DNA of 64,000 nt from Pedobacter riviphilus (lineage in GTDB: Bacteria > Bacteroidota > Bacteroidia > Sphingobacteriales > Sphingobacteriaceae), in NCBI RefSeq assembly GCF_014692875.1, contig NZ_CP061171.1:186001-250000 (forward strand), written 5' to 3'. Below are positions 1-64,000 of the stretch, in pieces. Position numbers and translations under genes: made by a program. The notes beneath the pieces were generated by a model. It was not told where the DNA came from and did no database searches. It saw only the letters and a program-made list of their open reading frames with translations. Every line of letters starts with the position of its first letter. Position 1 is the first letter of the stretch.

Positions 1-3000
1 TTAGCATTGCTGCTGGCATCGCGGTTGGCGGCCTTGTAAAGGTCGTTTAAACTTGCCCTCAAGGCATATACTGCTTTTAAGTTAATCTGTGCGGCAGTAG
101 GGTTGCCTGTCCAGCGGATGGTTCCACCTTGCCTGATTTCGAATTTTTTGTTAATTACCTCCTGGGCCGTAAAATCGAAACTTCCTGTCTCGATAATATA
201 ATCGCCAGACATTTCAAAATCGCCGACACTGTTAATGTTTAGGTTCAGCTCGGCATTACCTTTCCCACTTAAATTGCCCAGGGTGGTAAATATATTCGCT
301 GTGGTATTGGGGTCGATGGTTAATTTAAAGGTTAGGGTTAAACCATCAAAGTTGGTTTTTTTCTTAACCAATACAGTCGAATCGCGGCTCACAAAATTAA
401 TGAAATCTTTATCCGATACGGTTTCTGAACTGTTTAAAGGCAGGTTAAACACCGTTCCTTTTTCCGTTTTTGCCTTAATATCGATCTTCATCTTGTTGGT
501 CGGGCCTGTAAATGTAAATACACCTGTGCCGTATGCACGTCCATAATAGATCGAATTGTCTTTTGCGGTCGTATTTAAGGCCATTAAACTGTTGGCATTG
601 ATTTTTACGGCCAATGTGGGGTAATTGATGTTGTTTAAATCAACCGAACCGGTTGCAGTTGCTTCATGTCCTTCCAGATCGTTCAGCGTAAAATCATCAA
701 GTTTAATGACGCTGTTGTTTACCTCTACCTTATCGGTAATTACATAAGTAGTTTTAAGGTAGTTTACCATCAGCTGCCCCTTATCTAATGATACAGTTCC
801 GTTAATTTCTGGTTTATCTAACTTGCCTTTTACCGTTAAATCGGCAGAGATATTGCCTTTTAAATTGGATACCAGTTGTTTAACAAAAGGCTCGAGGATG
901 GTGAGTTTGCTTTCGTTCATTTTTACAGCGAGGTCGATTTCTTTTTCTTTGAGGTCGAGATTTCCCGTCAGTTTAAAAGTCTCCGAATCGTCGGCCATAA
1001 TGCGTGTAAATACATTAACCTTTTTGCTCTCGTTGTTGTACGATGAGGTATCGGTTAAGGTGCCGATGTAGATATCGTTAAAGTTTAACGAATCGATCTT
1101 TAAATCGTCGGCTACCCGAGGCGCTTTTAATACGCCAAACAAATCGGTTGTGCCGTTAAGGTTTCCGCCCAGTTTAACACCAAAGCCTTTGGTAAAAGGG
1201 TTGAGGGTTTTTAAGTTGAAATCTTTAAAGCCAACACTAATTAAATCTTTAGGGTCTTCCGAAATTAACCCATCAATAATAACCTGCTGCTTTCCGTTGG
1301 TTAAATCGAAATTACTGATTTCGGTTTTACCATTGTTGAGTACGATACGTACTTTCTCCTGGATGCGCCATTCTTCATTATTAATTTTTAAGATCGATGG
1401 CAATACGCTTAATCTTGCCGTTGTATCCTGGTTTTTGGTAAATTCTACCAGCCCGTTTAAATCGAGCTGATTGTCTTCGTCGGCATTCGACATTTTTACG
1501 TTGAAGGCCAAACTGTCGTTCCGCAGGATATTGGAAATGTTTACATCCTTAATAAACAAACTGTCGTTAATCTGCACCCTGTCGGAAGTTACAATCAGTT
1601 GAAGCTGTTGTGTAGTGGTATTTTCATCGAGGATGATATTGTTTACTACAATACCGCTGTATTTTAGTTTCTTTACAAAACCGTTGAGCGTTGCGGTATT
1701 ATTGCGCGAATCGAAATCGCCTGTTAGTGTAGCGCCCTCTTCTAATTCCAGGCCCGGTAGAAATATCTGCGCAAGCGGTTCGAATTTTTTAACCTTCAGG
1801 TTAAATTTAAAGATCTGGTTACTGTGTTTTATAATATCGGTCTTTAGCGAGGGCACATAGGTTTTAGCAATGGTTTTGTAATAAGAAACAATAGAATTTA
1901 AATCGTATTCACCTTTAATGCCGGCATCCAAAATATCTGATCGGATATCGAGCACGCGGCTGGCACCCGTACCGTTGGCTGTTAACTGTACCGAATCTAC
2001 ACTATAAACACCTTTCGGATTTTGCAGTCTAATTTCTTCGATTAATAATTTGCCCGATATATTGTTCAGGTTGGTGCCCGAGAAATTGGTCTTAAATTTA
2101 GCATCAACCTGCAACGAATCTTTCAGGAGTTTTAAAGCCTTTAATTTTGCTTTGGAAATAGTGGCATTAAAGTTAAATACGGGTAGTTTAGGGTTCAGGT
2201 TTACCCCACCATCAAAAACCAGTTTCACATTACGGTCGTTAATGCTCAGCTTGCCATCAAAATACTTTTTGTTAAAAGTTCCGTCAATTTTCACATTGCG
2301 GTAACGGTAATTATTAAAGTCGATATAGTCTACAACGCCGTTTATCTTTTCGGTTAAATCTTTAAGCTCGGTACCACGTCCCTTAACATATAATGATGAG
2401 CTGATGCGGCCAAGGCTTTTTTCATTAAGCAGGTTACCGAGGTTAAAATCGTAACTTTTTACGTTTCCGGTATAAGATGGAACATCGTTTTTATCGATTT
2501 TCATGTTCACATCCGAAACAATACGGCCAAGTTTGGTTTTAAATTCGCCATAGGCAATAAAGTCGTTCTGGAAACCGGTAAAACTTCCGTTAAAGTTAAT
2601 GTTACCGAATTTGTTTACAATTACCGGAACAATTTTTTTCTTGCTGTTGGTAATACCTGCCAGCACTTCATCCAGGTCGGTTTTATTCGTTCCTGCCATT
2701 TCAATGTTCAGGTCCATAAAAGTTTCTTTCCATTTCGGCAGTCCCTTTAAAATAAAATCTCCCTTAATGTGTGTAGCTTTTCCTGTTCTTAACGATAGTT
2801 TTTTGGCTTTAAGGTTATTTACTAAACCCGTAATCTGTCCGTCAACATCCAGGTCGAGTTTCATGCTGTTCATTTCAGGTGCAAAAAATGCAACATCCCT
2901 TGAAGTGATATGGCTATTTTTAAAAATAGCTTTCATCCGCACATTATCTACATAGTGGTTAAAATCTTTATAACTTTTAAAACGCATTTGATAGTAGTCG

Positions 3001-3737
3001 GTTAACCGGCTCTGGTTGGTTTCGAGCAGCAGGTTTTTCAGCTCTATCTCATTACTGTCTATCGTGGTTTGGGCCGTTAGGTTTTTCAGGTAAAATCCGC
3101 TTCGCTCTTTAAAAGTTAAGTTTTTGATATTGGTTTTAATCAAATGTTTTTTAGTGTCGAGCCCTTCGAAAATTCCGCTAAGTTCTTTTACATCAATATT
3201 CTCAAAATTTACGCTTTTGCCCTGAATGGTATCTTTTGCGCCATAGTTTTTATACCTGAAGGCAAATTTGTTTAAAATAATACGGCCAATATTGATATTG
3301 TATGGCTTACTTTTCTTTTTCTTTACAGTGGGCTTACCAGAATCGAAGTAGTTTATAATGAAATCGAGATTAGAAGACTTATCTTTGAAATCTTTTAGGA
3401 AAAACCGCCCGTTGTTGATTTGAATGGTATTGATATCGATAATCTTTTTATCTATAGATAATCGATTAATATCGACCATAAACTGAGGGGTTCTCAATAA
3501 AGTGTCTTTTTGTAAATCCAAAACCAATAAATCTTCGAGTACAATAGATTTAAATGGCTTGATGTAGAGGCTCTTGATTGATACGGTGGTTTTAAGCTCT
3601 TTTGACAGGTATGCAGCAGTTTTCTGCGCAAAAAAAGTTTGAACGGGCTTAAATTGTAGCGAAAAAATAAGAAGCGCAAGCAGCAAGATTATTGATGCAA
3701 TTACCCAAAGGAGTATTTTAAATAGTTTTTTAATAAT
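1..3737 (-). CDS. TamB-like translocation/assembly module protein (DUF490), N-terminal part, cut by window edge
   Basis: One minus-strand frame stays open from about 3743 to the left edge, some 1245 codons, with no stop. It begins with Lys-rich residues followed by one hydrophobic anchor (LLWVIASIILLLALLIF), then an AsmA/TamB-like start with phrases such as YLSKELKTTVSIKSLYIKPF. The rest is repetitive beta-rich sequence (visible end ASLNDLYKAANRD), as in the large TamB beta-helix that spans the periplasm and moves lipids or outer-membrane proteins. Bacteroidota members usually have about 1500-1700 residues, so the C-terminal DUF490 end lies outside. The start is unclear: no ATG or GTG precedes the anchor; I place it at an ATT near 3737, with TTG at 3686 the next standard choice. 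It is divergent from tsaD with only about 23 bp between. Plus-strand frames across 235-2955 are antisense shadows. Confidence 0.8.
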   Translation of the reverse strand, partial: MIKKLFKILLWVIASIILLLALLIFSLQFKPVQTFFAQKTAAYLSKELKTTVSIKSLYIKPFKSIVLEDLLVLDLQKDTLLRTPQFMVDINRLSIDKKIIDINTIQINNGRFFLKDFKDKSSNLDFIINYFDSGKPTVKKKKSKPYNINIGRIILNKFAFRYKNYGAKDTIQGKSVNFENIDVKELSGIFEGLDTKKHLIKTNIKNLTFKERSGFYLKNLTAQTTIDSNEIELKNLLLETNQSRLTDYYQMRFKSYKDFNHYVDNVRMKAIFKNSHITSRDVAFFAPEMNSMKLDLDVDGQITGLVNNLKAKKLSLRTGKATHIKGDFILKGLPKWKETFMDLNIEMAGTNKTDLDEVLAGITNSKKKIVPVIVNKFGNINFNGSFTGFQNDFIAYGEFKTKLGRIVSDVNMKIDKNDVPSYTGNVKSYDFNLGNLLNEKSLGRISSSLYVKGRGTELKDLTEKINGVVDYIDFNNYRYRNVKIDGTFNKKYFDGKLSINDRNVKLVFDGGVNLNPKLPVFNFNATISKAKLKALKLLKDSLQVDAKFKTNFSGTNLNNISGKLLIEEIRLQNPKGVYSVDSVQLTANGTGASRVLDIRSDILDAGIKGEYDLNSIVSYYKTIAKTYVPSLKTDIIKHSNQIFKFNLKVKKFEPLAQIFLPGLELEEGATLTGDFDSRNNTATLNGFVKKLKYSGIVVNNIILDENTTTQQLQLIVTSDRVQINDSLFIKDVNISNILRNDSLAFNVKMSNADEDNQLDLNGLVEFTKNQDTTARLSVLPSILKINNEEWRIQEKVRIVLNNGKTEISNFDLTNGKQQVIIDGLISEDPKDLISVGFKDFNLKTLNPFTKGFGVKLGGNLNGTTDLFGVLKAPRVADDLKIDSLNFNDIYIGTLTDTSSYNNESKKVNVFTRIMADDSETFKLTGNLDLKEKEIDLAVKMNESKLTILEPFVKQLVSNLKGNISADLTVKGKLDKPEINGTVSLDKGQLMVNYLKTTYVITDKVEVNNSVIKLDDFTLNDLEGHEATATGSVDLNNINYPTLAVKINANSLMALNTTAKDNSIYYGRAYGTGVFTFTGPTNKMKIDIKAKTEKGTVFNLPLNSSETVSDKDFINFVSRDSTVLVKKKTNFDGLTLTFKLTIDPNTTANIFTTLGNLSGKGNAELNLNINSVGDFEMSGDYIIETGSFDFTAQEVINKKFEIRQGGTIRWTGNPTAAQINLKAVYALRASLNDLYKAANRDASSNA

Positions 3738-3760
3738 TTTGCAGCTTAAATATTAATAAT

Positions 3761-4762
3761 TTGTCTGTTATACTTGCTATCGAATCTTCTTGCGATGATA
3801 CATCCGTTGCTATTTGTAACAACGGCAAAATTACTGCCAATGTTATTGCAAACCAAACAATTCATCAAAATTATGGTGGTGTTATACCTGAATTAGCTTC
3901 AAGGGTACATCAACAAAATATTGTGCCTGCCGTACAACAAGCTTTAATTAATGCTAAAGTTACAAAACAAGACATTAATGCAGTAGCTTTTACACGTGGC
4001 CCCGGCCTTTTAGGCTCCCTGCTGGTTGGTGTCTCTTTTGCAAAATCTTTCGCATTAGCTTTAAATATACCTTTAATTTCTGTCAATCATATGCATGCGC
4101 ATATCTTAGCGCACTTTATTGACGACCCTAAGCCAAGTTTCCCTTTTATCTGTTTAACGGTTTCGGGCGGACATACACAGATTGTGTTGGTAAAAGACTA
4201 CTTTGATATGGAAATTGTTGGCGAAACATTGGATGACGCTGCGGGTGAAGCTTTTGATAAAACAGCTAAATTGTTGGCCTTACCCTATCCTGGTGGGCCA
4301 CTGATTGATAAACATGCACAGCATGGAAATCCTTTGGCCTTTAAATTTCCAGAACCACAAATTGCCGATCTGAATTTTAGTTTTAGCGGCTTTAAAACTT
4401 CTATTCTGTATTTTATCCGGAAACAGGAAAAGGAGAACCCTAATTTTATTACCGAAAATTTAGATGATATTTGCGCATCGGTTCAACATAGTATTGTGCA
4501 GATTTTGCTGAACAAGTTAAAAAGAGCAGCAAAACAATACGGAATTAAAGAAATTGCCATTGCAGGCGGTGTTTCGGCAAACTCTGGTTTAAGGAACGGA
4601 TTGCAACAGGCTGCCGATGAACTGGGCTGGAATATATATATACCAGCATTTCAGTATTGTACTGATAATGCAGGCATGATTGCCATTGCAGGTTACCAGA
4701 AGTACCTGAAAAAGGATTTTGTAGGGCAGGATGTTTCGCCAATGGCGAGGATGGAGTTTTAG
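3761..4762 (+). CDS. tsaD: tRNA N6-adenosine threonylcarbamoyltransferase TsaD
   Basis: TsaD (YgjD/Kae1/Gcp family) transfers the threonylcarbamoyl group onto A37 of ANN-decoding tRNAs in the cytoplasm, working with TsaB and TsaE. The 333-residue length is normal. The N-terminus SVILAIESSCDDTSVA is the family ASKHA start, the metal-binding pair is H110 and H114 in NHMHAH, and the nucleotide-binding segments VSGGHTQ (about 134-140) and the late GGVSANSGLR are intact. The start is a TTG at 3761, chosen because it gives the canonical first residues and no ATG lies nearby. The gene is divergent from the TamB-like gene. An antisense frame at 4545-4775 is a shadow. Confidence 0.96.
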   Translation: MSVILAIESSCDDTSVAICNNGKITANVIANQTIHQNYGGVIPELASRVHQQNIVPAVQQALINAKVTKQDINAVAFTRGPGLLGSLLVGVSFAKSFALALNIPLISVNHMHAHILAHFIDDPKPSFPFICLTVSGGHTQIVLVKDYFDMEIVGETLDDAAGEAFDKTAKLLALPYPGGPLIDKHAQHGNPLAFKFPEPQIADLNFSFSGFKTSILYFIRKQEKENPNFITENLDDICASVQHSIVQILLNKLKRAAKQYGIKEIAIAGGVSANSGLRNGLQQAADELGWNIYIPAFQYCTDNAGMIAIAGYQKYLKKDFVGQDVSPMARMEF

Positions 4763-4850
4763 GGCGAGGGTTCATTGGTCATTAGTTCATTTGTGTAATC
4801 GTCTAAGGACTCAGGACTATTGACTTATTGATTATAGTCATTAGTGTAAT

Positions 4851-4935
4851 CGTCATTGCGAAGCTGGGTAGGGTGAGCCGAAGCAATCTTTTAAGAAGAA
4901 TGATAATTATCCTGAAACACGTTCAGGATGACGCC
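4851..4935. repeat. short extragenic repeats of two common Bacteroidota types
   Basis: The gap between tsaD and the small membrane gene holds a segment at about 4851-4892 (GTCATTGCGAAG ... GAAGCAATC) and then an inverted element at about 4911-4935 (TCCTGAA ACACG TTCAGGA followed by TGACG). Related copies of the first type occur near 18829-18870 and 37811-37848, and of the second near 37899, 38007 and 60802. They look like dispersed extragenic palindromes. No gene is seen in 4763-5047. Confidence 0.55.
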
Positions 4936-5047
4936 CACCTAGGGTACTGTGCCATGTAACTCCGTGTTTCTGTGCTTCCGTGGCAAAAAACTGTAAACCG
5001 CCAATTGAAAACTGGCAACAAGAATTGTTTAAACTGAATTTATATAT

Positions 5048-5245
5048 ATGACTGGAGCATCGTTAATATTTTGGATTGTTTGCGCGATACCGCTAATCGG
5101 TATTTTATATTGGTTGATCAGAAATGACAAAAATAAACTAAAAGGAAGCTGGGGTGTGATTATTTTAGGTGCTTTGATTATTGCTGCACTTTTGGTAATT
5201 GTATATGTAACCAAAGATTTTAACGCCATTTTTAGCCAGAACTAA
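5048..5245 (+). CDS. small two-helix membrane protein, unknown function
   Basis: A 65-residue frame with two hydrophobic helices (about 5-22 and 34-54) separated by a short basic loop, RNDKNKLKGSW, and a polar tail. The layout resembles small PLDc_N-like or other two-TM inner-membrane proteins, but I do not recognise a family. The start ATG at 5048 lies in an AT-rich leader. The next gene, a TonB-dependent receptor, follows after 78 bp and has its own promoter-like element, so an operon is uncertain. The minus-strand frame 5029-5229 covers the same DNA but has no membrane or signal pattern that makes better sense. Confidence 0.6.
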   Translation: MTGASLIFWIVCAIPLIGILYWLIRNDKNKLKGSWGVIILGALIIAALLVIVYVTKDFNAIFSQN

Positions 5246-5264
5246 AAGATTATTTCTGTTAATC

Positions 5265-5287
5265 TTATTTAGACCTAATCTATTTAA
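5265..5287. promoter_or_regulatory. imperfect palindrome, Fur-box-like, ahead of the TonB receptor
   Basis: TTATTTAGA and TCTATTTAA flank a 5-bp centre; 7 of 9 arm positions are complementary. It sits just upstream of a TATCTTTG -7 element, where a repressor would block polymerase. A Fur-type iron operator is inferred only from the shape and from the downstream receptor gene. Confidence 0.35.
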
Positions 5288-5298
5288 GGTTGATTATC

Positions 5299-5306
5299 TA
5301 TCTTTG
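5299..5306 (+). promoter_or_regulatory. -7 promoter element TATCTTTG
   Basis: Exact match to the Bacteroidota TAnnTTTG -7 consensus, 18 bp before the start codon of the TonB-dependent receptor. No clear TTTG -33 element is present at 19-21 bp spacing; the Fur-like palindrome occupies that region. Confidence 0.45.
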
Positions 5307-5323
5307 CCGCAAATTAAAGATAG

Positions 5324-7678
5324 ATGAAAAAAATTATACTGATCATTGCTGTCTTATTGCTTAATCTCCTTCGCGTGCACGCACAGAACGTTAAGGTTGA
5401 AGGACATGTTAAAGACAAAAATAGCGAAATCCCTTATGTAACCGTTTCCCTGTCAGGACAAAAAGTTCAAACAGATAGCAGAGGTTATTACTCCTTATAC
5501 ATCAAAAGCGGTGTTTCTTTTAAAATCGATATCAATGCTATAGGTTACAAAACGTTTACCCAGAATATTTTATCGGTTAAAAATGATACCACTATTAATT
5601 TTGTATTGGAATCTGTAGGCAATACTTTAGATGATGTGGTAATTTCTACTTCCAGAAAGGCAGAAAACATTAAAAATATTACTACCTCAGTTAGTATTGT
5701 AAATAAGAAAAAACTGGAGAAAGAAATGGCCATCACACCAGATTTAAGTGCCATTTTGGCCAATCAGGTGCCTGGTTTTGCCCCTACGGCACAAACCGGG
5801 AATAATGTTGGGCAAAATTTAAGGGGCCGCCCAATGCTGGTGATGGTCGATGGTGTATCGCAATCTTCGCCGTTAAGAAATGCAGAAGTAGATTTAAGAT
5901 CGATAGACCCTTCGGTGCTCGAGCGCATAGAGGTGGTAAAAGGTGCCACAGCCATTTATGGTAATGGTGCCGCTGGCGGTTTAGTTAATTACATTACAAT
6001 GGTTCCGGATACAGCAGCCAGGTTTGCCGGTAAAACCCAGCTTAATTTAAGCGGATCGTTGGTTAAAGTCAAAAACTCCGAAGGTGGTAGAATTAACCAA
6101 ATGTTTTACGGAAAACTGGGTAAATTTGATTACGTGGTGAGTGGGATGTATGAACAAACCGGTGAATATAAAGATGCAAAAGGCGATGTGGTAGGACCGA
6201 ACTACAGTTTAGGCGAAACCGACAGTTACAATGTTTTTGCCAAATTGGGTTATGCACCTGCCAAAAACCAGCGGATCCAGTTTAGCTATAATACCTATAG
6301 CAGTTTGCAGAACAGTAATTTTACGCTGGTAAACGGTAATGTGGCTACTGGTCAGAAAGCTACCGGTGTATTAGGGAAAGCACTTGGGATTCCGACCGGG
6401 GTTGATTATAACCACAATTTAAATCTATCATATAAGATTGATAGTACTTTTCTTCATTCGAGTTTGAATGCAGATGTTTACTACGAAACGCGTAAAGATG
6501 TTTTTTATGTTTCTTTAGGACGTTTTGATGGAGGTGATGGCCAGTCGCTTGCCAAAAATGATAAAAAGGGTGCACGTTTATTTTTTGAAACACCAATCCT
6601 GAACCTTAACTTTCTAAAAATGAATCTGGCCTATGGTGCCGATTTCATGAAAGATAAAACTGCGCAGCCGCTGGTTGACGGTAGGGTATGGGTACCGACA
6701 ATGGATATGACCAATATTGCACCTTTTGCACAGGCCGATTTCAACATTCTGGATAATTTGGTATTTAAAACAGGACTCCGTTACGAAAATGTAAGTATTG
6801 ACGTAGATGATTACCGGACTTTAAGAACTACAGGCGCTAACAATACTACCATTACGCCATCTTTTGATGTAAGGGGAGGAGATTTAAAATACAGTACCTA
6901 CCTCTTTAATGCGGGTTTAAGATATAATCAATTTAATGTTTTTAATCCTTTTATAAGTTTCTCACAAGGTTTTTCGGTAATGGATATTGGGCTGGCTTTA
7001 CGTGATGCGAAAGTAAACAGCATAGATAAGATTAATACAGATGCGGTAAAGGTAAATAATTATGAAGCTGGCTTTGAAAGTAAAATTGCTGGGTTAACAT
7101 TTTCTGCATCGGGTTATATCAGTACATCTAAATTAGGCATTGAGGTGGTTTACGATCCTGCTACAGGTTTGTTCAATACGGCCAGAAATCCTGAAAAAAT
7201 TTATGGTTTTGAATTGGCGGCTGATTACCGTTTGTTTGATCAGCTAGGTTTAGCTGCAAGTTATAGTTATACAGAAGGCAAGCGCGATATTGACAAAAAT
7301 GGAAAGTTTAACGATGCTGGCGACTTGTATCTGAATGGCCGCCGCATCTCTGCGCCAAAAGTTACCGCCTCGGTAAGCTATAGCCCTTTAAAGGTTTTGG
7401 ATTTAACATTGAATTATACCGGCATTAATTCGCGTAATAGGTTTGAGAAAAACAGCAATGGTGTGTATAATGGAAACGAAGGTGCAGTAAAAGCTTATCA
7501 TTTATTCAGTTTTGCCGGGATTTATCAGGTTAAAAAGAATACGAAGCTTACTTTGGGTGTCGATAATATTTTTAACCAGGATTATTTTCCTGCCAGGGCG
7601 CAGTGGTTTATGCAGCCAGGTTTCTACTCAAAGGGGAGAGGTGCTTCGGTAAACTTTGGGATTTCGGTTAGTTATTAA
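5324..7678 (+). CDS. TonB-dependent outer-membrane receptor with carboxypeptidase-like domain (siderophore type)
   Basis: This 784-residue protein has a signal peptide (1-20, ending VHA/Q), a carboxypeptidase-regulatory-like domain (about 24-100), a plug domain (about 108-225, with VVISTSRKAENI and RIEVVKGATAIYGNGAAGG) and a 22-strand-type barrel that ends in an aromatic residue (VNFGISVSY). The length and the RIEVVKG...GNGA...G signature fit ferric-siderophore or vitamin receptors rather than the longer SusC type, and no SusD follows it. It probably imports an iron chelate across the outer membrane using TonB energy. A Fur-like palindrome and a -7 element precede it, and a terminator follows. 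The ligand cannot be told from sequence alone. Confidence 0.9.
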   Translation: MKKIILIIAVLLLNLLRVHAQNVKVEGHVKDKNSEIPYVTVSLSGQKVQTDSRGYYSLYIKSGVSFKIDINAIGYKTFTQNILSVKNDTTINFVLESVGNTLDDVVISTSRKAENIKNITTSVSIVNKKKLEKEMAITPDLSAILANQVPGFAPTAQTGNNVGQNLRGRPMLVMVDGVSQSSPLRNAEVDLRSIDPSVLERIEVVKGATAIYGNGAAGGLVNYITMVPDTAARFAGKTQLNLSGSLVKVKNSEGGRINQMFYGKLGKFDYVVSGMYEQTGEYKDAKGDVVGPNYSLGETDSYNVFAKLGYAPAKNQRIQFSYNTYSSLQNSNFTLVNGNVATGQKATGVLGKALGIPTGVDYNHNLNLSYKIDSTFLHSSLNADVYYETRKDVFYVSLGRFDGGDGQSLAKNDKKGARLFFETPILNLNFLKMNLAYGADFMKDKTAQPLVDGRVWVPTMDMTNIAPFAQADFNILDNLVFKTGLRYENVSIDVDDYRTLRTTGANNTTITPSFDVRGGDLKYSTYLFNAGLRYNQFNVFNPFISFSQGFSVMDIGLALRDAKVNSIDKINTDAVKVNNYEAGFESKIAGLTFSASGYISTSKLGIEVVYDPATGLFNTARNPEKIYGFELAADYRLFDQLGLAASYSYTEGKRDIDKNGKFNDAGDLYLNGRRISAPKVTASVSYSPLKVLDLTLNYTGINSRNRFEKNSNGVYNGNEGAVKAYHLFSFAGIYQVKKNTKLTLGVDNIFNQDYFPARAQWFMQPGFYSKGRGASVNFGISVSY

Positions 7679-7694
7679 CTAAGTTCTAAAACAG

Positions 7695-7730
7695 AAAAAG
7701 CGTCCCGATTTTAAATCTGGACGCTTTTTT
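7695..7730. terminator. bidirectional intrinsic terminator between TonB receptor and recA
   Basis: AAAAAGCGTCC pairs with GGACGCTTTTTT around a 13-nt loop. The T-run serves the plus-strand receptor gene and the A-run on the left serves recA on the minus strand. Confidence 0.85.
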
Positions 7731-7753
7731 ATGTCAAACGGAATTGATCTGGT

Positions 7754-8779
7754 TTATTTTTCTGCCAGGTGTTCGCCTGTAACTTCGGCTTTGATTTTAA
7801 TTTCCAGCTCTTCTGCGAGTTCAGGATTGTCGCTTAACAATTGTTTTACGGCATCTCTACCTTGGCCAAGTTTGGTATCTCCGTAAGAAAACCATGATCC
7901 TGCTTTTTTGATGATACCAAAATCAACACCTAGGTCGATAATCTCACCGTTTTTAGAAATACCTTCACCAAACATCACATCAAATTCTGCGATACGGAAA
8001 GGAGGGGCCACTTTATTTTTAACAATTTTTACTTTCACACGGTTACCAGAAACTTCGTCAGAATCTTTGATCTGTGAAATACGACGGATATCTAAACGTA
8101 CCGATGCATAAAATTTCAAAGCATTACCACCGGTTGTAGTTTCAGGGTTACCGAACATTACACCAATTTTATCACGTAACTGGTTAATGAAAATACAGCA
8201 ACATCCGGTTTTAGAAATCGTTCCGGTTAATTTACGAAGCGCCTGACTCATTAAACGGGCATGTAAACCCATTTTACTGTCGCCCATTTCGCCCTCAATT
8301 TCACTTTTAGGAACCAAAGCCGCAACAGAGTCGATTACAATTACATCAATAGCACCAGAACGGATTAAGTTATCGGCAATTTCTAAGGCCTGCTCACCAT
8401 TATCTGGCTGAGAGATTAAAAGGTTATCTGTATCTACACCTAGTTTCTTAGCATAAAACTGATCAAAAGCATGTTCTGCATCTATAAAAGCAGCAATACC
8501 GCCTTTTTTCTGTGCTTCGGCAATAATATGTGTAGCTAAAGTGGTTTTACCAGAAGACTCTGGACCATAAATTTCAATAACACGGCCTTTTGGAATACCG
8601 CCAATACCTAAAGCAATATCTAAACTGATTGATCCGGTAGAAATAAAATCTATCGGTTCAATGGCAGTATCGCCAAGTTTCATGATGGTACCTTTACCGT
8701 AAGATTTCTCTAGTTTATCTAAAGTAAGTTGTAAGGCTTTTAATTTATCTGGATTTGCAGTGCTCATTTCTTTTTTCAT
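7754..8779 (-). CDS. recA: recombinase RecA
   Basis: RecA binds single-stranded DNA, hydrolyses ATP, drives strand exchange and triggers LexA-type self-cleavage. The 341-residue protein has Walker [10 protein letters not shown] (72-80), the Walker B region [15 protein letters not shown], the L1/L2 DNA-binding loops ([41 protein letters not shown]) and the standard C-terminal domain with an acidic end. The start at 8779 gives [12 protein letters not shown]; the internal ATG four codons later is a possible alternative. It converges on the TonB receptor with a shared terminator. A plus-strand frame at 7908-8111 is a shadow. Confidence 0.98.
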
Positions 8780-8902
8780 TGATTGCGTAAATATAATCGT
8801 TTATCGGCTAATATGCTTAAATGTTGATATTTATAATACTAATATATTTAGCTAAGGTAAATGTTTTTTAGCTAATGTCAATAGTAAAATAAAAATAATT
8901 TT

Positions 8903-9574
8903 TTAAGCTTTTAGTTTATCTCTTTCGTTTTGGGCGGTTAAACGTTCGAAGTACCTGCACATATAAGTAATTTCACAAACGTCGCATTTGGGGCTTCTGG
9001 CTACACAAACATAACGTCCGTGCAGAATAAGCCAATGGTGTGCAATGTGGATATCGTGTTCAGGAAGGTTTTTCACTAAATCCTTTTCAACCGCCAATGG
9101 GGTTTTGCCATTGGTTAGTCCTAAACGGTTGGCCACACGGAAAACATGGGTATCAACCGCCATTGCTGGTGCATTGTAAATTACTGAGGCAATTACATTA
9201 GCGGTTTTACGGCCCACACCTGGCATTTTCTGTAAGTCGTCAATCCCTGAAGGTACCACATCGTTAAATTCGTTAAGCAAAATATTGGCCATGCCCACCA
9301 GGTGTTTTGCCTTATTATTGGGGTAACTGATACTTCTGATATAGTCGAAAACAATATCAGGTGTAGCTTCGGCTAAAGCTTTAGCATTAGGAAAGCGCTG
9401 AAAAAGTGCAGGGGTTACCATATTTACCCTTTTATCGGTGCACTGTGCAGAAAGAATTACCGCCACTAAAAGCTGATAAGGATTATTATAATGTAACTCG
9501 GTTTCTGCATCAGGCTGCTTGGCCGAAAAATGTTCTACAAAAAGTTTGTAGCGTTCTTTTTTAAGCATGTGCAA
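8903..9574 (-). CDS. nth: endonuclease III (Nth)
   Basis: Bifunctional DNA glycosylase/AP lyase of base excision repair acting on oxidised pyrimidines. The 223-residue protein carries the helix-hairpin-helix motif MPGVGRKTANV with the catalytic lysine, the catalytic aspartate in VDTHVFRVANRLG, and the C-terminal iron-sulfur loop C-X6-C-X2-C-X5-C (CVARSPKCDVCEITYMC). It lies upstream of recA on the same strand, but the 123-bp AT-rich gap between them argues for separate promoters. A large repeat array begins just beyond its 5' end. Confidence 0.97.
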   Translation of the reverse strand: MHMLKKERYKLFVEHFSAKQPDAETELHYNNPYQLLVAVILSAQCTDKRVNMVTPALFQRFPNAKALAEATPDIVFDYIRSISYPNNKAKHLVGMANILLNEFNDVVPSGIDDLQKMPGVGRKTANVIASVIYNAPAMAVDTHVFRVANRLGLTNGKTPLAVEKDLVKNLPEHDIHIAHHWLILHGRYVCVARSPKCDVCEITYMCRYFERLTAQNERDKLKA

Positions 9575-9666
9575 ATATAGGTTAAAGATAGAAAATGTAA
9601 CTGCTTAATTGGAAGAAGAGCATGTAGAACGGAAGAAAAACTGTAATTTGTCGCTATGAATTATTC

Positions 9667-11110
9667 AACCGAGGCTAGGTGACTACAGCAGTATTTCATT
9701 TTTAGGGTTGCAGGCGGCATAATCCCTTGTTTTCTAAACCCGATTGCAGCGAACACGGAGTGCAACGGAGTAAAGCGTAAAGCGGGGCTGTCGACCTCCA
9801 AGCACCACAGGCTACACATTTCCTAACCCTAAAACACTAACATCACTTGAAGCGCAATACTTGTGCAGAACAAAAAGTTCTTTCCCGTTTTGCGCTTTTA
9901 CGCTTCGCTTCCTCGTACCTCGTTGCTGCAGGGTAACGCTGCAACCAGAGCTAGGTGGGCAATACAGTATTTCATTTTTAGGGTTGCAGGCGGCATAATC
10001 CCTTGTTTTCTAAACCCGATTGCAGCGAACACGGAGTGCAACGGAGTAAAGCGTAAAGCGGGGCTGTCGACCTCCAAGCACCACAGGCTACACATTTCCT
10101 AACCCTAAAACACTAACATCACTTGAAGCGCAATACTTGTGCAGAACAAAAAGTTCTTTCCCGTTTTGCGCTTTTACGCTTCGCTTCCTCGTACCTCGTT
10201 GCTGCAGGGTAACGCTTCAACCGGGCTAAGTGGCCACAATAGTATTTCATTTGTTGGGTTGCAAAGAATACGAACCCTTATTCCTAAACCCGATTGCAGC
10301 GAACACGGAGTGTAACGGAGTAAAGCGTAAAGCGGGGCTGTCGACCTCCAAGCACCACAGGCTACACATTTCCTAACCCTAAAACACTAACATCACTTGA
10401 AGCGCAATACTTGTGCAGAACAAAAAGTTCTTTCCCGTTTTGCGCTTCGCTACCTCGTGCCTCGTTGCTGCAGGGTAACGCTGCAACCAGGGCTAGGTGG
10501 GCAATACAGTATTTCATTTGTTGGGTTGCAGGGCGCAAAACCTTTGTTTCTAAACCCGATTGCAGCGAACACGGAGTGCAACGGAGTAAAGCGTAAAGCG
10601 GGGCTGTCGACCTCCAAGCACCACAGGCTACACATTTCCTAACCCTAAAACACTAACATCACTTGAAGCGCAATACTTGTGCAGAACAAAAAGTTCTTTC
10701 CCGTTTTGCGCTTTTACGCTTCGCTTCCTCGTACCTCGTTGCTGCAGGGTAACGCTGCAACCAGAGCTAGGTGGGCAATACAGTATTTCATTTTTAGGGT
10801 TGCAGGCGGCATAATCCCTTGTTTTCTAAACCCGATTGCAGCGAACACGGAGTGCAACGGAGTAAAGCGTAAAGCGGGGCTGCAATTGCCAAGAACCACA
10901 AAGCGCTTATTTCCTAACCCTAAAACACTAACATCGCTTGAAGCGCAATACTTGTGCATAACAAAAAGTTCCTTCCCGTTTTCCGCTTTTACGCTTCGCT
11001 GCCTCGTTCCTCGTTGCTGCAGGGTAACGCTTCAACCGGGGCTAGGTGGCCACAATAGTATTTCATTTGTTGGGTTGCATGCGGCATAATCCCTTGTTTT
11101 CTAAACCCGA
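9667..11110. repeat. tandem array of about five 275-bp units of an inverted-arm intergenic repeat (locus A)
   Basis: The landmark AAACCCGATTGCAGCG recurs at 9736, 10012, 10286, 10552 and 10828, with a truncated last copy at 11103; spacing is 266-276 bp. Each full unit has a small hairpin (AGAAC-AAAAA-GTTCT, first at 9867-9881), a left arm from CCCG to GCTGCAGGG (first at 9884-9933), a centre, and a right arm (first at 9736-9789) that is roughly the reverse complement of the left arm. The array starts mid-unit and ends mid-unit. Copies are almost identical, so the expansion or homogenisation is recent. All frames read through it (for example 9863-10102, 10397-10642, 10679-11089) repeat the same translated block with no family signature and are not counted as genes. 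Confidence 0.9.
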
Positions 11111-11149
11111 TCTGATAGATATTGGTTGAGCGTGGGATATTACTAAAGC

Positions 11150-11335
11150 GTTTCGCCGTTTTTGCAGCAACCTTTGTTAAATAAACCCGGTAGGCGCGTG
11201 CATTCCGATTTAAGCACGTGTTTATGTTATACTTTGGTGTGCTTGCTTGTTTCACAGGTTTCTATCGGGATAAAGCGGATAACGGGACTGCTGCTCCCGA
11301 AGAATTACTGGACGTCCGTTTCCAAAAAAAAAAGA
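11150..11335. repeat. diverged copy of the same repeat family
   Basis: Segments such as GATAAAGCGGATAACGGGAC and the later GAAGAA ... CCGTTTCC keep the order of conserved blocks seen at the right end of the 29.7-30.3 kb units. The small frame at 11162-11347 is inside this relic and is not supported. Nothing else is seen from here to the promoter at 11490. Confidence 0.45.
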
Positions 11336-11489
11336 TATCGTAAGTAACTGCTCGTGTAGAAATACCTTTATAACTGTTTTAATCCGTTTAACTGCTAATG
11401 GCTTAACGCCAAACCCGTGGCCCGATGGTAAGGCTATAATTATATAAACATTTTCGGTAAAAGTATAACATCAGGAAAGGCCATACCGC

Positions 11490-11497
11490 TAGCTTTG
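11490..11497 (+). promoter_or_regulatory. -7 promoter element TAGCTTTG
   Basis: Exact TAnnTTTG match, 20 bp upstream of the DUF3347 gene. It would drive the two-gene copper operon. Confidence 0.45.
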
Positions 11498-11516
11498 TTT
11501 AAAATTTAAACACAAA

Positions 11517-11993
11517 ATGAAGACCTTATTTAAATTATGTGCAATCCAGGTTATTGTACTAATGATGGCTGGCGGTTTATCAGCTCAGGAAAAAGCAGCA
11601 GCGGTTAGCCCACTACAAGCTTATTACGAAGTTAAAGATGCCTTAGTTGGCAGCAATGCAAGTGTAGCTGGTACCAAGGCTACTGCATTCATTAATGCAA
11701 TAAAAGCCAACGAAAAAACCAATGCTTCGAAAGTATTGCGCGATAAAATATTATTTGATGCAGAGCACATTGCCGAGAGTAAAGATATAGAACACCAAAG
11801 AGATCATTTTACTTCTTTATCAACCGATTTTTATGCTTTGGTAAAAGCGGTAAAACTGAATGATAAGCCTGTTTATTACGCTTATTGCCCCATGAAAAAA
11901 AGCTATTGGTTAAGCGAAGGCGAGGCAATAAAGAACCCATATTATGGGAATAAAATGTTAACTTGTGGTAAGGTTGCCGAAGTGCTTAAATAA
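11517..11993 (+). CDS. DUF3347 periplasmic protein, copper-associated
   Basis: The 158-residue protein has a signal peptide (about 1-23, ending LSA/Q) and a DUF3347 domain: an alpha-helical first part (YYEVKDALVGSN) and the conserved C-terminal block YAYCPMKKSYWLS ... NPYYGNKMLTCG, whose Cys and Met residues suit soft-metal binding. DUF3347 occurs alone or attached to CusB-type efflux adaptors and is typical of copper/silver loci in Bacteroidota. It ends 16 bp before the multicopper oxidase, so the two are probably one operon, with this protein acting as a periplasmic copper binder or chaperone (inference). Confidence 0.85.
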   Translation: MKTLFKLCAIQVIVLMMAGGLSAQEKAAAVSPLQAYYEVKDALVGSNASVAGTKATAFINAIKANEKTNASKVLRDKILFDAEHIAESKDIEHQRDHFTSLSTDFYALVKAVKLNDKPVYYAYCPMKKSYWLSEGEAIKNPYYGNKMLTCGKVAEVLK

Positions 11994-12009
11994 AAACACA
12001 AGCCACAAA

Positions 12010-14301
12010 ATGAAGTTTATTTTAGTTTGTTGCCTTAGTATTTTGCTCAGTAGTTTTGCTTTTGGCCAACATCAGCACAACGAGGTAAAAGCGGCCGACC
12101 CTAAAAAAGCCCCCCAAAAAGGTAACGATTTAGAAACTTTAAGTAACAACAAGCCACCAAGGGTGGTACGTTATGATTTGTACATTGCCGATACAACGGT
12201 AACTTTTGGCGGGAAAGCTAAAAGAGCCATTGCGGTTAACGGGCAGATACCTATGCCAACGCTAACCTTTACCGAGGGCGATACAGCAGAAATACATGTG
12301 CACAACAGGCTAAAAGAATCAACTTCATTGCATTGGCATGGGCTATTTTTGCCCAATCGGTATGATGGTGTTCCGTATTTAACGCAAATGCCTATTGAAA
12401 CCAATAAAACCCATGTTTACCGTTTCCCTATTATACAGAACGGTACCCATTGGTACCATAGCCATTCGGGCCTGCAGGAGCAAATTGGGATGTATGGCGC
12501 AATGATCTTAAATAAAAGAAAAGAGCCCGCTATACCTACTGTACCTGTTGTTTTAAGTGAATGGACAAATATGATGCCCCACGAGGTGGACAGGCGATTG
12601 CACAATGCCAATGATTGGTTCGCCATAAAAAAAGGTACAACACAAAGTTATGCCGAAGCCATAAAAAGCGGACACTTTAAGACCAAGCTCACCAACGAGC
12701 TGAAACGGATGACTGCCATGGATGTGAGTGATGTGTATTATGAAGCATTTTTAGTAAACGGAAAAAATCAATATCAGGTGCCAAACCACCTCAAAGCAGG
12801 CGATAAGGTAAGGTTGCGTATTGCTAACGGAGGGGCATCTACCTATTTCTGGCTCACTTATGCTGGTGGTAAAATAACGGTAGTGGCCAATGATGGTAAC
12901 GATGTAACGCCTGTAGAAGTAGACAGGCTGATTATTGCCGTTTCCGAAACCTATGATGTAATGGTAACCATCCCCGAAAATAAAAGTTACGAGTTTTTGG
13001 TAACACCTGAAGACCGTACCAAATCGGCTTCATTATGGCTGGGTAGTGGACAAAAAGTGCCGGCTCAAAAATTGCCCAAATTGAAATATTTCGAAGGCAT
13101 GAAAATGATGAACGAAATGATGGATATGAACGGTAATCTGGTGCAGATGGAAGGCATGAAAATGCAAAATCAGGTGATGGATATGAATACCGTGATGTAT
13201 GCTGAGCTGGATGATGCGGGAGCAGATACTGTAGTTGCTGATGCCCATAAAGGCCATAATATGGGGGGTAACCATAACATGAAGGGGCCCATCAAAACAT
13301 TAAATTACGATATGTTGCGCTCGCCCGAAAAAACGGTTTTGCCTAAAGCCCCAACCCGTGAAATGGAGTTTCAGTTAACGGGCAACATGAACCGTTATGT
13401 GTGGACTTTAGATAATAAAACCATCTCTGAGGAAGATAAAATCCTCATCAAAAAGGGCGAAAACCTGCGGATCATTTTATATAACAACAGTATGATGCGC
13501 CACCCTATGCACCTGCATGGGCACGATTTTAGGGTAATTAATGGCCAGGGGGATTATGCTCCTTTAAAAAATGTACTCGATATTATGCCCATGGAGCGTG
13601 ATACGATTGAGTTCAGTGCTTCTGAAAGTGGCGACTGGTTTTTTCACTGCCATATTTTGTACCACATGATGAGTGGGATGGGTAAAATTTTCAGCTATGA
13701 AAACTCGCCGCTAAATCCCGAAATCCCAAACCCTAAACTGGCACAGCGAAAACTTTTTGCCGATGACAGGATGTTTCATTTTATGGCCGAAAATGATTTT
13801 GCCAGCAATGGAAACGACGGTATGGCCATGTTGGCCAATACACGGTGGAGTATTGGAACCGAGTGGCGCTTAGGTTATAATAAAATGCACGGCTTTGAAA
13901 CCGAAACCCATATTGGCCGGTATATAGACAGGATGCAGTGGCTAATGCCTTTTGTGGGGTTCGATTGGCGCTACCGAAAAATGGAAGTTGGCGAACAGGA
14001 AAGCAATATTTTTGGCCAAAAAAGCACCAAGGATAAAAGAAGTATGTTTAGTTTGGGGCTAGCCTATACCTTGCCTATGTTGGTAGTAGCGCAGGCAGAA
14101 GTGTACCATGATGGTAATGTGCGTTTACAGTTAATGCGCGAAGATATACCGATTTCTAAGCGATTAAGGGCTAGTTTTATGGTAAACAGCGATAAAGAAT
14201 TTATGGGCGGACTTAAATTTATTACCACAAAATACATGGGTATTTCTGCGCACTATGATAGCGATATGGGTTTTGGCGCAGGCTTAACGCTTAATTATTA
14301 A
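12010..14301 (+). CDS. multicopper oxidase (CopA/PcoA type) with C-terminal barrel-like extension
   Basis: The 763-residue protein starts at the ATG at 12010, which gives a clean signal peptide (1-20); the longer frame from 11965 overlaps the preceding gene. Cupredoxin copper sites are complete: HWHG (H108, H110), HWYHSHSG (H147, H150, H152), HPMHLHGH (about 498-505) and HCHILYHMMSGM (about 546-557). A Met/His-rich insert lies at about 363-430 (many MxxM and HxxM steps), as in copper-tolerance oxidases that oxidise Cu(I). After about residue 580 comes a 180-residue extension of alternating aromatic and polar strands (IGTEWRLGYNKM, MSMF-like steps, AGLTLNY end) that resembles CopB/PcoB outer-membrane barrels. 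It likely detoxifies periplasmic copper; the extension may anchor it to the outer membrane. Confidence 0.92.
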   Translation: MKFILVCCLSILLSSFAFGQHQHNEVKAADPKKAPQKGNDLETLSNNKPPRVVRYDLYIADTTVTFGGKAKRAIAVNGQIPMPTLTFTEGDTAEIHVHNRLKESTSLHWHGLFLPNRYDGVPYLTQMPIETNKTHVYRFPIIQNGTHWYHSHSGLQEQIGMYGAMILNKRKEPAIPTVPVVLSEWTNMMPHEVDRRLHNANDWFAIKKGTTQSYAEAIKSGHFKTKLTNELKRMTAMDVSDVYYEAFLVNGKNQYQVPNHLKAGDKVRLRIANGGASTYFWLTYAGGKITVVANDGNDVTPVEVDRLIIAVSETYDVMVTIPENKSYEFLVTPEDRTKSASLWLGSGQKVPAQKLPKLKYFEGMKMMNEMMDMNGNLVQMEGMKMQNQVMDMNTVMYAELDDAGADTVVADAHKGHNMGGNHNMKGPIKTLNYDMLRSPEKTVLPKAPTREMEFQLTGNMNRYVWTLDNKTISEEDKILIKKGENLRIILYNNSMMRHPMHLHGHDFRVINGQGDYAPLKNVLDIMPMERDTIEFSASESGDWFFHCHILYHMMSGMGKIFSYENSPLNPEIPNPKLAQRKLFADDRMFHFMAENDFASNGNDGMAMLANTRWSIGTEWRLGYNKMHGFETETHIGRYIDRMQWLMPFVGFDWRYRKMEVGEQESNIFGQKSTKDKRSMFSLGLAYTLPMLVVAQAEVYHDGNVRLQLMREDIPISKRLRASFMVNSDKEFMGGLKFITTKYMGISAHYDSDMGFGAGLTLNY

Positions 14302-14302
14302 G

Positions 14303-15262
14303 CTAACCATTGGTGATCTCCCTCAGTAACTTGTCGCATTCGGCAAAGGCATTATACAGATATTTATTGCGGTGTTTTTCGCCCTGACCGCTAAAAGAAA
14401 CTGATTTCATAATGAGGCCCTGCATCCATTGTTTGGTTTGTTTGCAATAAGCCTGGTCTTCGGTTCTTAGGTAATTAAAAGTATTAAACCTGTTGTAGCA
14501 GGCCATGCGGTCTTTAAAATCGACCAGGTAAGCGATACTTCCCAATACATCGCAATTGTACCAGTTAAAGGTATGGTTGGGGTCGATGGTTTTTTTGCTG
14601 CTAATGGCGTACATATTCATATCGGTGAGGCAATACCTTACCTGCTCTACAATTTTCACGGCCAGTTCGGTATCCGTAAGGTGCCCGGCTTCGAATGCAT
14701 ACCTGATCTGTTCGAGTGTACCTGTTACGGTATCTTTAGACCATATTTCGGTGCTTGGTATTTCCAAATATGTGGCATGCAGCTCTTGCGAAATTTTAAT
14801 AATCTCATCGGATAAGAAGGAAGAGCTGAACGGCATTTCCAGGTTGTTTGCGCTATTTGCCCAAAAGAACAGTTTAAAACTGGTGAGTTCAGGATACTTG
14901 AAAAAATGAAATAAAGGAATATCGTCAGTAGTAATGGTGATGTGTTTCTTGTTGCTGTTCTTGATGGCTTTTATATTGTCCAGTAAATTCCGGAGATAGC
15001 CAATCATATCTAAATCTTCATTTACACTTAAATAGCTAAAAGTAACCGATAACGATTGTTTCGGGCTGTACAGAAACGGGACATCAAAACAATCGGAAAG
15101 CTTGATGATCTGCTGGAAAGTAAGGTTGCTATCCCCCCTGATTTTCTTATAGGCCTCATTGGTACTTATTCCCAATTCTTCGGCTACACTCAGCGCCAGG
15201 TTCTGGTATTCGGGCAGGGCCGCTCTGATGGCCTGAAAAAATAATGCTTGCTGATTATCCAT
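14303..15262 (-). CDS. helix-turn-helix transcriptional regulator, unknown regulon
   Basis: The 319-residue protein has an N-terminal region (about 8-60) reading ALSVAEELGISTNEAYKKIRG, consistent with a Cro/cI-type HTH, followed by about 250 residues with no motif I recognise (WxxN, YLVDFKDRMACYNRF). It fits a group of long Bacteroidota regulators with an HTH head and an uncharacterised effector half. It converges on the copper oxidase with one base between stops, and it is divergent from the lipoprotein gene at 15469, which it may control. I cannot name its signal. Confidence 0.6.
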   Translation of the reverse strand: MDNQQALFFQAIRAALPEYQNLALSVAEELGISTNEAYKKIRGDSNLTFQQIIKLSDCFDVPFLYSPKQSLSVTFSYLSVNEDLDMIGYLRNLLDNIKAIKNSNKKHITITTDDIPLFHFFKYPELTSFKLFFWANSANNLEMPFSSSFLSDEIIKISQELHATYLEIPSTEIWSKDTVTGTLEQIRYAFEAGHLTDTELAVKIVEQVRYCLTDMNMYAISSKKTIDPNHTFNWYNCDVLGSIAYLVDFKDRMACYNRFNTFNYLRTEDQAYCKQTKQWMQGLIMKSVSFSGQGEKHRNKYLYNAFAECDKLLREITNG

Positions 15263-15468
15263 AAAGATTAATTTATTAATGAAATCTGAATGTTTTTAAT
15301 AATCGAATGGATTATTATCAGGTGTTAATGTAAAGAATATAATTTATAATTACATTATAGGTGTATAAATTTCTTTTAGAATTAATTTTTTTATTTGGTG
15401 TAATCTTTAAGGATAATTGAGCATTGCGGAGTGTTTTAGATTTGATAAACAATTTAAAATACATCAAA

Positions 15469-16116
15469 ATGAATATGCTAATCTCAAACTCAATTCAACC
15501 TAATGCCAACGATAATAGGCTGAATAATAACTTCCGCTGCTTTAGGCAGGCTATCTGTGTTATCACAATCTGCCTATTGTTTTCGGGCTGCGCTTCTTTT
15601 TCTGACAGGCCCATTAGGCGCCATAAGGTTAAGCTGGACAAAGACGAGGTATCAAAACTTTCAGGTACCTACCAGTTATTTCCTGATTTAACCTATAAAA
15701 AGAATGGGGTGGCCGAGACACTTAGTTATCAGCCTACAACCGAGCACTTTCATCAATATATCAGCAAACGTGGAATATATTTTAAGCCTTCTGAAAATGT
15801 GACCGTTGATGTAAAGGTGATGGACAATAACCAAATCGGTTTTCACTTTAAAAAGGACAGTATAATTGTAGATAGTGTAATTCTATCGGCCAGGCTACAA
15901 TCGAGAGGTTTACTGCTTTTAGGAAACAAGTATGTCGAATTTCAGGGTGTACCTTACATTTTAGGCGGTTCAAAAAGTGAGAAGACACGGATTGGACTGG
16001 CTAGCGATGGGGGACTTATTTTAAATCATGCCTACGACAATTCTGGTGCGCTTTTACTGCTTATCGGTGCAGGTCTTTCTTACGATTCTGCTTATCATTT
16101 TAAAAGAATTAAATAA
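15469..16116 (+). CDS. exported lipoprotein, unknown function
   Basis: The start at ATG 15469 is preferred over the upstream GTG at 15424. The 215-residue product has an N-terminal polar tail, a hydrophobic stretch and a lipobox (LFSGC), so it should be lipidated and envelope-anchored. The body has no family signature that I recognise; beta-rich segments (FHFKKDSIIVDSVILSARL) suggest a small beta-fold. It is followed after 7 bp by a small outer-membrane-like protein and then by another, forming a three-gene cluster. The divergent HTH gene could be its regulator. Confidence 0.7.
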   Translation: MNMLISNSIQPNANDNRLNNNFRCFRQAICVITICLLFSGCASFSDRPIRRHKVKLDKDEVSKLSGTYQLFPDLTYKKNGVAETLSYQPTTEHFHQYISKRGIYFKPSENVTVDVKVMDNNQIGFHFKKDSIIVDSVILSARLQSRGLLLLGNKYVEFQGVPYILGGSKSEKTRIGLASDGGLILNHAYDNSGALLLLIGAGLSYDSAYHFKRIK

Positions 16117-16123
16117 TACAGCT

Positions 16124-16674
16124 ATGAAAAAGATTATTTTATTATCGGTTTTAACCTTGTTGGGCAATGTTGTTAAAGCGCAAAGAAATGTTGATGATTT
16201 TTTTAATCCACTAAGTTTTGGTCTCGAATTGGGTGCTGCAACCTTACAAAAACCCTTGGTTTCGGGCTTTATCGCATACAACAAACCGGGTTCTTACCTT
16301 AAGTTTAAAATATCTTCTGTAATGCAGGAGAGCTATGAAGTGAATGTAAATGGAGAAGAAACAACTATGCCGGGTTTTTCTGAAGTAGCACTGATGTTAG
16401 GTAGGCGGGTTAAGATCAATTCCAATCATAGGTTTGAATTTGGTGGGGGTGTAGCACTAATTGCAGATCTGAAAAAGTACGATGAGTCGAATAGTGATAC
16501 CAAAAGGGATAAAATTATACAAAAAACTCGGTGGGACTTGTTGCTGAAGCCAAGTATATATTCCGTTTTGTTGATGGTGTAGGAATTTCTTTATCAGTGA
16601 ATGGCAATGCAAACAGGCAAAAAACTTTTGCAACGGCAGGTTTAGGTGTGGTATTTGGTTCCAAAATGCTTTAA
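16124..16674 (+). pseudogene. small outer-membrane beta-barrel-like protein, frameshifted
   Basis: The frame from ATG 16124 has a signal peptide (ending VVKA/Q) and barrel-like strands, but runs to a premature end at 16582 in sequence that no longer looks like a barrel. In the next frame the reading VGLVAEAKYIFRF ... GLGVVFGSKML continues to 16674 and supplies the missing final strands. The switch falls at an A6 run (16521-16526); one more A restores a 183-residue protein. This is either a sequencing deletion, a contingency tract or a recent mutation. The next gene starts 4 bp after the restored stop, as expected of an operon. Confidence 0.75.
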
Positions 16675-16678
16675 TAAT

Positions 16679-17257
16679 ATGCAAAAACATGTTTTAACCT
16701 TATTACTCGTTTGCATTAACGTTTTTGTTTTTGCACAGCAGGATACCTTACATAAAAATCATCGATTTTATTATGGCATAGGTTTGAGCGGAGGTAAGGG
16801 TACTGAAGATGGCGGCTACGGTGAGCTTCATATTTATTTGCAGCGTAAAACCAATTATATCGCATTTAAATCATCAGGTATTTCGAAATTCGAGCTTTTT
16901 GGCGATGAGCCTAATCCCAGCATTTCTGATGTTGGGATTATTGTGGGTAAAAGCTATAGTTTCGATCGCTATTTCAACCTGAAGTTTGGTGCAGGGCTGG
17001 CATTTACGGAGCAGATATCAAGAGGCGCATTTTTGTACAATACCTGCAAGTCTATGTTTTGCCTGCTCGATCATGATGTTTATGAAACTATTGCCACCCG
17101 AACGATCGGTGTTCCATTAGAAGTAAAGACCAGTTTTTTAGTTGGGAGGGCTGCAGCGTTAACCATTGGGATAAGTGCAAATCTAAATGGCGCTAAGAAC
17201 TTTTGTGGATTTTCAGTTGGTGTTACATTAGGGCGTTTGAGAGATAGGGCGAGGTGA
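16679..17257 (+). CDS. small outer-membrane beta-barrel-like protein, unknown function
   Basis: The start at ATG 16679 gives a 192-residue protein with a signal peptide (ending VFA/Q) and a run of amphipathic strands (RFYYGIGLSGGKG, NLKFGAGLAFTE, GFSVGVTLGRL). Three cysteines (two in NTCKSMFCL, one in NFCGF) could form a disulfide in the periplasm. It resembles the preceding gene in design, so the pair may be paralogues. Function is not recognised. 17258-17445 holds no gene. Confidence 0.7.
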   Translation: MQKHVLTLLLVCINVFVFAQQDTLHKNHRFYYGIGLSGGKGTEDGGYGELHIYLQRKTNYIAFKSSGISKFELFGDEPNPSISDVGIIVGKSYSFDRYFNLKFGAGLAFTEQISRGAFLYNTCKSMFCLLDHDVYETIATRTIGVPLEVKTSFLVGRAAALTIGISANLNGAKNFCGFSVGVTLGRLRDRAR

Positions 17258-17445
17258 TCTGGATTATCACATTCACTCATTCTTGCATTTAGAAATTCTG
17301 CTGGATTTTTAATTAATGGCACAGCCTTTTATTGTAAACCTGATGGGAACGGTAGCCCGAGCTTTTTCTGCGAGGCTATAGTGTACAGCAGGGCAGAAAT
17401 TTTTGCTTGCACTAACCTCTGTTTTCCAAACAGAATAAAAAGGAA

Positions 17446-18630
17446 TTAGTGAAAAGAGGTAGCTGGAACTTTAACCTGTTCCGTTACGCCCTGATTACTT
17501 TTGATCAGCCAGAATGCAAAAAATGCGCCTACCAGAGCCATTGCTGCGCCAACGTAAGCCGGCGAGGTATAATCGAAGCCATATACTAACGGAAGGCCGC
17601 CGAAGAAAGCACCGAGCGCATTGCCGATATTAAAACTGGCCTGACTTGCCGAAGCGGCTAACATTTCGGAGCCTTTGGCACTCTGGATCATCAACATCTG
17701 GATAGGGGCGGCCAATGAGAAAGCAACCGCACCGGTAACAAAAGTCATAATTAAAGCCAATGGCTGACTTGCGGATACGAAGTGCACAATGGTTAGGGTA
17801 ACAACCATGGTGAGCAATAATGCTGCAGATGCTTTTGCCGGGGAGAATTTGTCGGCCAAACGCCCGCCAATATAATTACCGAACATCATGCCTAAACCAG
17901 CCAGCATTAATATATAAGTTACAGCATTTGGCGAGAAACCGGCAACATCTGTCATTAATGGGGCAATATAACTGTACCAGGTAAATAATCCACCCGTTCC
18001 GATAGAGATCATGAAAATAATGATCCACGCTTCTCTTTTTTTGAAGAAACTTAATTCGGCTTTTAAATCGCGGTTTTTTGTGGCTTCTAAAGCTGGTAGC
18101 CATAATTTTAAACTTAACAAAGTAACCAGGCCAACAAGTACGACAACAGCAAAAGATATGCGCCAAGAAAAGTTATGGCCAATAAAGGTACCCAATGGTA
18201 CGCCTACAATATTGGCAATGGTTAAGCCCATAAACATGAGCGATACGGCTTGAGCTGCTTTCCCTTTTTCGGCTATTCTGCTGGCCACTACCGATCCTAC
18301 GCCAAAAAATGCGCCATGTGGTAAGCCCGAAAGCAATCTGGCAATAAACAGGGTATTAAAAGTTGGGGCAAAAGCAGAGAAAGCATTGAAAACCGTAAAC
18401 ATAATCATCAAAGCAATCAATATCATTTTTGGCGGGTATTTACCAGCAATCATAATCAACAAAGGGGCACCGATTACCACCCCCAGTGCATAGGCTGAAA
18501 TTAAATGTCCAGCCTGCGGGATGGTTACGGCTAAATCTTTCGAGATATCGGGCAATAAGCCCATCATCACAAATTCTGTAATCCCGATGCCTAAACCGCC
18601 TAAAGTGAGTGGAAGTAAATTCTTGTTCAT
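17446..18630 (-). CDS. MFS efflux transporter, AraJ/YdhP-like (DHA1 family)
   Basis: The 394-residue protein has 12 predicted membrane helices. The first helix holds the subgroup signature GITEFVMMGLLPDI, and the A-motif-like loop and helix-4/5 segment (RLLSGLPHGAFFGVGSVVA) match bacterial DHA1 drug or sugar exporters of the AraJ, PbuE and YdhP type. It likely exports small toxic or metabolic compounds by proton antiport; the substrate cannot be called. It is a single gene that faces a repeat-rich region at its 5' end and converges on the envelope cluster. Frames at 17876-18253 are shadows. Confidence 0.88.
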   Translation of the reverse strand: MNKNLLPLTLGGLGIGITEFVMMGLLPDISKDLAVTIPQAGHLISAYALGVVIGAPLLIMIAGKYPPKMILIALMIMFTVFNAFSAFAPTFNTLFIARLLSGLPHGAFFGVGSVVASRIAEKGKAAQAVSLMFMGLTIANIVGVPLGTFIGHNFSWRISFAVVVLVGLVTLLSLKLWLPALEATKNRDLKAELSFFKKREAWIIIFMISIGTGGLFTWYSYIAPLMTDVAGFSPNAVTYILMLAGLGMMFGNYIGGRLADKFSPAKASAALLLTMVVTLTIVHFVSASQPLALIMTFVTGAVAFSLAAPIQMLMIQSAKGSEMLAASASQASFNIGNALGAFFGGLPLVYGFDYTSPAYVGAAMALVGAFFAFWLIKSNQGVTEQVKVPATSFH

Positions 18631-18778
18631 AGTACCCTTAGTGTTAAAATTACACTATGCAAAGGTAAGGCTTTTTTTGGTAGGGGATTGTAAAAATTAG
18701 GCCATTTATAGGTGAGGGGAAATGTGGGGGTGGCATATAATGTGGAATATGTGATAGGATGATTCACTGCTAAATTTC

Positions 18779-19541
18779 TTCATTTCCTAATCACTTAAAT
18801 TCGATTGTTTTGTGTTTACAGGCCAGCCGAAAGAAATTGCTTCGCCGTTCCTCGCAATTGACGAAATACAATCGGATTCAGGTTATACTAAGATACTTTT
18901 CGCATTTGGAGCGCAAGGCCTGTACTAAAGAATAAATTTCTTCCCGTTTTACGCTTTTACGCTTCGCTTCCTCGTACCTCGTTGCTGCAGGGTAGACGCT
19001 TCAACCGGGGCTAGATGGCCAGTGCGGTATTTTATTTGTGGGGTTACAGGGTGCACAAACCCTTGTTTCTAAACCAGATTGAGCGGAATAGCCCGGAGCG
19101 CAGCGAGGACTATAAGCGAAAGCGGGGCTACAAAATGCCAAGAACCACAGACCGCTCATTTCCTGATCACCTAAATTCGATTGTTTTTATACGTCCCTAG
19201 ATCCTCCATCTTATTTTTTTGATTTGGAGCGCAAGGCCTGTACTAAAGAATAAATTTCTTCCCGTTTTGCGCTTTTACGCTTCGCTTCCTCGTACCTCGT
19301 CGCTGCAGGGTAGGCGCTTCAACCGGGGCTAGATGGCCAGTGCGGTATTTTATTTGTGGGGTTGCAGGGTGCACAAACCCTTGTTTCTAAACCAGATTGA
19401 GCGGAATAGCCCGGAGCGCAGCGAGGACTATAAGCGAAAGCGGGGCTACAAAATGCCAAGAACCACAGACCGCTCATTTCCTGATCACCTAAATCCGATT
19501 GTTTTTATACGTCCCTAGATCCTCCATCTTATTTTTTGATT
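18779..19541. repeat. two tandem 317-bp units of the interspersed repeat plus a partial third (locus B)
   Basis: Units begin at ATTTGGAGCGCAAGGCC (18905 and 19222) and end with CCTCCATCTTATTTTTTGA. A truncated unit end (CATTTCCTAATCACTTAAAT) lies at about 18782. Each unit has a hairpin AAGAA-TAAAT-TTCTT (18928-18942), a left arm, a centre with CTTCAACCGGGGCTAGATGG, and a right arm ending AAGCGAAAGCGGGGC. The two units are almost identical, yet differ clearly from locus A. At 18829-18870 another small dispersed repeat (GAAATTGCTTCG ... CTCGCAATT) interrupts. Frames at 19015-19200 and 19333-19518 are the same repeat read twice and are not genes. Confidence 0.88.
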
Positions 19542-19549
19542 TTTCAAAA

Positions 19550-19585
19550 AAAAAGCTTGTCCCACCCTGTGGAACAAGCTTTTTT
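19550..19585 (-). terminator. intrinsic terminator of the sigma factor operon
   Basis: AAAAAGCTTGT and ACAAGCTTTTT form the stem, extended by CCAC/GTGG around a short loop. Read on the minus strand it ends in a run of nine T, directly after the 66-residue gene. Confidence 0.85.
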
Positions 19586-19601
19586 GCTCATGTAAAATTT
19601 A

Positions 19602-19802
19602 CTATTTTGTTCGGCTGTAAGCTAAAATCTTGTTGATGGTTTCATCTTGAGGATTTTTAGCCAGCCTATCCAACTTACCTTTTATTTGATCATAAAATAA
19701 GTCGATTTCTGCGTCCGATTCAATATCAGTTTTAGGCTGAAACATGTTGGGGGTAGATAAATTTACATTGTTTTTTGATGTAGAGGTTTTTGTCATAAGC
19801 AA
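19602..19802 (-). CDS. 66-residue protein downstream of the ECF sigma factor
   Basis: A short, charged, helix-forming protein (DAEIDLFYDQIKGKLDRLAKN) without signal peptide or membrane segment. It lies 82 bp after the sigma factor on the same strand and before a strong terminator, so both are probably co-transcribed. Position suggests a role linked to the sigma factor, but it lacks the ZAS/anti-sigma zinc motif (no Cys or His). The start may be at codon 1 or at the Met two codons later. No family recognised. Confidence 0.6.
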   Translation of the reverse strand: MLMTKTSTSKNNVNLSTPNMFQPKTDIESDAEIDLFYDQIKGKLDRLAKNPQDETINKILAYSRTK

Positions 19803-19884
19803 CTAAATGTGATAAGTTTTATTAACTTAACGATAGTTCAGATGCTTTATTTCAAGCCCTAAAAAAAAATATGTAACATTTATG

Positions 19885-20469
19885 CTACCCTTTATAGGTC
19901 ATCTCTTTTGTTTTAAGCATTTTGCGCAAATTACTGAGGGCATAACGCATACGGCCCAAAGCTGTATTAATGCTTACATCAGTTAAATCTGCTATTTCTT
20001 TAAAGCTTAAATCTGCGTAATGACGCATGAGGAGCACTTCTTTCTGCTCATCAGGCAATAAATGGATCATTGCTTTTAAATCTTTATGGGTTTGATCGCG
20101 AAGCATTTTATCTTCTGCGCTCTCATCATAAAAGTGTAGCATATTGAATACATCCATGCCATCAGCACTGGTAATGATGGGTGTTCTCTTTTCTTTTCTG
20201 AAATAATCAATAACCAGGTTATGCGCAATACGCATTACCCAAGGCAAAAACTTGCCTTCTTCGTTATATCTTCCTGATCGCAGGGTATTAATTACTTTTA
20301 TAAAAGCATCCTGAAAAATATCCTCCGCCAGATATTGGTCTTTCACCAATAAGTAGATAGAGGTATAAATTTTACTTTTATGTCTTCTTAAAAGTTCCTG
20401 CAATCCATTCTCGTTCCCGGTAATATATACCTTTACCAGGTCCTGATCATTATATGATTGTAAATTCAT
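19885..20469 (-). CDS. RNA polymerase ECF-type sigma factor
   Basis: The 194-residue protein has sigma-70 region 2 (about 25-92; AEDIFQDAFIKVINTLRSGRY, FLPWVMRIAHNLVIDYFRK) and region 4 (about 130-185; LPDEQKEVLLMRHYADLSFKEIADLT then SINTALGRMRYAL). A linker of about 40 residues separates them. It directs core polymerase to an alternative promoter set. No membrane anti-sigma gene is adjacent, unlike FecI/FecR or SigE/RseA pairs; only a 66-residue cytoplasmic protein follows. This matches the housekeeping-like ECF group common in Bacteroidota. uvrA is divergent from it. Confidence 0.93.
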   Translation of the reverse strand: MNLQSYNDQDLVKVYITGNENGLQELLRRHKSKIYTSIYLLVKDQYLAEDIFQDAFIKVINTLRSGRYNEEGKFLPWVMRIAHNLVIDYFRKEKRTPIITSADGMDVFNMLHFYDESAEDKMLRDQTHKDLKAMIHLLPDEQKEVLLMRHYADLSFKEIADLTDVSINTALGRMRYALSNLRKMLKTKEMTYKG

Positions 20470-20663
20470 AGGTTTACCTACACTAAATCCCGTACTATTT
20501 GCTAAAAATTAATTTGTAGATGTTTAATTTCTATAGCTGCTCTCCTATGTTTTTTGATATGTGTTAGTTTGGTTTTGAGGTTGTTAATGTTCAAAGAAAG
20601 TTATTTTTTTATCAAAAAACAAAAAATAAAATGTTAAAAAATAAATTAACCGTCTCAGTACCC

Positions 20664-20671
20664 TATTTTTG
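20664..20671 (+). promoter_or_regulatory. -7 promoter element TATTTTTG for uvrA
   Basis: Exact TAnnTTTG match 58 bp before the uvrA start, in the AT-rich divergent region shared with the sigma factor gene. Confidence 0.4.
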
Positions 20672-20729
20672 TATGTTCTTAAAACCCTAACAACATTATG
20701 GGGTTATATATTTATATTCGTTACCATAC

Positions 20730-23543
20730 ATGAGCAAAAAAGAGGCCGAAAAAGATCCACATAAAAATATTATCATAAAAGGTGCCCGTGTGCACAACCT
20801 AAAAAACATCGATGTTGCCATTCCAAAGAATAAACTTGTGGTGGTAACGGGTATGTCTGGTTCGGGGAAATCTTCGCTTGCATTTGATACTTTATATGCC
20901 GAGGGGCAACGCCGATATGTAGAAAGTTTATCATCGTACGCCCGTCAGTTTATGGGCAGGATGAATAAACCTGATGTTGATTATATTAAAGGTATTGCTC
21001 CGGCAATTGCCATAGAACAAAAGGTTATTACTTCCAATCCACGCTCTACCGTTGGTACCTCTACTGAAATTTACGATTATCTGAAACTGCTTTTCTCGCG
21101 CATAGGGAAAACCATTTCGCCTGTTTCGGGCAAAGAAGTGAAAAAGGATTCGGTAAGCACGGTGGTAGATTACGTAAATGCCATGCCCGAGGATACAACA
21201 GTAACGATTTTTTGCCCCTTATATCCGCATAACAACCGTACGATTAAAGAAGAACTGGCTATTTTACTACAGAAAGGATTTTTACGTGTGCTGATCAACG
21301 ATAAAATAGAAAAGATAGAAACGGTTTTAGACGATGCTGATTTTAAAGATGCAGAACTTACAGATGATAAAACCGTTCAGATCCTGATCGATCGTATTGT
21401 AACCAACCAGGAAGAAGAAACATTAAGTAGACTGGCCGATTCTGCGCAGACCGCTTTTTTTGAAGGTAAAGGTGACTGTTATGTAGAGGCTCAGGGTAAA
21501 ACGAAACATTTTAGCGACCGTTTTGAACTGGATGGAATAAAATTCGAAGAACCTACGCCAAATTTTTTCTCTTTTAACAATCCTTACGGCGCCTGTAAAC
21601 GCTGCGAAGGTTATGGAAACGTAATCGGTATTGATGAAGACCTGGTTATTCCTGATAAGAGCAAAAGTATTTACGATAATGCCATTGCGCCCTGGCGCGG
21701 CGAAAAAATGAATGTATGGTTGCAGAATTTTATTAAAGCTGCCCCGAAATTCGAATTCCCGATCCACCGGCCTTACAGTGCGCTAACAGAAACAGAACAG
21801 CAGTTACTTTGGACCGGAAATAAATACTTTGCAGGTTTAGATGCTTTTTTCAAAGAGCTGGAAGAGCAGACCTATAAAATTCAGTACCGCGTAATGTTAT
21901 CACGTTACCGAGGTAAAACTACTTGTCCTGATTGTAAAGGTTCGCGTTTACGTAAAGATGCATCTTACGTAAAGATTGCTGAAAAATCGATTATTGATGT
22001 GGTGCTGATGCCTTTGGCCAAAGCCCTGGTTTTTTTTAAAGAGCTAAAATTAAATACCAACGATACCAAAATTGCCAAACGTTTGCTGGCAGAGATTGAT
22101 AACCGTTTTCTTTATTTAAACAATGTAGGTTTAGGTTACCTTACCTTGAACCGTTTATCGAATACCCTTTCTGGTGGAGAATCGCAAAGGATTAACCTGG
22201 CAACTTCTTTGGGAAGTAGTTTGGTGGGCTCTATTTACGTTTTGGACGAACCGAGTATTGGTTTGCACCCACGCGATACGAACAAACTGATTGAAGTGTT
22301 GATTTCGCTCCGTAATGTGGGCAATACCGTTTTGGTGGTAGAACATGAAGAAGAAATGATGCGCGCCGCCGATCATATTATCGATATTGGCCCCGAGGCA
22401 GGTACCCATGGAGGTAATTTGGTTTTTAGTGGTAATTATGAGGAGATTCTAAAAGATAAAAATAGTTTAACAGGCCGGTACCTATCGGGATTAGAAAAAA
22501 TTGCCATCCCGGATAAACGACGGAAATGGAAAGACCATATTCTGATTAAAGGTGCAAGAGAAAACAACCTGCAAAATATTGATGTTAAATTTCCGCTAGG
22601 GGTATTTACCGCAGTAAGTGGGGTTTCGGGTTCGGGTAAAACAAGCTTGGTTAAAAAGATTTTATACCCGGCATTGCAAAAAGCAATAGGAAACTATGCT
22701 GGTGAACAAACTGGTGCTTACGATGGCATTTTTGGCAATTATGATCTGGTCAGTGCAGTAGAATTGGTCGATCAGAATCCGATTGGCCGTTCGAGCCGTT
22801 CTAATCCGGTTACCTATGTAAAAGCCTGGGATGATATCCGGGCGCTGTTTTCGGGTTTGGCTGCTGCAAAAGCTGCTGGCTTAAAACCTGCTGCTTTCTC
22901 TTTCAACGTGGAAGGTGGCCGTTGCGATGTTTGCCAGGGTGAGGGTGAGGTAAAGATTGAAATGCAGTTTATGGCCGATATTTACCTGCCTTGCGAGGCC
23001 TGTAACGGTAAGCGGTTTAAACAACAGGTTTTAGATGTAACCTATAAAGAGAAAAACGTATCCGAGATTTTGGATATGACCATCGACGAAGCGGTTGAGT
23101 TTTTTAAGGATGAGCAGAAGATACTCAATAAATTAAATCCTTTGGTTGATGTTGGTTTGGGCTATGTGCATTTAGGCCAATCTTCTAATACCTTATCGGG
23201 TGGTGAGGCGCAGCGGATCAAACTGGCTTCGTTCTTGATTAAGGGTAACAATGCCAATAAAACGCTGTTTATTTTTGATGAGCCCACCACTGGTTTGCAT
23301 TTCCACGATATTAAAAAACTCTTGAAAGCATTAAATACACTGATAGAGCAGGGCAATACCATTTTGGTGATTGAACACAATATGGATATGATTAAATGTG
23401 CCGATTGGGTGATCGATATTGGTCCTGAAGGTGGCGATGGTGGCGGTAAAGTGGTGTTTGAGGGTATACCCGAAGATTTGGTTAAGGTTGAAAAATCGTA
23501 CACTGGAAAATATTTAGCATCGCATTTAAATTTAAATCCATAA
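20730..23543 (+). CDS. uvrA: excinuclease ABC subunit A (UvrA)
   Basis: UvrA is the damage-sensing ABC ATPase of nucleotide excision repair and loads UvrB on DNA. The 937-residue protein has two ATPase modules: Walker [10 protein letters not shown] (41-49) and GVSGSGKTS (about 632-640), ABC signatures LSGGESQR (about 478) and LSGGEAQR (about 824), and zinc-finger CxxC pairs at about 288/291 and 398/401 (module one) and 731/734 and 754/757 (module two). All key parts are present, so it should be active. Bacteroidota often carry more than one uvrA copy; whether this is the main copy cannot be judged here. Minus-strand frames across it are shadows. Confidence 0.97.
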
Positions 23544-23551
23544 TTTCGGCA

Positions 23552-24205
23552 ATGCTTTTTCTAACGTTTTTCATCGGCATCATTCTCAATGCCATGGGGT
23601 ATATTCCTCCCGGTAACATTAATCTCACTGTTGCACAGCTTGCCATTAACAAGGGCATGCGGCAGGTTTGGTACTTTATTCTTTCCTTCTCTTGTGTAGA
23701 AGTGTTTTTTACCTTCGGTATGATGCGCTTTGCCCGCTGGGCCATGAGTGATATTAATCCGAATGAGGCTGTAAGTGAAGTTCGCTTAAGTACTTTAGTG
23801 GATTGTTTTATGATTGTGATGTTTTTGGTAATGGGAACCATTACCTGGAAAAACCGCAAAAAAGTACCTAAAACCAGTAATGCGAAAGAGGATAAACGCA
23901 GTGGAAGTGTTTTGTATGGATTAATTTTAGGGGTGTTAAACCCCGTTCAGATTCCATTCTGGTTGTTTTTTGGCAATTATGTAATTTTACACCAATGGAT
24001 TGAGACGGATTACCTCTCATTAGTGATTTTTAGTCTGGGCTCGGGCGTTGGTTCCACACTTGCTTTATATTTATATGCACACTTCGCTACTTACATCCAA
24101 GAAAAATTTGCCTTGAGCAGCCTGATTATCAATAAATCTATCGCCATATTTTTATTTGCACTTGCGGGATATTTAATGGTGAAACAAGCGATTGTTATTC
24201 TATAG
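23552..24205 (+). CDS. LysE-family amino-acid/metabolite exporter
   Basis: The 217-residue membrane protein has about six helices, with the family opening GYIPPGNINLTVAQLAINKG, equivalent to the LysE/RhtB GPxPGN motif, and a second signature GLILGVLNPVQIPFW in the fourth helix. It should export small molecules across the inner membrane. The start 8 bp after the uvrA stop suggests read-through from uvrA, though no functional link is known. A minus-strand frame at 23482-23859 is a shadow. Confidence 0.85.
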   Translation: MLFLTFFIGIILNAMGYIPPGNINLTVAQLAINKGMRQVWYFILSFSCVEVFFTFGMMRFARWAMSDINPNEAVSEVRLSTLVDCFMIVMFLVMGTITWKNRKKVPKTSNAKEDKRSGSVLYGLILGVLNPVQIPFWLFFGNYVILHQWIETDYLSLVIFSLGSGVGSTLALYLYAHFATYIQEKFALSSLIINKSIAIFLFALAGYLMVKQAIVIL

Positions 24206-24215
24206 CCTAATCCAG

Positions 24216-24306
24216 GGTCTGTGTCCTCACAGACCTTCCAGTTGGCTTTTATCAAGTATTCAATAGGCAGGAATTATTTGCTTTCCGTTCTGTGAGGACA
24301 CAGACC
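24216..24306. repeat. inverted-repeat element with paired 20-bp palindromes
   Basis: A palindrome GGTCTGTGTCCTCACAGACC (24216-24235) and its reverse-complement-type partner GTTCTGTGAGGACACAGACC (24287-24306) bound a 51-bp centre. A second copy of the whole design is at 28899-29047. It sits right after the exporter stop codon. Between 24307 and 24658 there is no gene; it holds small dispersed repeats (TTCGACAGGCTTAGGAT at about 24403; TTGAGCTTGTTGAAGACTCA at about 24473) and a hairpin ACTGGC/GCCAGT at about 24611-24631. Confidence 0.7.
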
Positions 24307-24658
24307 GGGGAATAAGCCTGTATGGTCATAAAGCAGGCGGTTATTATTCTTTAGGGTTTACTACATTAGAAGAACTTCTTAAATGATCTATTAATGGTCC
24401 TTCGACAGGCTTAGGATAACATATGCTTTTGTATTTTGCAAAAAAAATAAATCCTTTTTTAACTGTCAGTCTTGAGCTTGTTGAAGACTCATGATACTGT
24501 AGTTAAATGATCTCAACATAGCAATCGTTAAATCTTTCTGTTATAAAATTGATACACAGATAAGGTTCCATTAACCTAATCATAACATTAAATTTATGTT
24601 TAAGAAGCCTGACTGGCCGAATTTTGCCAGTTGAAACAAAACATATTTATTTAATATT

Positions 24659-25501
24659 ATGTCTAACAGACGGTTTTTTCTAAAAAGTGGCTTAGCTGCT
24701 GCAGTAGTGGCAGGTTTATCACCAGTTCTCCCTTCATTTGCTGAAGAACACACTGCACCTGCCAGATTGGGCAAAGTACCTAAATTGCGTTTCGCCATTG
24801 CATCAGATGGACATTATGGTCAGCCTGGAACAGATTACAAACTGCACCATGAGAATATGGTAAAGTGGTTAAATGAATCGCACGATAAAAATCCATTAAA
24901 CTTTGTAATTATCAACGGCGATCTGGTGCATGACAGGCCTGAATTACTGAAAGAAGTAAAAAAGGATTATTACGACCGTTTAAAGGTTCCTTTTTATGCC
25001 GTACCGGGCAACCATGACCATGCAGATACCCCACTCTGGAAATCGGTTTTTGGTTATGATGATAACTTTTCTTTCGAAAAAAACGGGGTTGGCTTTGTTC
25101 TGGCCAATACTTCGGATACAAAAGGCGCCTATCTGTGCCCGAACAACGATTTTTTAAAGCAGGAACTGGATAAGTTTAAAGATTTAAAAACGGTGTTTGT
25201 AGTATTGCATATCCCGCCACATTTCTGGGTGCCAGAGAGCCCCTTTGTTGAGTGCCCTGATACCCTTAAACTTTTGCACAGCTATACCAACGTGAAAGCT
25301 GTATTTCATGGCCACGATCATAGTTTAGATGCTGTATTTTATACCGATAAGCTGCCGCATTTTTTTGATGCTCATATTGGCGGCAACTGGGGCACAGCCT
25401 ATAAAGGTTACCGGATAGTGGAGGTAGATGAAAATGATAAGATCCAAACTTATCAGGTAAATGCAAGTGGATCGCCATTATTAAATGAAACGAAATTCTA
25501 G
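24659..25501 (+). CDS. Tat-exported metallophosphoesterase
   Basis: The 280-residue protein opens with a twin-arginine signal (SNRRFFLKSG then a hydrophobic stretch to PSFA/E), so it is exported folded with metals bound. Calcineurin-like motifs are complete: DGH (about 56-58), NGDLVHD, GNHDH, a lone catalytic-site His in VLHIPPH, and the late GHDH. It resembles periplasmic 3',5'-cyclic-nucleotide or phosphodiester-cleaving enzymes. It lies 16 bp before a putative outer-membrane protein and then a YVTN/phosphoesterase fusion, suggesting an operon that releases phosphate from organic esters outside the inner membrane. Confidence 0.88.
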   Translation: MSNRRFFLKSGLAAAVVAGLSPVLPSFAEEHTAPARLGKVPKLRFAIASDGHYGQPGTDYKLHHENMVKWLNESHDKNPLNFVIINGDLVHDRPELLKEVKKDYYDRLKVPFYAVPGNHDHADTPLWKSVFGYDDNFSFEKNGVGFVLANTSDTKGAYLCPNNDFLKQELDKFKDLKTVFVVLHIPPHFWVPESPFVECPDTLKLLHSYTNVKAVFHGHDHSLDAVFYTDKLPHFFDAHIGGNWGTAYKGYRIVEVDENDKIQTYQVNASGSPLLNETKF

Positions 25502-25517
25502 CTATTAAACAATAACC

Positions 25518-26357
25518 ATGAAAAAAACATTTTTGATGCTCATTTTTGCAGGTACCATTTTAAACTGTGCTGCACAGAAAATAGGCGAAACCAAGCAGGA
25601 AGTTAAAACCGGCACTGATGCTGCTCAACCCTTTATGTTTTCGCTGAATACATTAACTGCTGAGAATCCGCGCTGGAATATTCATTATTCCGGAAGTTAC
25701 GGCGAGCGGACAAACGGGCAGTTCGGATACGATGGCTTGGGACAACAGTTTGGGGTTAAAGGTTATTTAGGCAGCAGGTTTACCTTGTATGCCACTGCGG
25801 CAATCGGTTTTGCCAATTCTGGAGGCGTAACATCTGCGCAGCAGGCTGAAGTAATTAGAGATTTAGTGGGAGGCAAAGGCATAAGTGGTTTTAGGTTAGG
25901 TGCTGGTTTAGGCTTAAGCAGAGATTGGTCGAGTGTTGGTTCTGCCATTAGCAGGATTACCGCTTCATTCGACAAGACAAATTGGAGAATGGCGGGTAAT
26001 CTTCGTTTCGAAAAAGCCTTTAATAGAACCAGAGATAAGCTTGATTTTATTAGCAGTTTTGGATATCAACATCGCGTTTCTAACGTTTTATACCTTGGCT
26101 TCGAAGCCTTAGGACAAGATTTAGAAGGCTTTTGGGAACAAGACGAGGCAGAAGGTGGCGCAAAGGTAATGATCGGGCCATCAATCAACCTGGAACCTAA
26201 CCACTCGAAACTTTCGTTCTCTATTTCTGGTGGACCTGTTTTCTACGCCACCCGTAGTCAGGTAATCCCATCAGAGGCTATCCGCGAAATCGGTTCTGTC
26301 GCCTCAGGCAATGGCTATACCATCAGGGCCCTGGTTAATTTTAATCTTCACCGCTAA
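25518..26357 (+). CDS. exported beta-rich protein, probable outer-membrane barrel
   Basis: The 279-residue protein has a signal peptide (about 1-19, ending NCAA/Q; the Cys is not followed by a normal lipobox pattern, so lipidation is unlikely). The mature part alternates aromatic and polar residues in strand-like runs (RFTLYATAAIGFANSGG, SFSISGGPVFYAT) and ends VNFNLHR. No family recognised. It is sandwiched between two phosphoesterase genes with short gaps (16 and 24 bp), so it probably serves the same envelope function. Confidence 0.65.
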   Translation: MKKTFLMLIFAGTILNCAAQKIGETKQEVKTGTDAAQPFMFSLNTLTAENPRWNIHYSGSYGERTNGQFGYDGLGQQFGVKGYLGSRFTLYATAAIGFANSGGVTSAQQAEVIRDLVGGKGISGFRLGAGLGLSRDWSSVGSAISRITASFDKTNWRMAGNLRFEKAFNRTRDKLDFISSFGYQHRVSNVLYLGFEALGQDLEGFWEQDEAEGGAKVMIGPSINLEPNHSKLSFSISGGPVFYATRSQVIPSEAIREIGSVASGNGYTIRALVNFNLHR

Positions 26358-26381
26358 TGCGGCAATCCTTAACTTAAGAAA

Positions 26382-28823
26382 ATGAAAAAATCATACATAT
26401 TTATATTACTCAGCTTCCTGTTCATCCAAAAAGGGTTTGCACAATGGCCTGGCAAAAACGAAAGCACCCAGCAAATTTTGTTGCCCAACGGTTGGAAATT
26501 AAGTCCGGCGGGGCATTCGTTACAGTTAGGCGATTTGCCCTTAAATATGCAGCTTAGTGCATCGGGCAAATACCTCGCCGTTACCAATAACGGCCAGAGT
26601 ACGCAGTCGCTACAGCTTATCGATCCTAAAACCGAACGAATTATCGACGAAAAGGTGCTGGCCAAATCGTGGTACGGGATAGCTTTTAGTAAAGATGAAA
26701 AACATCTTTATGCATCGGGTGGTAACGACAATTGGATTTTAGATTTTAATATCCAGAATGATAAGTTCGTAAAAAGCGACACCATTAAACTTGGTCCGGT
26801 TTGGCCAAAAGGAAAAATAAGTCCGGCAGGGATTGTGGTCAATAAAAATAACAGTAAATTATATACTGTAACTAAAGAAGACAGCAGTTTGTATATTATT
26901 AACCCTGTTGAAAGGCAGATCGTTAAAAAAATACAGCTTCCTGCCATTGCTTATAGCTGTACCCTGGCTGCCGACGAGCGTAAACTGTATGTTTCGCTTT
27001 GGGGCGGAAAAGCGGTAGCTGTTATCGATTTGCAATCAGAAAGCATTATTCAGCAGATTCCCGTTGGCGATCATCCGAATGAGCTTCTGCTGAATAAAAA
27101 AGGAAATATTTTATTTGTAGCCAATGCCAACGATAATACGGTTTCGGTAATCAATACTGTAGATAACAAGGTAATCGAAACCATTGCCACCACGCTTTAT
27201 GCCACTCAGTTAACAGGTTCTACCACCAATGGCCTGGCTTTAAGTGCCAATGAGAAAACTTTGTACATCGCCAATGCCGATAACAACTGTTTGGCTGTTT
27301 TTGATGTAAGCAAACCAGGGGTAAGCCAAAGCCAGGGTTTTATTCCGGTGGGCTGGTACCCAACAAGTGTAAAGGTTTTGGGTTCGAAAATTTTGGTTAC
27401 CAATGGCAAAGGCAATACTTCTATGGCCAACCCAAAGGGACCACAACCCATTTCTAAAGTAGATAACAGTGGTTATCAAATGGGAAGCACAGCCAACAGC
27501 AGGCTGCAATATATTGCTGGCTTGTTTAAAGGCACTTTATCCTTTATTGATGCACCAAAACCCGAGCAGCTAAAATTATATACCAAACAGGTTTATGCCA
27601 ATACACCTTTTACGGATAAGCGCGCAATAACTGCCGATGGCGAAGCTGGAAACCCTATTCCACGTAAGCAGGGAGAAAAATCGCCTATGAAGCATGTTTT
27701 TTATATCATTAAAGAAAACAGGACATACGATCAGGTGCTTGGCGATATGCCAAAAGGTAATGGCGATTCCAGCTTAACGCTTTTTGGCAGAAAGATTACG
27801 CCTAACCAGCATGCCTTTGCCGAAAACTATGTGTTGCTCGATAATTTCTATGTTGATGCAGAGGTAAGTGCAGATGGACACAACTGGAGCATGGCTGCCT
27901 ATGCAACTGATGTTGTGGAAAAAACATGGCCAACCAGTTATGGTGCTCGCGGCGGAAGTACCACCTTCGAAGGTGGTAGGCCTGTTACTTATCCTAAAGG
28001 TGGTTTTATATGGGATTACTGTCAGCGGGCAGGAGTAAGTTACCGCAGTTATGGCGAATTTGGCGATTATGGTAAGGCTAATATTAAATCGCTACAGGGC
28101 CATATGTGTGCTGCATCACCAGGATTTGATATGGATATTAAGGATCAGGTAAGGGTAGATGCGTGGCAGCACGATTTCGATTCGTTACTGGTTGCAGGCG
28201 TTGTACCACAGTTTAATACTTTAAGGATATCTAATGACCATACCAGTGGGCAAAAAAAAGGTAAATATTCGCCACAGGCGGCAGTTGCCGATAACGATTT
28301 AGCCGTAGGCCGTATTTTGGAGCATTTATCACATAGCTCGATCTGGAAAGAGTCGGTTGTTTTTATTTTGGAAGATGACGCACAAAACGGACCAGACCAT
28401 GTTGATGCACACCGTTCGCCAGCTTATGTGGTTGGACCATACGTAAAAAGGCATACGCCTGTTCATACGATGTATTCTACTTCCGGTTTTTTAAGAACGA
28501 TGGAACTTATTTTAGGTTTGCCGCCAATGAGCCAGTACGATGCTGCTGCCATGCCGCTGTATGAGTGTTTTACAGCTACGCCTGATTTTACACCTTATAA
28601 TGTGATTCAGCCGCTTATTGATTTAGATACCAGGAATGTGGCGGTGAACGAGAGCAGCAAACGTTCTGAACTGTTCAATTTTGCAAAGGAAGATTCGGCA
28701 CCGGATTTAGATTTAAATGAAGTGGTGTGGAAATCGGTTAAAGGCGAACAATCGGTAATGCCAGCGCCAAAGCGGAGTGCTTTTGTGATTTTGGAGAAGA
28801 AGAAAAAAGATGATGATGATTAG
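26382..28823 (+). CDS. YVTN beta-propeller fused to phosphoesterase (PF04185-like) domain
   Basis: The 813-residue protein has a signal peptide (1-20), then a YncE-like beta-propeller (about 45-340) built of repeats such as ANANDNTVSVINTVDNKVI and ANADNNCLAVFDVSK, then an alkaline-phosphatase-superfamily phosphoesterase domain (about 435-790) starting HVFYIIKENRTYDQVLGDM and including EVSADGHNWSMAAYATD and FILEDDAQNGPDHVDAHRSP, with the metal-binding Asp/His. The tail is KKKKDDDD. This architecture is known as bifunctional YncE family/alkaline phosphatase family protein; substrates are unproven. It closes the 24659-28823 run and is followed by a terminator. Confidence 0.87.
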   Translation: MKKSYIFILLSFLFIQKGFAQWPGKNESTQQILLPNGWKLSPAGHSLQLGDLPLNMQLSASGKYLAVTNNGQSTQSLQLIDPKTERIIDEKVLAKSWYGIAFSKDEKHLYASGGNDNWILDFNIQNDKFVKSDTIKLGPVWPKGKISPAGIVVNKNNSKLYTVTKEDSSLYIINPVERQIVKKIQLPAIAYSCTLAADERKLYVSLWGGKAVAVIDLQSESIIQQIPVGDHPNELLLNKKGNILFVANANDNTVSVINTVDNKVIETIATTLYATQLTGSTTNGLALSANEKTLYIANADNNCLAVFDVSKPGVSQSQGFIPVGWYPTSVKVLGSKILVTNGKGNTSMANPKGPQPISKVDNSGYQMGSTANSRLQYIAGLFKGTLSFIDAPKPEQLKLYTKQVYANTPFTDKRAITADGEAGNPIPRKQGEKSPMKHVFYIIKENRTYDQVLGDMPKGNGDSSLTLFGRKITPNQHAFAENYVLLDNFYVDAEVSADGHNWSMAAYATDVVEKTWPTSYGARGGSTTFEGGRPVTYPKGGFIWDYCQRAGVSYRSYGEFGDYGKANIKSLQGHMCAASPGFDMDIKDQVRVDAWQHDFDSLLVAGVVPQFNTLRISNDHTSGQKKGKYSPQAAVADNDLAVGRILEHLSHSSIWKESVVFILEDDAQNGPDHVDAHRSPAYVVGPYVKRHTPVHTMYSTSGFLRTMELILGLPPMSQYDAAAMPLYECFTATPDFTPYNVIQPLIDLDTRNVAVNESSKRSELFNFAKEDSAPDLDLNEVVWKSVKGEQSVMPAPKRSAFVILEKKKKDDDD

Positions 28824-28849
28824 TGATCTGTTATGATTTTATTTAACAA

Positions 28850-28884
28850 AAAGGCAATTTTCGATTAAGAAAATTGCCTTTATA
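28850..28884 (+). terminator. intrinsic terminator after the phosphoesterase operon
   Basis: AAAGGCAATTTTC pairs with GAAAATTGCCTTT around a 6-nt loop, followed by a T-rich stretch. Confidence 0.85.
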
Positions 28885-28898
28885 TAATTTTTTTCCAT

Positions 28899-29047
28899 GG
28901 TCTGTGTCCTCACAGACCATTTTGTTTTTATACGTTACATCAAGGATTTCTCCACAATGGAAATGAATCTATATCGTCATTTCCTGAAGTGCAACGAAAT
29001 GGATAAATCTTTTCTAAGAATCTAGGCGGTCTGTGGGGACACAGACC
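28899..29047. repeat. second copy of the paired-palindrome element
   Basis: The palindrome GGTCTGTGTCCTCACAGACC (28899-28918) is identical to that at 24216, and its partner GGTCTGTGGGGACACAGACC lies at 29028-29047. The centre (109 bp) is longer than and unrelated to that of the first copy. The element again sits just downstream of a gene or terminator. Confidence 0.7.
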
Positions 29048-29075
29048 ACGGGGATTAGTCGAATGACGATCTTAT

Positions 29076-29564
29076 CTATAATTTCCAGTCTGGCCTTTCG
29101 AAATGGCAGGTATAACCGTAAGGGTTTTTCTGTAAATAATCCTGGTGTTCTTCTTCAGCATTCCAGAAATCTGTTTCAGGTACTACCTCGGTTACAATTT
29201 TGCCAGGCCATTTGCCAGACGCATCTAACTCGGCAATTAATGCATTTGCGGTGTTTTTCTGTTCTTCACTATTGTAGAAAATAGCTGAGCGGTATGAGGT
29301 ACCCACATCATTTCCCTGTCTGTTGCGCGTACTCGGATCGTGGATCTGAAAGAAGTATTCCAATAATTTGCGGTAGGTTAAAACAGTTGGATCAAAAGTA
29401 ACTTCAATGGCTTCGGCATGTGTGCCATGGTTCCGGTAGGTGGCATTGGGAACATCGCCACCGGTGTACCCCACAACTGTTGAGATAACGCCAGGGTAAT
29501 GACGGATCAGTTCTTCTACTCCCCAAAAGCAGCCGCCTGCAAGAATGGCTTTTTCAGTATTCAT
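29076..29564 (-). CDS. msrA: peptide-methionine (S)-S-oxide reductase MsrA
   Basis: MsrA repairs oxidised methionine in proteins, reducing the S-epimer. The 162-residue protein has the active-site motif GCFWG with nucleophile C12, the conserved VGYTGG and EAIEVTFDP blocks, and [21 protein letters not shown]-terminal Cys (YTCHF) may resolve the disulfide. It has no signal peptide, so it is cytoplasmic. It is a single gene between a palindromic element (3' side) and a repeat locus (5' side). Confidence 0.96.
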
Positions 29565-29647
29565 ATATCTTTCTTTTTTTTGATTAATAAAGATACGGTG
29601 AAGATGTGTAAAGGGAAAGTAAAGAAGGGGAGTTGTTTGGTTGTATG

Positions 29648-30352
29648 GTTTAGTCGGTGAAACACCAACCGATAGGATAAATTAAAAAGCACCAATTTCA
29701 TTTGGAGCGCAGGGCCTGTACTGAACAGGAAATTTCCTCCCGTCTTCCGCTTTTACGCTTCGCTTCCTCGTGCCTCGTCGCTGCAGGGTAACGCTTCAAC
29801 CGGGGCTAATAGGTCAAGGCGGTTTTTCATTTGTGAGGTTGCGGGGTGCATAACCCATTGTTCCTAAACCCGATTGCAATGCAAAGCCCGAAAGCGAGGA
29901 ACGAGTGCGGACTTGAAATGGAAAGCGGGACTGCAAACCGCCAAGAACCACAAGCCCTCCATTTCCTAATTTCAATATACAAACAATTGCGTTTTCGGTC
30001 GGTGAGACACCAACCGATAGAATAAGCTTATATTTGGAGCGCAAGATCTGTGCTAAACAGGAAGTTTCCTCCCGTCTTTTGCTTTACGCTTCGCTTCCTC
30101 GTACCTCGTCGCTGCAGGGTAACGCTTCAACCGGGGCTAATAGGTTAAGGTAGTTTTTCATTTGTGAGGTTGCAGTGTGCACAAGCCGTAGCTTATAAAC
30201 CCGATTGCAATGCAAAGCCCGAAAGCGAGGAACGAGTGCGGACTTGAAATGGAAGGCGGGACTGCAAACCGCCAAGAACCACAAGCCCTCCATTTCCTAA
30301 TTTCAATATACAAACAATTGCGTTTTCGGTCGGTGAGACACCAACCGATAGA
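29648..30352. repeat. two tandem 332-bp units of the interspersed repeat bounded by 22-bp direct repeats (locus C)
   Basis: Unit landmarks ATTTGGAGCGCA lie at 29700 and 30032. A short hairpin direct repeat, GTCGGTG-A/G-ACACCAACCGATAG, occurs three times (about 29652, 30000 and 30331), before, between and after the units. Each unit has a perfect or near-perfect hairpin (AGGAA-AT-TTCCT at 29727-29738; AGGAA-GT-TTCCT in the second), a left arm, a centre and a right arm ending GGCGGGACTGCAAACCGCC. Frames at 29814-30044, 30084-30293 and 30210-30419 are reads of this repeat and are not genes. Confidence 0.88.
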
Positions 30353-30393
30353 CGACATGTTATTTAATTTATTGTTGAGCTTAGCACCAAACG

Positions 30394-31269
30394 CTACCCG
30401 CCAACCGCAAAATCCATAAAACTTACATTGTTTTTGCGTGAAGAACTTACGGCAATCCCTTTGCCGGCCTGATCTGTAAAGGTAAAACCTTCCAGTTCAT
30501 CCGGTTTATCGGTGTCTATAACTTTAATAACAGATTCCTGCCCGCTGGCAAGCGATTTTTCCAAATTAAGAAAGGTCAGTCTCCATTTACGGCCCTCAAT
30601 TTGGTTCTGGATTAAAACCAAAATACCTTTATCTGCAATCCAGTGTAGATTTTGGACCCATGGTGAGCAGGTGAATTTTTTAAAGAGAATTCCCTTTTCA
30701 CTTGTTTTATCAGCTTTTGATAAGGCTATTGGGTTGTATAAACGTACTTCATTGGCTTTATTGCCATAATCGGCCGTTGCTACGAACCACTTCCCTTTAT
30801 AATTTACATATTCTGGTCGCGTACCCTGGATACAGGCATCATCTTCAATGGATTTTATCAAATTTCCGTCCAATGTTTTCGTCTTTAAAAAACCTTGCCA
30901 GTTGATGCAGTTAATTACCGCTTTCCAAGCGGTACCTTCTGCATTTTGTTTTACCGAATTACCCACAAATGTGGGTAAACCCTTATGGTAGGCTATCCCG
31001 GTAGGGTGTTTGATGATATTTTCGCCTTTAACGGTGAATTGGTATTCTTTATGCATGTAAATCAAGGAATCTTTCCGGAGCTGATATTCGCGCATTACGC
31101 CCACTTCTCTGTCGCCGTAAAGAAAATAACGGCCATTTTGGTGAGAAATCCCCTGACATGCACCTAATGAGTCGATTGTAACTGTTTTCGTGATTTTTCC
31201 CTCCGTTTTGCTGTATCTGGCCACAAAAAACATCACGATCAGTACTAAAATTGGGTTTAATGTTTTCAT
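30394..31269 (-). CDS. exported beta-propeller-like protein, unknown function
   Basis: The 291-residue protein has an N-terminal hydrophobic segment (about 5-18) that can act as signal or anchor. The body has repeated blade-like runs (GISHQNGRYFLYGDREVG, YVNYKGKWFVATADYGN, PDELEGFTFTDQAGKGIAVSS) as in secreted beta-propellers or SdiA/arylesterase-like folds, but no family could be named. It begins 3 bp after the stop of the YdcF-like gene upstream on the same strand, so the two form an operon. Plus-strand frames within it are shadows. Confidence 0.68.
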   Translation of the reverse strand: MKTLNPILVLIVMFFVARYSKTEGKITKTVTIDSLGACQGISHQNGRYFLYGDREVGVMREYQLRKDSLIYMHKEYQFTVKGENIIKHPTGIAYHKGLPTFVGNSVKQNAEGTAWKAVINCINWQGFLKTKTLDGNLIKSIEDDACIQGTRPEYVNYKGKWFVATADYGNKANEVRLYNPIALSKADKTSEKGILFKKFTCSPWVQNLHWIADKGILVLIQNQIEGRKWRLTFLNLEKSLASGQESVIKVIDTDKPDELEGFTFTDQAGKGIAVSSSRKNNVSFMDFAVGG

Positions 31270-31272
31270 AAA

Positions 31273-32520
31273 CTAAGGATCTAAAGGTTCATCAAAATCA
31301 ATTTGTAAGGATGTTGTATTTAAGTAGAATTCAGATTCGGTATCACTTAAACGTTTTCCGTTTTTATAAGGATAGTAGCCGAGTTCCTTTTTACAGCGTT
31401 CGAGCAGGATATCGGTAATGTAGTAACTTTGCGATTTTACGGTGCAAACCATCCCTGCTTTATCTATTGGCATACCGTACCTGAACATCAGTCTGGCACA
31501 ATTACGCATATTGGTGGTGGTATGGCGGGCATGTGGCTCCATAATAACGGCACTTTCGGGTATCTGAAGGGTTTCCATTAAAAACTTCTTCATTTCGTAT
31601 GCTTCACTGAACTTGGTTTTATAAGGGTGAACGCGGCCGCCCGAAACCACGATAAATGGTGCCATGCCTTTATGGTATTGCAAGGCTGCTAACCTGCAAC
31701 GGATCATTCCGCCCGCGCTTAAGGCTACTTCTTTTTCCTCTGGGCCAGCACCTGGAACTAAAATCACACTATAAGGATATTTTTTCCAATCCGTTTTTTT
31801 GATCTGGTTAATGGCGGCAAGGTTTACGCCTTTAGCCATCGGTTCGTAATCGGCGGCATCATTGCGTTCGTTCAATTCTAAAGCTTCCAGTGCAAATAAC
31901 ATGGCAGGTTCGAAAAAGAGCTTATTATTGCCCTGCAGGGATAACAATGCATTGGCAGATGTGAGCTCTACAAACGTTTTATCTGTTAAAGTAAAACTGA
32001 TCGAATCTATTTTCGGGTAATTGGGCTTATTTCCTTCTACGTAAACGCCAATTGCATAATTTACTGCATTGGCATCTTGTTCCCATGCTTTAACTAAAAG
32101 GGTTTTGTGCTGTTCTTTGGCAAACATGGCATAACAGCCTGAGGGGATTAGATGATTTTTTACCATATCTCCCAACAGATTATTTTCTGTATAAAGCAGC
32201 GCCAAACGGTTTCCAATATGGGCTATTTCCTCATCGGTAAATTTTAAGGCTTTAGCGTAACAGCTAATATCTGTTTTACAGGTTTTCACCGCTTCATTTA
32301 CCTGTGCCGTTTTTGATTTATAGATGTTGTTGAACGCCGTATCTGTGCTAAGCATTTTGCGCAGTTCGGGCAATTGCTGAAAAAGTGTAAGCAGATAATA
32401 ATTTTTGTATTGTACTTCGTTCCTGGTCTTAATTAATTGATAAGACTGTTGTGGTACATCCTGTGCAGCTAAGTCTTTGCAGAACAGGCCGAGCATAAGG
32501 AAAGCATAGAAGTATTTCAT
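31273..32520 (-). CDS. exported YdcF/ElyC-like protein (DUF218)
   Basis: The 415-residue protein has a signal peptide (about 1-19, ending LAA/Q), an alpha-helical first half (about 25-240) and a DUF218 domain (about 250-400): VILVPGAGPEE, IVVSGGRVHPYKTKFSEAYEM, VIMEPHARHTTTNMRN. DUF218 proteins (YdcF, SanA, ElyC) act in envelope integrity or bind nucleotides such as SAM in YdcF; the exact reaction is unknown. Here the domain would be periplasmic because of the signal peptide. It leads a two-gene operon with the propeller-like gene. Confidence 0.82.
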   Translation of the reverse strand: MKYFYAFLMLGLFCKDLAAQDVPQQSYQLIKTRNEVQYKNYYLLTLFQQLPELRKMLSTDTAFNNIYKSKTAQVNEAVKTCKTDISCYAKALKFTDEEIAHIGNRLALLYTENNLLGDMVKNHLIPSGCYAMFAKEQHKTLLVKAWEQDANAVNYAIGVYVEGNKPNYPKIDSISFTLTDKTFVELTSANALLSLQGNNKLFFEPAMLFALEALELNERNDAADYEPMAKGVNLAAINQIKKTDWKKYPYSVILVPGAGPEEKEVALSAGGMIRCRLAALQYHKGMAPFIVVSGGRVHPYKTKFSEAYEMKKFLMETLQIPESAVIMEPHARHTTTNMRNCARLMFRYGMPIDKAGMVCTVKSQSYYITDILLERCKKELGYYPYKNGKRLSDTESEFYLNTTSLQIDFDEPLDP

Positions 32521-32837
32521 CGAAAAGTTTTGGAAACAAAATTAAAGACCTGCCATTAAAGAAACATTAAGAAGAAGTTATGCTTTGATGGTTGTTAAAA
32601 CGATTTATTATATATCTAATCGCTTAATATTAATTTAAAGTGCCAGCTCAAAACGGTGTGTAGAGTTAACATAATAAATACATCTTGTTAAAAGTACGCC
32701 GCTACTTTTGCCGCTGTAGAACGCTCAAAAATTACTTGTTAACCTTAAAGGATAAGCCTATGTAAATGTGAAAATCTACACTTCTACTTAAAACAAAATC
32801 CCAATTATATTTCAAAACCATTACTAAGAACAAAAAG
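32521..32837. other. intergenic region carrying the susC promoter
   Basis: AT-rich gap between divergent genes. The only signal I see is the TACTTTTG -7 element at 32703-32710; no gene or repeat is seen. The minus-strand frame at 32732-32926 has no signature. Confidence 0.5.
32703..32710 (+). promoter_or_regulatory. -7 promoter element TACTTTTG upstream of susC
   Basis: Exact TAnnTTTG match; it would give a leader of about 120 nt before the susC start at 32838. A TTG lies 15 bp upstream (32685), closer than the usual -33 spacing. Confidence 0.4.
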
Positions 32838-35800
32838 ATGACATCATTTTTTTTAACCGCAAGTATAAAAAGTGCTTGCCGGAAATTGCTTTTGCCTATC
32901 GGTTTACTGGCCGTCTGTAATTCCAATGCAATAGCGATTAATCATGAAGTAACTGCTTCGGGCATACATAATAAAGTATTTGCCACTGTAAGCGGAACAG
33001 TTACCGATCAAAATAAACAACCTTTACCTGGTGTAAGTGTTTTCGAAAAGAAGACAAAAAAAACAACCGTTACCGATTCCAATGGTAAATACTCCATTTC
33101 GGTTGAGGAAGGTGCAATTTTAGTATTTTCTTATATTGGTTACGATAATCAGGAAGTTGCCGTTGATGGCCGCCAAAATATTAATGTTACTTTAAAAGAA
33201 AGCAGCAATACCCTAAATGAGGTTGTGGCTATCGGTTACCAGAAGATTAGAAAATCGGATGTAACTGGGGCCATCAGCAGTGTTAAGGCCAGTGAGATGA
33301 ACTTAACTTCTCCTACTGTTGGCCAGGCCCTGGTTGGTAAGGTTGCCGGTGTACAAGTATCGCAAACAAGTGGTGCACCATATTCCGGTACCAAAATCAG
33401 GGTGAGGGGCATCGGTTCTATTAATGCCAGTTCCGATCCTTTATACGTGATTGACGGTTATCCGGCAGGAAACAACGTATCCATCAATCCGGAGGACATC
33501 GAAACCATCGACATTTTAAAAGATGCGGCTTCTGCAGCCATTTATGGCTCAAGAGCATCGGGTGGGGTGGTGTTAATTACCACTAAAAGAGGTACTGATG
33601 GAAAAGGAAAGTTTGAATATGATGTTCAGGGTGGAATTTCCCAGTTGGCTAAAAAAGTAAAATTATTGGATGCCAACCAGTTTATACAGCTTTTAATTGA
33701 CGGACGTAACAATGCCTATAAAGATTTATGGGTAAACTCGGGCAAAACCTGGAATGATGCCATGTTTAGCGATAACAATACTACCCGTATTGCCAATGTG
33801 GGTAATGGCAGTAGTGTAAGCATTCCGGCCGATCTTTATAATTTTAGTGCACAACAGGCTATCCCTGCTGCCTATAATACCGATTGGCAGGATGAACTTT
33901 ACCGCAATGCAGCCTTTCAACGCCATAACCTTTCATTTTCTGGCGGTACTAAGGATGTAAAATACTTTTTAAGCGGCGGTTACCAGAACAACGATGGTAT
34001 TGTAACCAACACCAATCAAAAAGTAACCAACTTCAGGGGCAATATTGATGGCAAGGTGAGCGAGCGTTTACGCGTAGGCGCAAATATTGCTTACACAAAA
34101 AACGATAACAGAGAGGTACAGGAGGGACGTTATAATTTAAGTCCGATGATGTCGGCATTAATTTATTTGCCTTATCTGCCTGCAAGAGATGCCAACGGTA
34201 ACCCTGTTCAGTTTGGCATGGGCGCTTTGTCTTCTCAATACGGTATCCAGAACCCCGAAAACCCTTTGGCTACTGTTGAGCAGTTAAAGATTACCAGAAA
34301 AAGCAATAGAAGTAGTTATAATGCCAATGCTACTTACAAAATTTTAGAGGGACTTAATTTTAAGGCTAACTTAGGAACACAAACATACAACGAAAAATAC
34401 GATTATTATTTGCCTACCAGCTTAAGTAGTGGAAATACCCCACCTTACTCGCCCGAATCGATTAGGGCCGCAAATGCCATAGCACAAACCCTTAGTCAGG
34501 TAGATCAACTGGCAGAGTTTACTTTAAATTACAATAAAACATTTGGTAAACATAGCATAGATGTTTTAGGCGGTTATTCTGCTCAGAAAACATCCAGTGA
34601 TCAGATTAGGGTAGCGGCAAGCGGATTCCAAAATGATTACATTGGTGAAATTACGGATAAGGGAGCGGATGCAGGTTTTTTTACACTAGACCGTAACAGA
34701 ACTGGTAAAACAGTAACCACTTTACTTTCTTACTTTGGCCGTTTCAGTTATAATTATGCCGGCAAATACTTTTTAACCGGTTCCTTCCGTCGCGATGGTT
34801 CATCAAGGTTTGGTCCGTTAAACAAGTATGGTAACTTTCCTTCAATAGCTGCAGGCTGGAATTTATCTGACGAAAGCTTTTATAATAGCTTTTTGGGCGA
34901 ACAATCGAGAGTTAAACTAAGAGCCAGCTGGGGCTTAAGTGGAAATAATAATATTCCAGACTACCGCACACAGCAAGAGCTAAACGCACCAGGTGGTGCA
35001 GTTTTCGGTAATGCAATTTCTACCGCCATTTGGCGGGTGCGATACAGGATAAAGGATTAGGATGGGAATCTACCTCTCAGTTTAACTTTGGGACCGATAT
35101 CAGTTTGTTCAAAAACCGTGTATCGATTATGGCGAATTACTACTTAAGTTACTCTTTCAACTTATTATTTAACAAACCGCTTTCGGCAATTGCTGGCAGT
35201 TCAACAATTTTAACTAATCTTACTGATAGTAAGGTGCGTAATAAGGGTTTCGATTTGCAGGTTGATGGCAAAATTATCCAAAATGAAGACTTTACTTTGG
35301 GCCTAAGCGGAAACATCGCTGCAAACCGGAATAAGGTTTTAGACCTTGGCGGTAACAGTACAATATTTACGGCCGGTGCAGAGCGTTCGTACATTACACA
35401 TGTTACCCAAGAAGGCCAGCCAATAGGTATGTTTTATGGATTTAAAGTTTTAGGCAGAATTACATCCGATAATTTAGGAAAGGTTGCCCCGTCAGCTTCT
35501 TCTACCAACCCGGCAAAAATCGGCGATTTATATTTTCAGGATACCGATGGTAACGGCATTGTAAACGATGCAGACAAAACCGTTATCGGCACACCATATG
35601 CAAAATTCACCTATGGTTTTGCTTTAAACACTTCTTACAAAACGTTTGACTTAAGAGCATCTTTCAACGGATCATACGGAAACCAGGTTTTAGATGGACA
35701 GGATTATTACCTGTACAACTTTGAAGGCTCTGGAAACCAATATGTAGAGGTTGCCGACCGTTACAGAAATGAAGCCAATCCGGGCAGTGGTTTAAATTAC

Positions 35801-36109
35801 CGCGCATCGCGTGCAGGTACGCAAAGTAACAGTACGCGTTTATCGTCTTTTTATATACAGGATGGATCTTATTTCAGGTGTACCAATATTACTTTAGGTT
35901 ACAGTTTTCCAAAGCAACTGGCCAATACACTGAAAGTAAGCAATATCCGTGTTTATGCGAGTGTAGATAATGCATTTACCATTACCGATTATAAAGGTTA
36001 TAACCCTGAGGTAGATTATAGTGCAGGTAATAATCTTGCCCCTGGTGTTGATTATGGTAACTACCCATTGGCAAGAACCTATAACCTTGGTATTAAATTG
36101 ACTTTTTAG
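32838..36109 (+). pseudogene. SusC/RagA-type TonB-linked outer-membrane transporter, single frameshift
   Basis: SusC-type proteins import oligosaccharides or peptides with a SusD lid. The first frame (32838-35060) has a signal peptide, a carboxypeptidase-regulatory-like domain (about 50-135; VSGTVTDQNKQPLPGVSV, FSYIGYDNQEV), a plug (VRGIGSINASSDPLYVIDGYPAG) and two thirds of the barrel, then turns to nonsense after AISTAIW. The second frame (from about 35033 to 36109) continues with GAIQDKGLGWESTSQFNFG to a normal barrel end. One missing base near 35033-35036 (TGGCGGG instead of TGGCCGGG) explains it; restored length is 1090 residues. It is either a sequencing deletion or a recent pseudogene. 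susD follows after 10 bp. Confidence 0.88.
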
Positions 36110-36119
36110 AACTAAAGAA

Positions 36120-37649
36120 ATGAAAAAACATATTTATAAAGTATTGGCCCTAAGTGCAATTTTAAGTTTGGGTGCCTGTAAAAAAGATTTTCTAAATCAA
36201 AGTAACCCCAATGCCATTGCTGTAGAGAACTATTTCAAAACAGAAAATGATGTACTGCTGGCTGTTAATGGGGTTTACCAATCGCTTAGAAGCAGCAATA
36301 CCCTGGGCGAAAACAGCGGACTGTTTACTGATGAGCGCTCGGATGATGCGGGCAGGAATGATAACCAGAGTAATGCCGGCGAGCCATTTCAGTTTAACGA
36401 TTTTTCACTCCTGCCAAGCAATTCTTATTTGAGAAGCCATTGGCTGGCACTTTATGAGGCAATTGGCAGAACCAATGTTGTATTGACAAATATTGATAAA
36501 GTATCTTTTGCTAATGCGGCCACCAAAGAAAATTACAAGGCAGAAGCCAAGTTTATCAGGGCGATTATGTATTTCGAACTGGTGAGGAAATGGGGACCAG
36601 TACCAGTGGTAACCAAGCAGCTTAGCACAGCTGATGAAGTAAAAGAAAACACTTTTCGTGTGCCTGAAGCGGATGTATACAACCAGATTGTAAGCGATTT
36701 AAAAGATGCCCTTAACAGCACATTGCCAAACTTCCAAACGGGAGCGAATATAGGTAGAACTTCGAAAGCGGCCATAAATGCATATCTGGGTAAGGTTTAT
36801 TTAACGATGGCTACAACACTTTCAGCAAATAAGGCCGAAAACCTAAATAATGCGAATACTTATTTAATGGCAGCTTATAATATGAAAGCTTTCGGGAATC
36901 TTTCTGAAATTCCCTATACAGATGTTTTTGACGTGGCGAAAAAAACAACCTGTAAGGAACTGATTTTCCAGATTTCAAATAAGCAGGGCGATATCAGTTT
37001 TAGCTCAAGCATTGCTGCAAACAACCAGGCCAAAGGCGAAACCATCAATTCGCTTAAACCTTCTACCGGGATTGGTGGTAATGTAAAACTTGATCTAATT
37101 AATGAATATGAAGCAAACGATTTGAGGAAAGATTTCTCGGTTAAATTTGCCAATGATCAGACAGTAAAAGATTGGTTTATTACCAAATTCCGCGATGCGA
37201 GCCAATTGGCAACCAATGCGGGTTATGGTGGCAACGACTGGATTTTAATGCGTTATGCCGATGTAATTTTAATGCTTGCTGAAGTTAATATGTTGCAGGG
37301 CAACGATGCCGTAGCCATTCAATATTTGGATATGGTAAGAACAAGAGCAGGTATGCCCGTTTATGCGGTTGCTAAAACCGACGCCACTTACGCGGCTAAA
37401 TTCCCGACTTTAAAGCTTGCTATTTTACACGAGCGTAGGGTAGAGTTTGCTTTCGAACACCAAAGATGGTTCGATTTAATCAGGAATTTTACTGCTGCGG
37501 AGCTGGTTACTTACTTAAAAGCGAAACCACAGTCGTCGTATGGAATTGCTAAATTGGCTAACGTAACCTTAAAAGACAGGTATTATCCTATTCCTTTTGA
37601 TGAAGTGAAATTAGATCCGGTTAAAATGTACCAGAATCCTGGTTACTAA
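36120..37649 (+). CDS. SusD/RagB-family outer-membrane lipoprotein
   Basis: The 509-residue protein has a lipoprotein signal (LSLGAC, Cys at about 20) and the SusD TPR-rich fold: ALYEAIGRTNVVLTNIDK, AEAKFIRAIMYFELVRKWGPVPV, then late blocks DWILMRYADVILMLAEV and ERRVEFAFEHQRWFDLIRN. It caps the partner SusC and binds the glycan at the cell surface. No glycan-cleaving enzyme, sulfatase or regulator follows, so this is an orphan SusCD pair whose ligand cannot be guessed. A terminator follows. Confidence 0.93.
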   Translation: MKKHIYKVLALSAILSLGACKKDFLNQSNPNAIAVENYFKTENDVLLAVNGVYQSLRSSNTLGENSGLFTDERSDDAGRNDNQSNAGEPFQFNDFSLLPSNSYLRSHWLALYEAIGRTNVVLTNIDKVSFANAATKENYKAEAKFIRAIMYFELVRKWGPVPVVTKQLSTADEVKENTFRVPEADVYNQIVSDLKDALNSTLPNFQTGANIGRTSKAAINAYLGKVYLTMATTLSANKAENLNNANTYLMAAYNMKAFGNLSEIPYTDVFDVAKKTTCKELIFQISNKQGDISFSSSIAANNQAKGETINSLKPSTGIGGNVKLDLINEYEANDLRKDFSVKFANDQTVKDWFITKFRDASQLATNAGYGGNDWILMRYADVILMLAEVNMLQGNDAVAIQYLDMVRTRAGMPVYAVAKTDATYAAKFPTLKLAILHERRVEFAFEHQRWFDLIRNFTAAELVTYLKAKPQSSYGIAKLANVTLKDRYYPIPFDEVKLDPVKMYQNPGY

Positions 37650-37678
37650 AAAGTTAATATATATTATATTATAATAAG

Positions 37679-37713
37679 CAAAGCGGGCTGATCATTGATC
37701 GGACCGCTTTTTT
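37679..37713 (+). terminator. intrinsic terminator after the first susCD pair
   Basis: AAAGCGG pairs with CCGCTTT, with an inner GATCA/TGATC stem, followed by six T. Confidence 0.8.
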
Positions 37714-37739
37714 AGTTTGGAGTTCTGAGTGAGCATTCG

Positions 37740-38060
37740 TTATGAATCGTTATTATAAAAAGGCTTTTTCAGCCGGTGAAGCAATTTTTATAGTAAAGAT
37801 CATTAGCATGAAAGATTGCTTCGTCGTTTCTCCTCGCAATGACGATTTTTTTTAGGGAGTCTGTCAATGGTAGCTTGTTGAAGGACATTTTTAAGGTGTT
37901 TCGACAGGCTCAACATGACAATATATAGTTGGAAAATTATCGTTTATTTATAAGCAGTTTCCAGTTTCCAAAGTAATTGAAACCGAAATAATCACTTTTG
38001 GTTAGATCCTGAAACAAGTTCAGGAGGACGTATGGAGCTGAAATTGATCAGGCGAAATGG
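37740..38060. repeat. cluster of small dispersed extragenic repeats
   Basis: Gap 37714-38189 holds no gene. It carries AGATTGCTTCGTCG ... CTCGCAATGACG (about 37811-37848), TTTCGACAGGCTCAACATGA (about 37899) and GATCCTGAAACAAGTTCAGG (about 38005), all types seen elsewhere in the window. Confidence 0.5.
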
Positions 38061-38189
38061 TTAGCCATTGATACAGTTTCAGTTGGCAGTTTCCATTTAA
38101 CAGTTTAATCCATTCTACAATTTAAACATCTGGTAAACATTGCATATACAGTTAACCGATTTAAACAATTAACCAGTTAACCCAAATCA

Positions 38190-38836
38190 TTAAATCACAT
38201 TTCTCGTAATTTTCCCCTTAATGATGTAAAGTGCCTGGATATTCTTTTTGCTGATTACCGTATTGCCTTTAAAATTTGGATTTGAAGAACGGAGGATGAG
38301 TTTGCTATCATCAGCGTGCTGAAAAATTAGTTTTATAGTGCGTAAACTGTTACTATCTTCATCCGTCATTACCACATAAGCTTCGCCCCACTGTAAAATT
38401 TCGTAATTGGTAATTTCTTTTATGGCTATAATTTCGCCCGCAGCATATTTGGGTACATGCTATCGCCATAAACCGGCAAGTAGGCTGTGCAATCGTTAAA
38501 AGGGAGATAATTTACCAGGTATTCTGCCCGTTGCTCTTCTACGATGAGTTCTTTCGCATCCGATAGGCTCATGTCGAAATAAGGTACACCCTCTTTGCTT
38601 TCGCCAACGGCTGGTTTCTTTTTGAAAAACGGTTCGCCAATTCCATCCTCAAGCCAGGTTAAATTTACGTCGAATTTCATCTCCAGCTTATCTTTAATCG
38701 CATTAGATACATTAATCCTTTCTCTTAAAATATCTGATAAAGAGCCCTGTTTTATATTCAACGCAGCAGCAAAATCTTTCTGAGTTTTAAAATACAGTAA
38801 ATCCATTAATGTTTTTAAGCGTTGATTTTCATTCAT
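38190..38836 (-). pseudogene. LexA/CI-like repressor (HTH + S24 peptidase), single frameshift
   Basis: The first part (38836 to about 38450) has an XRE-type HTH (about 8-60; FAAALNIKQGSLSDILRERINVS) and the start of an S24 domain with catalytic serine in VYGDSMYP, then ends early. The next frame continues YAAGEIIAIKEITNYEILQWGEAY and holds the lysine of the Ser-Lys dyad (LRTIKL), ending at 38190. One missing base at the T3 run 38448-38450 separates them; the intact protein would be about 215 residues. S24 repressors cleave themselves when RecA is activated by DNA damage. It is divergent from the 38940 gene with inverted operator-like sites between, so it likely controls that operon. Confidence 0.82.
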
Positions 38837-38853
38837 AAGTAAGTAGATATGTT

Positions 38854-38889
38854 AATAAGTTTTATGTATAAATTATAGTTTAACTTATT
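38854..38889. promoter_or_regulatory. operator-like inverted repeat in the divergent promoter region
   Basis: Perfect 8-bp arms AATAAGTT (38854-38861) and AACTTATT (38882-38889), two helical turns apart, lie midway between the S24 repressor and the 38940 gene. A near-consensus -7 (TTATTTTG) follows on the plus strand. Binding by the repressor is inferred. Confidence 0.4.
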
Positions 38890-38939
38890 TTATTTTGCTA
38901 AATTCGTTAGCTAATATAATCATTTAAAAAATATACGCT

Positions 38940-40106
38940 ATGGAAGAAAACCTGAATTTTAAAAAAGAAACAATGGCATTTATTGGTGCGATTGAAAGCT
39001 TCTTTTCAACAAATGGTGTAAGCTATCATTTGAATTTTTTAAAGAACTGGTTAATCCCTCCACAGAATGAATTCGATTTTTCGCCACAAAAGCACCCGGC
39101 ACAGCTGTTGGTTTTTTACGAAAAATTAGTGCCGCTTTTCGATTATTCGGATTTAATTTTTAACCACATTGAAGCCGATACCGCATTTGTGAAAGCGATT
39201 GAGGCTGACGAATGTGGTGTGGAACGCGAAACGGTACTGCTTGATTACTGTCCGAAATTGTTAAGCCACGGAGAAATGCAAAATCCAAAACTTACCTTTC
39301 TTGATATTTTCCTGTTTTTTCAATCAGATACCTATAAGCTGGTTTACAAAGAATGGCTGTTGGCGGCATTAGAAAATAACCTCGATCTGGACTGGGACCA
39401 GTACGTTGCGGCGTTTTACGAAAACACCAAAAAAATGCTGGAGGCTTGCTGGCTCATCCACGAAAGGATAATTACCAGAAATAGCTTTAAAAGTATCGAT
39501 CGCTATTATCATATGGCCATATTCGAAAGTACATCGCCTTTGGCTCTTGAACCGGAATTACTTGATGATCCGTTTAAGGTAATTGAATTTTTCTTCAGTT
39601 TGGATAACCTCAGGGGGCATAAAGCTTATTTAAAAAACTGGTATAAAGCTGCCTTGGCAGAAGAGCAGTGTGTGAGCGATGTAGCCGATTATTTTTTCCT
39701 CTATAACCAGTTTACGAAACTGTTTAACGCAGGTTATTTGATCACAGCCAAAAATCTAACTTACCAGGGTGTTTCTTTTGGAGGTTTACCTGCTATTACA
39801 GATCAATTTGTAAACGGCGATAGCAAAGAACTATGTGAGGTAAATACCCTGGGTGCAGCACATATGGCAAATCCTTATCTGTTTGTGAGGTCTTTTTTTA
39901 TTCCCGAAAAAATTAAACAGCTGCGTTTAGGGCTCTTGGAATGGTTATATGCTGCCTTCAGTACCAAGAGTAGCATTAAACTATTAGATAAGGAATTTTT
40001 ATTTGAGCAGTATGAAGCCATGATGATGATGATGGAAGCTTTTTTTGTGATGATTAGTAAGCCTGTATTAAGTGAAAGTGATGAAAGGGACTATTATGCG
40101 GAGTAA
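38940..40106 (+). CDS. four-repeat all-alpha protein of unknown family
   Basis: The 388-residue soluble protein has no signal peptide or membrane helix. I see four internal repeats of about 60 residues, each with an FF or F-FF step, a WL/WY-AA helix and an F/Y-rich helix: IESFFSTNG...LKNWL, IFLFFQSDT...KEWLLAAL, IEFFFSLDN...KNWYKAAL and VRSFFIPEK...LEWLYAAF. The repeats suggest a solenoid or a duplicated helical bundle built for protein or nucleic-acid binding. I recognise no known family. It starts 103 bp from a divergent S24 repressor and overlaps the following HEPN-type gene by 26 bp, so the two are translationally coupled. Confidence 0.8.
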   Translation: MEENLNFKKETMAFIGAIESFFSTNGVSYHLNFLKNWLIPPQNEFDFSPQKHPAQLLVFYEKLVPLFDYSDLIFNHIEADTAFVKAIEADECGVERETVLLDYCPKLLSHGEMQNPKLTFLDIFLFFQSDTYKLVYKEWLLAALENNLDLDWDQYVAAFYENTKKMLEACWLIHERIITRNSFKSIDRYYHMAIFESTSPLALEPELLDDPFKVIEFFFSLDNLRGHKAYLKNWYKAALAEEQCVSDVADYFFLYNQFTKLFNAGYLITAKNLTYQGVSFGGLPAITDQFVNGDSKELCEVNTLGAAHMANPYLFVRSFFIPEKIKQLRLGLLEWLYAAFSTKSSIKLLDKEFLFEQYEAMMMMMEAFFVMISKPVLSESDERDYYAE

Positions 40107-40922
40107 ATCTTTAAATCTGGGGCATGTTGCGTTAAAAGATAAAAGGATAGTGCTTTTATTAAAGGGCATTACGGCTGCGGTACCTGTTCAGTATATTTAT
40201 CTCCATAACAACTTTTTGGCCGGTAAGGCCGTGCAAGAAATGCTGATTATGATTCCGTTTAAACAGGTACGTATTTTAAACGAATTAACGCCATTATTAA
40301 ATATTGTATTTAACGGGCATACGGAATTGAATTATCGCGTTTTCCATGTACACGAGGTGGAGCAGGCATTGCTGGGGGTAGTTTGTTTTTTTACTATGCC
40401 ACCATAGCTGAAAATTGTTTGTTCAGTAAATCTGGAACTTTTTTAAACGGGGGCTCAACTCAGCTTATTGCAGATCAGGTGAGCACCGCGTACCAGAATG
40501 GAATTGATAAGGCCAATAAATTTTTATCGGGCGCAACCTTCTATTTTAAACAACAGCATTTCGAATACTGCGCTTTTATGCTTCATCAGGTTTTCGATCT
40601 GATGTACCGGGCAATTGAAGTTCTGGTAATGGGAAAGGATAAAAAAACGCACCGCATTAAAGTGCATCAATTGTATATTAAAACTTATGTTAAGCCGCTT
40701 TCCGAGTTGTTTAACTACGGCGCAGAAGAGGTTGATCTGTTACATTTGCTTGATGAGGCTTACCTGGCCGTCCGCTACGAAAACAATTACCAGATCGGTG
40801 AACCAGATGTGTTACGCCTGTTTGAGAAGGCAGATTTATTGTATGTGCTTGCAGAACAGGTTTATCAGGGTGTGATGAACAGGCATTTCGATCAACAGGT
40901 TAGCAGAATAGGTATGGGTTAA
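40081..40922 (+). pseudogene. HEPN-type protein with degenerate nucleotidyltransferase-like N-terminus, single frameshift
   Basis: The first frame (start ATG 40081; GTG 40072 also possible) ends at 40407. Its first 95 residues (QYIYLHNNFLAG, QEMLIMIPF) look like an MNT fold that has lost its GSx and DxD motifs. The next frame reads SLFFYYATIAENCLFSKSG and then a HEPN domain (about 145-265; FYFKQQHFEYCAFMLHQVFDLMYRAIEVL, KTHRIKVHQL) to 40922. One missing G in the G5 run at 40374-40378 joins them into about 280 residues. No canonical RX4-6H RNase motif is seen, so a binding or toxin-regulating role is as likely as RNA cleavage. Its stop overlaps the convergent regulator by 4 bp. Confidence 0.75.
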
Positions 40923-43900
40923 GTGTTGCTGATAAACTCACTCGGTGTTTTTCCGAAATGTTTTTTAAATTCTGAGCTAAAATATTTCCGGTCGCTAAAG
41001 CCCACGGAGTAGGCAATTTCTGAGATATTACCAACACCTTGTTTTAATAGCTGTGCAGCCCTTTTAATGCGTATCGATTTAATAAAATCGTTAACCGAAA
41101 GATCGGTAAGTGCCCTTATTTTTTTGTACAGTACAGGCTGGCTCATGCCGATTTCAGTGGCCAGGGTAGGTACATCAAACTCCGTATCGGCAATCCGGTC
41201 TTCAATAATCTGAATAATTTTATTTAAAAAGTTTTGCTCTGTGGTATTGATTACCATGTTTTTCGGTTCGAGCGTAACTACCTGCGCAAATTTTTGTTTA
41301 ATGGTTTCGCGTGCATTTAAGAGGTTCTGAATGTTCAGCTCCAGTATTTTGAGGTTAAAAGGTTTCATAATATAGGCATCGGCACCATTTTCGAAACCAT
41401 TTACCTGATGTATATAAGCAGAACGTGCAGTGAGTAATACCACTGGGATATGACTGGTTCGCTCATCTGTTTTAAGTTTTCGGCACAGTTCCAGGCCATC
41501 CATAACGGGCATCATTACATCGCTGATAATGAGATCGGGAATGATTTCCAATGCTATTTCCAAACCTGTGGCTCCGTTTTCGCTTTCGTAAATGGTGTAA
41601 ATATTGCCCAGTGCGTTTTTAATAAATGCCCTTACATCTTCATTATCCTCTACCAGTAAAATACTGTATTTTTTAGCTGCAAGAGATACAACAGCTTCCC
41701 TTTCTGTAGCCTGCTGATGTTCTGCGGCAGCCGGGAGTTCATAATTGGTCGCATCATCGTAATACACATAGTCTTTTACAAAATCTGCCGGTTTAAAATG
41801 TGTTTTCCCGGTTTTTAAACTTATGGTAAAGCAGGTAGCGCCATGTTGGTTTTCGCTTTGAGGAGTACTTTCGAAGGTAATCTCACCGTGATGCAGCGCT
41901 ACAATACTTTTCGAAAAAGATAAACCTAAACCCGTACCAATGGTTGTATTGGTATTGGCCTGGTAGAAATTGGTGAATAAATTGGCCTGGTTCTCTAAAG
42001 CAATGCCCTTGCCGTTATCGCGGATCTTAATATTAACCAACTGTTTTTCCACTTCTATTTTTAAGCTAATTTTTCCCTTTACAGGGGTAAACTTAAAGGC
42101 ATTTGAGAGCAGATTAAACATCACTTTTTCCATTTGAACTTTATCAAAATAAAGTTCAATTTCTGCCTGTTCCGTTTCAAACTGATAATCGATATTTTTA
42201 GAAATGGCCATGTTCTGGAAAGCCAAAAATATTTCTCTGCAAAACTTCACTACATCGCCAGGACTGATGTGCAACGCCATTTTTCCACTTTCGGCCTTTC
42301 TAAAATCGAGCAGCTCGGTAACCAGGTTCATCAGGCGGTCGGCATTGTTTTTAATGGGCTGCAGTTCACGGTTTAAAGCCGGATCGTCTTTAGCATTTTC
42401 GATCAGTTTATCCAACGGGCCTACAATAAGGGTTAAAGGCGTGCGGATTTCGTGCGAGATATTGGTGAAAAACTCTAGTTTATGCTCGTTAATCTCTTTT
42501 TCTTTTTTAAGTACAGCTTTTATTAATAAATAACGTATAAATACAATGGAAATGGCTGCAAAAGCGCAAAAGTAAAAGAGATAGGCCCACCAGGTTTTAT
42601 AAAATGGAGGTAAAATCTTAATATTTAATGTGCTGATTTTGTTGGTCCAAAGGCCATCATTATTACTTCCCTTCACCATTAGGGTGTAGTTTCCGGGCGA
42701 GAGGTTGGTATAACTGGCTGATGGATTATCGACATAATTCCAGTTTTTTTCAAAACCTCCTAGTTTGTAGGCATAATGGTTTTTATCGGATTTTATAAAG
42801 TTAAGTAGTGTAAAATCTATTGAAAATACATTCTGGTCTGCTTCGAAGGTAATTGATTTAATGGTGCTGATGTTCTGTTTCAGTAAGCCATCTTCGGTGT
42901 TTAGTGCTATTGGTTTATTAAACAGTTTTAGTCCGGTAAAAATAACAGGCGGGGTGTTTTTGTTTTCTTTAATCTCGCTGGGGAAAAAGCTGACCATTCC
43001 ACTTAATCCACCAAAGAAAAACTCGCCTTTGCTATCTTTCAAAAATGATTTGTAATTAAATTCATTGCCAGGCAGTCCATCTTTAATATTGTAGGTTTTA
43101 AAAGTTTTCTGCCTGGGGTTGTATTTACATAAACCTTTGTCTGTAGTAATCCACAGGTTATTAAAATCATCTTCAAGTATACCCATGATAGTGTTGCTCG
43201 GCAGGCCATCAAGTGTGGTTACCCGCATATATTGGTGCTTTTCGGGAAGGAGTTTAAACATTCCGTTCCTAGCGGTGCCAATTAACAGGTAACCAGCCTT
43301 ATCTTCGGTAATGCAACTGATTTCGTTGTAATTTAAAATTTCAGGATTGGCAGCCACGCGGTTTACAAATTTAGCTGCACCGTTTTTTAATTGGAAAAGC
43401 CCTGCATTGGTAGCCACCCACAAGGTTCGTTTGCTGTCTTCGAAAATGTAAAGGACCGCATCGATAAGGCCGTTTACCCGGTTGCGGATAAATTTACCAG
43501 TAGTACTATTAAAGCTATTTAAGCCACTGTTGGTACCTACCCAAAAGCGGCCATAACTATCTTCGAAAACAGCTGTAATTTCATCGCTGCTAATAGATGA
43601 GGTATCGTTTTTGTGCTTGGTGTATCTGACAAAAGTTTTGGTATTGGGGTTAAAAAGGTTTAATCCGCCATAATGTGTACCAATCCAAACTTTATTGTTT
43701 TTATCACGGATAACTGATTTTACCAGGTTGGCACTTAGGCTTAAAGGGTTATTGGGGTTGTTTTTGTAACGGATGAACGTATTGTTTTTCCTATCGTAAT
43801 AATTAATGCCTTCACCTTCAGTAGCAATCCATAGGTTTTGGTGTTGGTCTTCCATTATTGAACTTACAACATTGCTGCTCAGGCCATTTGGCGTGGCAGT

Positions 43901-44974
43901 GCTGCGATAAACCTTAAAAGGCGTATAATTGGGATAAACCATGTTGATGGCCCCATAATAAGTACCCACCCAAATAATACCCTGACGGTCCTGAAAGATA
44001 TCGTAAACCGAATTTTGGCTTAAACTGGAAGGATTTTCGGGCTCATTCTGTAAGGTACTGAAACTTTGGGTTGCCGGGTTATAGATGTTGATGCCGTGCA
44101 AGGTGCCAATCCATAGTTTACCTTCCTGATCGAGCATGATTTTACGCACATTATTACTGTTGATGCCCTTGGGGTTAAGGCTCGAATATTTATAGTTGAT
44201 AATGCTTTCGGTGCTTAGGTTGAGCTTACTTACGCCAGTTTGTTTAGTGCCAAGCCAAAGGTTGTTTTCACGATCTTCTACCATCGTGGTGATATGGTTA
44301 TCAATGGCTTTGGCAAGCTCATCGCTATAGACCGTAAAATGCTTATAAATAACCCTGTTCCCACTGAAGCGCATATTCATTAAACCATTGCTGGTACTTA
44401 GCCACAAGGTGCCATTGTGGTCTTCGGTAATGGTATAAATTTGTAAATCTTGTTTTTTCTGGTATAAAAAATGTTTAAAACGATAGTGGGTAGTATCAGT
44501 TAGTAAATTTAATCCATTTGCCGTGCCTACCCAAACCCTGTTTTTTTTATCCTGATAAATGCAGTTGATCGTAGAGTTACTCAGACTGGAGGGAAGGCTA
44601 TCATTGTGCTGATAACGGTCAAAATTATCGTCCTTTTCATTGTACTTATTTAGCCCGTTTTGAGTGCCGATTAACAGCGATCCGTTTTTAAGTGATACAA
44701 TGGAAGAGAGATAGGAAGATGTGCTCAGGCTTTTTTTATTGCCATTTTTATTATTGTAGATTTTAAAAGTTTGAGAATCGTATTTGTTGAGTCCAAAACG
44801 GGTTCCGAACCAGAGAAAGCCCCGTGCATCCTGGGCAATTGATAGTACCGAGCTTTGCGAAAGTCCGTTCTCTACGTTTAGGTGTTTAAAGGCGTACTGG
44901 TCTTGCGCTTTGCCTGCCATAGCGAAGAGTGTAAATATAAAGAGGAGCAGGACTTTCATATTCATAAAATACAA
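40919..44974 (-). CDS. hybrid two-component system regulator (HTCS) of the polysaccharide utilisation locus
   Basis: The 1351-residue inner-membrane protein joins a whole phosphorelay. It has a signal peptide (about 1-23), a periplasmic sensor of about 14 two-component-propeller repeats (blocks like SLSTSSYLSSIV, GLWVGT-type WVGT/WIGT steps; about 25-690), a Y_Y_Y domain (about 700-785), one membrane helix (about 800-822), a HisKA domain (phospho-acceptor in SHEIRTPL, about 840), HATPase (NLLSNAFKFTP, GTGLGLSFSKS), a receiver domain (Asp in PDLIISDVMMP, about 1149) and an AraC-type HTH (about 1245-1345). The ligand is usually an oligosaccharide from the target glycan. It faces away from susC, which it probably activates. 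Met-6 is an alternative start. Confidence 0.95.
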   Translation of the reverse strand: MYFMNMKVLLLFIFTLFAMAGKAQDQYAFKHLNVENGLSQSSVLSIAQDARGFLWFGTRFGLNKYDSQTFKIYNNKNGNKKSLSTSSYLSSIVSLKNGSLLIGTQNGLNKYNEKDDNFDRYQHNDSLPSSLSNSTINCIYQDKKNRVWVGTANGLNLLTDTTHYRFKHFLYQKKQDLQIYTITEDHNGTLWLSTSNGLMNMRFSGNRVIYKHFTVYSDELAKAIDNHITTMVEDRENNLWLGTKQTGVSKLNLSTESIINYKYSSLNPKGINSNNVRKIMLDQEGKLWIGTLHGINIYNPATQSFSTLQNEPENPSSLSQNSVYDIFQDRQGIIWVGTYYGAINMVYPNYTPFKVYRSTATPNGLSSNVVSSIMEDQHQNLWIATEGEGINYYDRKNNTFIRYKNNPNNPLSLSANLVKSVIRDKNNKVWIGTHYGGLNLFNPNTKTFVRYTKHKNDTSSISSDEITAVFEDSYGRFWVGTNSGLNSFNSTTGKFIRNRVNGLIDAVLYIFEDSKRTLWVATNAGLFQLKNGAAKFVNRVAANPEILNYNEISCITEDKAGYLLIGTARNGMFKLLPEKHQYMRVTTLDGLPSNTIMGILEDDFNNLWITTDKGLCKYNPRQKTFKTYNIKDGLPGNEFNYKSFLKDSKGEFFFGGLSGMVSFFPSEIKENKNTPPVIFTGLKLFNKPIALNTEDGLLKQNISTIKSITFEADQNVFSIDFTLLNFIKSDKNHYAYKLGGFEKNWNYVDNPSASYTNLSPGNYTLMVKGSNNDGLWTNKISTLNIKILPPFYKTWWAYLFYFCAFAAISIVFIRYLLIKAVLKKEKEINEHKLEFFTNISHEIRTPLTLIVGPLDKLIENAKDDPALNRELQPIKNNADRLMNLVTELLDFRKAESGKMALHISPGDVVKFCREIFLAFQNMAISKNIDYQFETEQAEIELYFDKVQMEKVMFNLLSNAFKFTPVKGKISLKIEVEKQLVNIKIRDNGKGIALENQANLFTNFYQANTNTTIGTGLGLSFSKSIVALHHGEITFESTPQSENQHGATCFTISLKTGKTHFKPADFVKDYVYYDDATNYELPAAAEHQQATEREAVVSLAAKKYSILLVEDNEDVRAFIKNALGNIYTIYESENGATGLEIALEIIPDLIISDVMMPVMDGLELCRKLKTDERTSHIPVVLLTARSAYIHQVNGFENGADAYIMKPFNLKILELNIQNLLNARETIKQKFAQVVTLEPKNMVINTTEQNFLNKIIQIIEDRIADTEFDVPTLATEIGMSQPVLYKKIRALTDLSVNDFIKSIRIKRAAQLLKQGVGNISEIAYSVGFSDRKYFSSEFKKHFGKTPSEFISNT

Positions 44975-45316
44975 GGGTGGTTAGCTTAATAGTATTAAAT
45001 GTACAACTCTATTTTTATTATTAAAATCAAATTGGTTTAGCACGGGCAATTTTAGCACTTTATCTGCTTACCTACCTTGTTTAATGCTGTTTTCTGCCAT
45101 TATTTAGGATTTTTATACCTATTTGTTTAGGATTTTATCCCCTCAGTTTGCCTCCAAAGCAACAATTTTGAATAGCCAAATATTAAAGCAAAACCAAACT
45201 GTTTAAGCCGATATCCTTTTCATAGTAACCAGAATAGTTCTAGCTGGTGGTAGCCGCAGGTTATGCCCATAATTTTTTGCGATTAAAAAAAACAATGTTA
45301 ATCAACTAAACAAAAA
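44975..45316. other. divergent control region between HTCS and susC
   Basis: AT-rich gap of 342 bp. A near-consensus -7 (CAATTTTG, 45163-45170, one mismatch) lies about 150 bp before susC. I see no clear direct repeat for AraC-type binding and no gene. Confidence 0.4.
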
Positions 45317-48300
45317 ATGGATAAACTTTACAAACATCTCAAAATTGGAGAAGCAAAACTGAGTCGTTTTTACTGCCCGGTAAAACTATTCTCACTAATT
45401 ATGCTTTTGAGTTTTACGGCATTTACCGCCTTTGCTCAATCTATAAAAATTTCAGGAACAGTAAAAGATACCCAAGGTGGAACAATACCTGGAGTAAGTG
45501 TTACGGTAAAAGGTACTTCTACAACAGCGGTAACCGGAGGTGATGGTAAATACACTATTGCTGTGCCATCGGCCCAAAACACATTAGTATTTAGCTATAT
45601 TGGTTACGATACTAAAGAAGTATTGGCTGGAAAGGCTACAACCTTAAACGTTACGCTGCAAGAGCAAAACAACAGCTTAAATGATGTAGTTGTAGTAGCT
45701 TATGGCGTGCAGAAAAAAGTTAATGTAATTGGCTCTGTATCTAGCATTAGTGCCAAATCAATCGAAAATAGACCCGTTACCAACTTATCATCATCTCTTG
45801 GTGGCTTAAGCTCGGGTGTGTTTGTTCGTCAATCATCTGGCAAGCCAGGCTCGGATGGTGCCACCCTCAGGATCCGTGGTACAGGAACAATAAATAACAA
45901 TAACCCATTAGTGGTGGTAGATGGGGTTATCGGTAGTATAGATGCCGTTAATCCAAACGATGTTGAAAGTGTTTCGGTTTTAAAAGATGCGGCCGCTTCA
46001 TCTATCTATGGTTCACTTGCTGCAAACGGAGTTATCTTAATTACTACAAAAAGAGGAAATAGCGGAAAAACGGTAGTAAGTTATGCGGGTTTAGCATCAA
46101 TTGCAAAACCTGCCAACCTGCCAACTTTTGTAACCGATTATATTACCCACATGAATTTGGTTAATGAAGGTTACCGTAATTTAGGCCAAAGTCCTATTTA
46201 TACCGATGCTACCATAGCACAATGGGCAGCAGCAAACGCCAATCCTGATGGATTAACCCCGCAAGGTGTACCCAATTATATTGCTTATCCGAATACAGAT
46301 TGGGGCAAAGCTATATTTGAAAATAATGTTGTGCAACAACATAATATTTCCTTAAATGGTGGATCTGAAAATACAAAATTCTTATTATCTGCATTGTATC
46401 TTAACAATCCGGGTACAATGGCAAATACAGGTTCTGATAAATACAATTTACGTATCAATCTAGAATCGAAAGTAGCTAAATTTTTAACTGTAGGTACGCA
46501 AACCTTTGCTTCCTATCAAACCTATGGTTTAGCCAATACCGATAATGCATTTAACTTTCTTCGTCAAACTACTCCAGGTGTATATCCGGTTTGGAATGGT
46601 AAATACGGTTTTCCGTCTGCTGCTGAAGAATCTTCAACCGCAAATAACATTGTGCAATACCTATATGGTACTGGCGGTGATGATAATGAGACCCGAATCA
46701 ACACAACTGTTTTTGCAAGATTTGATATTTTAAAAGGTTTAGATTTCGAAACCCGTTTTAACTATCAAACCCGCCAGGAAGAATTTAATAACCATGCCAT
46801 TACTTTCGAAAAATGGAATTTTGCAACCAATACATTAAAAGTACCTAAAACTACAGCCGACCAGTTAACCACAAATTACGGTTTTAATAAAAATTATGGG
46901 ATAACCATAGATAACATTTTAAAATATAACACCACTATAGCCAAACACCACGATATTAGTTTGTTGGCAGGTTACAATCAATACTACTATAACTATTATA
47001 ACATTGGTGCTACCGGAAAAGGCTTGTACGATGAAGCGGTTACAACACTTGGTGCTGCTACTGCAATAACATCGGGAACTGGTGGTGAGTATGATTATGC
47101 TATGCGTTCGGCTTATGGTCGTTTAAACTACGCTTACAAAAGTAAATACCTTTTTGAAGGGGTGTTCAGGTATGACGGATCTTCAAAATTTGCGGAAGAT
47201 TATCGTTGGGGATTTTTTCCTGCTTTCTCTGCAGGGTGGCGAATTTCTCAAGAACCATTTATGAGTAAATTGAATGATTACATTGGAAATTTAAAACTTC
47301 GTGCCTCGTGGGGTAAAACTGGTAACAACATCATGAATACCAACCCGGCTTTAGGTAACTACGATTATCAGGCACTTTACAGTGGTACCAACTATTCATA
47401 TAATGGTGCACAAGCTAGCGGATTAATATCAACCAAATTTGCCAACCCATTTTTGGTTTGGGAAGCCACCACAACAACCAACCTTGGTTTAGACGGTAAT
47501 TTATTTCATGGTAAAATGAATTTTGAAATTGATTTGTATAACAAATTCACATCTAAAATTCTATTTATACCAACTATTCCTATAACGGCTGGAACCGCCA
47601 CTGCAGCAACTCAAAATATTGCAGAAATGTCTAATAAAGGTTTAGAGCTTACTTTAGGTTATAATAATAACATCGGCGATTTTAAATATGGTGTTTCGGG
47701 TAATTTTGCCTATAATTTTAACCGTGTAACCAAATACAAAGGTGCTTATCAGGCTGGTTATACAACAGATGCGTTAGGAAACAGGGTTTATACTTCAAAT
47801 CTGGGCAGTGTTTCAAGCGGAGGTACGAACCGTATTTTAGCTGATCACGAGTTTAATGAATATTACATGCAAACCGTTTATAAAGGCAATGGAAATTATT
47901 TTACAGATGGTAAAGTAAATATTAATGGCGGACCTAAAGATGGTATGATCCGTACACCAGCTGATATGGATTGGTTAAATGCAATGATTGCAGCAGGGTA
48001 CTCTTTCCAGCCGGCAGGAGGTGTTGGTAAAACCAAAATTTATTATGGTGATTTAATCTATGCTGATAACAATGGTGATGGACTTTATGGTAATAGTTTT
48101 GATGCGCAGTTTCTGAATAAATCATCTACACCAAGGTTTAACTATGGCTTTAGCATGAATTTATCGTATAAAAACATAGATCTTTCTATGCTATGGTCGG
48201 GTAGTGCAGGTATGTGGTATTACTGGAATGCTACCGGTTATAACAACTCTGTTGTATCTCTTGGTAATGCAGTAAGTACCTTAATTGCAAACGATCATTA

Positions 48301-48634
48301 TTATTACAACGATGCAAATCCTAACGATCCGGCTAATAATATTAATGCAAAATATCCAAGGCTTAAAAACACTACCGATGTTCAAAACGCATCAGTAGCA
48401 AGTGATTTTTACTTATATAATGCTTCTTACCTAAAATTGAAAAACTTACAGATTGGTTATACGCTACCAGAAAAAATTTCTAAAAAAGCAGCTATGAGCA
48501 GGGCAAGAATTTTCCTGTCAGGAGAAAACCTGTTTACCATTACCAATTATCCGGGCTTAGATCCTGAAATCGGTGCAGGAGTATCTTATCCAACTATGCG
48601 CCAGTATTCTTTAGGCTTAAATGTTACTTTTTAA
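45317..48634 (+). CDS. SusC-type TonB-linked outer-membrane transporter
   Basis: The 1105-residue protein has an N-terminal segment of about 40 residues with a hydrophobic signal (ending FA/Q), a carboxypeptidase-regulatory-like domain (about 45-130; ISGTVKDTQGGTIPGVSVTV), a TonB-box-like linker (NDVVVVAYGVQ), a plug (IRGTGTINNNNPLVVVDGVIG, SVLKDAAASSIYGS) and a complete barrel ending YSLGLNVTF. It imports the oligosaccharides produced at the cell surface. It is intact, unlike the SusC at 32838. susD follows after 10 bp. Confidence 0.96.
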   Translation: MDKLYKHLKIGEAKLSRFYCPVKLFSLIMLLSFTAFTAFAQSIKISGTVKDTQGGTIPGVSVTVKGTSTTAVTGGDGKYTIAVPSAQNTLVFSYIGYDTKEVLAGKATTLNVTLQEQNNSLNDVVVVAYGVQKKVNVIGSVSSISAKSIENRPVTNLSSSLGGLSSGVFVRQSSGKPGSDGATLRIRGTGTINNNNPLVVVDGVIGSIDAVNPNDVESVSVLKDAAASSIYGSLAANGVILITTKRGNSGKTVVSYAGLASIAKPANLPTFVTDYITHMNLVNEGYRNLGQSPIYTDATIAQWAAANANPDGLTPQGVPNYIAYPNTDWGKAIFENNVVQQHNISLNGGSENTKFLLSALYLNNPGTMANTGSDKYNLRINLESKVAKFLTVGTQTFASYQTYGLANTDNAFNFLRQTTPGVYPVWNGKYGFPSAAEESSTANNIVQYLYGTGGDDNETRINTTVFARFDILKGLDFETRFNYQTRQEEFNNHAITFEKWNFATNTLKVPKTTADQLTTNYGFNKNYGITIDNILKYNTTIAKHHDISLLAGYNQYYYNYYNIGATGKGLYDEAVTTLGAATAITSGTGGEYDYAMRSAYGRLNYAYKSKYLFEGVFRYDGSSKFAEDYRWGFFPAFSAGWRISQEPFMSKLNDYIGNLKLRASWGKTGNNIMNTNPALGNYDYQALYSGTNYSYNGAQASGLISTKFANPFLVWEATTTTNLGLDGNLFHGKMNFEIDLYNKFTSKILFIPTIPITAGTATAATQNIAEMSNKGLELTLGYNNNIGDFKYGVSGNFAYNFNRVTKYKGAYQAGYTTDALGNRVYTSNLGSVSSGGTNRILADHEFNEYYMQTVYKGNGNYFTDGKVNINGGPKDGMIRTPADMDWLNAMIAAGYSFQPAGGVGKTKIYYGDLIYADNNGDGLYGNSFDAQFLNKSSTPRFNYGFSMNLSYKNIDLSMLWSGSAGMWYYWNATGYNNSVVSLGNAVSTLIANDHYYYNDANPNDPANNINAKYPRLKNTTDVQNASVASDFYLYNASYLKLKNLQIGYTLPEKISKKAAMSRARIFLSGENLFTITNYPGLDPEIGAGVSYPTMRQYSLGLNVTF

Positions 48635-48644
48635 CGGAAACAAA

Positions 48645-50405
48645 ATGAAAAAGATTTTAACCATATTATTTACAATTGCAGTAGTTACGGGTTGTAAAAA
48701 AGATTTATTAACAACTACACCTCCTTCGCAAGTTGCATCAGAAATGATGTGGACAACTGATAACCTAACCGACCAGGGAATGACCGGTGTTTATGCCACT
48801 TTAAGATACGGCATGGCATCAGGTGGTGCCTCAGGTTTAGAATTGTATCAAATGGATTGTTTAGGTTTTACCGGACAAACTTCGGGTGCAGAGTCTTTGT
48901 TGTCAGGAACAATAACCCCGAGTAATGGCTATTTCAGTGGGCACTGGCAAAACCTTTACGAAGGTATTCAGCGTGCAAATGATGCATTAAAAAACATTGC
49001 ATTAAAATCGCCTTCTTCTCCTGAGAAAAAAGCAAGGTACATTGCTGAAGCAAAATTTTTAAGGGCTTATTTTTATTTAAGGTTAAATCAATTGTATAAA
49101 GGCGTACCCATTTATTTAGAGCCTTATCTTCCTGAAGAAGCATTTAAACCACGTTCTACAGAAGCAGAAGTTTGGGCTCAGGTAATCAGTGATTTAACTG
49201 CTGCAATTGCGGAACCAAACCTACCTGATAGATATGCTAGTGGTAATGGAAATTATGGTCATGTTACTAAGGGTGCAGCTTATGCTTTACGTGGCAAAGC
49301 CTATATGTATACGCAAAAGTGGGATTTAGCCACAGCAGATTTTCAAAAAGTTAAAGATGCTGGTTATGGTTTGTTTGCAAATTATAGCGCATTGTTTAAA
49401 ACTGCTAACGAACAATCTAACGAAATGATTTTCTCTATTCAGAATATTGGAGTTACTGGTTTTGGTTCAACTACGCAATTTTATTGCGGTACCCGTTCTT
49501 CTTTTGGCTCTTGCTGGAATACTTATCATGTTTCTCCAAACCTGGTAGATTTATATGAAAACGCTGATGGCTCTAAATTTAACTGGGATGCTGTTATACC
49601 TGGATATTCGGCACTTTCTGTAGCAGAACGAGAGGTTTACTTTTTAAGAAACAACCTAACAGCAGCCGAAATTGCAGCAGCCACTACAAGAGGTGCAAAA
49701 ATGAGTTTGTATTTACCAACAGGTAACGAAGCACGTATTATGCAGGCTTATGCTAACCGCGATCCTCGATTGGCTGCAAACGTAATTACACCATACTCAA
49801 CTTATTTGGGGGTATTTGGCGGAGCAAATGCAGTGGTAACCTCAAGATGGCCTTATCGTGCTGAAGGCGCTACGAATGGTGATTTGCGTACAGATACACA
49901 AAGCCTATTCTATTATTTATACCGTAAATATGTTTACGAAGGTGCAACAGAAACACCTGGCAGAGATTATGGACCAACAGATTTTGTATTGATTAGATAC
50001 GCAGATGTGTTGTTAATGTGGGCAGAAGCGCTGAATGAACAAGGTTTAACTTCTGAGGCAATCGCTAAAGTAAATGAAGTAAGAACGCGTGCTGGTGTAG
50101 CTTTACTTCAAAATGCCAACGCGGTATTGCCAACATTTGTATCTGATCAAACAGATTTAAGAGAAAGGATCCGCAATGAAAGAAGAGTAGAGTTTCCTAA
50201 TGAAGGTATTAACTTCTTTGATGAAATGAGATGGAAGAGCTGGAAAGACAAAGTTTTTTATGCAGGTAACGGTGTAAAACAGGCTTGGGGCAAAGTTGTA
50301 TATGCCTACTCATTTAAGGGTGATTATCTTTATAATTGGGCAATTCCAGCTGTAGAGATAGAAAGAAACCCCAGCCTGACTCAAAATGCAGGTTGGATAA
50401 ATTAG
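48645..50405 (+). CDS. SusD/RagB-family outer-membrane lipoprotein
   Basis: The start at ATG 48645 gives a 586-residue lipoprotein with lipobox VVTGC; the longer frame from 48621 overlaps susC. SusD blocks include NLYEGIQRANDALKNIA, AEAKFLRAYFYLRLNQLYKGVPI, VLIRYADVLLMWAEALNEQG and RNERRVEFPNEGINFFDEMRW. It binds the glycan and caps the SusC partner. The stop is followed by a strong hairpin and then a terminator-like element, which should lower transcription of the enzyme genes below it. Confidence 0.95.
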   Translation: MKKILTILFTIAVVTGCKKDLLTTTPPSQVASEMMWTTDNLTDQGMTGVYATLRYGMASGGASGLELYQMDCLGFTGQTSGAESLLSGTITPSNGYFSGHWQNLYEGIQRANDALKNIALKSPSSPEKKARYIAEAKFLRAYFYLRLNQLYKGVPIYLEPYLPEEAFKPRSTEAEVWAQVISDLTAAIAEPNLPDRYASGNGNYGHVTKGAAYALRGKAYMYTQKWDLATADFQKVKDAGYGLFANYSALFKTANEQSNEMIFSIQNIGVTGFGSTTQFYCGTRSSFGSCWNTYHVSPNLVDLYENADGSKFNWDAVIPGYSALSVAEREVYFLRNNLTAAEIAAATTRGAKMSLYLPTGNEARIMQAYANRDPRLAANVITPYSTYLGVFGGANAVVTSRWPYRAEGATNGDLRTDTQSLFYYLYRKYVYEGATETPGRDYGPTDFVLIRYADVLLMWAEALNEQGLTSEAIAKVNEVRTRAGVALLQNANAVLPTFVSDQTDLRERIRNERRVEFPNEGINFFDEMRWKSWKDKVFYAGNGVKQAWGKVVYAYSFKGDYLYNWAIPAVEIERNPSLTQNAGWIN

Positions 50406-50424
50406 ATTGTTGGCAGGATTAGTT

Positions 50425-50450
50425 CTGGCCGCTATTACGATAGCGGCCAG
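50425..50450 (+). promoter_or_regulatory. 11-bp perfect stem-loop with TACG tetraloop after susD
   Basis: CTGGCCGCTAT and ATAGCGGCCAG enclose TACG, a stable UNCG-family loop in RNA. No T-run follows, so it is better seen as a 3'-end protecting or processing hairpin than as a terminator. Confidence 0.6.
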
Positions 50451-50540
50451 TTAATGATGAATTTCTATGACTCCAGGCTAATAAACATAAAGAAACATCA
50501 GTTCGATCTGGTAAAAAAATGGTTAGTATTGTTAGTTTGG

Positions 50541-50568
50541 GCCACTTTGCCTAGCTTGGTGGCTTTTT
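50541..50568 (+). terminator. weak intrinsic terminator between susD and the GH95-like gene
   Basis: GCCAC pairs with GTGGC, followed by TTTTT. The stem is short, so partial read-through to the enzyme genes is likely. Confidence 0.5.
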
Positions 50569-50604
50569 AACTCCCTTATTACCAATTAAAAATAATTGAA
50601 AATT

Positions 50605-52899
50605 ATGCAGCGTCATAGCTCATTAAAGTATTGCAGAATAATCATTAATTACAGCCTGTTACTCCTGTTTTCGTTGTTGCCGCGTTGGTGTACTGCTCAA
50701 ATACCAGCTGGCGAAGTAAACTGGTCGGTATTTATGGCCCGGCAAAATTTAAAGTGGGATAATCTTGGCAAAGATTATTATAGTGGTATTATCTTGGGTA
50801 ACGGGCTGCTCGGTACCAATATTTACAAAGAAAACGACAGTTTAATCCGTTTCGATATCGGTAGGAGCGATGTAGTGGATCATCGGGAGAAACTAATGCC
50901 CTATGCTGGTAAATTATATACCCAATCGCGTTTGCCAATTGGGTATTTTACGCTTAAAACTGAGGGTAAAATAACAGGAGCCAAAATAGAACTCGATATT
51001 TACAATGCCGAAGCGAAAGGCAGCATATCTACTACACAGGGAACAATCTCCTTTACCGCCTTTGTTGCGGCCAATCAAAATGTAATTAGTATTTCGTTTA
51101 ATGCAACACAGCAAGAAAAAGTTTTAGCATGGAAATGGAACCCTGGTAAAAGTATCAGTCCGAGGTATCTTCAGGCCTATCCGACAGATAAACCTGCAAA
51201 CTATCAGGAAAATCCTCCTGTAAAAATGACGACAGAAAGTGGTTATACTGTTTGTCATCAACCCTTATTTAATAACGGTGGTTATAGCACAGCCTATCAA
51301 ATTAATGGCAATGCCAGTTCGGGCAAACTGCGCGTAAGTGTGGGCTATGATGGGTATAATAACCTCGATGAAACCAAAGAAGCCTTAAATAGCCTTAAAA
51401 ATTTTAAGTCAGACGAGGAAAGTATTGCAGCACACCGCAATTGGTGGCACAGCTATTATCAGCAGAGCTTTGTTGCCCTGCCCGATAAACGCATGGAGAA
51501 TTTTTATTGGATACAACTTTATAAACTCGCCTCTGTTACCCGGGCAGATAAACCTATTGCCGACTTAATGGGGCCTTGGACAGCGGCTACCCCATGGCCA
51601 GCCATCTGGTGGAATTTAAACGCCCAGCTTACCTATTCTCCAATTTTTACGGCCAACCATTTAGAACTCGGCGAATCGCTGTTTAAGTCTTTAAATGTTC
51701 ACCGGCAAAATTTAATCAATAATGTTCCTGCACAATGGCGTAATGATGCTGCGGCTATAGGAAGAAGCTCTTCTTACGATCTGGTAAGTCCGATAACCGA
51801 AGCAGAGATAAACAAGGGGGCTTTTGAGCCTGCCAACCTTACCTGGATGTTATACTATTATTATCAATATTATAGCTATACCAAAGATGAGCAGACCCTC
51901 CGTACTAAAATTTATCCTTTACTGAAAAGATCTGCAAATTTTTTAATCCATCAGCTTAAGCAAGATGAGAAGGGGATTTATCATTTTCCAATGTCTTATT
52001 CACCAGAGTACAAAAATGCAGAAGATGCAAATTATACCTTAGCGAGTTTAAACTGGGCCCTTCAAACTTTAATTAAAGTAAATAAAACGCAACAATTAAA
52101 AGATGCAGATGCCAGTAACTGGGATCTGATATTGAAAAACCTAGCACCTTTTCCGGTTGGAGATACTGGTTTTTTAATCGGCAAAGATGTGCCATTAAAT
52201 AGCTCGCACAGGCATTATTCACATTTACTGATGATTTACCCTTATCGCCTGGTAAATTGGGAACAACCAGAAAATAAGGAGCTGGTCAGCCTGTCTTTAA
52301 AAAACTGGCTTTCGTATAAAAATGCGCTTGCAGGATTTTCTTTTAGTGGGGCTGCTTCTATTTATGCAGGTATGGAAAACGGTGATATGGCTTACCAATG
52401 GTTAAATGAACTGTTCGATCGTTTTGTGCAGGCCAATACCCTGTACCGCGAATCAGGTCCGGTAATCGAAACACCTTTGGCAGCAGCAACCTCAATACAA
52501 GAAATGCTGATCCAAAGCTGGGGAGATAAAATCAGGATTTTTCCTGCCATTCCATCCAGCTGGAAAAACGTATCGTTTAAGCAACTTAGGGCAGAAGGTG
52601 CTTTTTTGGTCAGTGCTGATATGCAAAACGGGCAGACAAAAAATATTAAAATAAGAAGTTTAAAGGGAGGAGACTTAACACTGGTAAGCACGCTCGATAA
52701 ATTTTCCATCAGATCGGATAAGCGGAGCAAAATAGATTATCAACAGTATAAAGAAGGTGAAAAAATCAAAATTGAAATTAAAAATACCATAATCGGAGAA
52801 ACCATACAGCTCGTTTCTACTTTCTTTGAAGAAAAAAAAGTGCCAGGCTTCCCTTATAGTGAATACCAGAACTGGTTTTGGGGCTTAAATAAAAAATAA
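50605..52899 (+). CDS. GH95-like (alpha/alpha)6-barrel glycoside hydrolase, divergent
   Basis: ATG 50605 is preferred to TTG 50596; product 764 residues with signal peptide (about 1-32). The N-terminal beta-domain has LGNGLLG (65-70). The helical barrel carries GH95-like landmarks: an N-x-N pair (N337, N339 in WWNLNAQ), SPE with E468, and HRHYSHLLMIYP (about 535-546). GH95 enzymes are alpha-1,2-L-fucosidases or alpha-L-galactosidases. The usual late D-x-N-F-G block seems replaced by ETPLA (622-626), so the acid/base arrangement and specificity may differ. It follows susCD and directly precedes the PL8 lyase (2-bp gap), so it likely trims a side group of the same polymer. Confidence 0.75.
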   Translation: MQRHSSLKYCRIIINYSLLLLFSLLPRWCTAQIPAGEVNWSVFMARQNLKWDNLGKDYYSGIILGNGLLGTNIYKENDSLIRFDIGRSDVVDHREKLMPYAGKLYTQSRLPIGYFTLKTEGKITGAKIELDIYNAEAKGSISTTQGTISFTAFVAANQNVISISFNATQQEKVLAWKWNPGKSISPRYLQAYPTDKPANYQENPPVKMTTESGYTVCHQPLFNNGGYSTAYQINGNASSGKLRVSVGYDGYNNLDETKEALNSLKNFKSDEESIAAHRNWWHSYYQQSFVALPDKRMENFYWIQLYKLASVTRADKPIADLMGPWTAATPWPAIWWNLNAQLTYSPIFTANHLELGESLFKSLNVHRQNLINNVPAQWRNDAAAIGRSSSYDLVSPITEAEINKGAFEPANLTWMLYYYYQYYSYTKDEQTLRTKIYPLLKRSANFLIHQLKQDEKGIYHFPMSYSPEYKNAEDANYTLASLNWALQTLIKVNKTQQLKDADASNWDLILKNLAPFPVGDTGFLIGKDVPLNSSHRHYSHLLMIYPYRLVNWEQPENKELVSLSLKNWLSYKNALAGFSFSGAASIYAGMENGDMAYQWLNELFDRFVQANTLYRESGPVIETPLAAATSIQEMLIQSWGDKIRIFPAIPSSWKNVSFKQLRAEGAFLVSADMQNGQTKNIKIRSLKGGDLTLVSTLDKFSIRSDKRSKIDYQQYKEGEKIKIEIKNTIIGETIQLVSTFFEEKKVPGFPYSEYQNWFWGLNKK

Positions 52900-52901
52900 A
52901 G

Positions 52902-55019
52902 ATGTTTGCCATAAATAAAAAAACAAACAATAAAATAAAGGTTCACCGAAAAATTAGATTTGGATTTCTGTTGGGCAGTTTAATGCTGATGAGTGTAGCA
53001 GCAAAAGCCCAAAAAGAACCCTTTAATACCGTTCTGCAACGTATTAATAACGATTTGCAGGCTTTTGTTAAAGATAAGGTGCTGAGTGATAAAATTGCCA
53101 ATAATCTTAAAAACCTGAATGCCGATGGCAGTTGGGCCGATATCAATTATAATGATGCACAATACGATCCGCTAAAGCGCATTAAAGATATGGTAACAGC
53201 CTATATCCGTCCGTCCAATAAGCTCTATCAAAACACCCAACTCTATGGTTCAATTGTTAAATCCCTCCAAAACTGGTTGGATAAGAACCCAAAGAACAAG
53301 AATTGGTGGTATAATGACATTTTTTATCCGCAAGCTATTGGAGAAACCTTAATATTAATGCGGAATGCCAAAACACAGCTTCCCGCCGATTTGGAAAATG
53401 CATTGATCAAAAGAATGATCAGGCGTTTAAAAACGGGTGATGGGGCGAATACTTCAGATGAAGCTTTACATTATCTCTATAGGGCATGTTTAACACAGAA
53501 CAAAGCAACTTTAGATTCTGCCGCGAAATACCTGTTCGAGCCTATAGCCATTGCCGATGGAAAAGAAGGTGTCCAGATAGATGGGAGTTATTACCAGCAT
53601 GGAAAACAACAGGCCATTGCCAGTTATGGAAGGGTGTTTGCCGGAAATTCGGTTAATGCGGCTTTCTATTTACGTGGAACCGAATACGCCTTGCCTAAAG
53701 ATCAGCTAGCAATTTTGGTTAATTATCTTAAAAATACTTTCCTGAAGACGGTGAGAGGATCATTTTATGATTTCAATGTGCGCGGCCGTGGAATTAGCCG
53801 TAAAGACTCCTTAAGTAGTGGTATTGGAAGTATGGTAAGCAAGATTAAACTGTTCGATCCTGAAAATGCTGCCTACTGGGATGCTTCGCTAATGCGAACA
53901 TCAGGCAAAAAAGCAGTTGACTATGGTATTACAGCTTCCCATAGCCAATATTGGAAAAGTGGGTATACCCTTCACCTGCGTAAGGCTTATACTTTTAGCG
54001 TGCAGACTGCATCGACCAGGACTTTGCGAACTGAGCGGGGCAACAACGAAAATATACTGGGGAAATTTCTCTCTGATGGGGCAACTAATATTCAGCGTAG
54101 CGGATCAGAATACGCCAACCTGATGCCGGTTTGGGAATGGGATAAAATTCCAGGAACTACCAGTAGGGATTATCCGGATGATAATGGTGCAACTATTAAA
54201 AGTGATTGGGGAATACCTGGTACAACCCAATTTGTGGGTGGCGTTAGCGATGGTGTTTATGGCGTTTCTTGTTACGATTTAAATTACGACAGCGTTCAGG
54301 CAAAAAAGGCCTGGTTCTTTTTCGATAAGGAAGTGGTGTGCCTGGGTGCTGGAATTAAGAGCAGCACAAAAGAAAATATTACCACAACAATTAATCAGAC
54401 CTGGTTAAGGGGCCGCGTGTTTTCTTCAAATGGAGCACAGAAAAATGATAAAGGCGAGATTTGGGCAATCCACGATAGTATTGGGTATGTTTTTCCTCAA
54501 GGCGGAGATTTAGAAATCAGCAACAAAGTACAAACCGGAAACTGGTACCGCATTAATCATTTTCAAAGTAAAACCGAACTAAAACATGATGTATTTAAAA
54601 TTTGGTTAAATCACGGTGTAAATCCCCAAAATGCCTGTTATCAATACATTGTTGTGCCTGGTGTTGATGTTGCGGGCTTAAAAAAATACAACCGATCGAT
54701 GATACAGATATTAAAAAATACGGAAGAACTGCAGGCTGTAAAACATACCGGGCTAAACATGTTACAGGCTGTATTTTATAAAGCGGGAACACTGGCGGCC
54801 GATGGTCTTTCGCTTCAGGTAGATCAGCCGTGTACGGTTTACATTAAAGATTTAAGCAGTAAAAACCCTATACTATATATTGCAGATCCAGCACAGGCCA
54901 ATACAAACATCAAGGTGCTTTTAAAGTTGCCGGCCATGTCAAAAACCCAAAATATAAATTGTAACCTACCTGCCGGAGCACTTTCGGGAGCTACGGCAAA
55001 CTTTAAAATCAAAGAATAA
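52902..55019 (+). CDS. polysaccharide lyase family 8 (chondroitin AC/hyaluronan lyase type)
   Basis: The 705-residue exported protein (signal peptide after a basic head, ending AKA/Q at about 37) cleaves uronic-acid polymers by beta-elimination, giving unsaturated oligosaccharides. Length and full-length resemblance fit Pedobacter chondroitin AC lyase (about 700 residues; from memory). Catalytic positions are present: N183 in GDGANTSD, H233 in YYQHG, Y242 in ASYG, and arginines 296/300 in NVRGRGISR. The C-terminal beta-domains include MPVWEWDKIPGTTSRDYP and GGVSDGVYGVSCYDLNYDS. Substrate could be chondroitin, hyaluronan or a related polymer; the lack of sulfatases nearby favours a non-sulfated one. 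Confidence 0.93.
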   Translation: MFAINKKTNNKIKVHRKIRFGFLLGSLMLMSVAAKAQKEPFNTVLQRINNDLQAFVKDKVLSDKIANNLKNLNADGSWADINYNDAQYDPLKRIKDMVTAYIRPSNKLYQNTQLYGSIVKSLQNWLDKNPKNKNWWYNDIFYPQAIGETLILMRNAKTQLPADLENALIKRMIRRLKTGDGANTSDEALHYLYRACLTQNKATLDSAAKYLFEPIAIADGKEGVQIDGSYYQHGKQQAIASYGRVFAGNSVNAAFYLRGTEYALPKDQLAILVNYLKNTFLKTVRGSFYDFNVRGRGISRKDSLSSGIGSMVSKIKLFDPENAAYWDASLMRTSGKKAVDYGITASHSQYWKSGYTLHLRKAYTFSVQTASTRTLRTERGNNENILGKFLSDGATNIQRSGSEYANLMPVWEWDKIPGTTSRDYPDDNGATIKSDWGIPGTTQFVGGVSDGVYGVSCYDLNYDSVQAKKAWFFFDKEVVCLGAGIKSSTKENITTTINQTWLRGRVFSSNGAQKNDKGEIWAIHDSIGYVFPQGGDLEISNKVQTGNWYRINHFQSKTELKHDVFKIWLNHGVNPQNACYQYIVVPGVDVAGLKKYNRSMIQILKNTEELQAVKHTGLNMLQAVFYKAGTLAADGLSLQVDQPCTVYIKDLSSKNPILYIADPAQANTNIKVLLKLPAMSKTQNINCNLPAGALSGATANFKIKE

Positions 55020-55039
55020 TATACACGTACTATTACATT

Positions 55040-56224
55040 ATGAAAAAAATCAACCTCGCTGTCGCATTACTGATATTAGGCAGTTCAATTTCATCTGCCC
55101 AAACCACCAAGAAGCCAATGGCGCAGTTAATTAACGATGAATTTAAATTCGCGGCCGACCAATATAAAATACTTGCTAAAAATATACCTGAAGGTAAAAC
55201 ACCCCAAAGTTTCGAAAAAGGTAAATCTGTCAACTACGATATTAAGTGGTGGTGCAGTGGCTTTTATTCGGGCAGTTTGTGGTACATATACGAGCAAACT
55301 AAAGATCAGAATATTAAAAAAGAGGCAGAAGCAGCCTTAAAAGTAATAGAACCGAACCAAACCTATACCGGAAACCACGATTTAGGTTTTATGATGTACT
55401 GCAGCTTTGGCAATGCTTACCGTTTAACGGGCAAAGCAGAATATAAAGCAGTCATTCAGCGTTCGGCAGAATCTTTAGCAACGCGCTATCGCCCGGTTGT
55501 AAAATCAATCCAATCGTGGAACAAAAGCAAAATGTGGGAGTGCCCGGTAATTATTGATAATATGATGAATCTTGAAATGATGAACTGGGCAAGCGATAAT
55601 GGAGGAGATAAAAAATATAAAGAAATTGCTGTTACACATGCCAACACTACTTTAAAAAACCATTTCCGCCCCGATTTTAGTTCTTTTCATGTGGTAGATT
55701 ATAATCCGCAGACGGGTGAGGTGATTAAAAAAGCTACCTGGCAGGGCGCCGCAAATTGCTCTGCATGGGCGCGTGGGCAGGGTTGGGCTTTGTACGGTTA
55801 CACCATGATGTACCGTTTTACCAAAGATGAAACCTATTTAAAACAGGCCAAAGGTATTGCACACTTTATATTGAACCATCCAAATTTACCTGCCGATAAA
55901 ATACCATTCTGGGATTTCGATGCCCAGGGGATCCCATTTGCAAAACGGGATGCTTCTGCAGGTGCGTTAATGGCTTCGGCATTATTAGAGCTTGGCCAGT
56001 ATACATCTGGAAGTGAAAAAACAGAATTCAAATCTGCAGCCGAAACCATGATCTATTCGCTTTCGAGCAATGCCTATCATGCAAAATTAGGTGAAAATGG
56101 AGGTTTTTTATTGATGCACAGCACCGGTGCCTACCCATTAAACAGCGAAATAGATGTACCATTAATTTATGCTGATTATTATTATTTGGAAGCATTGGCC
56201 AGGTATAAAAAATGGTATTTATAG
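55040..56224 (+). CDS. GH88 unsaturated glucuronyl hydrolase
   Basis: The 394-residue protein has a signal peptide (about 1-20, ending SSA/Q), so it is probably periplasmic. It removes the 4,5-unsaturated uronate that PL8 leaves at the non-reducing end. Two catalytic-type aspartates fit the family: D114 in NHDLGFM and D173 in VIIDNMMNL. Other landmarks are the (alpha/alpha)6 segments KWWCSGFYSGSLWYIYE and SAWARGQGWALYGYTMMYR. It lies 20 bp after the lyase, in one operon. The product spontaneously yields the KduI substrate. Confidence 0.94.
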   Translation: MKKINLAVALLILGSSISSAQTTKKPMAQLINDEFKFAADQYKILAKNIPEGKTPQSFEKGKSVNYDIKWWCSGFYSGSLWYIYEQTKDQNIKKEAEAALKVIEPNQTYTGNHDLGFMMYCSFGNAYRLTGKAEYKAVIQRSAESLATRYRPVVKSIQSWNKSKMWECPVIIDNMMNLEMMNWASDNGGDKKYKEIAVTHANTTLKNHFRPDFSSFHVVDYNPQTGEVIKKATWQGAANCSAWARGQGWALYGYTMMYRFTKDETYLKQAKGIAHFILNHPNLPADKIPFWDFDAQGIPFAKRDASAGALMASALLELGQYTSGSEKTEFKSAAETMIYSLSSNAYHAKLGENGGFLLMHSTGAYPLNSEIDVPLIYADYYYLEALARYKKWYL

Positions 56225-56261
56225 AAAATATTAAATTGGAAATGAGGGTTCTTAGTGTTTG

Positions 56262-56770
56262 AGAAACAGCAGTCCCCTTATCCGTTTTATCCAGATAGAA
56301 AAAAACGGGATGCATGCTACTACCGGGTTTATGAACAGTGTTTTGTACAAAGACTGCCAAAAATTAATGTTGTTGCTTAGGCACCCAGCCATTAATATTA
56401 AGATATGCCGTGCCACCTAGACCCGATTGGAGTGGACATCCTGATCCTTCATCAGGATAAAACGGAAAGCGGGAAGAAACCTGAATCGTAGTACAGAAAC
56501 CTGCTCTCCAAATAATTAAAAATAACTTGAGTTTTGGTGTAAACTTGCATCATAAAGAAAATGAAATATAAACCTTTGTTTATTCTGGAAATGAACGTTC
56601 AGTGATGCTTCGGAAACCGTAGCCCCGTTATTCGCTATAGCTCCGATGAACTATCGGAGGCTGCCGCTACTACCGGGTTTACGAACAACTGTTTGTGCAA
56701 AAGAATACAGATCGCCAATCTGGTAAAATAGGAACAGAAGAAACCTGCGCTCCAAATAATTTAGAATAAC
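56262..56770. repeat. two diverged inverted-orientation units of the interspersed repeat (locus D)
   Basis: Read on the minus strand, the two units start with ATTTGGAG(C/A)GCAGG (complement of 56495-56515 and 56740-56760) and show TTTCTTCCCGCTTTCCG and CAATCGGG blocks in the family order. They lie between GH88 and the DUF2264 gene, inside the utilisation locus, and may split the transcript. No gene is seen in 56225-56799. Confidence 0.6.
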
Positions 56771-56799
56771 CAGAGTTAGCTATTACACTCACATATAGA

Positions 56800-58029
56800 A
56801 TGAAAATGAAATATAAACTGATTTTTTCTGCACTGCTGATTTTCTCGCAGCTTGCAAATGCGCAAAAGAAACCAACAACTGGTACTGAAGACCGTGCTTT
56901 TTGGGTGAAAACGCTTAATCGGATTGCTTATCCTGTAATCCATAATTTAGCCAACGAAACGTTGAAAAAGAATATGCCGGTAGAAAAAGCACCTGGTTAT
57001 GGCTTAAATGTAGCTAAAGTTACCTATCTCGAAGCATTGGGACGTACCATTGCAGGTGTTGCGCCATGGTTGGCTTTGCCAGATGACGAGACAGCAGAAG
57101 GAAAGCTTAGAAAAAACATGCGTACCGAACTTTTAAAAGCTTTGGCCAATTCAGTAAATCCCCAGAGTCCGGATTATATTAGTTACCGTTCAGAAAGCCA
57201 GCCCATTGTTGATGCCGCTTATGTTGCCCATGCTTTTCTTCGGGCACCAAAAGCACTATGGGAACCGCTTGATGAAGTAACGAAAAAAAGGTTTATTGAA
57301 GAATTTAAATCGCTGCGCACCCGTAGCGGTGCTTATAATAACTGGCTTTTGTTTTCTGGTTTAACCGAAGGTTTTCTGTTAAGCATAGGCGAACAGTATG
57401 ATCCTGCCCGTGTTCAGTTCTCAATTAATAAAATGAAAGAATGGTACGTAGGTGATAGCTGGTATAGTGATGGCGAAAAATTTAGTATGGATTATTATAA
57501 CTCTTACGTCATTCACCCCATGTTGGTTGATCTTTTAAAAGTATTAGTTGAACAGAAAAAAGCATCACAGGCCGATTATGACATCGCCTTGAAAAGAATG
57601 GTACGCTATTCTGAATATTTGGAAAGGATCATTTCACCAGAGGGTACTTACCCTGCCTATGGGCGCTCGATCACTTATCGTACTGCCGCCTTTCAGGCCT
57701 TGGCTCAAACGGCTTTAATGGAAAAACTACCAGAATATGTGAAACCAGCGCAGGTTCGTGGCGGCTTAACCGCGGTAATGCATAAACTGTACGATGGAAA
57801 CCAGAATTTTGATAATAATGGATGGTTGGTACTGGGTTTTAATGGTCACCAGCCCGAAGTGGCTGATACCTATACATCTACCGGAAGTTTATACATGGCC
57901 ACACTTGGCTTTTTAACCTTAGGCTTGCCTGCCGATCATAAATTTTGGGCAGATGCACCAGCACCCTGGACCAGTTTAAAGGCCTGGAGTGGAGAAGCCA
58001 TAAAAAAGGATTATAAAGTTGAGTATTAA
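56800..58029 (+). CDS. DUF2264 family protein, probable glucuronidase-like hydrolase
   Basis: The 409-residue protein has a signal peptide (about 1-22, ending NA/Q) and matches the DUF2264 (PF10022) pattern: YLEALGRTIAGVAPWLAL, NNWLLFSGLTEGFLL, WYVGDSWYSDGEKFSMDYYNS and ISPEGTYPAYGRSITYR. Some DUF2264 proteins are assigned to GH154 with beta-glucuronidase activity; I recall this and cannot verify it here. Its place between GH88 and KduI supports a role on uronic-acid oligosaccharides. ATG 56800 and the Met two codons on are both possible starts. Confidence 0.82.
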   Translation: MKMKYKLIFSALLIFSQLANAQKKPTTGTEDRAFWVKTLNRIAYPVIHNLANETLKKNMPVEKAPGYGLNVAKVTYLEALGRTIAGVAPWLALPDDETAEGKLRKNMRTELLKALANSVNPQSPDYISYRSESQPIVDAAYVAHAFLRAPKALWEPLDEVTKKRFIEEFKSLRTRSGAYNNWLLFSGLTEGFLLSIGEQYDPARVQFSINKMKEWYVGDSWYSDGEKFSMDYYNSYVIHPMLVDLLKVLVEQKKASQADYDIALKRMVRYSEYLERIISPEGTYPAYGRSITYRTAAFQALAQTALMEKLPEYVKPAQVRGGLTAVMHKLYDGNQNFDNNGWLVLGFNGHQPEVADTYTSTGSLYMATLGFLTLGLPADHKFWADAPAPWTSLKAWSGEAIKKDYKVEY

Positions 58030-58053
58030 TACAAATAATAAGTATCGTATAAA

Positions 58054-58061
58054 TATATTTG
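58054..58061 (+). promoter_or_regulatory. -7 promoter element TATATTTG upstream of kduI
   Basis: Exact TAnnTTTG match 55 bp before kduI; transcription would start about at the hairpin that follows. Confidence 0.45.
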
Positions 58062-58063
58062 CG

Positions 58064-58094
58064 GATAAGATCTGGTATCAGTTCAGATCTTATC
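58064..58094 (+). promoter_or_regulatory. 11-bp perfect hairpin in the kduI leader
   Basis: GATAAGATCTG and CAGATCTTATC flank a 9-nt loop. There is no T-run after it, so it is not a standard terminator. It could be an operator palindrome or a 5'-leader RNA stem. Confidence 0.55.
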
Positions 58095-58115
58095 GCAAAA
58101 CTCAATTTTTAACCA

Positions 58116-58955
58116 ATGAACAAATTCGAAAGCCGTTACGCTCAAAGCCCTAAAGAAGTTAAACACATGGATACCGCAGCTTTGCGGGAAAATTTCTTGA
58201 TCGAAAACGTATTTGAGGCAAACCAGGTAAACCTAACCTTATCTCATTTTGACAGATATATTGTTGGGGGTGCAATGCCTGTTGATCAGAAAATAGCACT
58301 TCCAAACCCTGATGATTTAAAAGCAACCTATTTTTTAGAACGTAGGGAACTGGGCATTATTAATGTCGGCGGAAAAGCTATTGTTACTGCTGATGGCGAA
58401 AAATACGAGCTGGATTATAAAGAGGCTTTGTATATTGGTAAAGGTACCCAGGAAGTATTTTTTGAATCTGCAAGTCCTGGCGAAGCCGCAAAATTATACA
58501 TCAATTCAGCTCCTGCACACCATAGCTATCCAAACAAAAAGGTAAGTAAGGCTGAAGCTGAAATTGTAGAGTTGGGTACGCCTGAAACCGCTAATCATAG
58601 GGTAATCAATAAACTGCTGGTGAATAGTGTTTTACCAACCTGCCAGTTGCAGATGGGTATGACCGAGTTAAAATCAGGTAGTGTTTGGAATACCATGCCT
58701 GCACATACGCACGATAGAAGGATGGAAGCATATTTCTATTTCGAAGTTCCGAAAGGACAGAGTGTTTGCCACTTTATGGGCCAACCACAAGAAACCCGTC
58801 ATATTTGGATGCAGAGTGATCAGGCGGTAATTTCTCCAAACTGGTCTATCCATTCGGGAGCAGGTACAAGCAACTATACTTTTATTTGGGGCATGGCCGG
58901 CGAAAACTTAGATTATGGCGATATGGATCACTGTGCAATTAACGAACTGAAATAA
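58116..58955 (+). CDS. kduI: 5-dehydro-4-deoxy-D-glucuronate isomerase (KduI)
   Basis: KduI converts 4-deoxy-5-keto-uronate into 3-deoxy-D-glycero-2,5-hexodiulosonate in the cytoplasm, the step after GH88 action. The 279-residue length equals the family norm, and the zinc ligands H197, H199, E204 and H246 (AHTHDRRMEAYFYF; SIHSG) are all present. The cupin-like tandem beta-fold and start MNKFESRYAQSP are typical. kduD follows 83 bp downstream, so the pair completes the uronate pathway. A -7 element and hairpin precede it. Confidence 0.97.
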   Translation: MNKFESRYAQSPKEVKHMDTAALRENFLIENVFEANQVNLTLSHFDRYIVGGAMPVDQKIALPNPDDLKATYFLERRELGIINVGGKAIVTADGEKYELDYKEALYIGKGTQEVFFESASPGEAAKLYINSAPAHHSYPNKKVSKAEAEIVELGTPETANHRVINKLLVNSVLPTCQLQMGMTELKSGSVWNTMPAHTHDRRMEAYFYFEVPKGQSVCHFMGQPQETRHIWMQSDQAVISPNWSIHSGAGTSNYTFIWGMAGENLDYGDMDHCAINELK

Positions 58956-58986
58956 ATTTACGCTTATCATCTCTACTGGAGCAGGG

Positions 58987-59016
58987 TCCCGAACATTCGG
59001 GAGCGCGCTCTTTTTT
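58987..59016 (+). terminator. terminator-like hairpin between kduI and kduD
   Basis: TCCCGA-ACAT-TCGGGA followed by the palindrome GAGCGCGCTC and six T. It may lower read-through from kduI to kduD, or be a relic. Confidence 0.4.
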
Positions 59017-59038
59017 AAATGATCAATTGAATAAAAAC

Positions 59039-59803
59039 ATGTCTAACATATTTAATTTAGCAGGTAAAACTGCATTAGTTACTGGCTGTAAAAGAGGAAT
59101 AGGAAAAGCGATGGCTTTAGCTTTAGCCGAGGCAGGTGCCGATATTATCGGCGTTTCTGCAAGTCTCGAACTTCAGGGCAGTACGGTAGAAAAAGAAGTT
59201 TTAGCACTTGGCAGAAAGTTTTATGCTTACCAGTGTGATTTTGGTAAACGCGAAAATACCCTGGCTTTTGCCGCTCAGGTAAAAGCCGATCATCCTGTTA
59301 TAGATATTTTGGTAAATAATGCAGGAACGATTTTACGTCAGCCAATTGCAGAGCACTCTGATGAATATTGGGATGAAGTAATTGCGGTAAACCAAACGGC
59401 ACCGTTTATTTTAACGCGCGAAATTGGTAGAGAAATGATTGCAAGAGGAAGTGGAAAAGTAATTTTCACCGCATCATTACTATCATTCCAAGGTGGTATT
59501 ACCGTTCCCGGTTATGCAGCGAGTAAAGGGGCAATTGCATCTTTAACAAAAGCTTTTGCCAACGAGTGGGCATCAAAAGGCGTAAATGTGAATGCAATTG
59601 CACCTGGTTATATCGCAACCGATAATACTTCTGCTTTACGCGAAGATCAGGATAGAAGTACTTCTATATTATCGCGTATACCAGCCGGAAGATGGGGAAC
59701 GCCGGAAGATTTTAAGGGACCAACAATATTCCTGGCCTCAACAGCCAGTGATTATGTTCATGGAACAATCTTAACCGTTGATGGCGGTTGGATGGGAAGG
59801 TAA
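59039..59803 (+). CDS. kduD: 2-dehydro-3-deoxy-D-gluconate 5-dehydrogenase (KduD)
   Basis: A short-chain dehydrogenase of 254 residues that reduces 3-deoxy-2,5-hexodiulosonate to 2-keto-3-deoxygluconate with NAD(P)H. The cofactor motif TGCKRGIG (15-22), NNAG (94-97) and the catalytic triad residues Ser (about 147), Y160 and K164 (GYAASKG) are intact. ATG 59039 is preferred over TTG 59027. It is the last gene of the locus and is closed by a terminator. Confidence 0.94.
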   Translation: MSNIFNLAGKTALVTGCKRGIGKAMALALAEAGADIIGVSASLELQGSTVEKEVLALGRKFYAYQCDFGKRENTLAFAAQVKADHPVIDILVNNAGTILRQPIAEHSDEYWDEVIAVNQTAPFILTREIGREMIARGSGKVIFTASLLSFQGGITVPGYAASKGAIASLTKAFANEWASKGVNVNAIAPGYIATDNTSALREDQDRSTSILSRIPAGRWGTPEDFKGPTIFLASTASDYVHGTILTVDGGWMGR

Positions 59804-59855
59804 GTTAGTCCTTAGTCTGGAGTCTTTAGTGCTGAGTCGATAATTCAGGAATTAT

Positions 59856-59892
59856 AAAACCTCGCAGGGTTTTAAAATCTGCGAGGTTTTTT
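59856..59892. terminator. bidirectional intrinsic terminator between kduD and carbonic anhydrase
   Basis: AAAACCTCGCAG pairs with CTGCGAGGTTTT around an 11-nt loop, with T-runs in both directions. Confidence 0.85.
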
Positions 59893-59933
59893 ATGTCATT
59901 ACGAGTAAAAACTTTGGATTTGTGACTGTGGGA

Positions 59934-60560
59934 CTAATAAAGGTTATAAATCTCCTTAATATCCTTCAAAATCTTTTCGAAATCGATTTTTAGGTCGATT
60001 AACCTGCCTGTATGGATGTCAAATACCCAACCATGAACGGTTAAACCTCGTTCTGCAATTGCTTCTTGCACTGCTGCGGTTTTTAATAGGTTAACGCATT
60101 GCTCCTGAACATTCAGTTCTACCAGTCTGTTGTAGCGTGCGCCTTCATCTTCAATGGCATTTAACTCATCTTTGTGGATACGGTATACGTCGCGGATATT
60201 TCTTAACCAAGGATTTAATATACCTAAATCTGCAGGTTGCATGGCTGCTTTAACGCCGCCACAATTATAGTGGCCACAAACCACAATATGGTTTACTTTT
60301 AAGTGGCGTACGGCATAATTTAAAACGGTCATTACGTTTAAATCCACATTGTTTACCAGGTTGGCCACATTCCGGTGTACAAAAGCCTGACCTGGTTGTA
60401 TGCCCATTAAATCTTCTGCAGTAACACGGCTATCAGAACACCCGATGTACAAAAACTCAGGGCTTTGACCTTTCGATAATTCAGTAAAATAATCAGGATT
60501 AATGGCCAATTTCTCGGCAATCCATTTTTCGTTGTTCTTAAAAACTTCTTCTACATTCAT
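59934..60560 (-). CDS. beta-class carbonic anhydrase
   Basis: Interconverts CO2 and bicarbonate in the cytoplasm. The 208-residue protein shows the zinc ligands C41, H97 and C100 with the D43/R45 dyad (CSDSR; CGHYNCGG) and the family blocks VHRNVANLV and NYAVRHLKVNHIVVCGH. No signal peptide. It is a single gene that converges on the kduD terminator. Confidence 0.96.
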   Translation of the reverse strand: MNVEEVFKNNEKWIAEKLAINPDYFTELSKGQSPEFLYIGCSDSRVTAEDLMGIQPGQAFVHRNVANLVNNVDLNVMTVLNYAVRHLKVNHIVVCGHYNCGGVKAAMQPADLGILNPWLRNIRDVYRIHKDELNAIEDEGARYNRLVELNVQEQCVNLLKTAAVQEAIAERGLTVHGWVFDIHTGRLIDLKIDFEKILKDIKEIYNLY

Positions 60561-60987
60561 GCTTTTGCTTTAAATAGAATTCTGGGATATATAATTATAA
60601 TGAATGCTAAACAAGGTGTTTACATTGCCATAAAACTAAAAAAAGATTTCCTGATTTTGGCAAGTTATTCGTGTTTCCTCTTGTTTACTTAACTAACAAG
60701 TTTTGCCCCTAAATGTTTAGTGATCCGACAGATATTGAGGAAGGAAACCCAATTCGAGAATTGTTAATAGGTGTTGTGTAGGTTTTAATATTAGAGCCGT
60801 CATCCTGAATTTATTTCAGGGGCTATATTGTAGGAAAGATGCTAACCACGAAGCAGCTACAGGGCAATTGAAAACACTGCTACTTGTAAAATAAATTTAG
60901 CATGACGATCGTGTTAAGACAAAAGCACTAAAATCTATAATGAATATAAATATTAGCACCCTAGCTGTTAAAGTAATGATCACCAAA
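60561..60987. other. intergenic region without genes
   Basis: AT-rich. Contains one dispersed extragenic repeat, GTCATCCTGAATTTATTTC (about 60800). No RNA gene or coding frame is supported. Confidence 0.5.
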
Positions 60988-61041
60988 ATTAAAGCCAATA
61001 TCAATTACCCTATGCTTAGTAGGTTTTGATATTGGCTTTAT
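60988..61041 (-). terminator. long stem terminator after the 61048 gene
   Basis: TAAAGCCAATATCAA pairs with TTGATATTGGCTTTA around a 20-nt loop; on the minus strand it is followed by a T-rich stretch (TTAATTTTGG). Confidence 0.7.
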
Positions 61042-61047
61042 TAACTT

Positions 61048-61656
61048 TTAACTCGCAACCGCAACCGCATTTTTGTTAATGTGGTTTGGCAGTTCTTCAA
61101 GTGTGTATAAGTTAACTAGTGACTCTCTTAATACGTTTTTTGCATCGTACCAAGCGTTTTGTTGAGTGAAATGGCAAACTCCATTGGTCAGCTCGGTAAT
61201 AATTGCACCAATTAAGGTTGCAAAATGATTTTCGAAAACATCTCCGGAATGGTACTTTAAAGAAAATACTTTGCTGTAGTTTTGAAGCTGGGCCTCCACC
61301 TCTGCGCTCAATTTTACAGGTTTCGCAACCTTTCTTTTTTTCTTTTTGAATAAACCCAGTATCTTTTGTACGAAACTCTGTTTGATGATTTTTTCTTTAA
61401 AAAGTTTTTTCTTGTATTCTTTCAGATCGAATGATTTAAGAGACGCGCTAAAATTTAGTTTTAGGTTATTCTCATTAAATATTTCTAAGCTAGGTTTGTC
61501 CCATTTAAAAACAATCGCTAGGTTTCCGTTCGGGTTTCGAAATGAAAAAGACGAATTAATATCCAGAACATTTTCATGTTCATTTAAACGTTTTAAAATT
61601 GTTGGGATAAGATCGTCTGTTAAGGAATTGGTGTAGATGTTTATATAAGCACTCAT
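61048..61656 (-). CDS. hypothetical cytoplasmic protein
   Basis: The 202-residue protein lacks a signal peptide and membrane segments. Its first half is alternating strand-like sequence (INIYTNSLTDDLIPTILKRL, LAIVFKWDKPSLEIF); the centre is a very basic patch (LFKKKKRKVAKPVK) and the end is helical. No family recognised. It has its own terminator and stands alone. Confidence 0.6.
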   Translation of the reverse strand: MSAYINIYTNSLTDDLIPTILKRLNEHENVLDINSSFSFRNPNGNLAIVFKWDKPSLEIFNENNLKLNFSASLKSFDLKEYKKKLFKEKIIKQSFVQKILGLFKKKKRKVAKPVKLSAEVEAQLQNYSKVFSLKYHSGDVFENHFATLIGAIITELTNGVCHFTQQNAWYDAKNVLRESLVNLYTLEELPNHINKNAVAVAS

Positions 61657-61992
61657 GTTTAATTAAGATTAGCTGAAATCAATTATCGCAAATGGGCATG
61701 CCATAAGCTTTATTTATTGATAATTAAGGATATCACAATATTGCAGGGTGACCTATTTTAATAGATAACACTCCTTAATATCGATTAACTTGGAAATCTT
61801 AATGTGGATTGAAGGTTGTAGTTTTTCATTTATATGTGTGTTTGTGTGTGTAATATTGATTTTGAGAGAAAGACATAGATTAATTAATTTCTTTTTTTAA
61901 ATTTTTAACCTAAACGGACCAAACAGCAGAAACGTTACAGTTAATTTTAAAAATACTCTGTGAGCAATAATTATACCATAAAATAGCTGCTA
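61657..61992. other. intergenic region without recognised features
   Basis: AT-rich, with a TG-repeat-like stretch (TATATGTGTGTTTGTGTGTG). Nothing else is seen. Confidence 0.4.
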
Positions 61993-62634
61993 TTATTTTA
62001 ATCGTTCCAATAGTTTTTTCATGTTGCTTAGCTGTAAGATGTTTTTAAATTCAGATGTGTCAAAATCCTCTTTATTTATAACCTGCTTTAAGCTTCTGTT
62101 AAAGCTTCTTACAGAAATACCCAGGTAGGCAGCCATGTCTTCTTTTGATATCGAAATGTGCTCATCGGCCTGTAGTTTGAGCAATTTTAAAAGTGCATAT
62201 TCTAAAGTGTATAGCTGTTGAAAAGACGCACGTGTACTAGTTTGTATAATTCTGGTAGATAATTCCTGGAGTAAGATTGTAGTAAATTCACTACTCTTGC
62301 TTATCAACGAAAGGAAAAGATGGTTAGGAATAACATAGGTGGTAACATCACTTATAGCGGCTACATTGCAGAGGCAATCAATCTTTTTTAAAGCTTCTAA
62401 TTCGCCCACCACTTCGCCCTTACCTAAAAATTCGATAATAAAATCTTTCCCGTTTTCTTCAGAAATAAAACATTTGCTGATCCCATCTTTAATGATGTAG
62501 ATATTGCTGATTTTTTCGCCCTGCTCAATAAATTTATATCCTGCTTTAAAGTTTTTAACTGTAATGGCTTCTCCTTCATTTTCGGCACAAAAACGTTCGA
62601 TAAAAGATAAGAAAGTAAGGTTGGTACGTAGCAT
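61993..62634 (-). CDS. Crp/Fnr-family transcriptional regulator
   Basis: The 213-residue protein has an N-terminal cyclic-nucleotide-binding-like jelly roll (about 15-125; FIEQGEKISNIYIIKDGISKC, FIIEFLGKGEVVGELEAL) and a short C-terminal winged-helix domain (about 150-200; SISKEDMAAYLGISVRSFNRSLKQVI). No Fnr-type N-terminal cysteine cluster is seen. Effector and targets are unknown. It is divergent from the HAD hydrolase gene and might regulate it. Confidence 0.86.
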   Translation of the reverse strand: MLRTNLTFLSFIERFCAENEGEAITVKNFKAGYKFIEQGEKISNIYIIKDGISKCFISEENGKDFIIEFLGKGEVVGELEALKKIDCLCNVAAISDVTTYVIPNHLFLSLISKSSEFTTILLQELSTRIIQTSTRASFQQLYTLEYALLKLLKLQADEHISISKEDMAAYLGISVRSFNRSLKQVINKEDFDTSEFKNILQLSNMKKLLERLK

Positions 62635-62682
62635 ATTTAATTAGTCGAGACAAATGTCCTTTTTTAAAGGAAGTTGTTACTT

Positions 62683-62690
62683 TACTTTTG
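62683..62690 (+). promoter_or_regulatory. -7 promoter element TACTTTTG for the HAD gene
   Basis: Exact TAnnTTTG match 23 bp before the ATG at 62713, in the short gap shared with the Crp-type gene. Confidence 0.45.
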
Positions 62691-62712
62691 TGGCACTAAA
62701 GTAAGCATAACC

Positions 62713-63408
62713 ATGAAAAATCAAATTACTGTAATTGCTTTTGATGCTGATGATACCCTTTGGGTAAATGAACCTTATTTCCGCGAAACGGAAGAACAGT
62801 TTGCAGGTCTTTTAGAAGATTTTATGCCTCGACACAGTATTTTGGCAGAACTTTATAAAACTGAAATGGTCAATTTACCACTTTATGGTTATGGAATTAA
62901 AGGTTTTATGTTGAGTATGACCGAAACTGCCATGAAAATTTCTTTAGGGAAAATTGACCCAATAATTGTAGAGAAAATACTCGAACTGGGAAAAGAAATG
63001 CTCAATAAGCCAGTTGTATTACTTGATGGGGTAGAAGAGGTATTAAAAACCTTAACTGGAAAATATAAACTTGTTATAGCTACCAAAGGCGATTTACTAG
63101 ATCAGCAACGAAAATTGACGAAATCAGGACTGGATCATTATTTTCATCATATCGAAATTATGAGCGATAAACAGGAAAAAGATTATCAAAAACTGATTAA
63201 ACACCTGGATTGTAAACCTGAGGAGTTTTTAATGTTGGGTAATTCCTTGAAATCGGATGTTTTACCTGTATTGAATATTGGTGCACATGCCGTTCACATT
63301 CCTTTCCATACCACATGGGTGCATGAGCATATCGATCATGCCATTGAACATGCAAATTTTTATCAGATGGAAAGTCTATCTGAAGTTTTACCAAAATTAA
63401 TTGAATGA
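62713..63408 (+). CDS. HAD-superfamily hydrolase
   Basis: The start at ATG 62713 gives a 231-residue protein with motif I DADDTLW (about 9-15; nucleophile Asp in VIAFDADDTL), motif II region LVIATKGD, and late lysine and acidic motifs (KQEKDYQKLIKHL, MLGNSLKSDVLPV). It resembles small phosphoglycolate- or haloacid-dehalogenase-type phosphatases; the substrate is unknown. Its stop overlaps the start of the acetyltransferase gene (ATGA), so they are co-translated. Confidence 0.88.
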   Translation: MKNQITVIAFDADDTLWVNEPYFRETEEQFAGLLEDFMPRHSILAELYKTEMVNLPLYGYGIKGFMLSMTETAMKISLGKIDPIIVEKILELGKEMLNKPVVLLDGVEEVLKTLTGKYKLVIATKGDLLDQQRKLTKSGLDHYFHHIEIMSDKQEKDYQKLIKHLDCKPEEFLMLGNSLKSDVLPVLNIGAHAVHIPFHTTWVHEHIDHAIEHANFYQMESLSEVLPKLIE

Positions 63409-64000
63409 AAGAAAAAATAGATATAAACACCTGGATCAGAAAAGATCATTTTAAATTTTTTAGCGCCTTTGAAGAACCTTTCTTCGGCGTAACCGTAGAG
63501 GTAGATTGTACTGCCACCTACGAAGAAGCAAAAGAACATAACGTTTCTTTTTTTCTGCTTTATCTGCACAAATCGCTGGTAGCCGCCAATCAGATAGAAC
63601 CTTTTAGATACCGTATTATTGATGGCGAAGTTTGGAAGTACAGTAGCGTGAATGCCGCAGCTACCATTAACAGGCCAAATGGTACCTTTGGATTTGGATA
63701 CATGGATTTCTACAATGATTTTGAAGATTTTAGAACAGCAGCCAATAAGGAGATTGACAAAGTACAGACCAGCACAGGTTTAATCCCTTCTTTATCGGGC
63801 GAAAATGTAATTCATTATTCGGCACTGCCCTGGTTAAATTTCACTTCTTTATCACACGCCCGAAATTATGCTTACCAGGACAGCTGCCCTAAAATATCTT
63901 TTGGCAAGCTTAGAGATGAAAACGAAAGAAAAATAATGTCGGTTTCCATACATGTAAACCACGCCTTGATGGATGGCTTTAACGTTGCCCAGTTTGTAGA
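63405..64000 (+). CDS. chloramphenicol acetyltransferase-like (CatA family), cut by window edge
   Basis: About 198 codons are visible and the C-terminus lies beyond the window. The sequence begins MKEKIDINTWIRKDHFKFF and shows family blocks GVTVEVDCTATYEEAK, FGFGYMDFYNDF, SALPWLNFTSLSHARN and the catalytic His in NHALMDG (H-x3-D). True CatA proteins have about 215-220 residues. Resistance activity is not proven; many chromosomal homologues have unknown acceptors. Confidence 0.88.
   Translation, partial: MKEKIDINTWIRKDHFKFFSAFEEPFFGVTVEVDCTATYEEAKEHNVSFFLLYLHKSLVAANQIEPFRYRIIDGEVWKYSSVNAAATINRPNGTFGFGYMDFYNDFEDFRTAANKEIDKVQTSTGLIPSLSGENVIHYSALPWLNFTSLSHARNYAYQDSCPKISFGKLRDENERKIMSVSIHVNHALMDGFNVAQFV

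Follow-up and report, generated by a model that had tools for sequence, protein, structure and literature searches.

What are the tandem, non-coding repeats that recur at four places, loci A to D, in a 64,000-nucleotide stretch of the Pedobacter riviphilus genome (NZ_CP061171.1, positions 186,001 to 250,000; hereafter the window)? A first-pass annotation had named three readings (structured RNA, MITE-like element, recombination substrate), among which mobile palindromic DNA is now the best supported. We consider it most likely, with moderate confidence, that the repeats are a REPIN-like orphan element that moves as single-stranded DNA and is built from modules of the Rfam family Flavo-1. The repeat unit would then be a miniature, non-autonomous mobile DNA element consisting of two inverted Flavo-1 modules.

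Family identity and folding of the repeat arms

The first-pass annotation knew of no named family that fits the repeats, but Flavo-1 (RF01705) does: both arms of each repeat unit are copies of it, the right arm on the plus strand and the left arm on the minus strand. The curated cut-off of 42 bits is reached by one of the 12 matches in the window, at locus D (56415-56480, +; 45.7 bits). The 11 others, obtained at a relaxed threshold, lie under it at 25.4-37.4 bits (29862-29936, +, and 18936-19016, -, are examples) and share the base pairs of the family. With R1, a covariance model built from 38 arms (alignment A2), a scan at E<=1 located 23 arms in the window: 11 at locus A, four each at loci B and C, three at locus D, and a single arm missing from the earlier annotation (17327-17427, +; 51.9 bits with R1, 37.4 bits with the Rfam model).

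Locus A (9667-11323, both strands) is an array of 11 alternating arms, recognized by R1, by the direct repeats D1-D3 and by sub-threshold Rfam matches. Its plus-strand arms, as placed by R1, are found at 9727-9823, 10003-10099, 10277-10373, 10543-10639, 10819-10914 and 11174-11323, and its minus-strand arms at 9848-9961, 10124-10237, 10398-10503, 10664-10777 and 10939-11052; the array is tandem, as had been described, and extends past the end at 11110 given for it. R1 resolves locus B (18907-19481, both strands) into two doublets, 18907-19021 (-) with 19062-19163 (+) and 19225-19339 (-) with 19380-19481 (+). Locus C (29703-30297, both strands; R1 and sequence) likewise comprises two doublets, 29703-29816 (-) with 29857-29966 (+) and 30035-30147 (-) with 30188-30297 (+), and here host flank has been carried along in the tandem copy. 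At these three loci the repeats are tandem and non-coding, with start-to-start spacings of 266-276, 318 and 331 nt, and follow the block order reported earlier. Locus D (56237-56689) has the same arms according to R1, yet as a divergent -,+,- set: 56237-56339 (-), 56410-56510 (+) and 56587-56689 (-). A 24-bp inter-unit stretch is common to locus A and an array at 5.13 Mb. Duplication in tandem of a doublet together with its flank is probably how arrays grow.

A shorter hairpin repeat, GGTCGGTGAGACACCAACCGATAG, stands beside locus C at about 29653-29676, 29995-30020 and 30327-30351, and recurs to either side of a divergent RAYT gene (L151). Because it is common to both places, locus C seems to house a second repeat family too, of classical REP-like type.

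Each arm has the Flavo-1 hairpin (Weinberg et al. 2010, PMC2864571), including its mismatched internal loops; the 76 positions of the Rfam model, filed as an sRNA, omit the tip and the paired inverted layout described below. Covariation in this hairpin is strong. In alignment A2, 91.9% of the paired cells can pair against 73.1% after shuffling, with 111 two-sided changes against 29.8; for 150 copies from the genome (the best of 228), in an alignment fitted to R1 itself, the figures are 87.9% against 66.8% and 458 against 132. Folding energy tells otherwise. When nine window arms were folded as single-stranded DNA, one had a z of -3.05 and eight ranged from -0.71 to +2.11, and the single whole doublet that was folded (29697-29974) gave +1.22 relative to shuffled sequence. 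The helices are short and split by conserved mismatched loops, which may explain energies no better than shuffled. The first-pass annotation would have abandoned its proposal if the arms paired no better than shuffled sequence; this is what folding energy indicates, and covariation indicates the opposite. The asymmetry between G-U and A-C pairs was tried as a means of telling RNA from DNA and dropped as non-discriminating, the TPP riboswitch control also having few G-U pairs. In several arms (L009, L012, L049, L062, L065) a second repeat, CATCCTGAGCG..GTCGAAGG, sits in the apical loop, which looks as though a further palindrome had entered the tip of the hairpin.

Could Flavo-1 be a structured RNA, either an sRNA or a leader, that is multi-copy by chance? 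The covariation would suit such an RNA, and so would the filing of the family: it is marked 'RNA? y' in PMC2864571 and classed by Rfam as Gene; sRNA. A review takes it up in its section on the most abundant bacterial sRNAs (PMC9029176). In Flavobacterium psychrophilum, according to the passage on Flavo-1 in PMC9723704, some matches coincide with 5' transcribed regions, but matches are indistinctly sense or antisense and many correspond to no transcribed region. Moreover, single arms between co-directional genes show no strand preference in our genome (21 with the gene strand, 15 against it), and inverted doublets would give a sense plus an antisense transcript. We therefore regard the RNA explanation as unlikely. 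In the text of the open-licence literature searched we found no treatment of Flavo-1 as mobile DNA; if the mobile reading is true, annotation would have to be corrected across Bacteroidota.

Layout in the genome and presence in relatives

Among the 150 of 1385 first-look candidates that were scored, at least 97 in the P. riviphilus genome match RF01705 at E<=1e-3, 44 of them over the cut-off. R1 found 228 arms in 1,602,898 bases from 81 sources (1.6 Mb, 27% of the genome), most of which were chosen around known matches; seven stretches picked blind (L279-L285, 140 kb) contained five arms, all within two of the stretches. When arms within 400 bp of each other are joined, 119 clusters result: 65 single arms, 22 '-+', four '+-', two '++' and two '--' pairs, and 24 clusters with three or more arms, which mostly alternate in strand. 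The repeats had been called always tandem, which is true of the four loci in the window but not genome-wide, as the single arms demonstrate. Adjacent arms are inverted in 97 of 109 pairs, and the '-+' spacer has its mode at 39-41 nt. Relative to random placement in extragenic space, single arms are too few (65 vs 158.7 expected), two-arm clusters number 30 vs 25.6, and larger clusters are in excess (24 vs about 5.5; with five or more arms, 8 vs 0.2). The arms are spread over intergenic space in both orientations, and none of the 119 clusters in the sampled 1.6 Mb falls within an ORF of at least 90 aa, with ORFs called by a simple longest-first rule.

This layout resembles that of REPINs or BIMEs, which in the account of Bertels and Rainey 2011 (PMC3116915) are likewise extragenic, of high copy number and arranged as inverted doublets with a preferred spacer, and form tandem clusters that include flanking sequence. 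Flavo-1 doublets are extragenic, inverted, over-represented and of fixed spacing in the manner of REPINs; near-identical arms, doublets more conserved than singlets and a cognate RAYT gene flanked by the repeat were not found. It counts against the REPIN-like reading that single arms have no replication-strand bias (33 vs 32), which targeting of the lagging strand would give.

Convergent genes flank 33 of 118 clusters; among 652 intergenic gaps with a length of 100 bp or more, 120 lie between such genes. Such an excess would be in keeping with bidirectional terminators or stabilisers of mRNA 3' ends that are kept by the host, like domesticated REP sequences. We find this quite improbable, as 22 of the 118 clusters lie between divergent genes, presence varies between species (see below) and single arms fold no more strongly than shuffled sequence.

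Dispersed doublets (spacers of 36-48 nt) mostly start with TGGAGCGCA or TGAAGCGCA and end with CATTTCC or CTTTCCA. These ends are sharp and common to the doublets and the flanks outside them are unrelated, apart from those inside arrays and those that locus A shares with the 5.13 Mb array. Common inverted ends would also be expected of MITEs mobilised by a DDE transposase, with ATTTGGA.../...TCCTAAT as their imperfect terminal inverted repeats. To this explanation we give little credence: no target-site duplication was seen by eye at the dispersed doublets inspected, the ends of single arms differ, and the coupling of foot and tip described in the next section is not known as a feature of DDE ends.

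The comparison with relatives shows presence and absence between species. The genes flanking locus B were found together in 29 relatives, of which 28 are armless between them and one (G047) has an arm; a stretch of G251 with four arms (L204) failed the anchor test and is not one of the 29. At locus A, one of six anchored relatives has arms and five have none, and at locus C arms are present in four of six and absent in two. The single arm at 17327 is present at the matching place in G111 and absent in G194, and in one further region, searched in 12 relatives, the elements are mostly common to them. Because intergenic flanks diverge between relatives, the empty sites are approximate and not base-precise. 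With up to 22 candidates scored per genome, 57 of 75 genomes of the genus and 134 of 201 of the order have Flavo-1 matches; in the phylum 44 of 296 genomes have them.

A near-identical single Flavo-1 variant occurs in two other genera (L325 in g12, L328 in g2). The genes around it presumably include a conjugative-transposon topoisomerase and RteC, which they resemble, and such a conjugative-transposon-like context might carry the variant from one genus to another.

Coupling of foot and tip, and unlike arms within doublets

Each module has a foot (mostly TAAA or TAGC), a bulged hairpin, a linker of ~31 nt and a tip (mostly TTTYC or GCTYC). In 115 non-redundant arms, drawn from the best 150 of the genome, the foot/tip triplets are AAA/TTT (50), AGC/GCT (27), AAA/ATT (19), AAA/GTT (6), AGA/TCT (4) and others (9). 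Foot and tip are exact reverse complements in 82 of the 115, against 41.4 under shuffling (sd 3.8; 0 of 5000 shuffles as high). Relatives gave 75 matches, of which 59 are full-length; among the 47 non-redundant arms of this full-length set, 34 have such complements, against 16.9 (again 0 of 5000). The shuffling leaves relatedness between arms in place. R1 contains no pairs at the foot and tip columns. In a FastTree phylogeny of 162 arms, built with foot and tip excluded, the foot changes 17 times, the tip 17 times and the joint state 19 times, so that about 15 changes coincide, in a tree that rests on short sequences and in which recombination between copies could mimic repeated change. Mixed clades with support >=0.85 number 11, some being mixed only via one odd foot (TAG, AGA). 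In f20, a family of the same class, AGC occurs with GCTYC in 20 of 20 copies, taken from two genomes among the 24 top-scoring matches listed, at +4/5 from the hairpin in 14 and at +31/32 in six. In a further variant, inspected by eye, GCGTG faces CACGC and GCATG faces CATGC.

Guide and site that co-vary, as foot and tip do here, are characteristic of IS200/IS605-type elements. At the ends of these elements and in TnpA-REP substrates, as outlined in the relevant part of PMC6006769, an imperfect hairpin has at its 5' foot a short guide that matches a short site beyond the hairpin; Flavo-1 differs in the simple reverse-complement relation of foot and tip, in having no strand bias and in that no transposase was found for it. 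This resemblance leads us to the reading as a REPIN-like element of single-stranded DNA. By analogy with Y1/HUH enzymes (IS200/IS605, TnpA-REP), the foot would act as guide by pairing with the tip in single-stranded DNA, the tip would be the cleavage site, and an enzyme acting in trans would cut and move the unit. If the repeats were a structured RNA, the same pairing would be a closing helix, and it could indeed belong to RNA. A 3-bp helix closing a bulge of 31 nt probably adds little stability, from which we infer that recognition by a protein is favoured. The coupling defines a substrate that could be tested directly in a search for the enzyme.

The foot also sets Flavo-1 apart from REP sequences: GTAG or GTGG of the REP type (PMC3116915) is absent beside the 5' foot, which is TAAA or TAGC, and NYAG before the stem on the other strand is conserved only in part. 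In addition, Flavo-1 arms measure ~100 nt instead of ~20-40 nt, and the two arms of a doublet differ instead of matching. For the first-pass annotation left and right arms were partly complementary, which is correct in so far as they are inverted homologues; arms of the same doublet are less alike than shuffled partners (identity 0.522 vs 0.550, sd 0.010, p=0.0018; 45 non-redundant doublets). The dissimilarity is seen in the first 28 nt (p=0.0002) and the last 60 nt (p=0.0008), is not significant in the apical part (p=0.145) and holds in a stricter set of 33 doublets (p=0.011). AGC/AGC doublets do not occur where 5.2 are expected (P=0.0004; 54 doublets with both feet typed, array copies counted), and the 45 non-redundant doublets divide into 21 AAA/AGC, 16 AAA/AAA, no AGC/AGC and 8 mixed or untyped. 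Mean pairwise identity across loci is 0.52 in single arms, left arms and right arms alike, and pairs at >=0.85 identity amount to 77 of 3660 in doublets vs 5 of 2080 in singles, array copies included.

The coupling of the foot and tip triplets and the unlike arms of doublets are new observations on this family. A rule against like-with-like arms is not known for palindromic repeats; the unlike arms may mean that long palindromes are avoided or that two different ends are required. It is possible, and we suggest it tentatively, that Flavo-1 is a mobile class of single-stranded DNA of its own, with AAA/AGC heterodimers, a 3-nt guide that has repeatedly been re-coded jointly with the tip and a non-RAYT mover not yet recognised.

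Candidate movers

Against a mobile element stand the diversity of the arms, which is unlike the REPIN pattern, the folding energies and the fact that no enzyme was found. The earlier statement that no transposase is nearby is borne out for the part of the genome that was sampled, where no gene family shows a convincing enrichment around the elements (the best, 4 of 4 near with an uncorrected p of 0.009, is no transposase), and the units contain no genes, Y1 transposase included.

Could the elements instead be the cognate REPs of resident RAYTs, of group 5 / subclass 2.6 or of a divergent type? At the level of the genus the two go together, a RAYT profile (E<=1e-10) being found in 51 of the 57 genomes positive for Flavo-1 against 1 of the 18 negative ones (p=5.5e-11, kinship ignored). 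Atypical repeats near subclass 2.6 TnpAREP genes of Bacteroidetes, reported in the section of PMC6006769 on that subclass, share with Flavo-1 the phylum, unusual structures and copies elsewhere in the genome. Yet the co-occurrence is unspecific, because IS200-like Y1 transposases behave in the same way (38 of 57 vs 0 of 18) and the genomes negative for Flavo-1 seem to be relatives of one another. The P. riviphilus genome has three RAYT genes (NF047646) and two divergent ones, and all five are flanked by other hairpin repeats as judged by eye, so that each RAYT seems to have its own repeat; one of the five has a Flavo-1 arm about 0.9 kb away. An arm lies within about 1.5 kb at 2 of 82 RAYT/Y1 loci, some of which overlap, no Rfam Flavo-1 match was obtained in 14 such loci, and no RAYT was found near f20 copies in ten 10-kb stretches. 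A resident RAYT was thus rejected as the mover, its co-occurrence being unspecific and the flank tests having failed, and we judge it very improbable that the elements are RAYT-cognate REPs. In G005, a Flavo-1-rich genome with 21 or more matches, no Y1_Tnp or RAYT match was found, which makes it a promising place to look for the enzyme. Another divergent RAYT gene (L150) sits between CGGTCTGTG...CACAGACCG hairpins.
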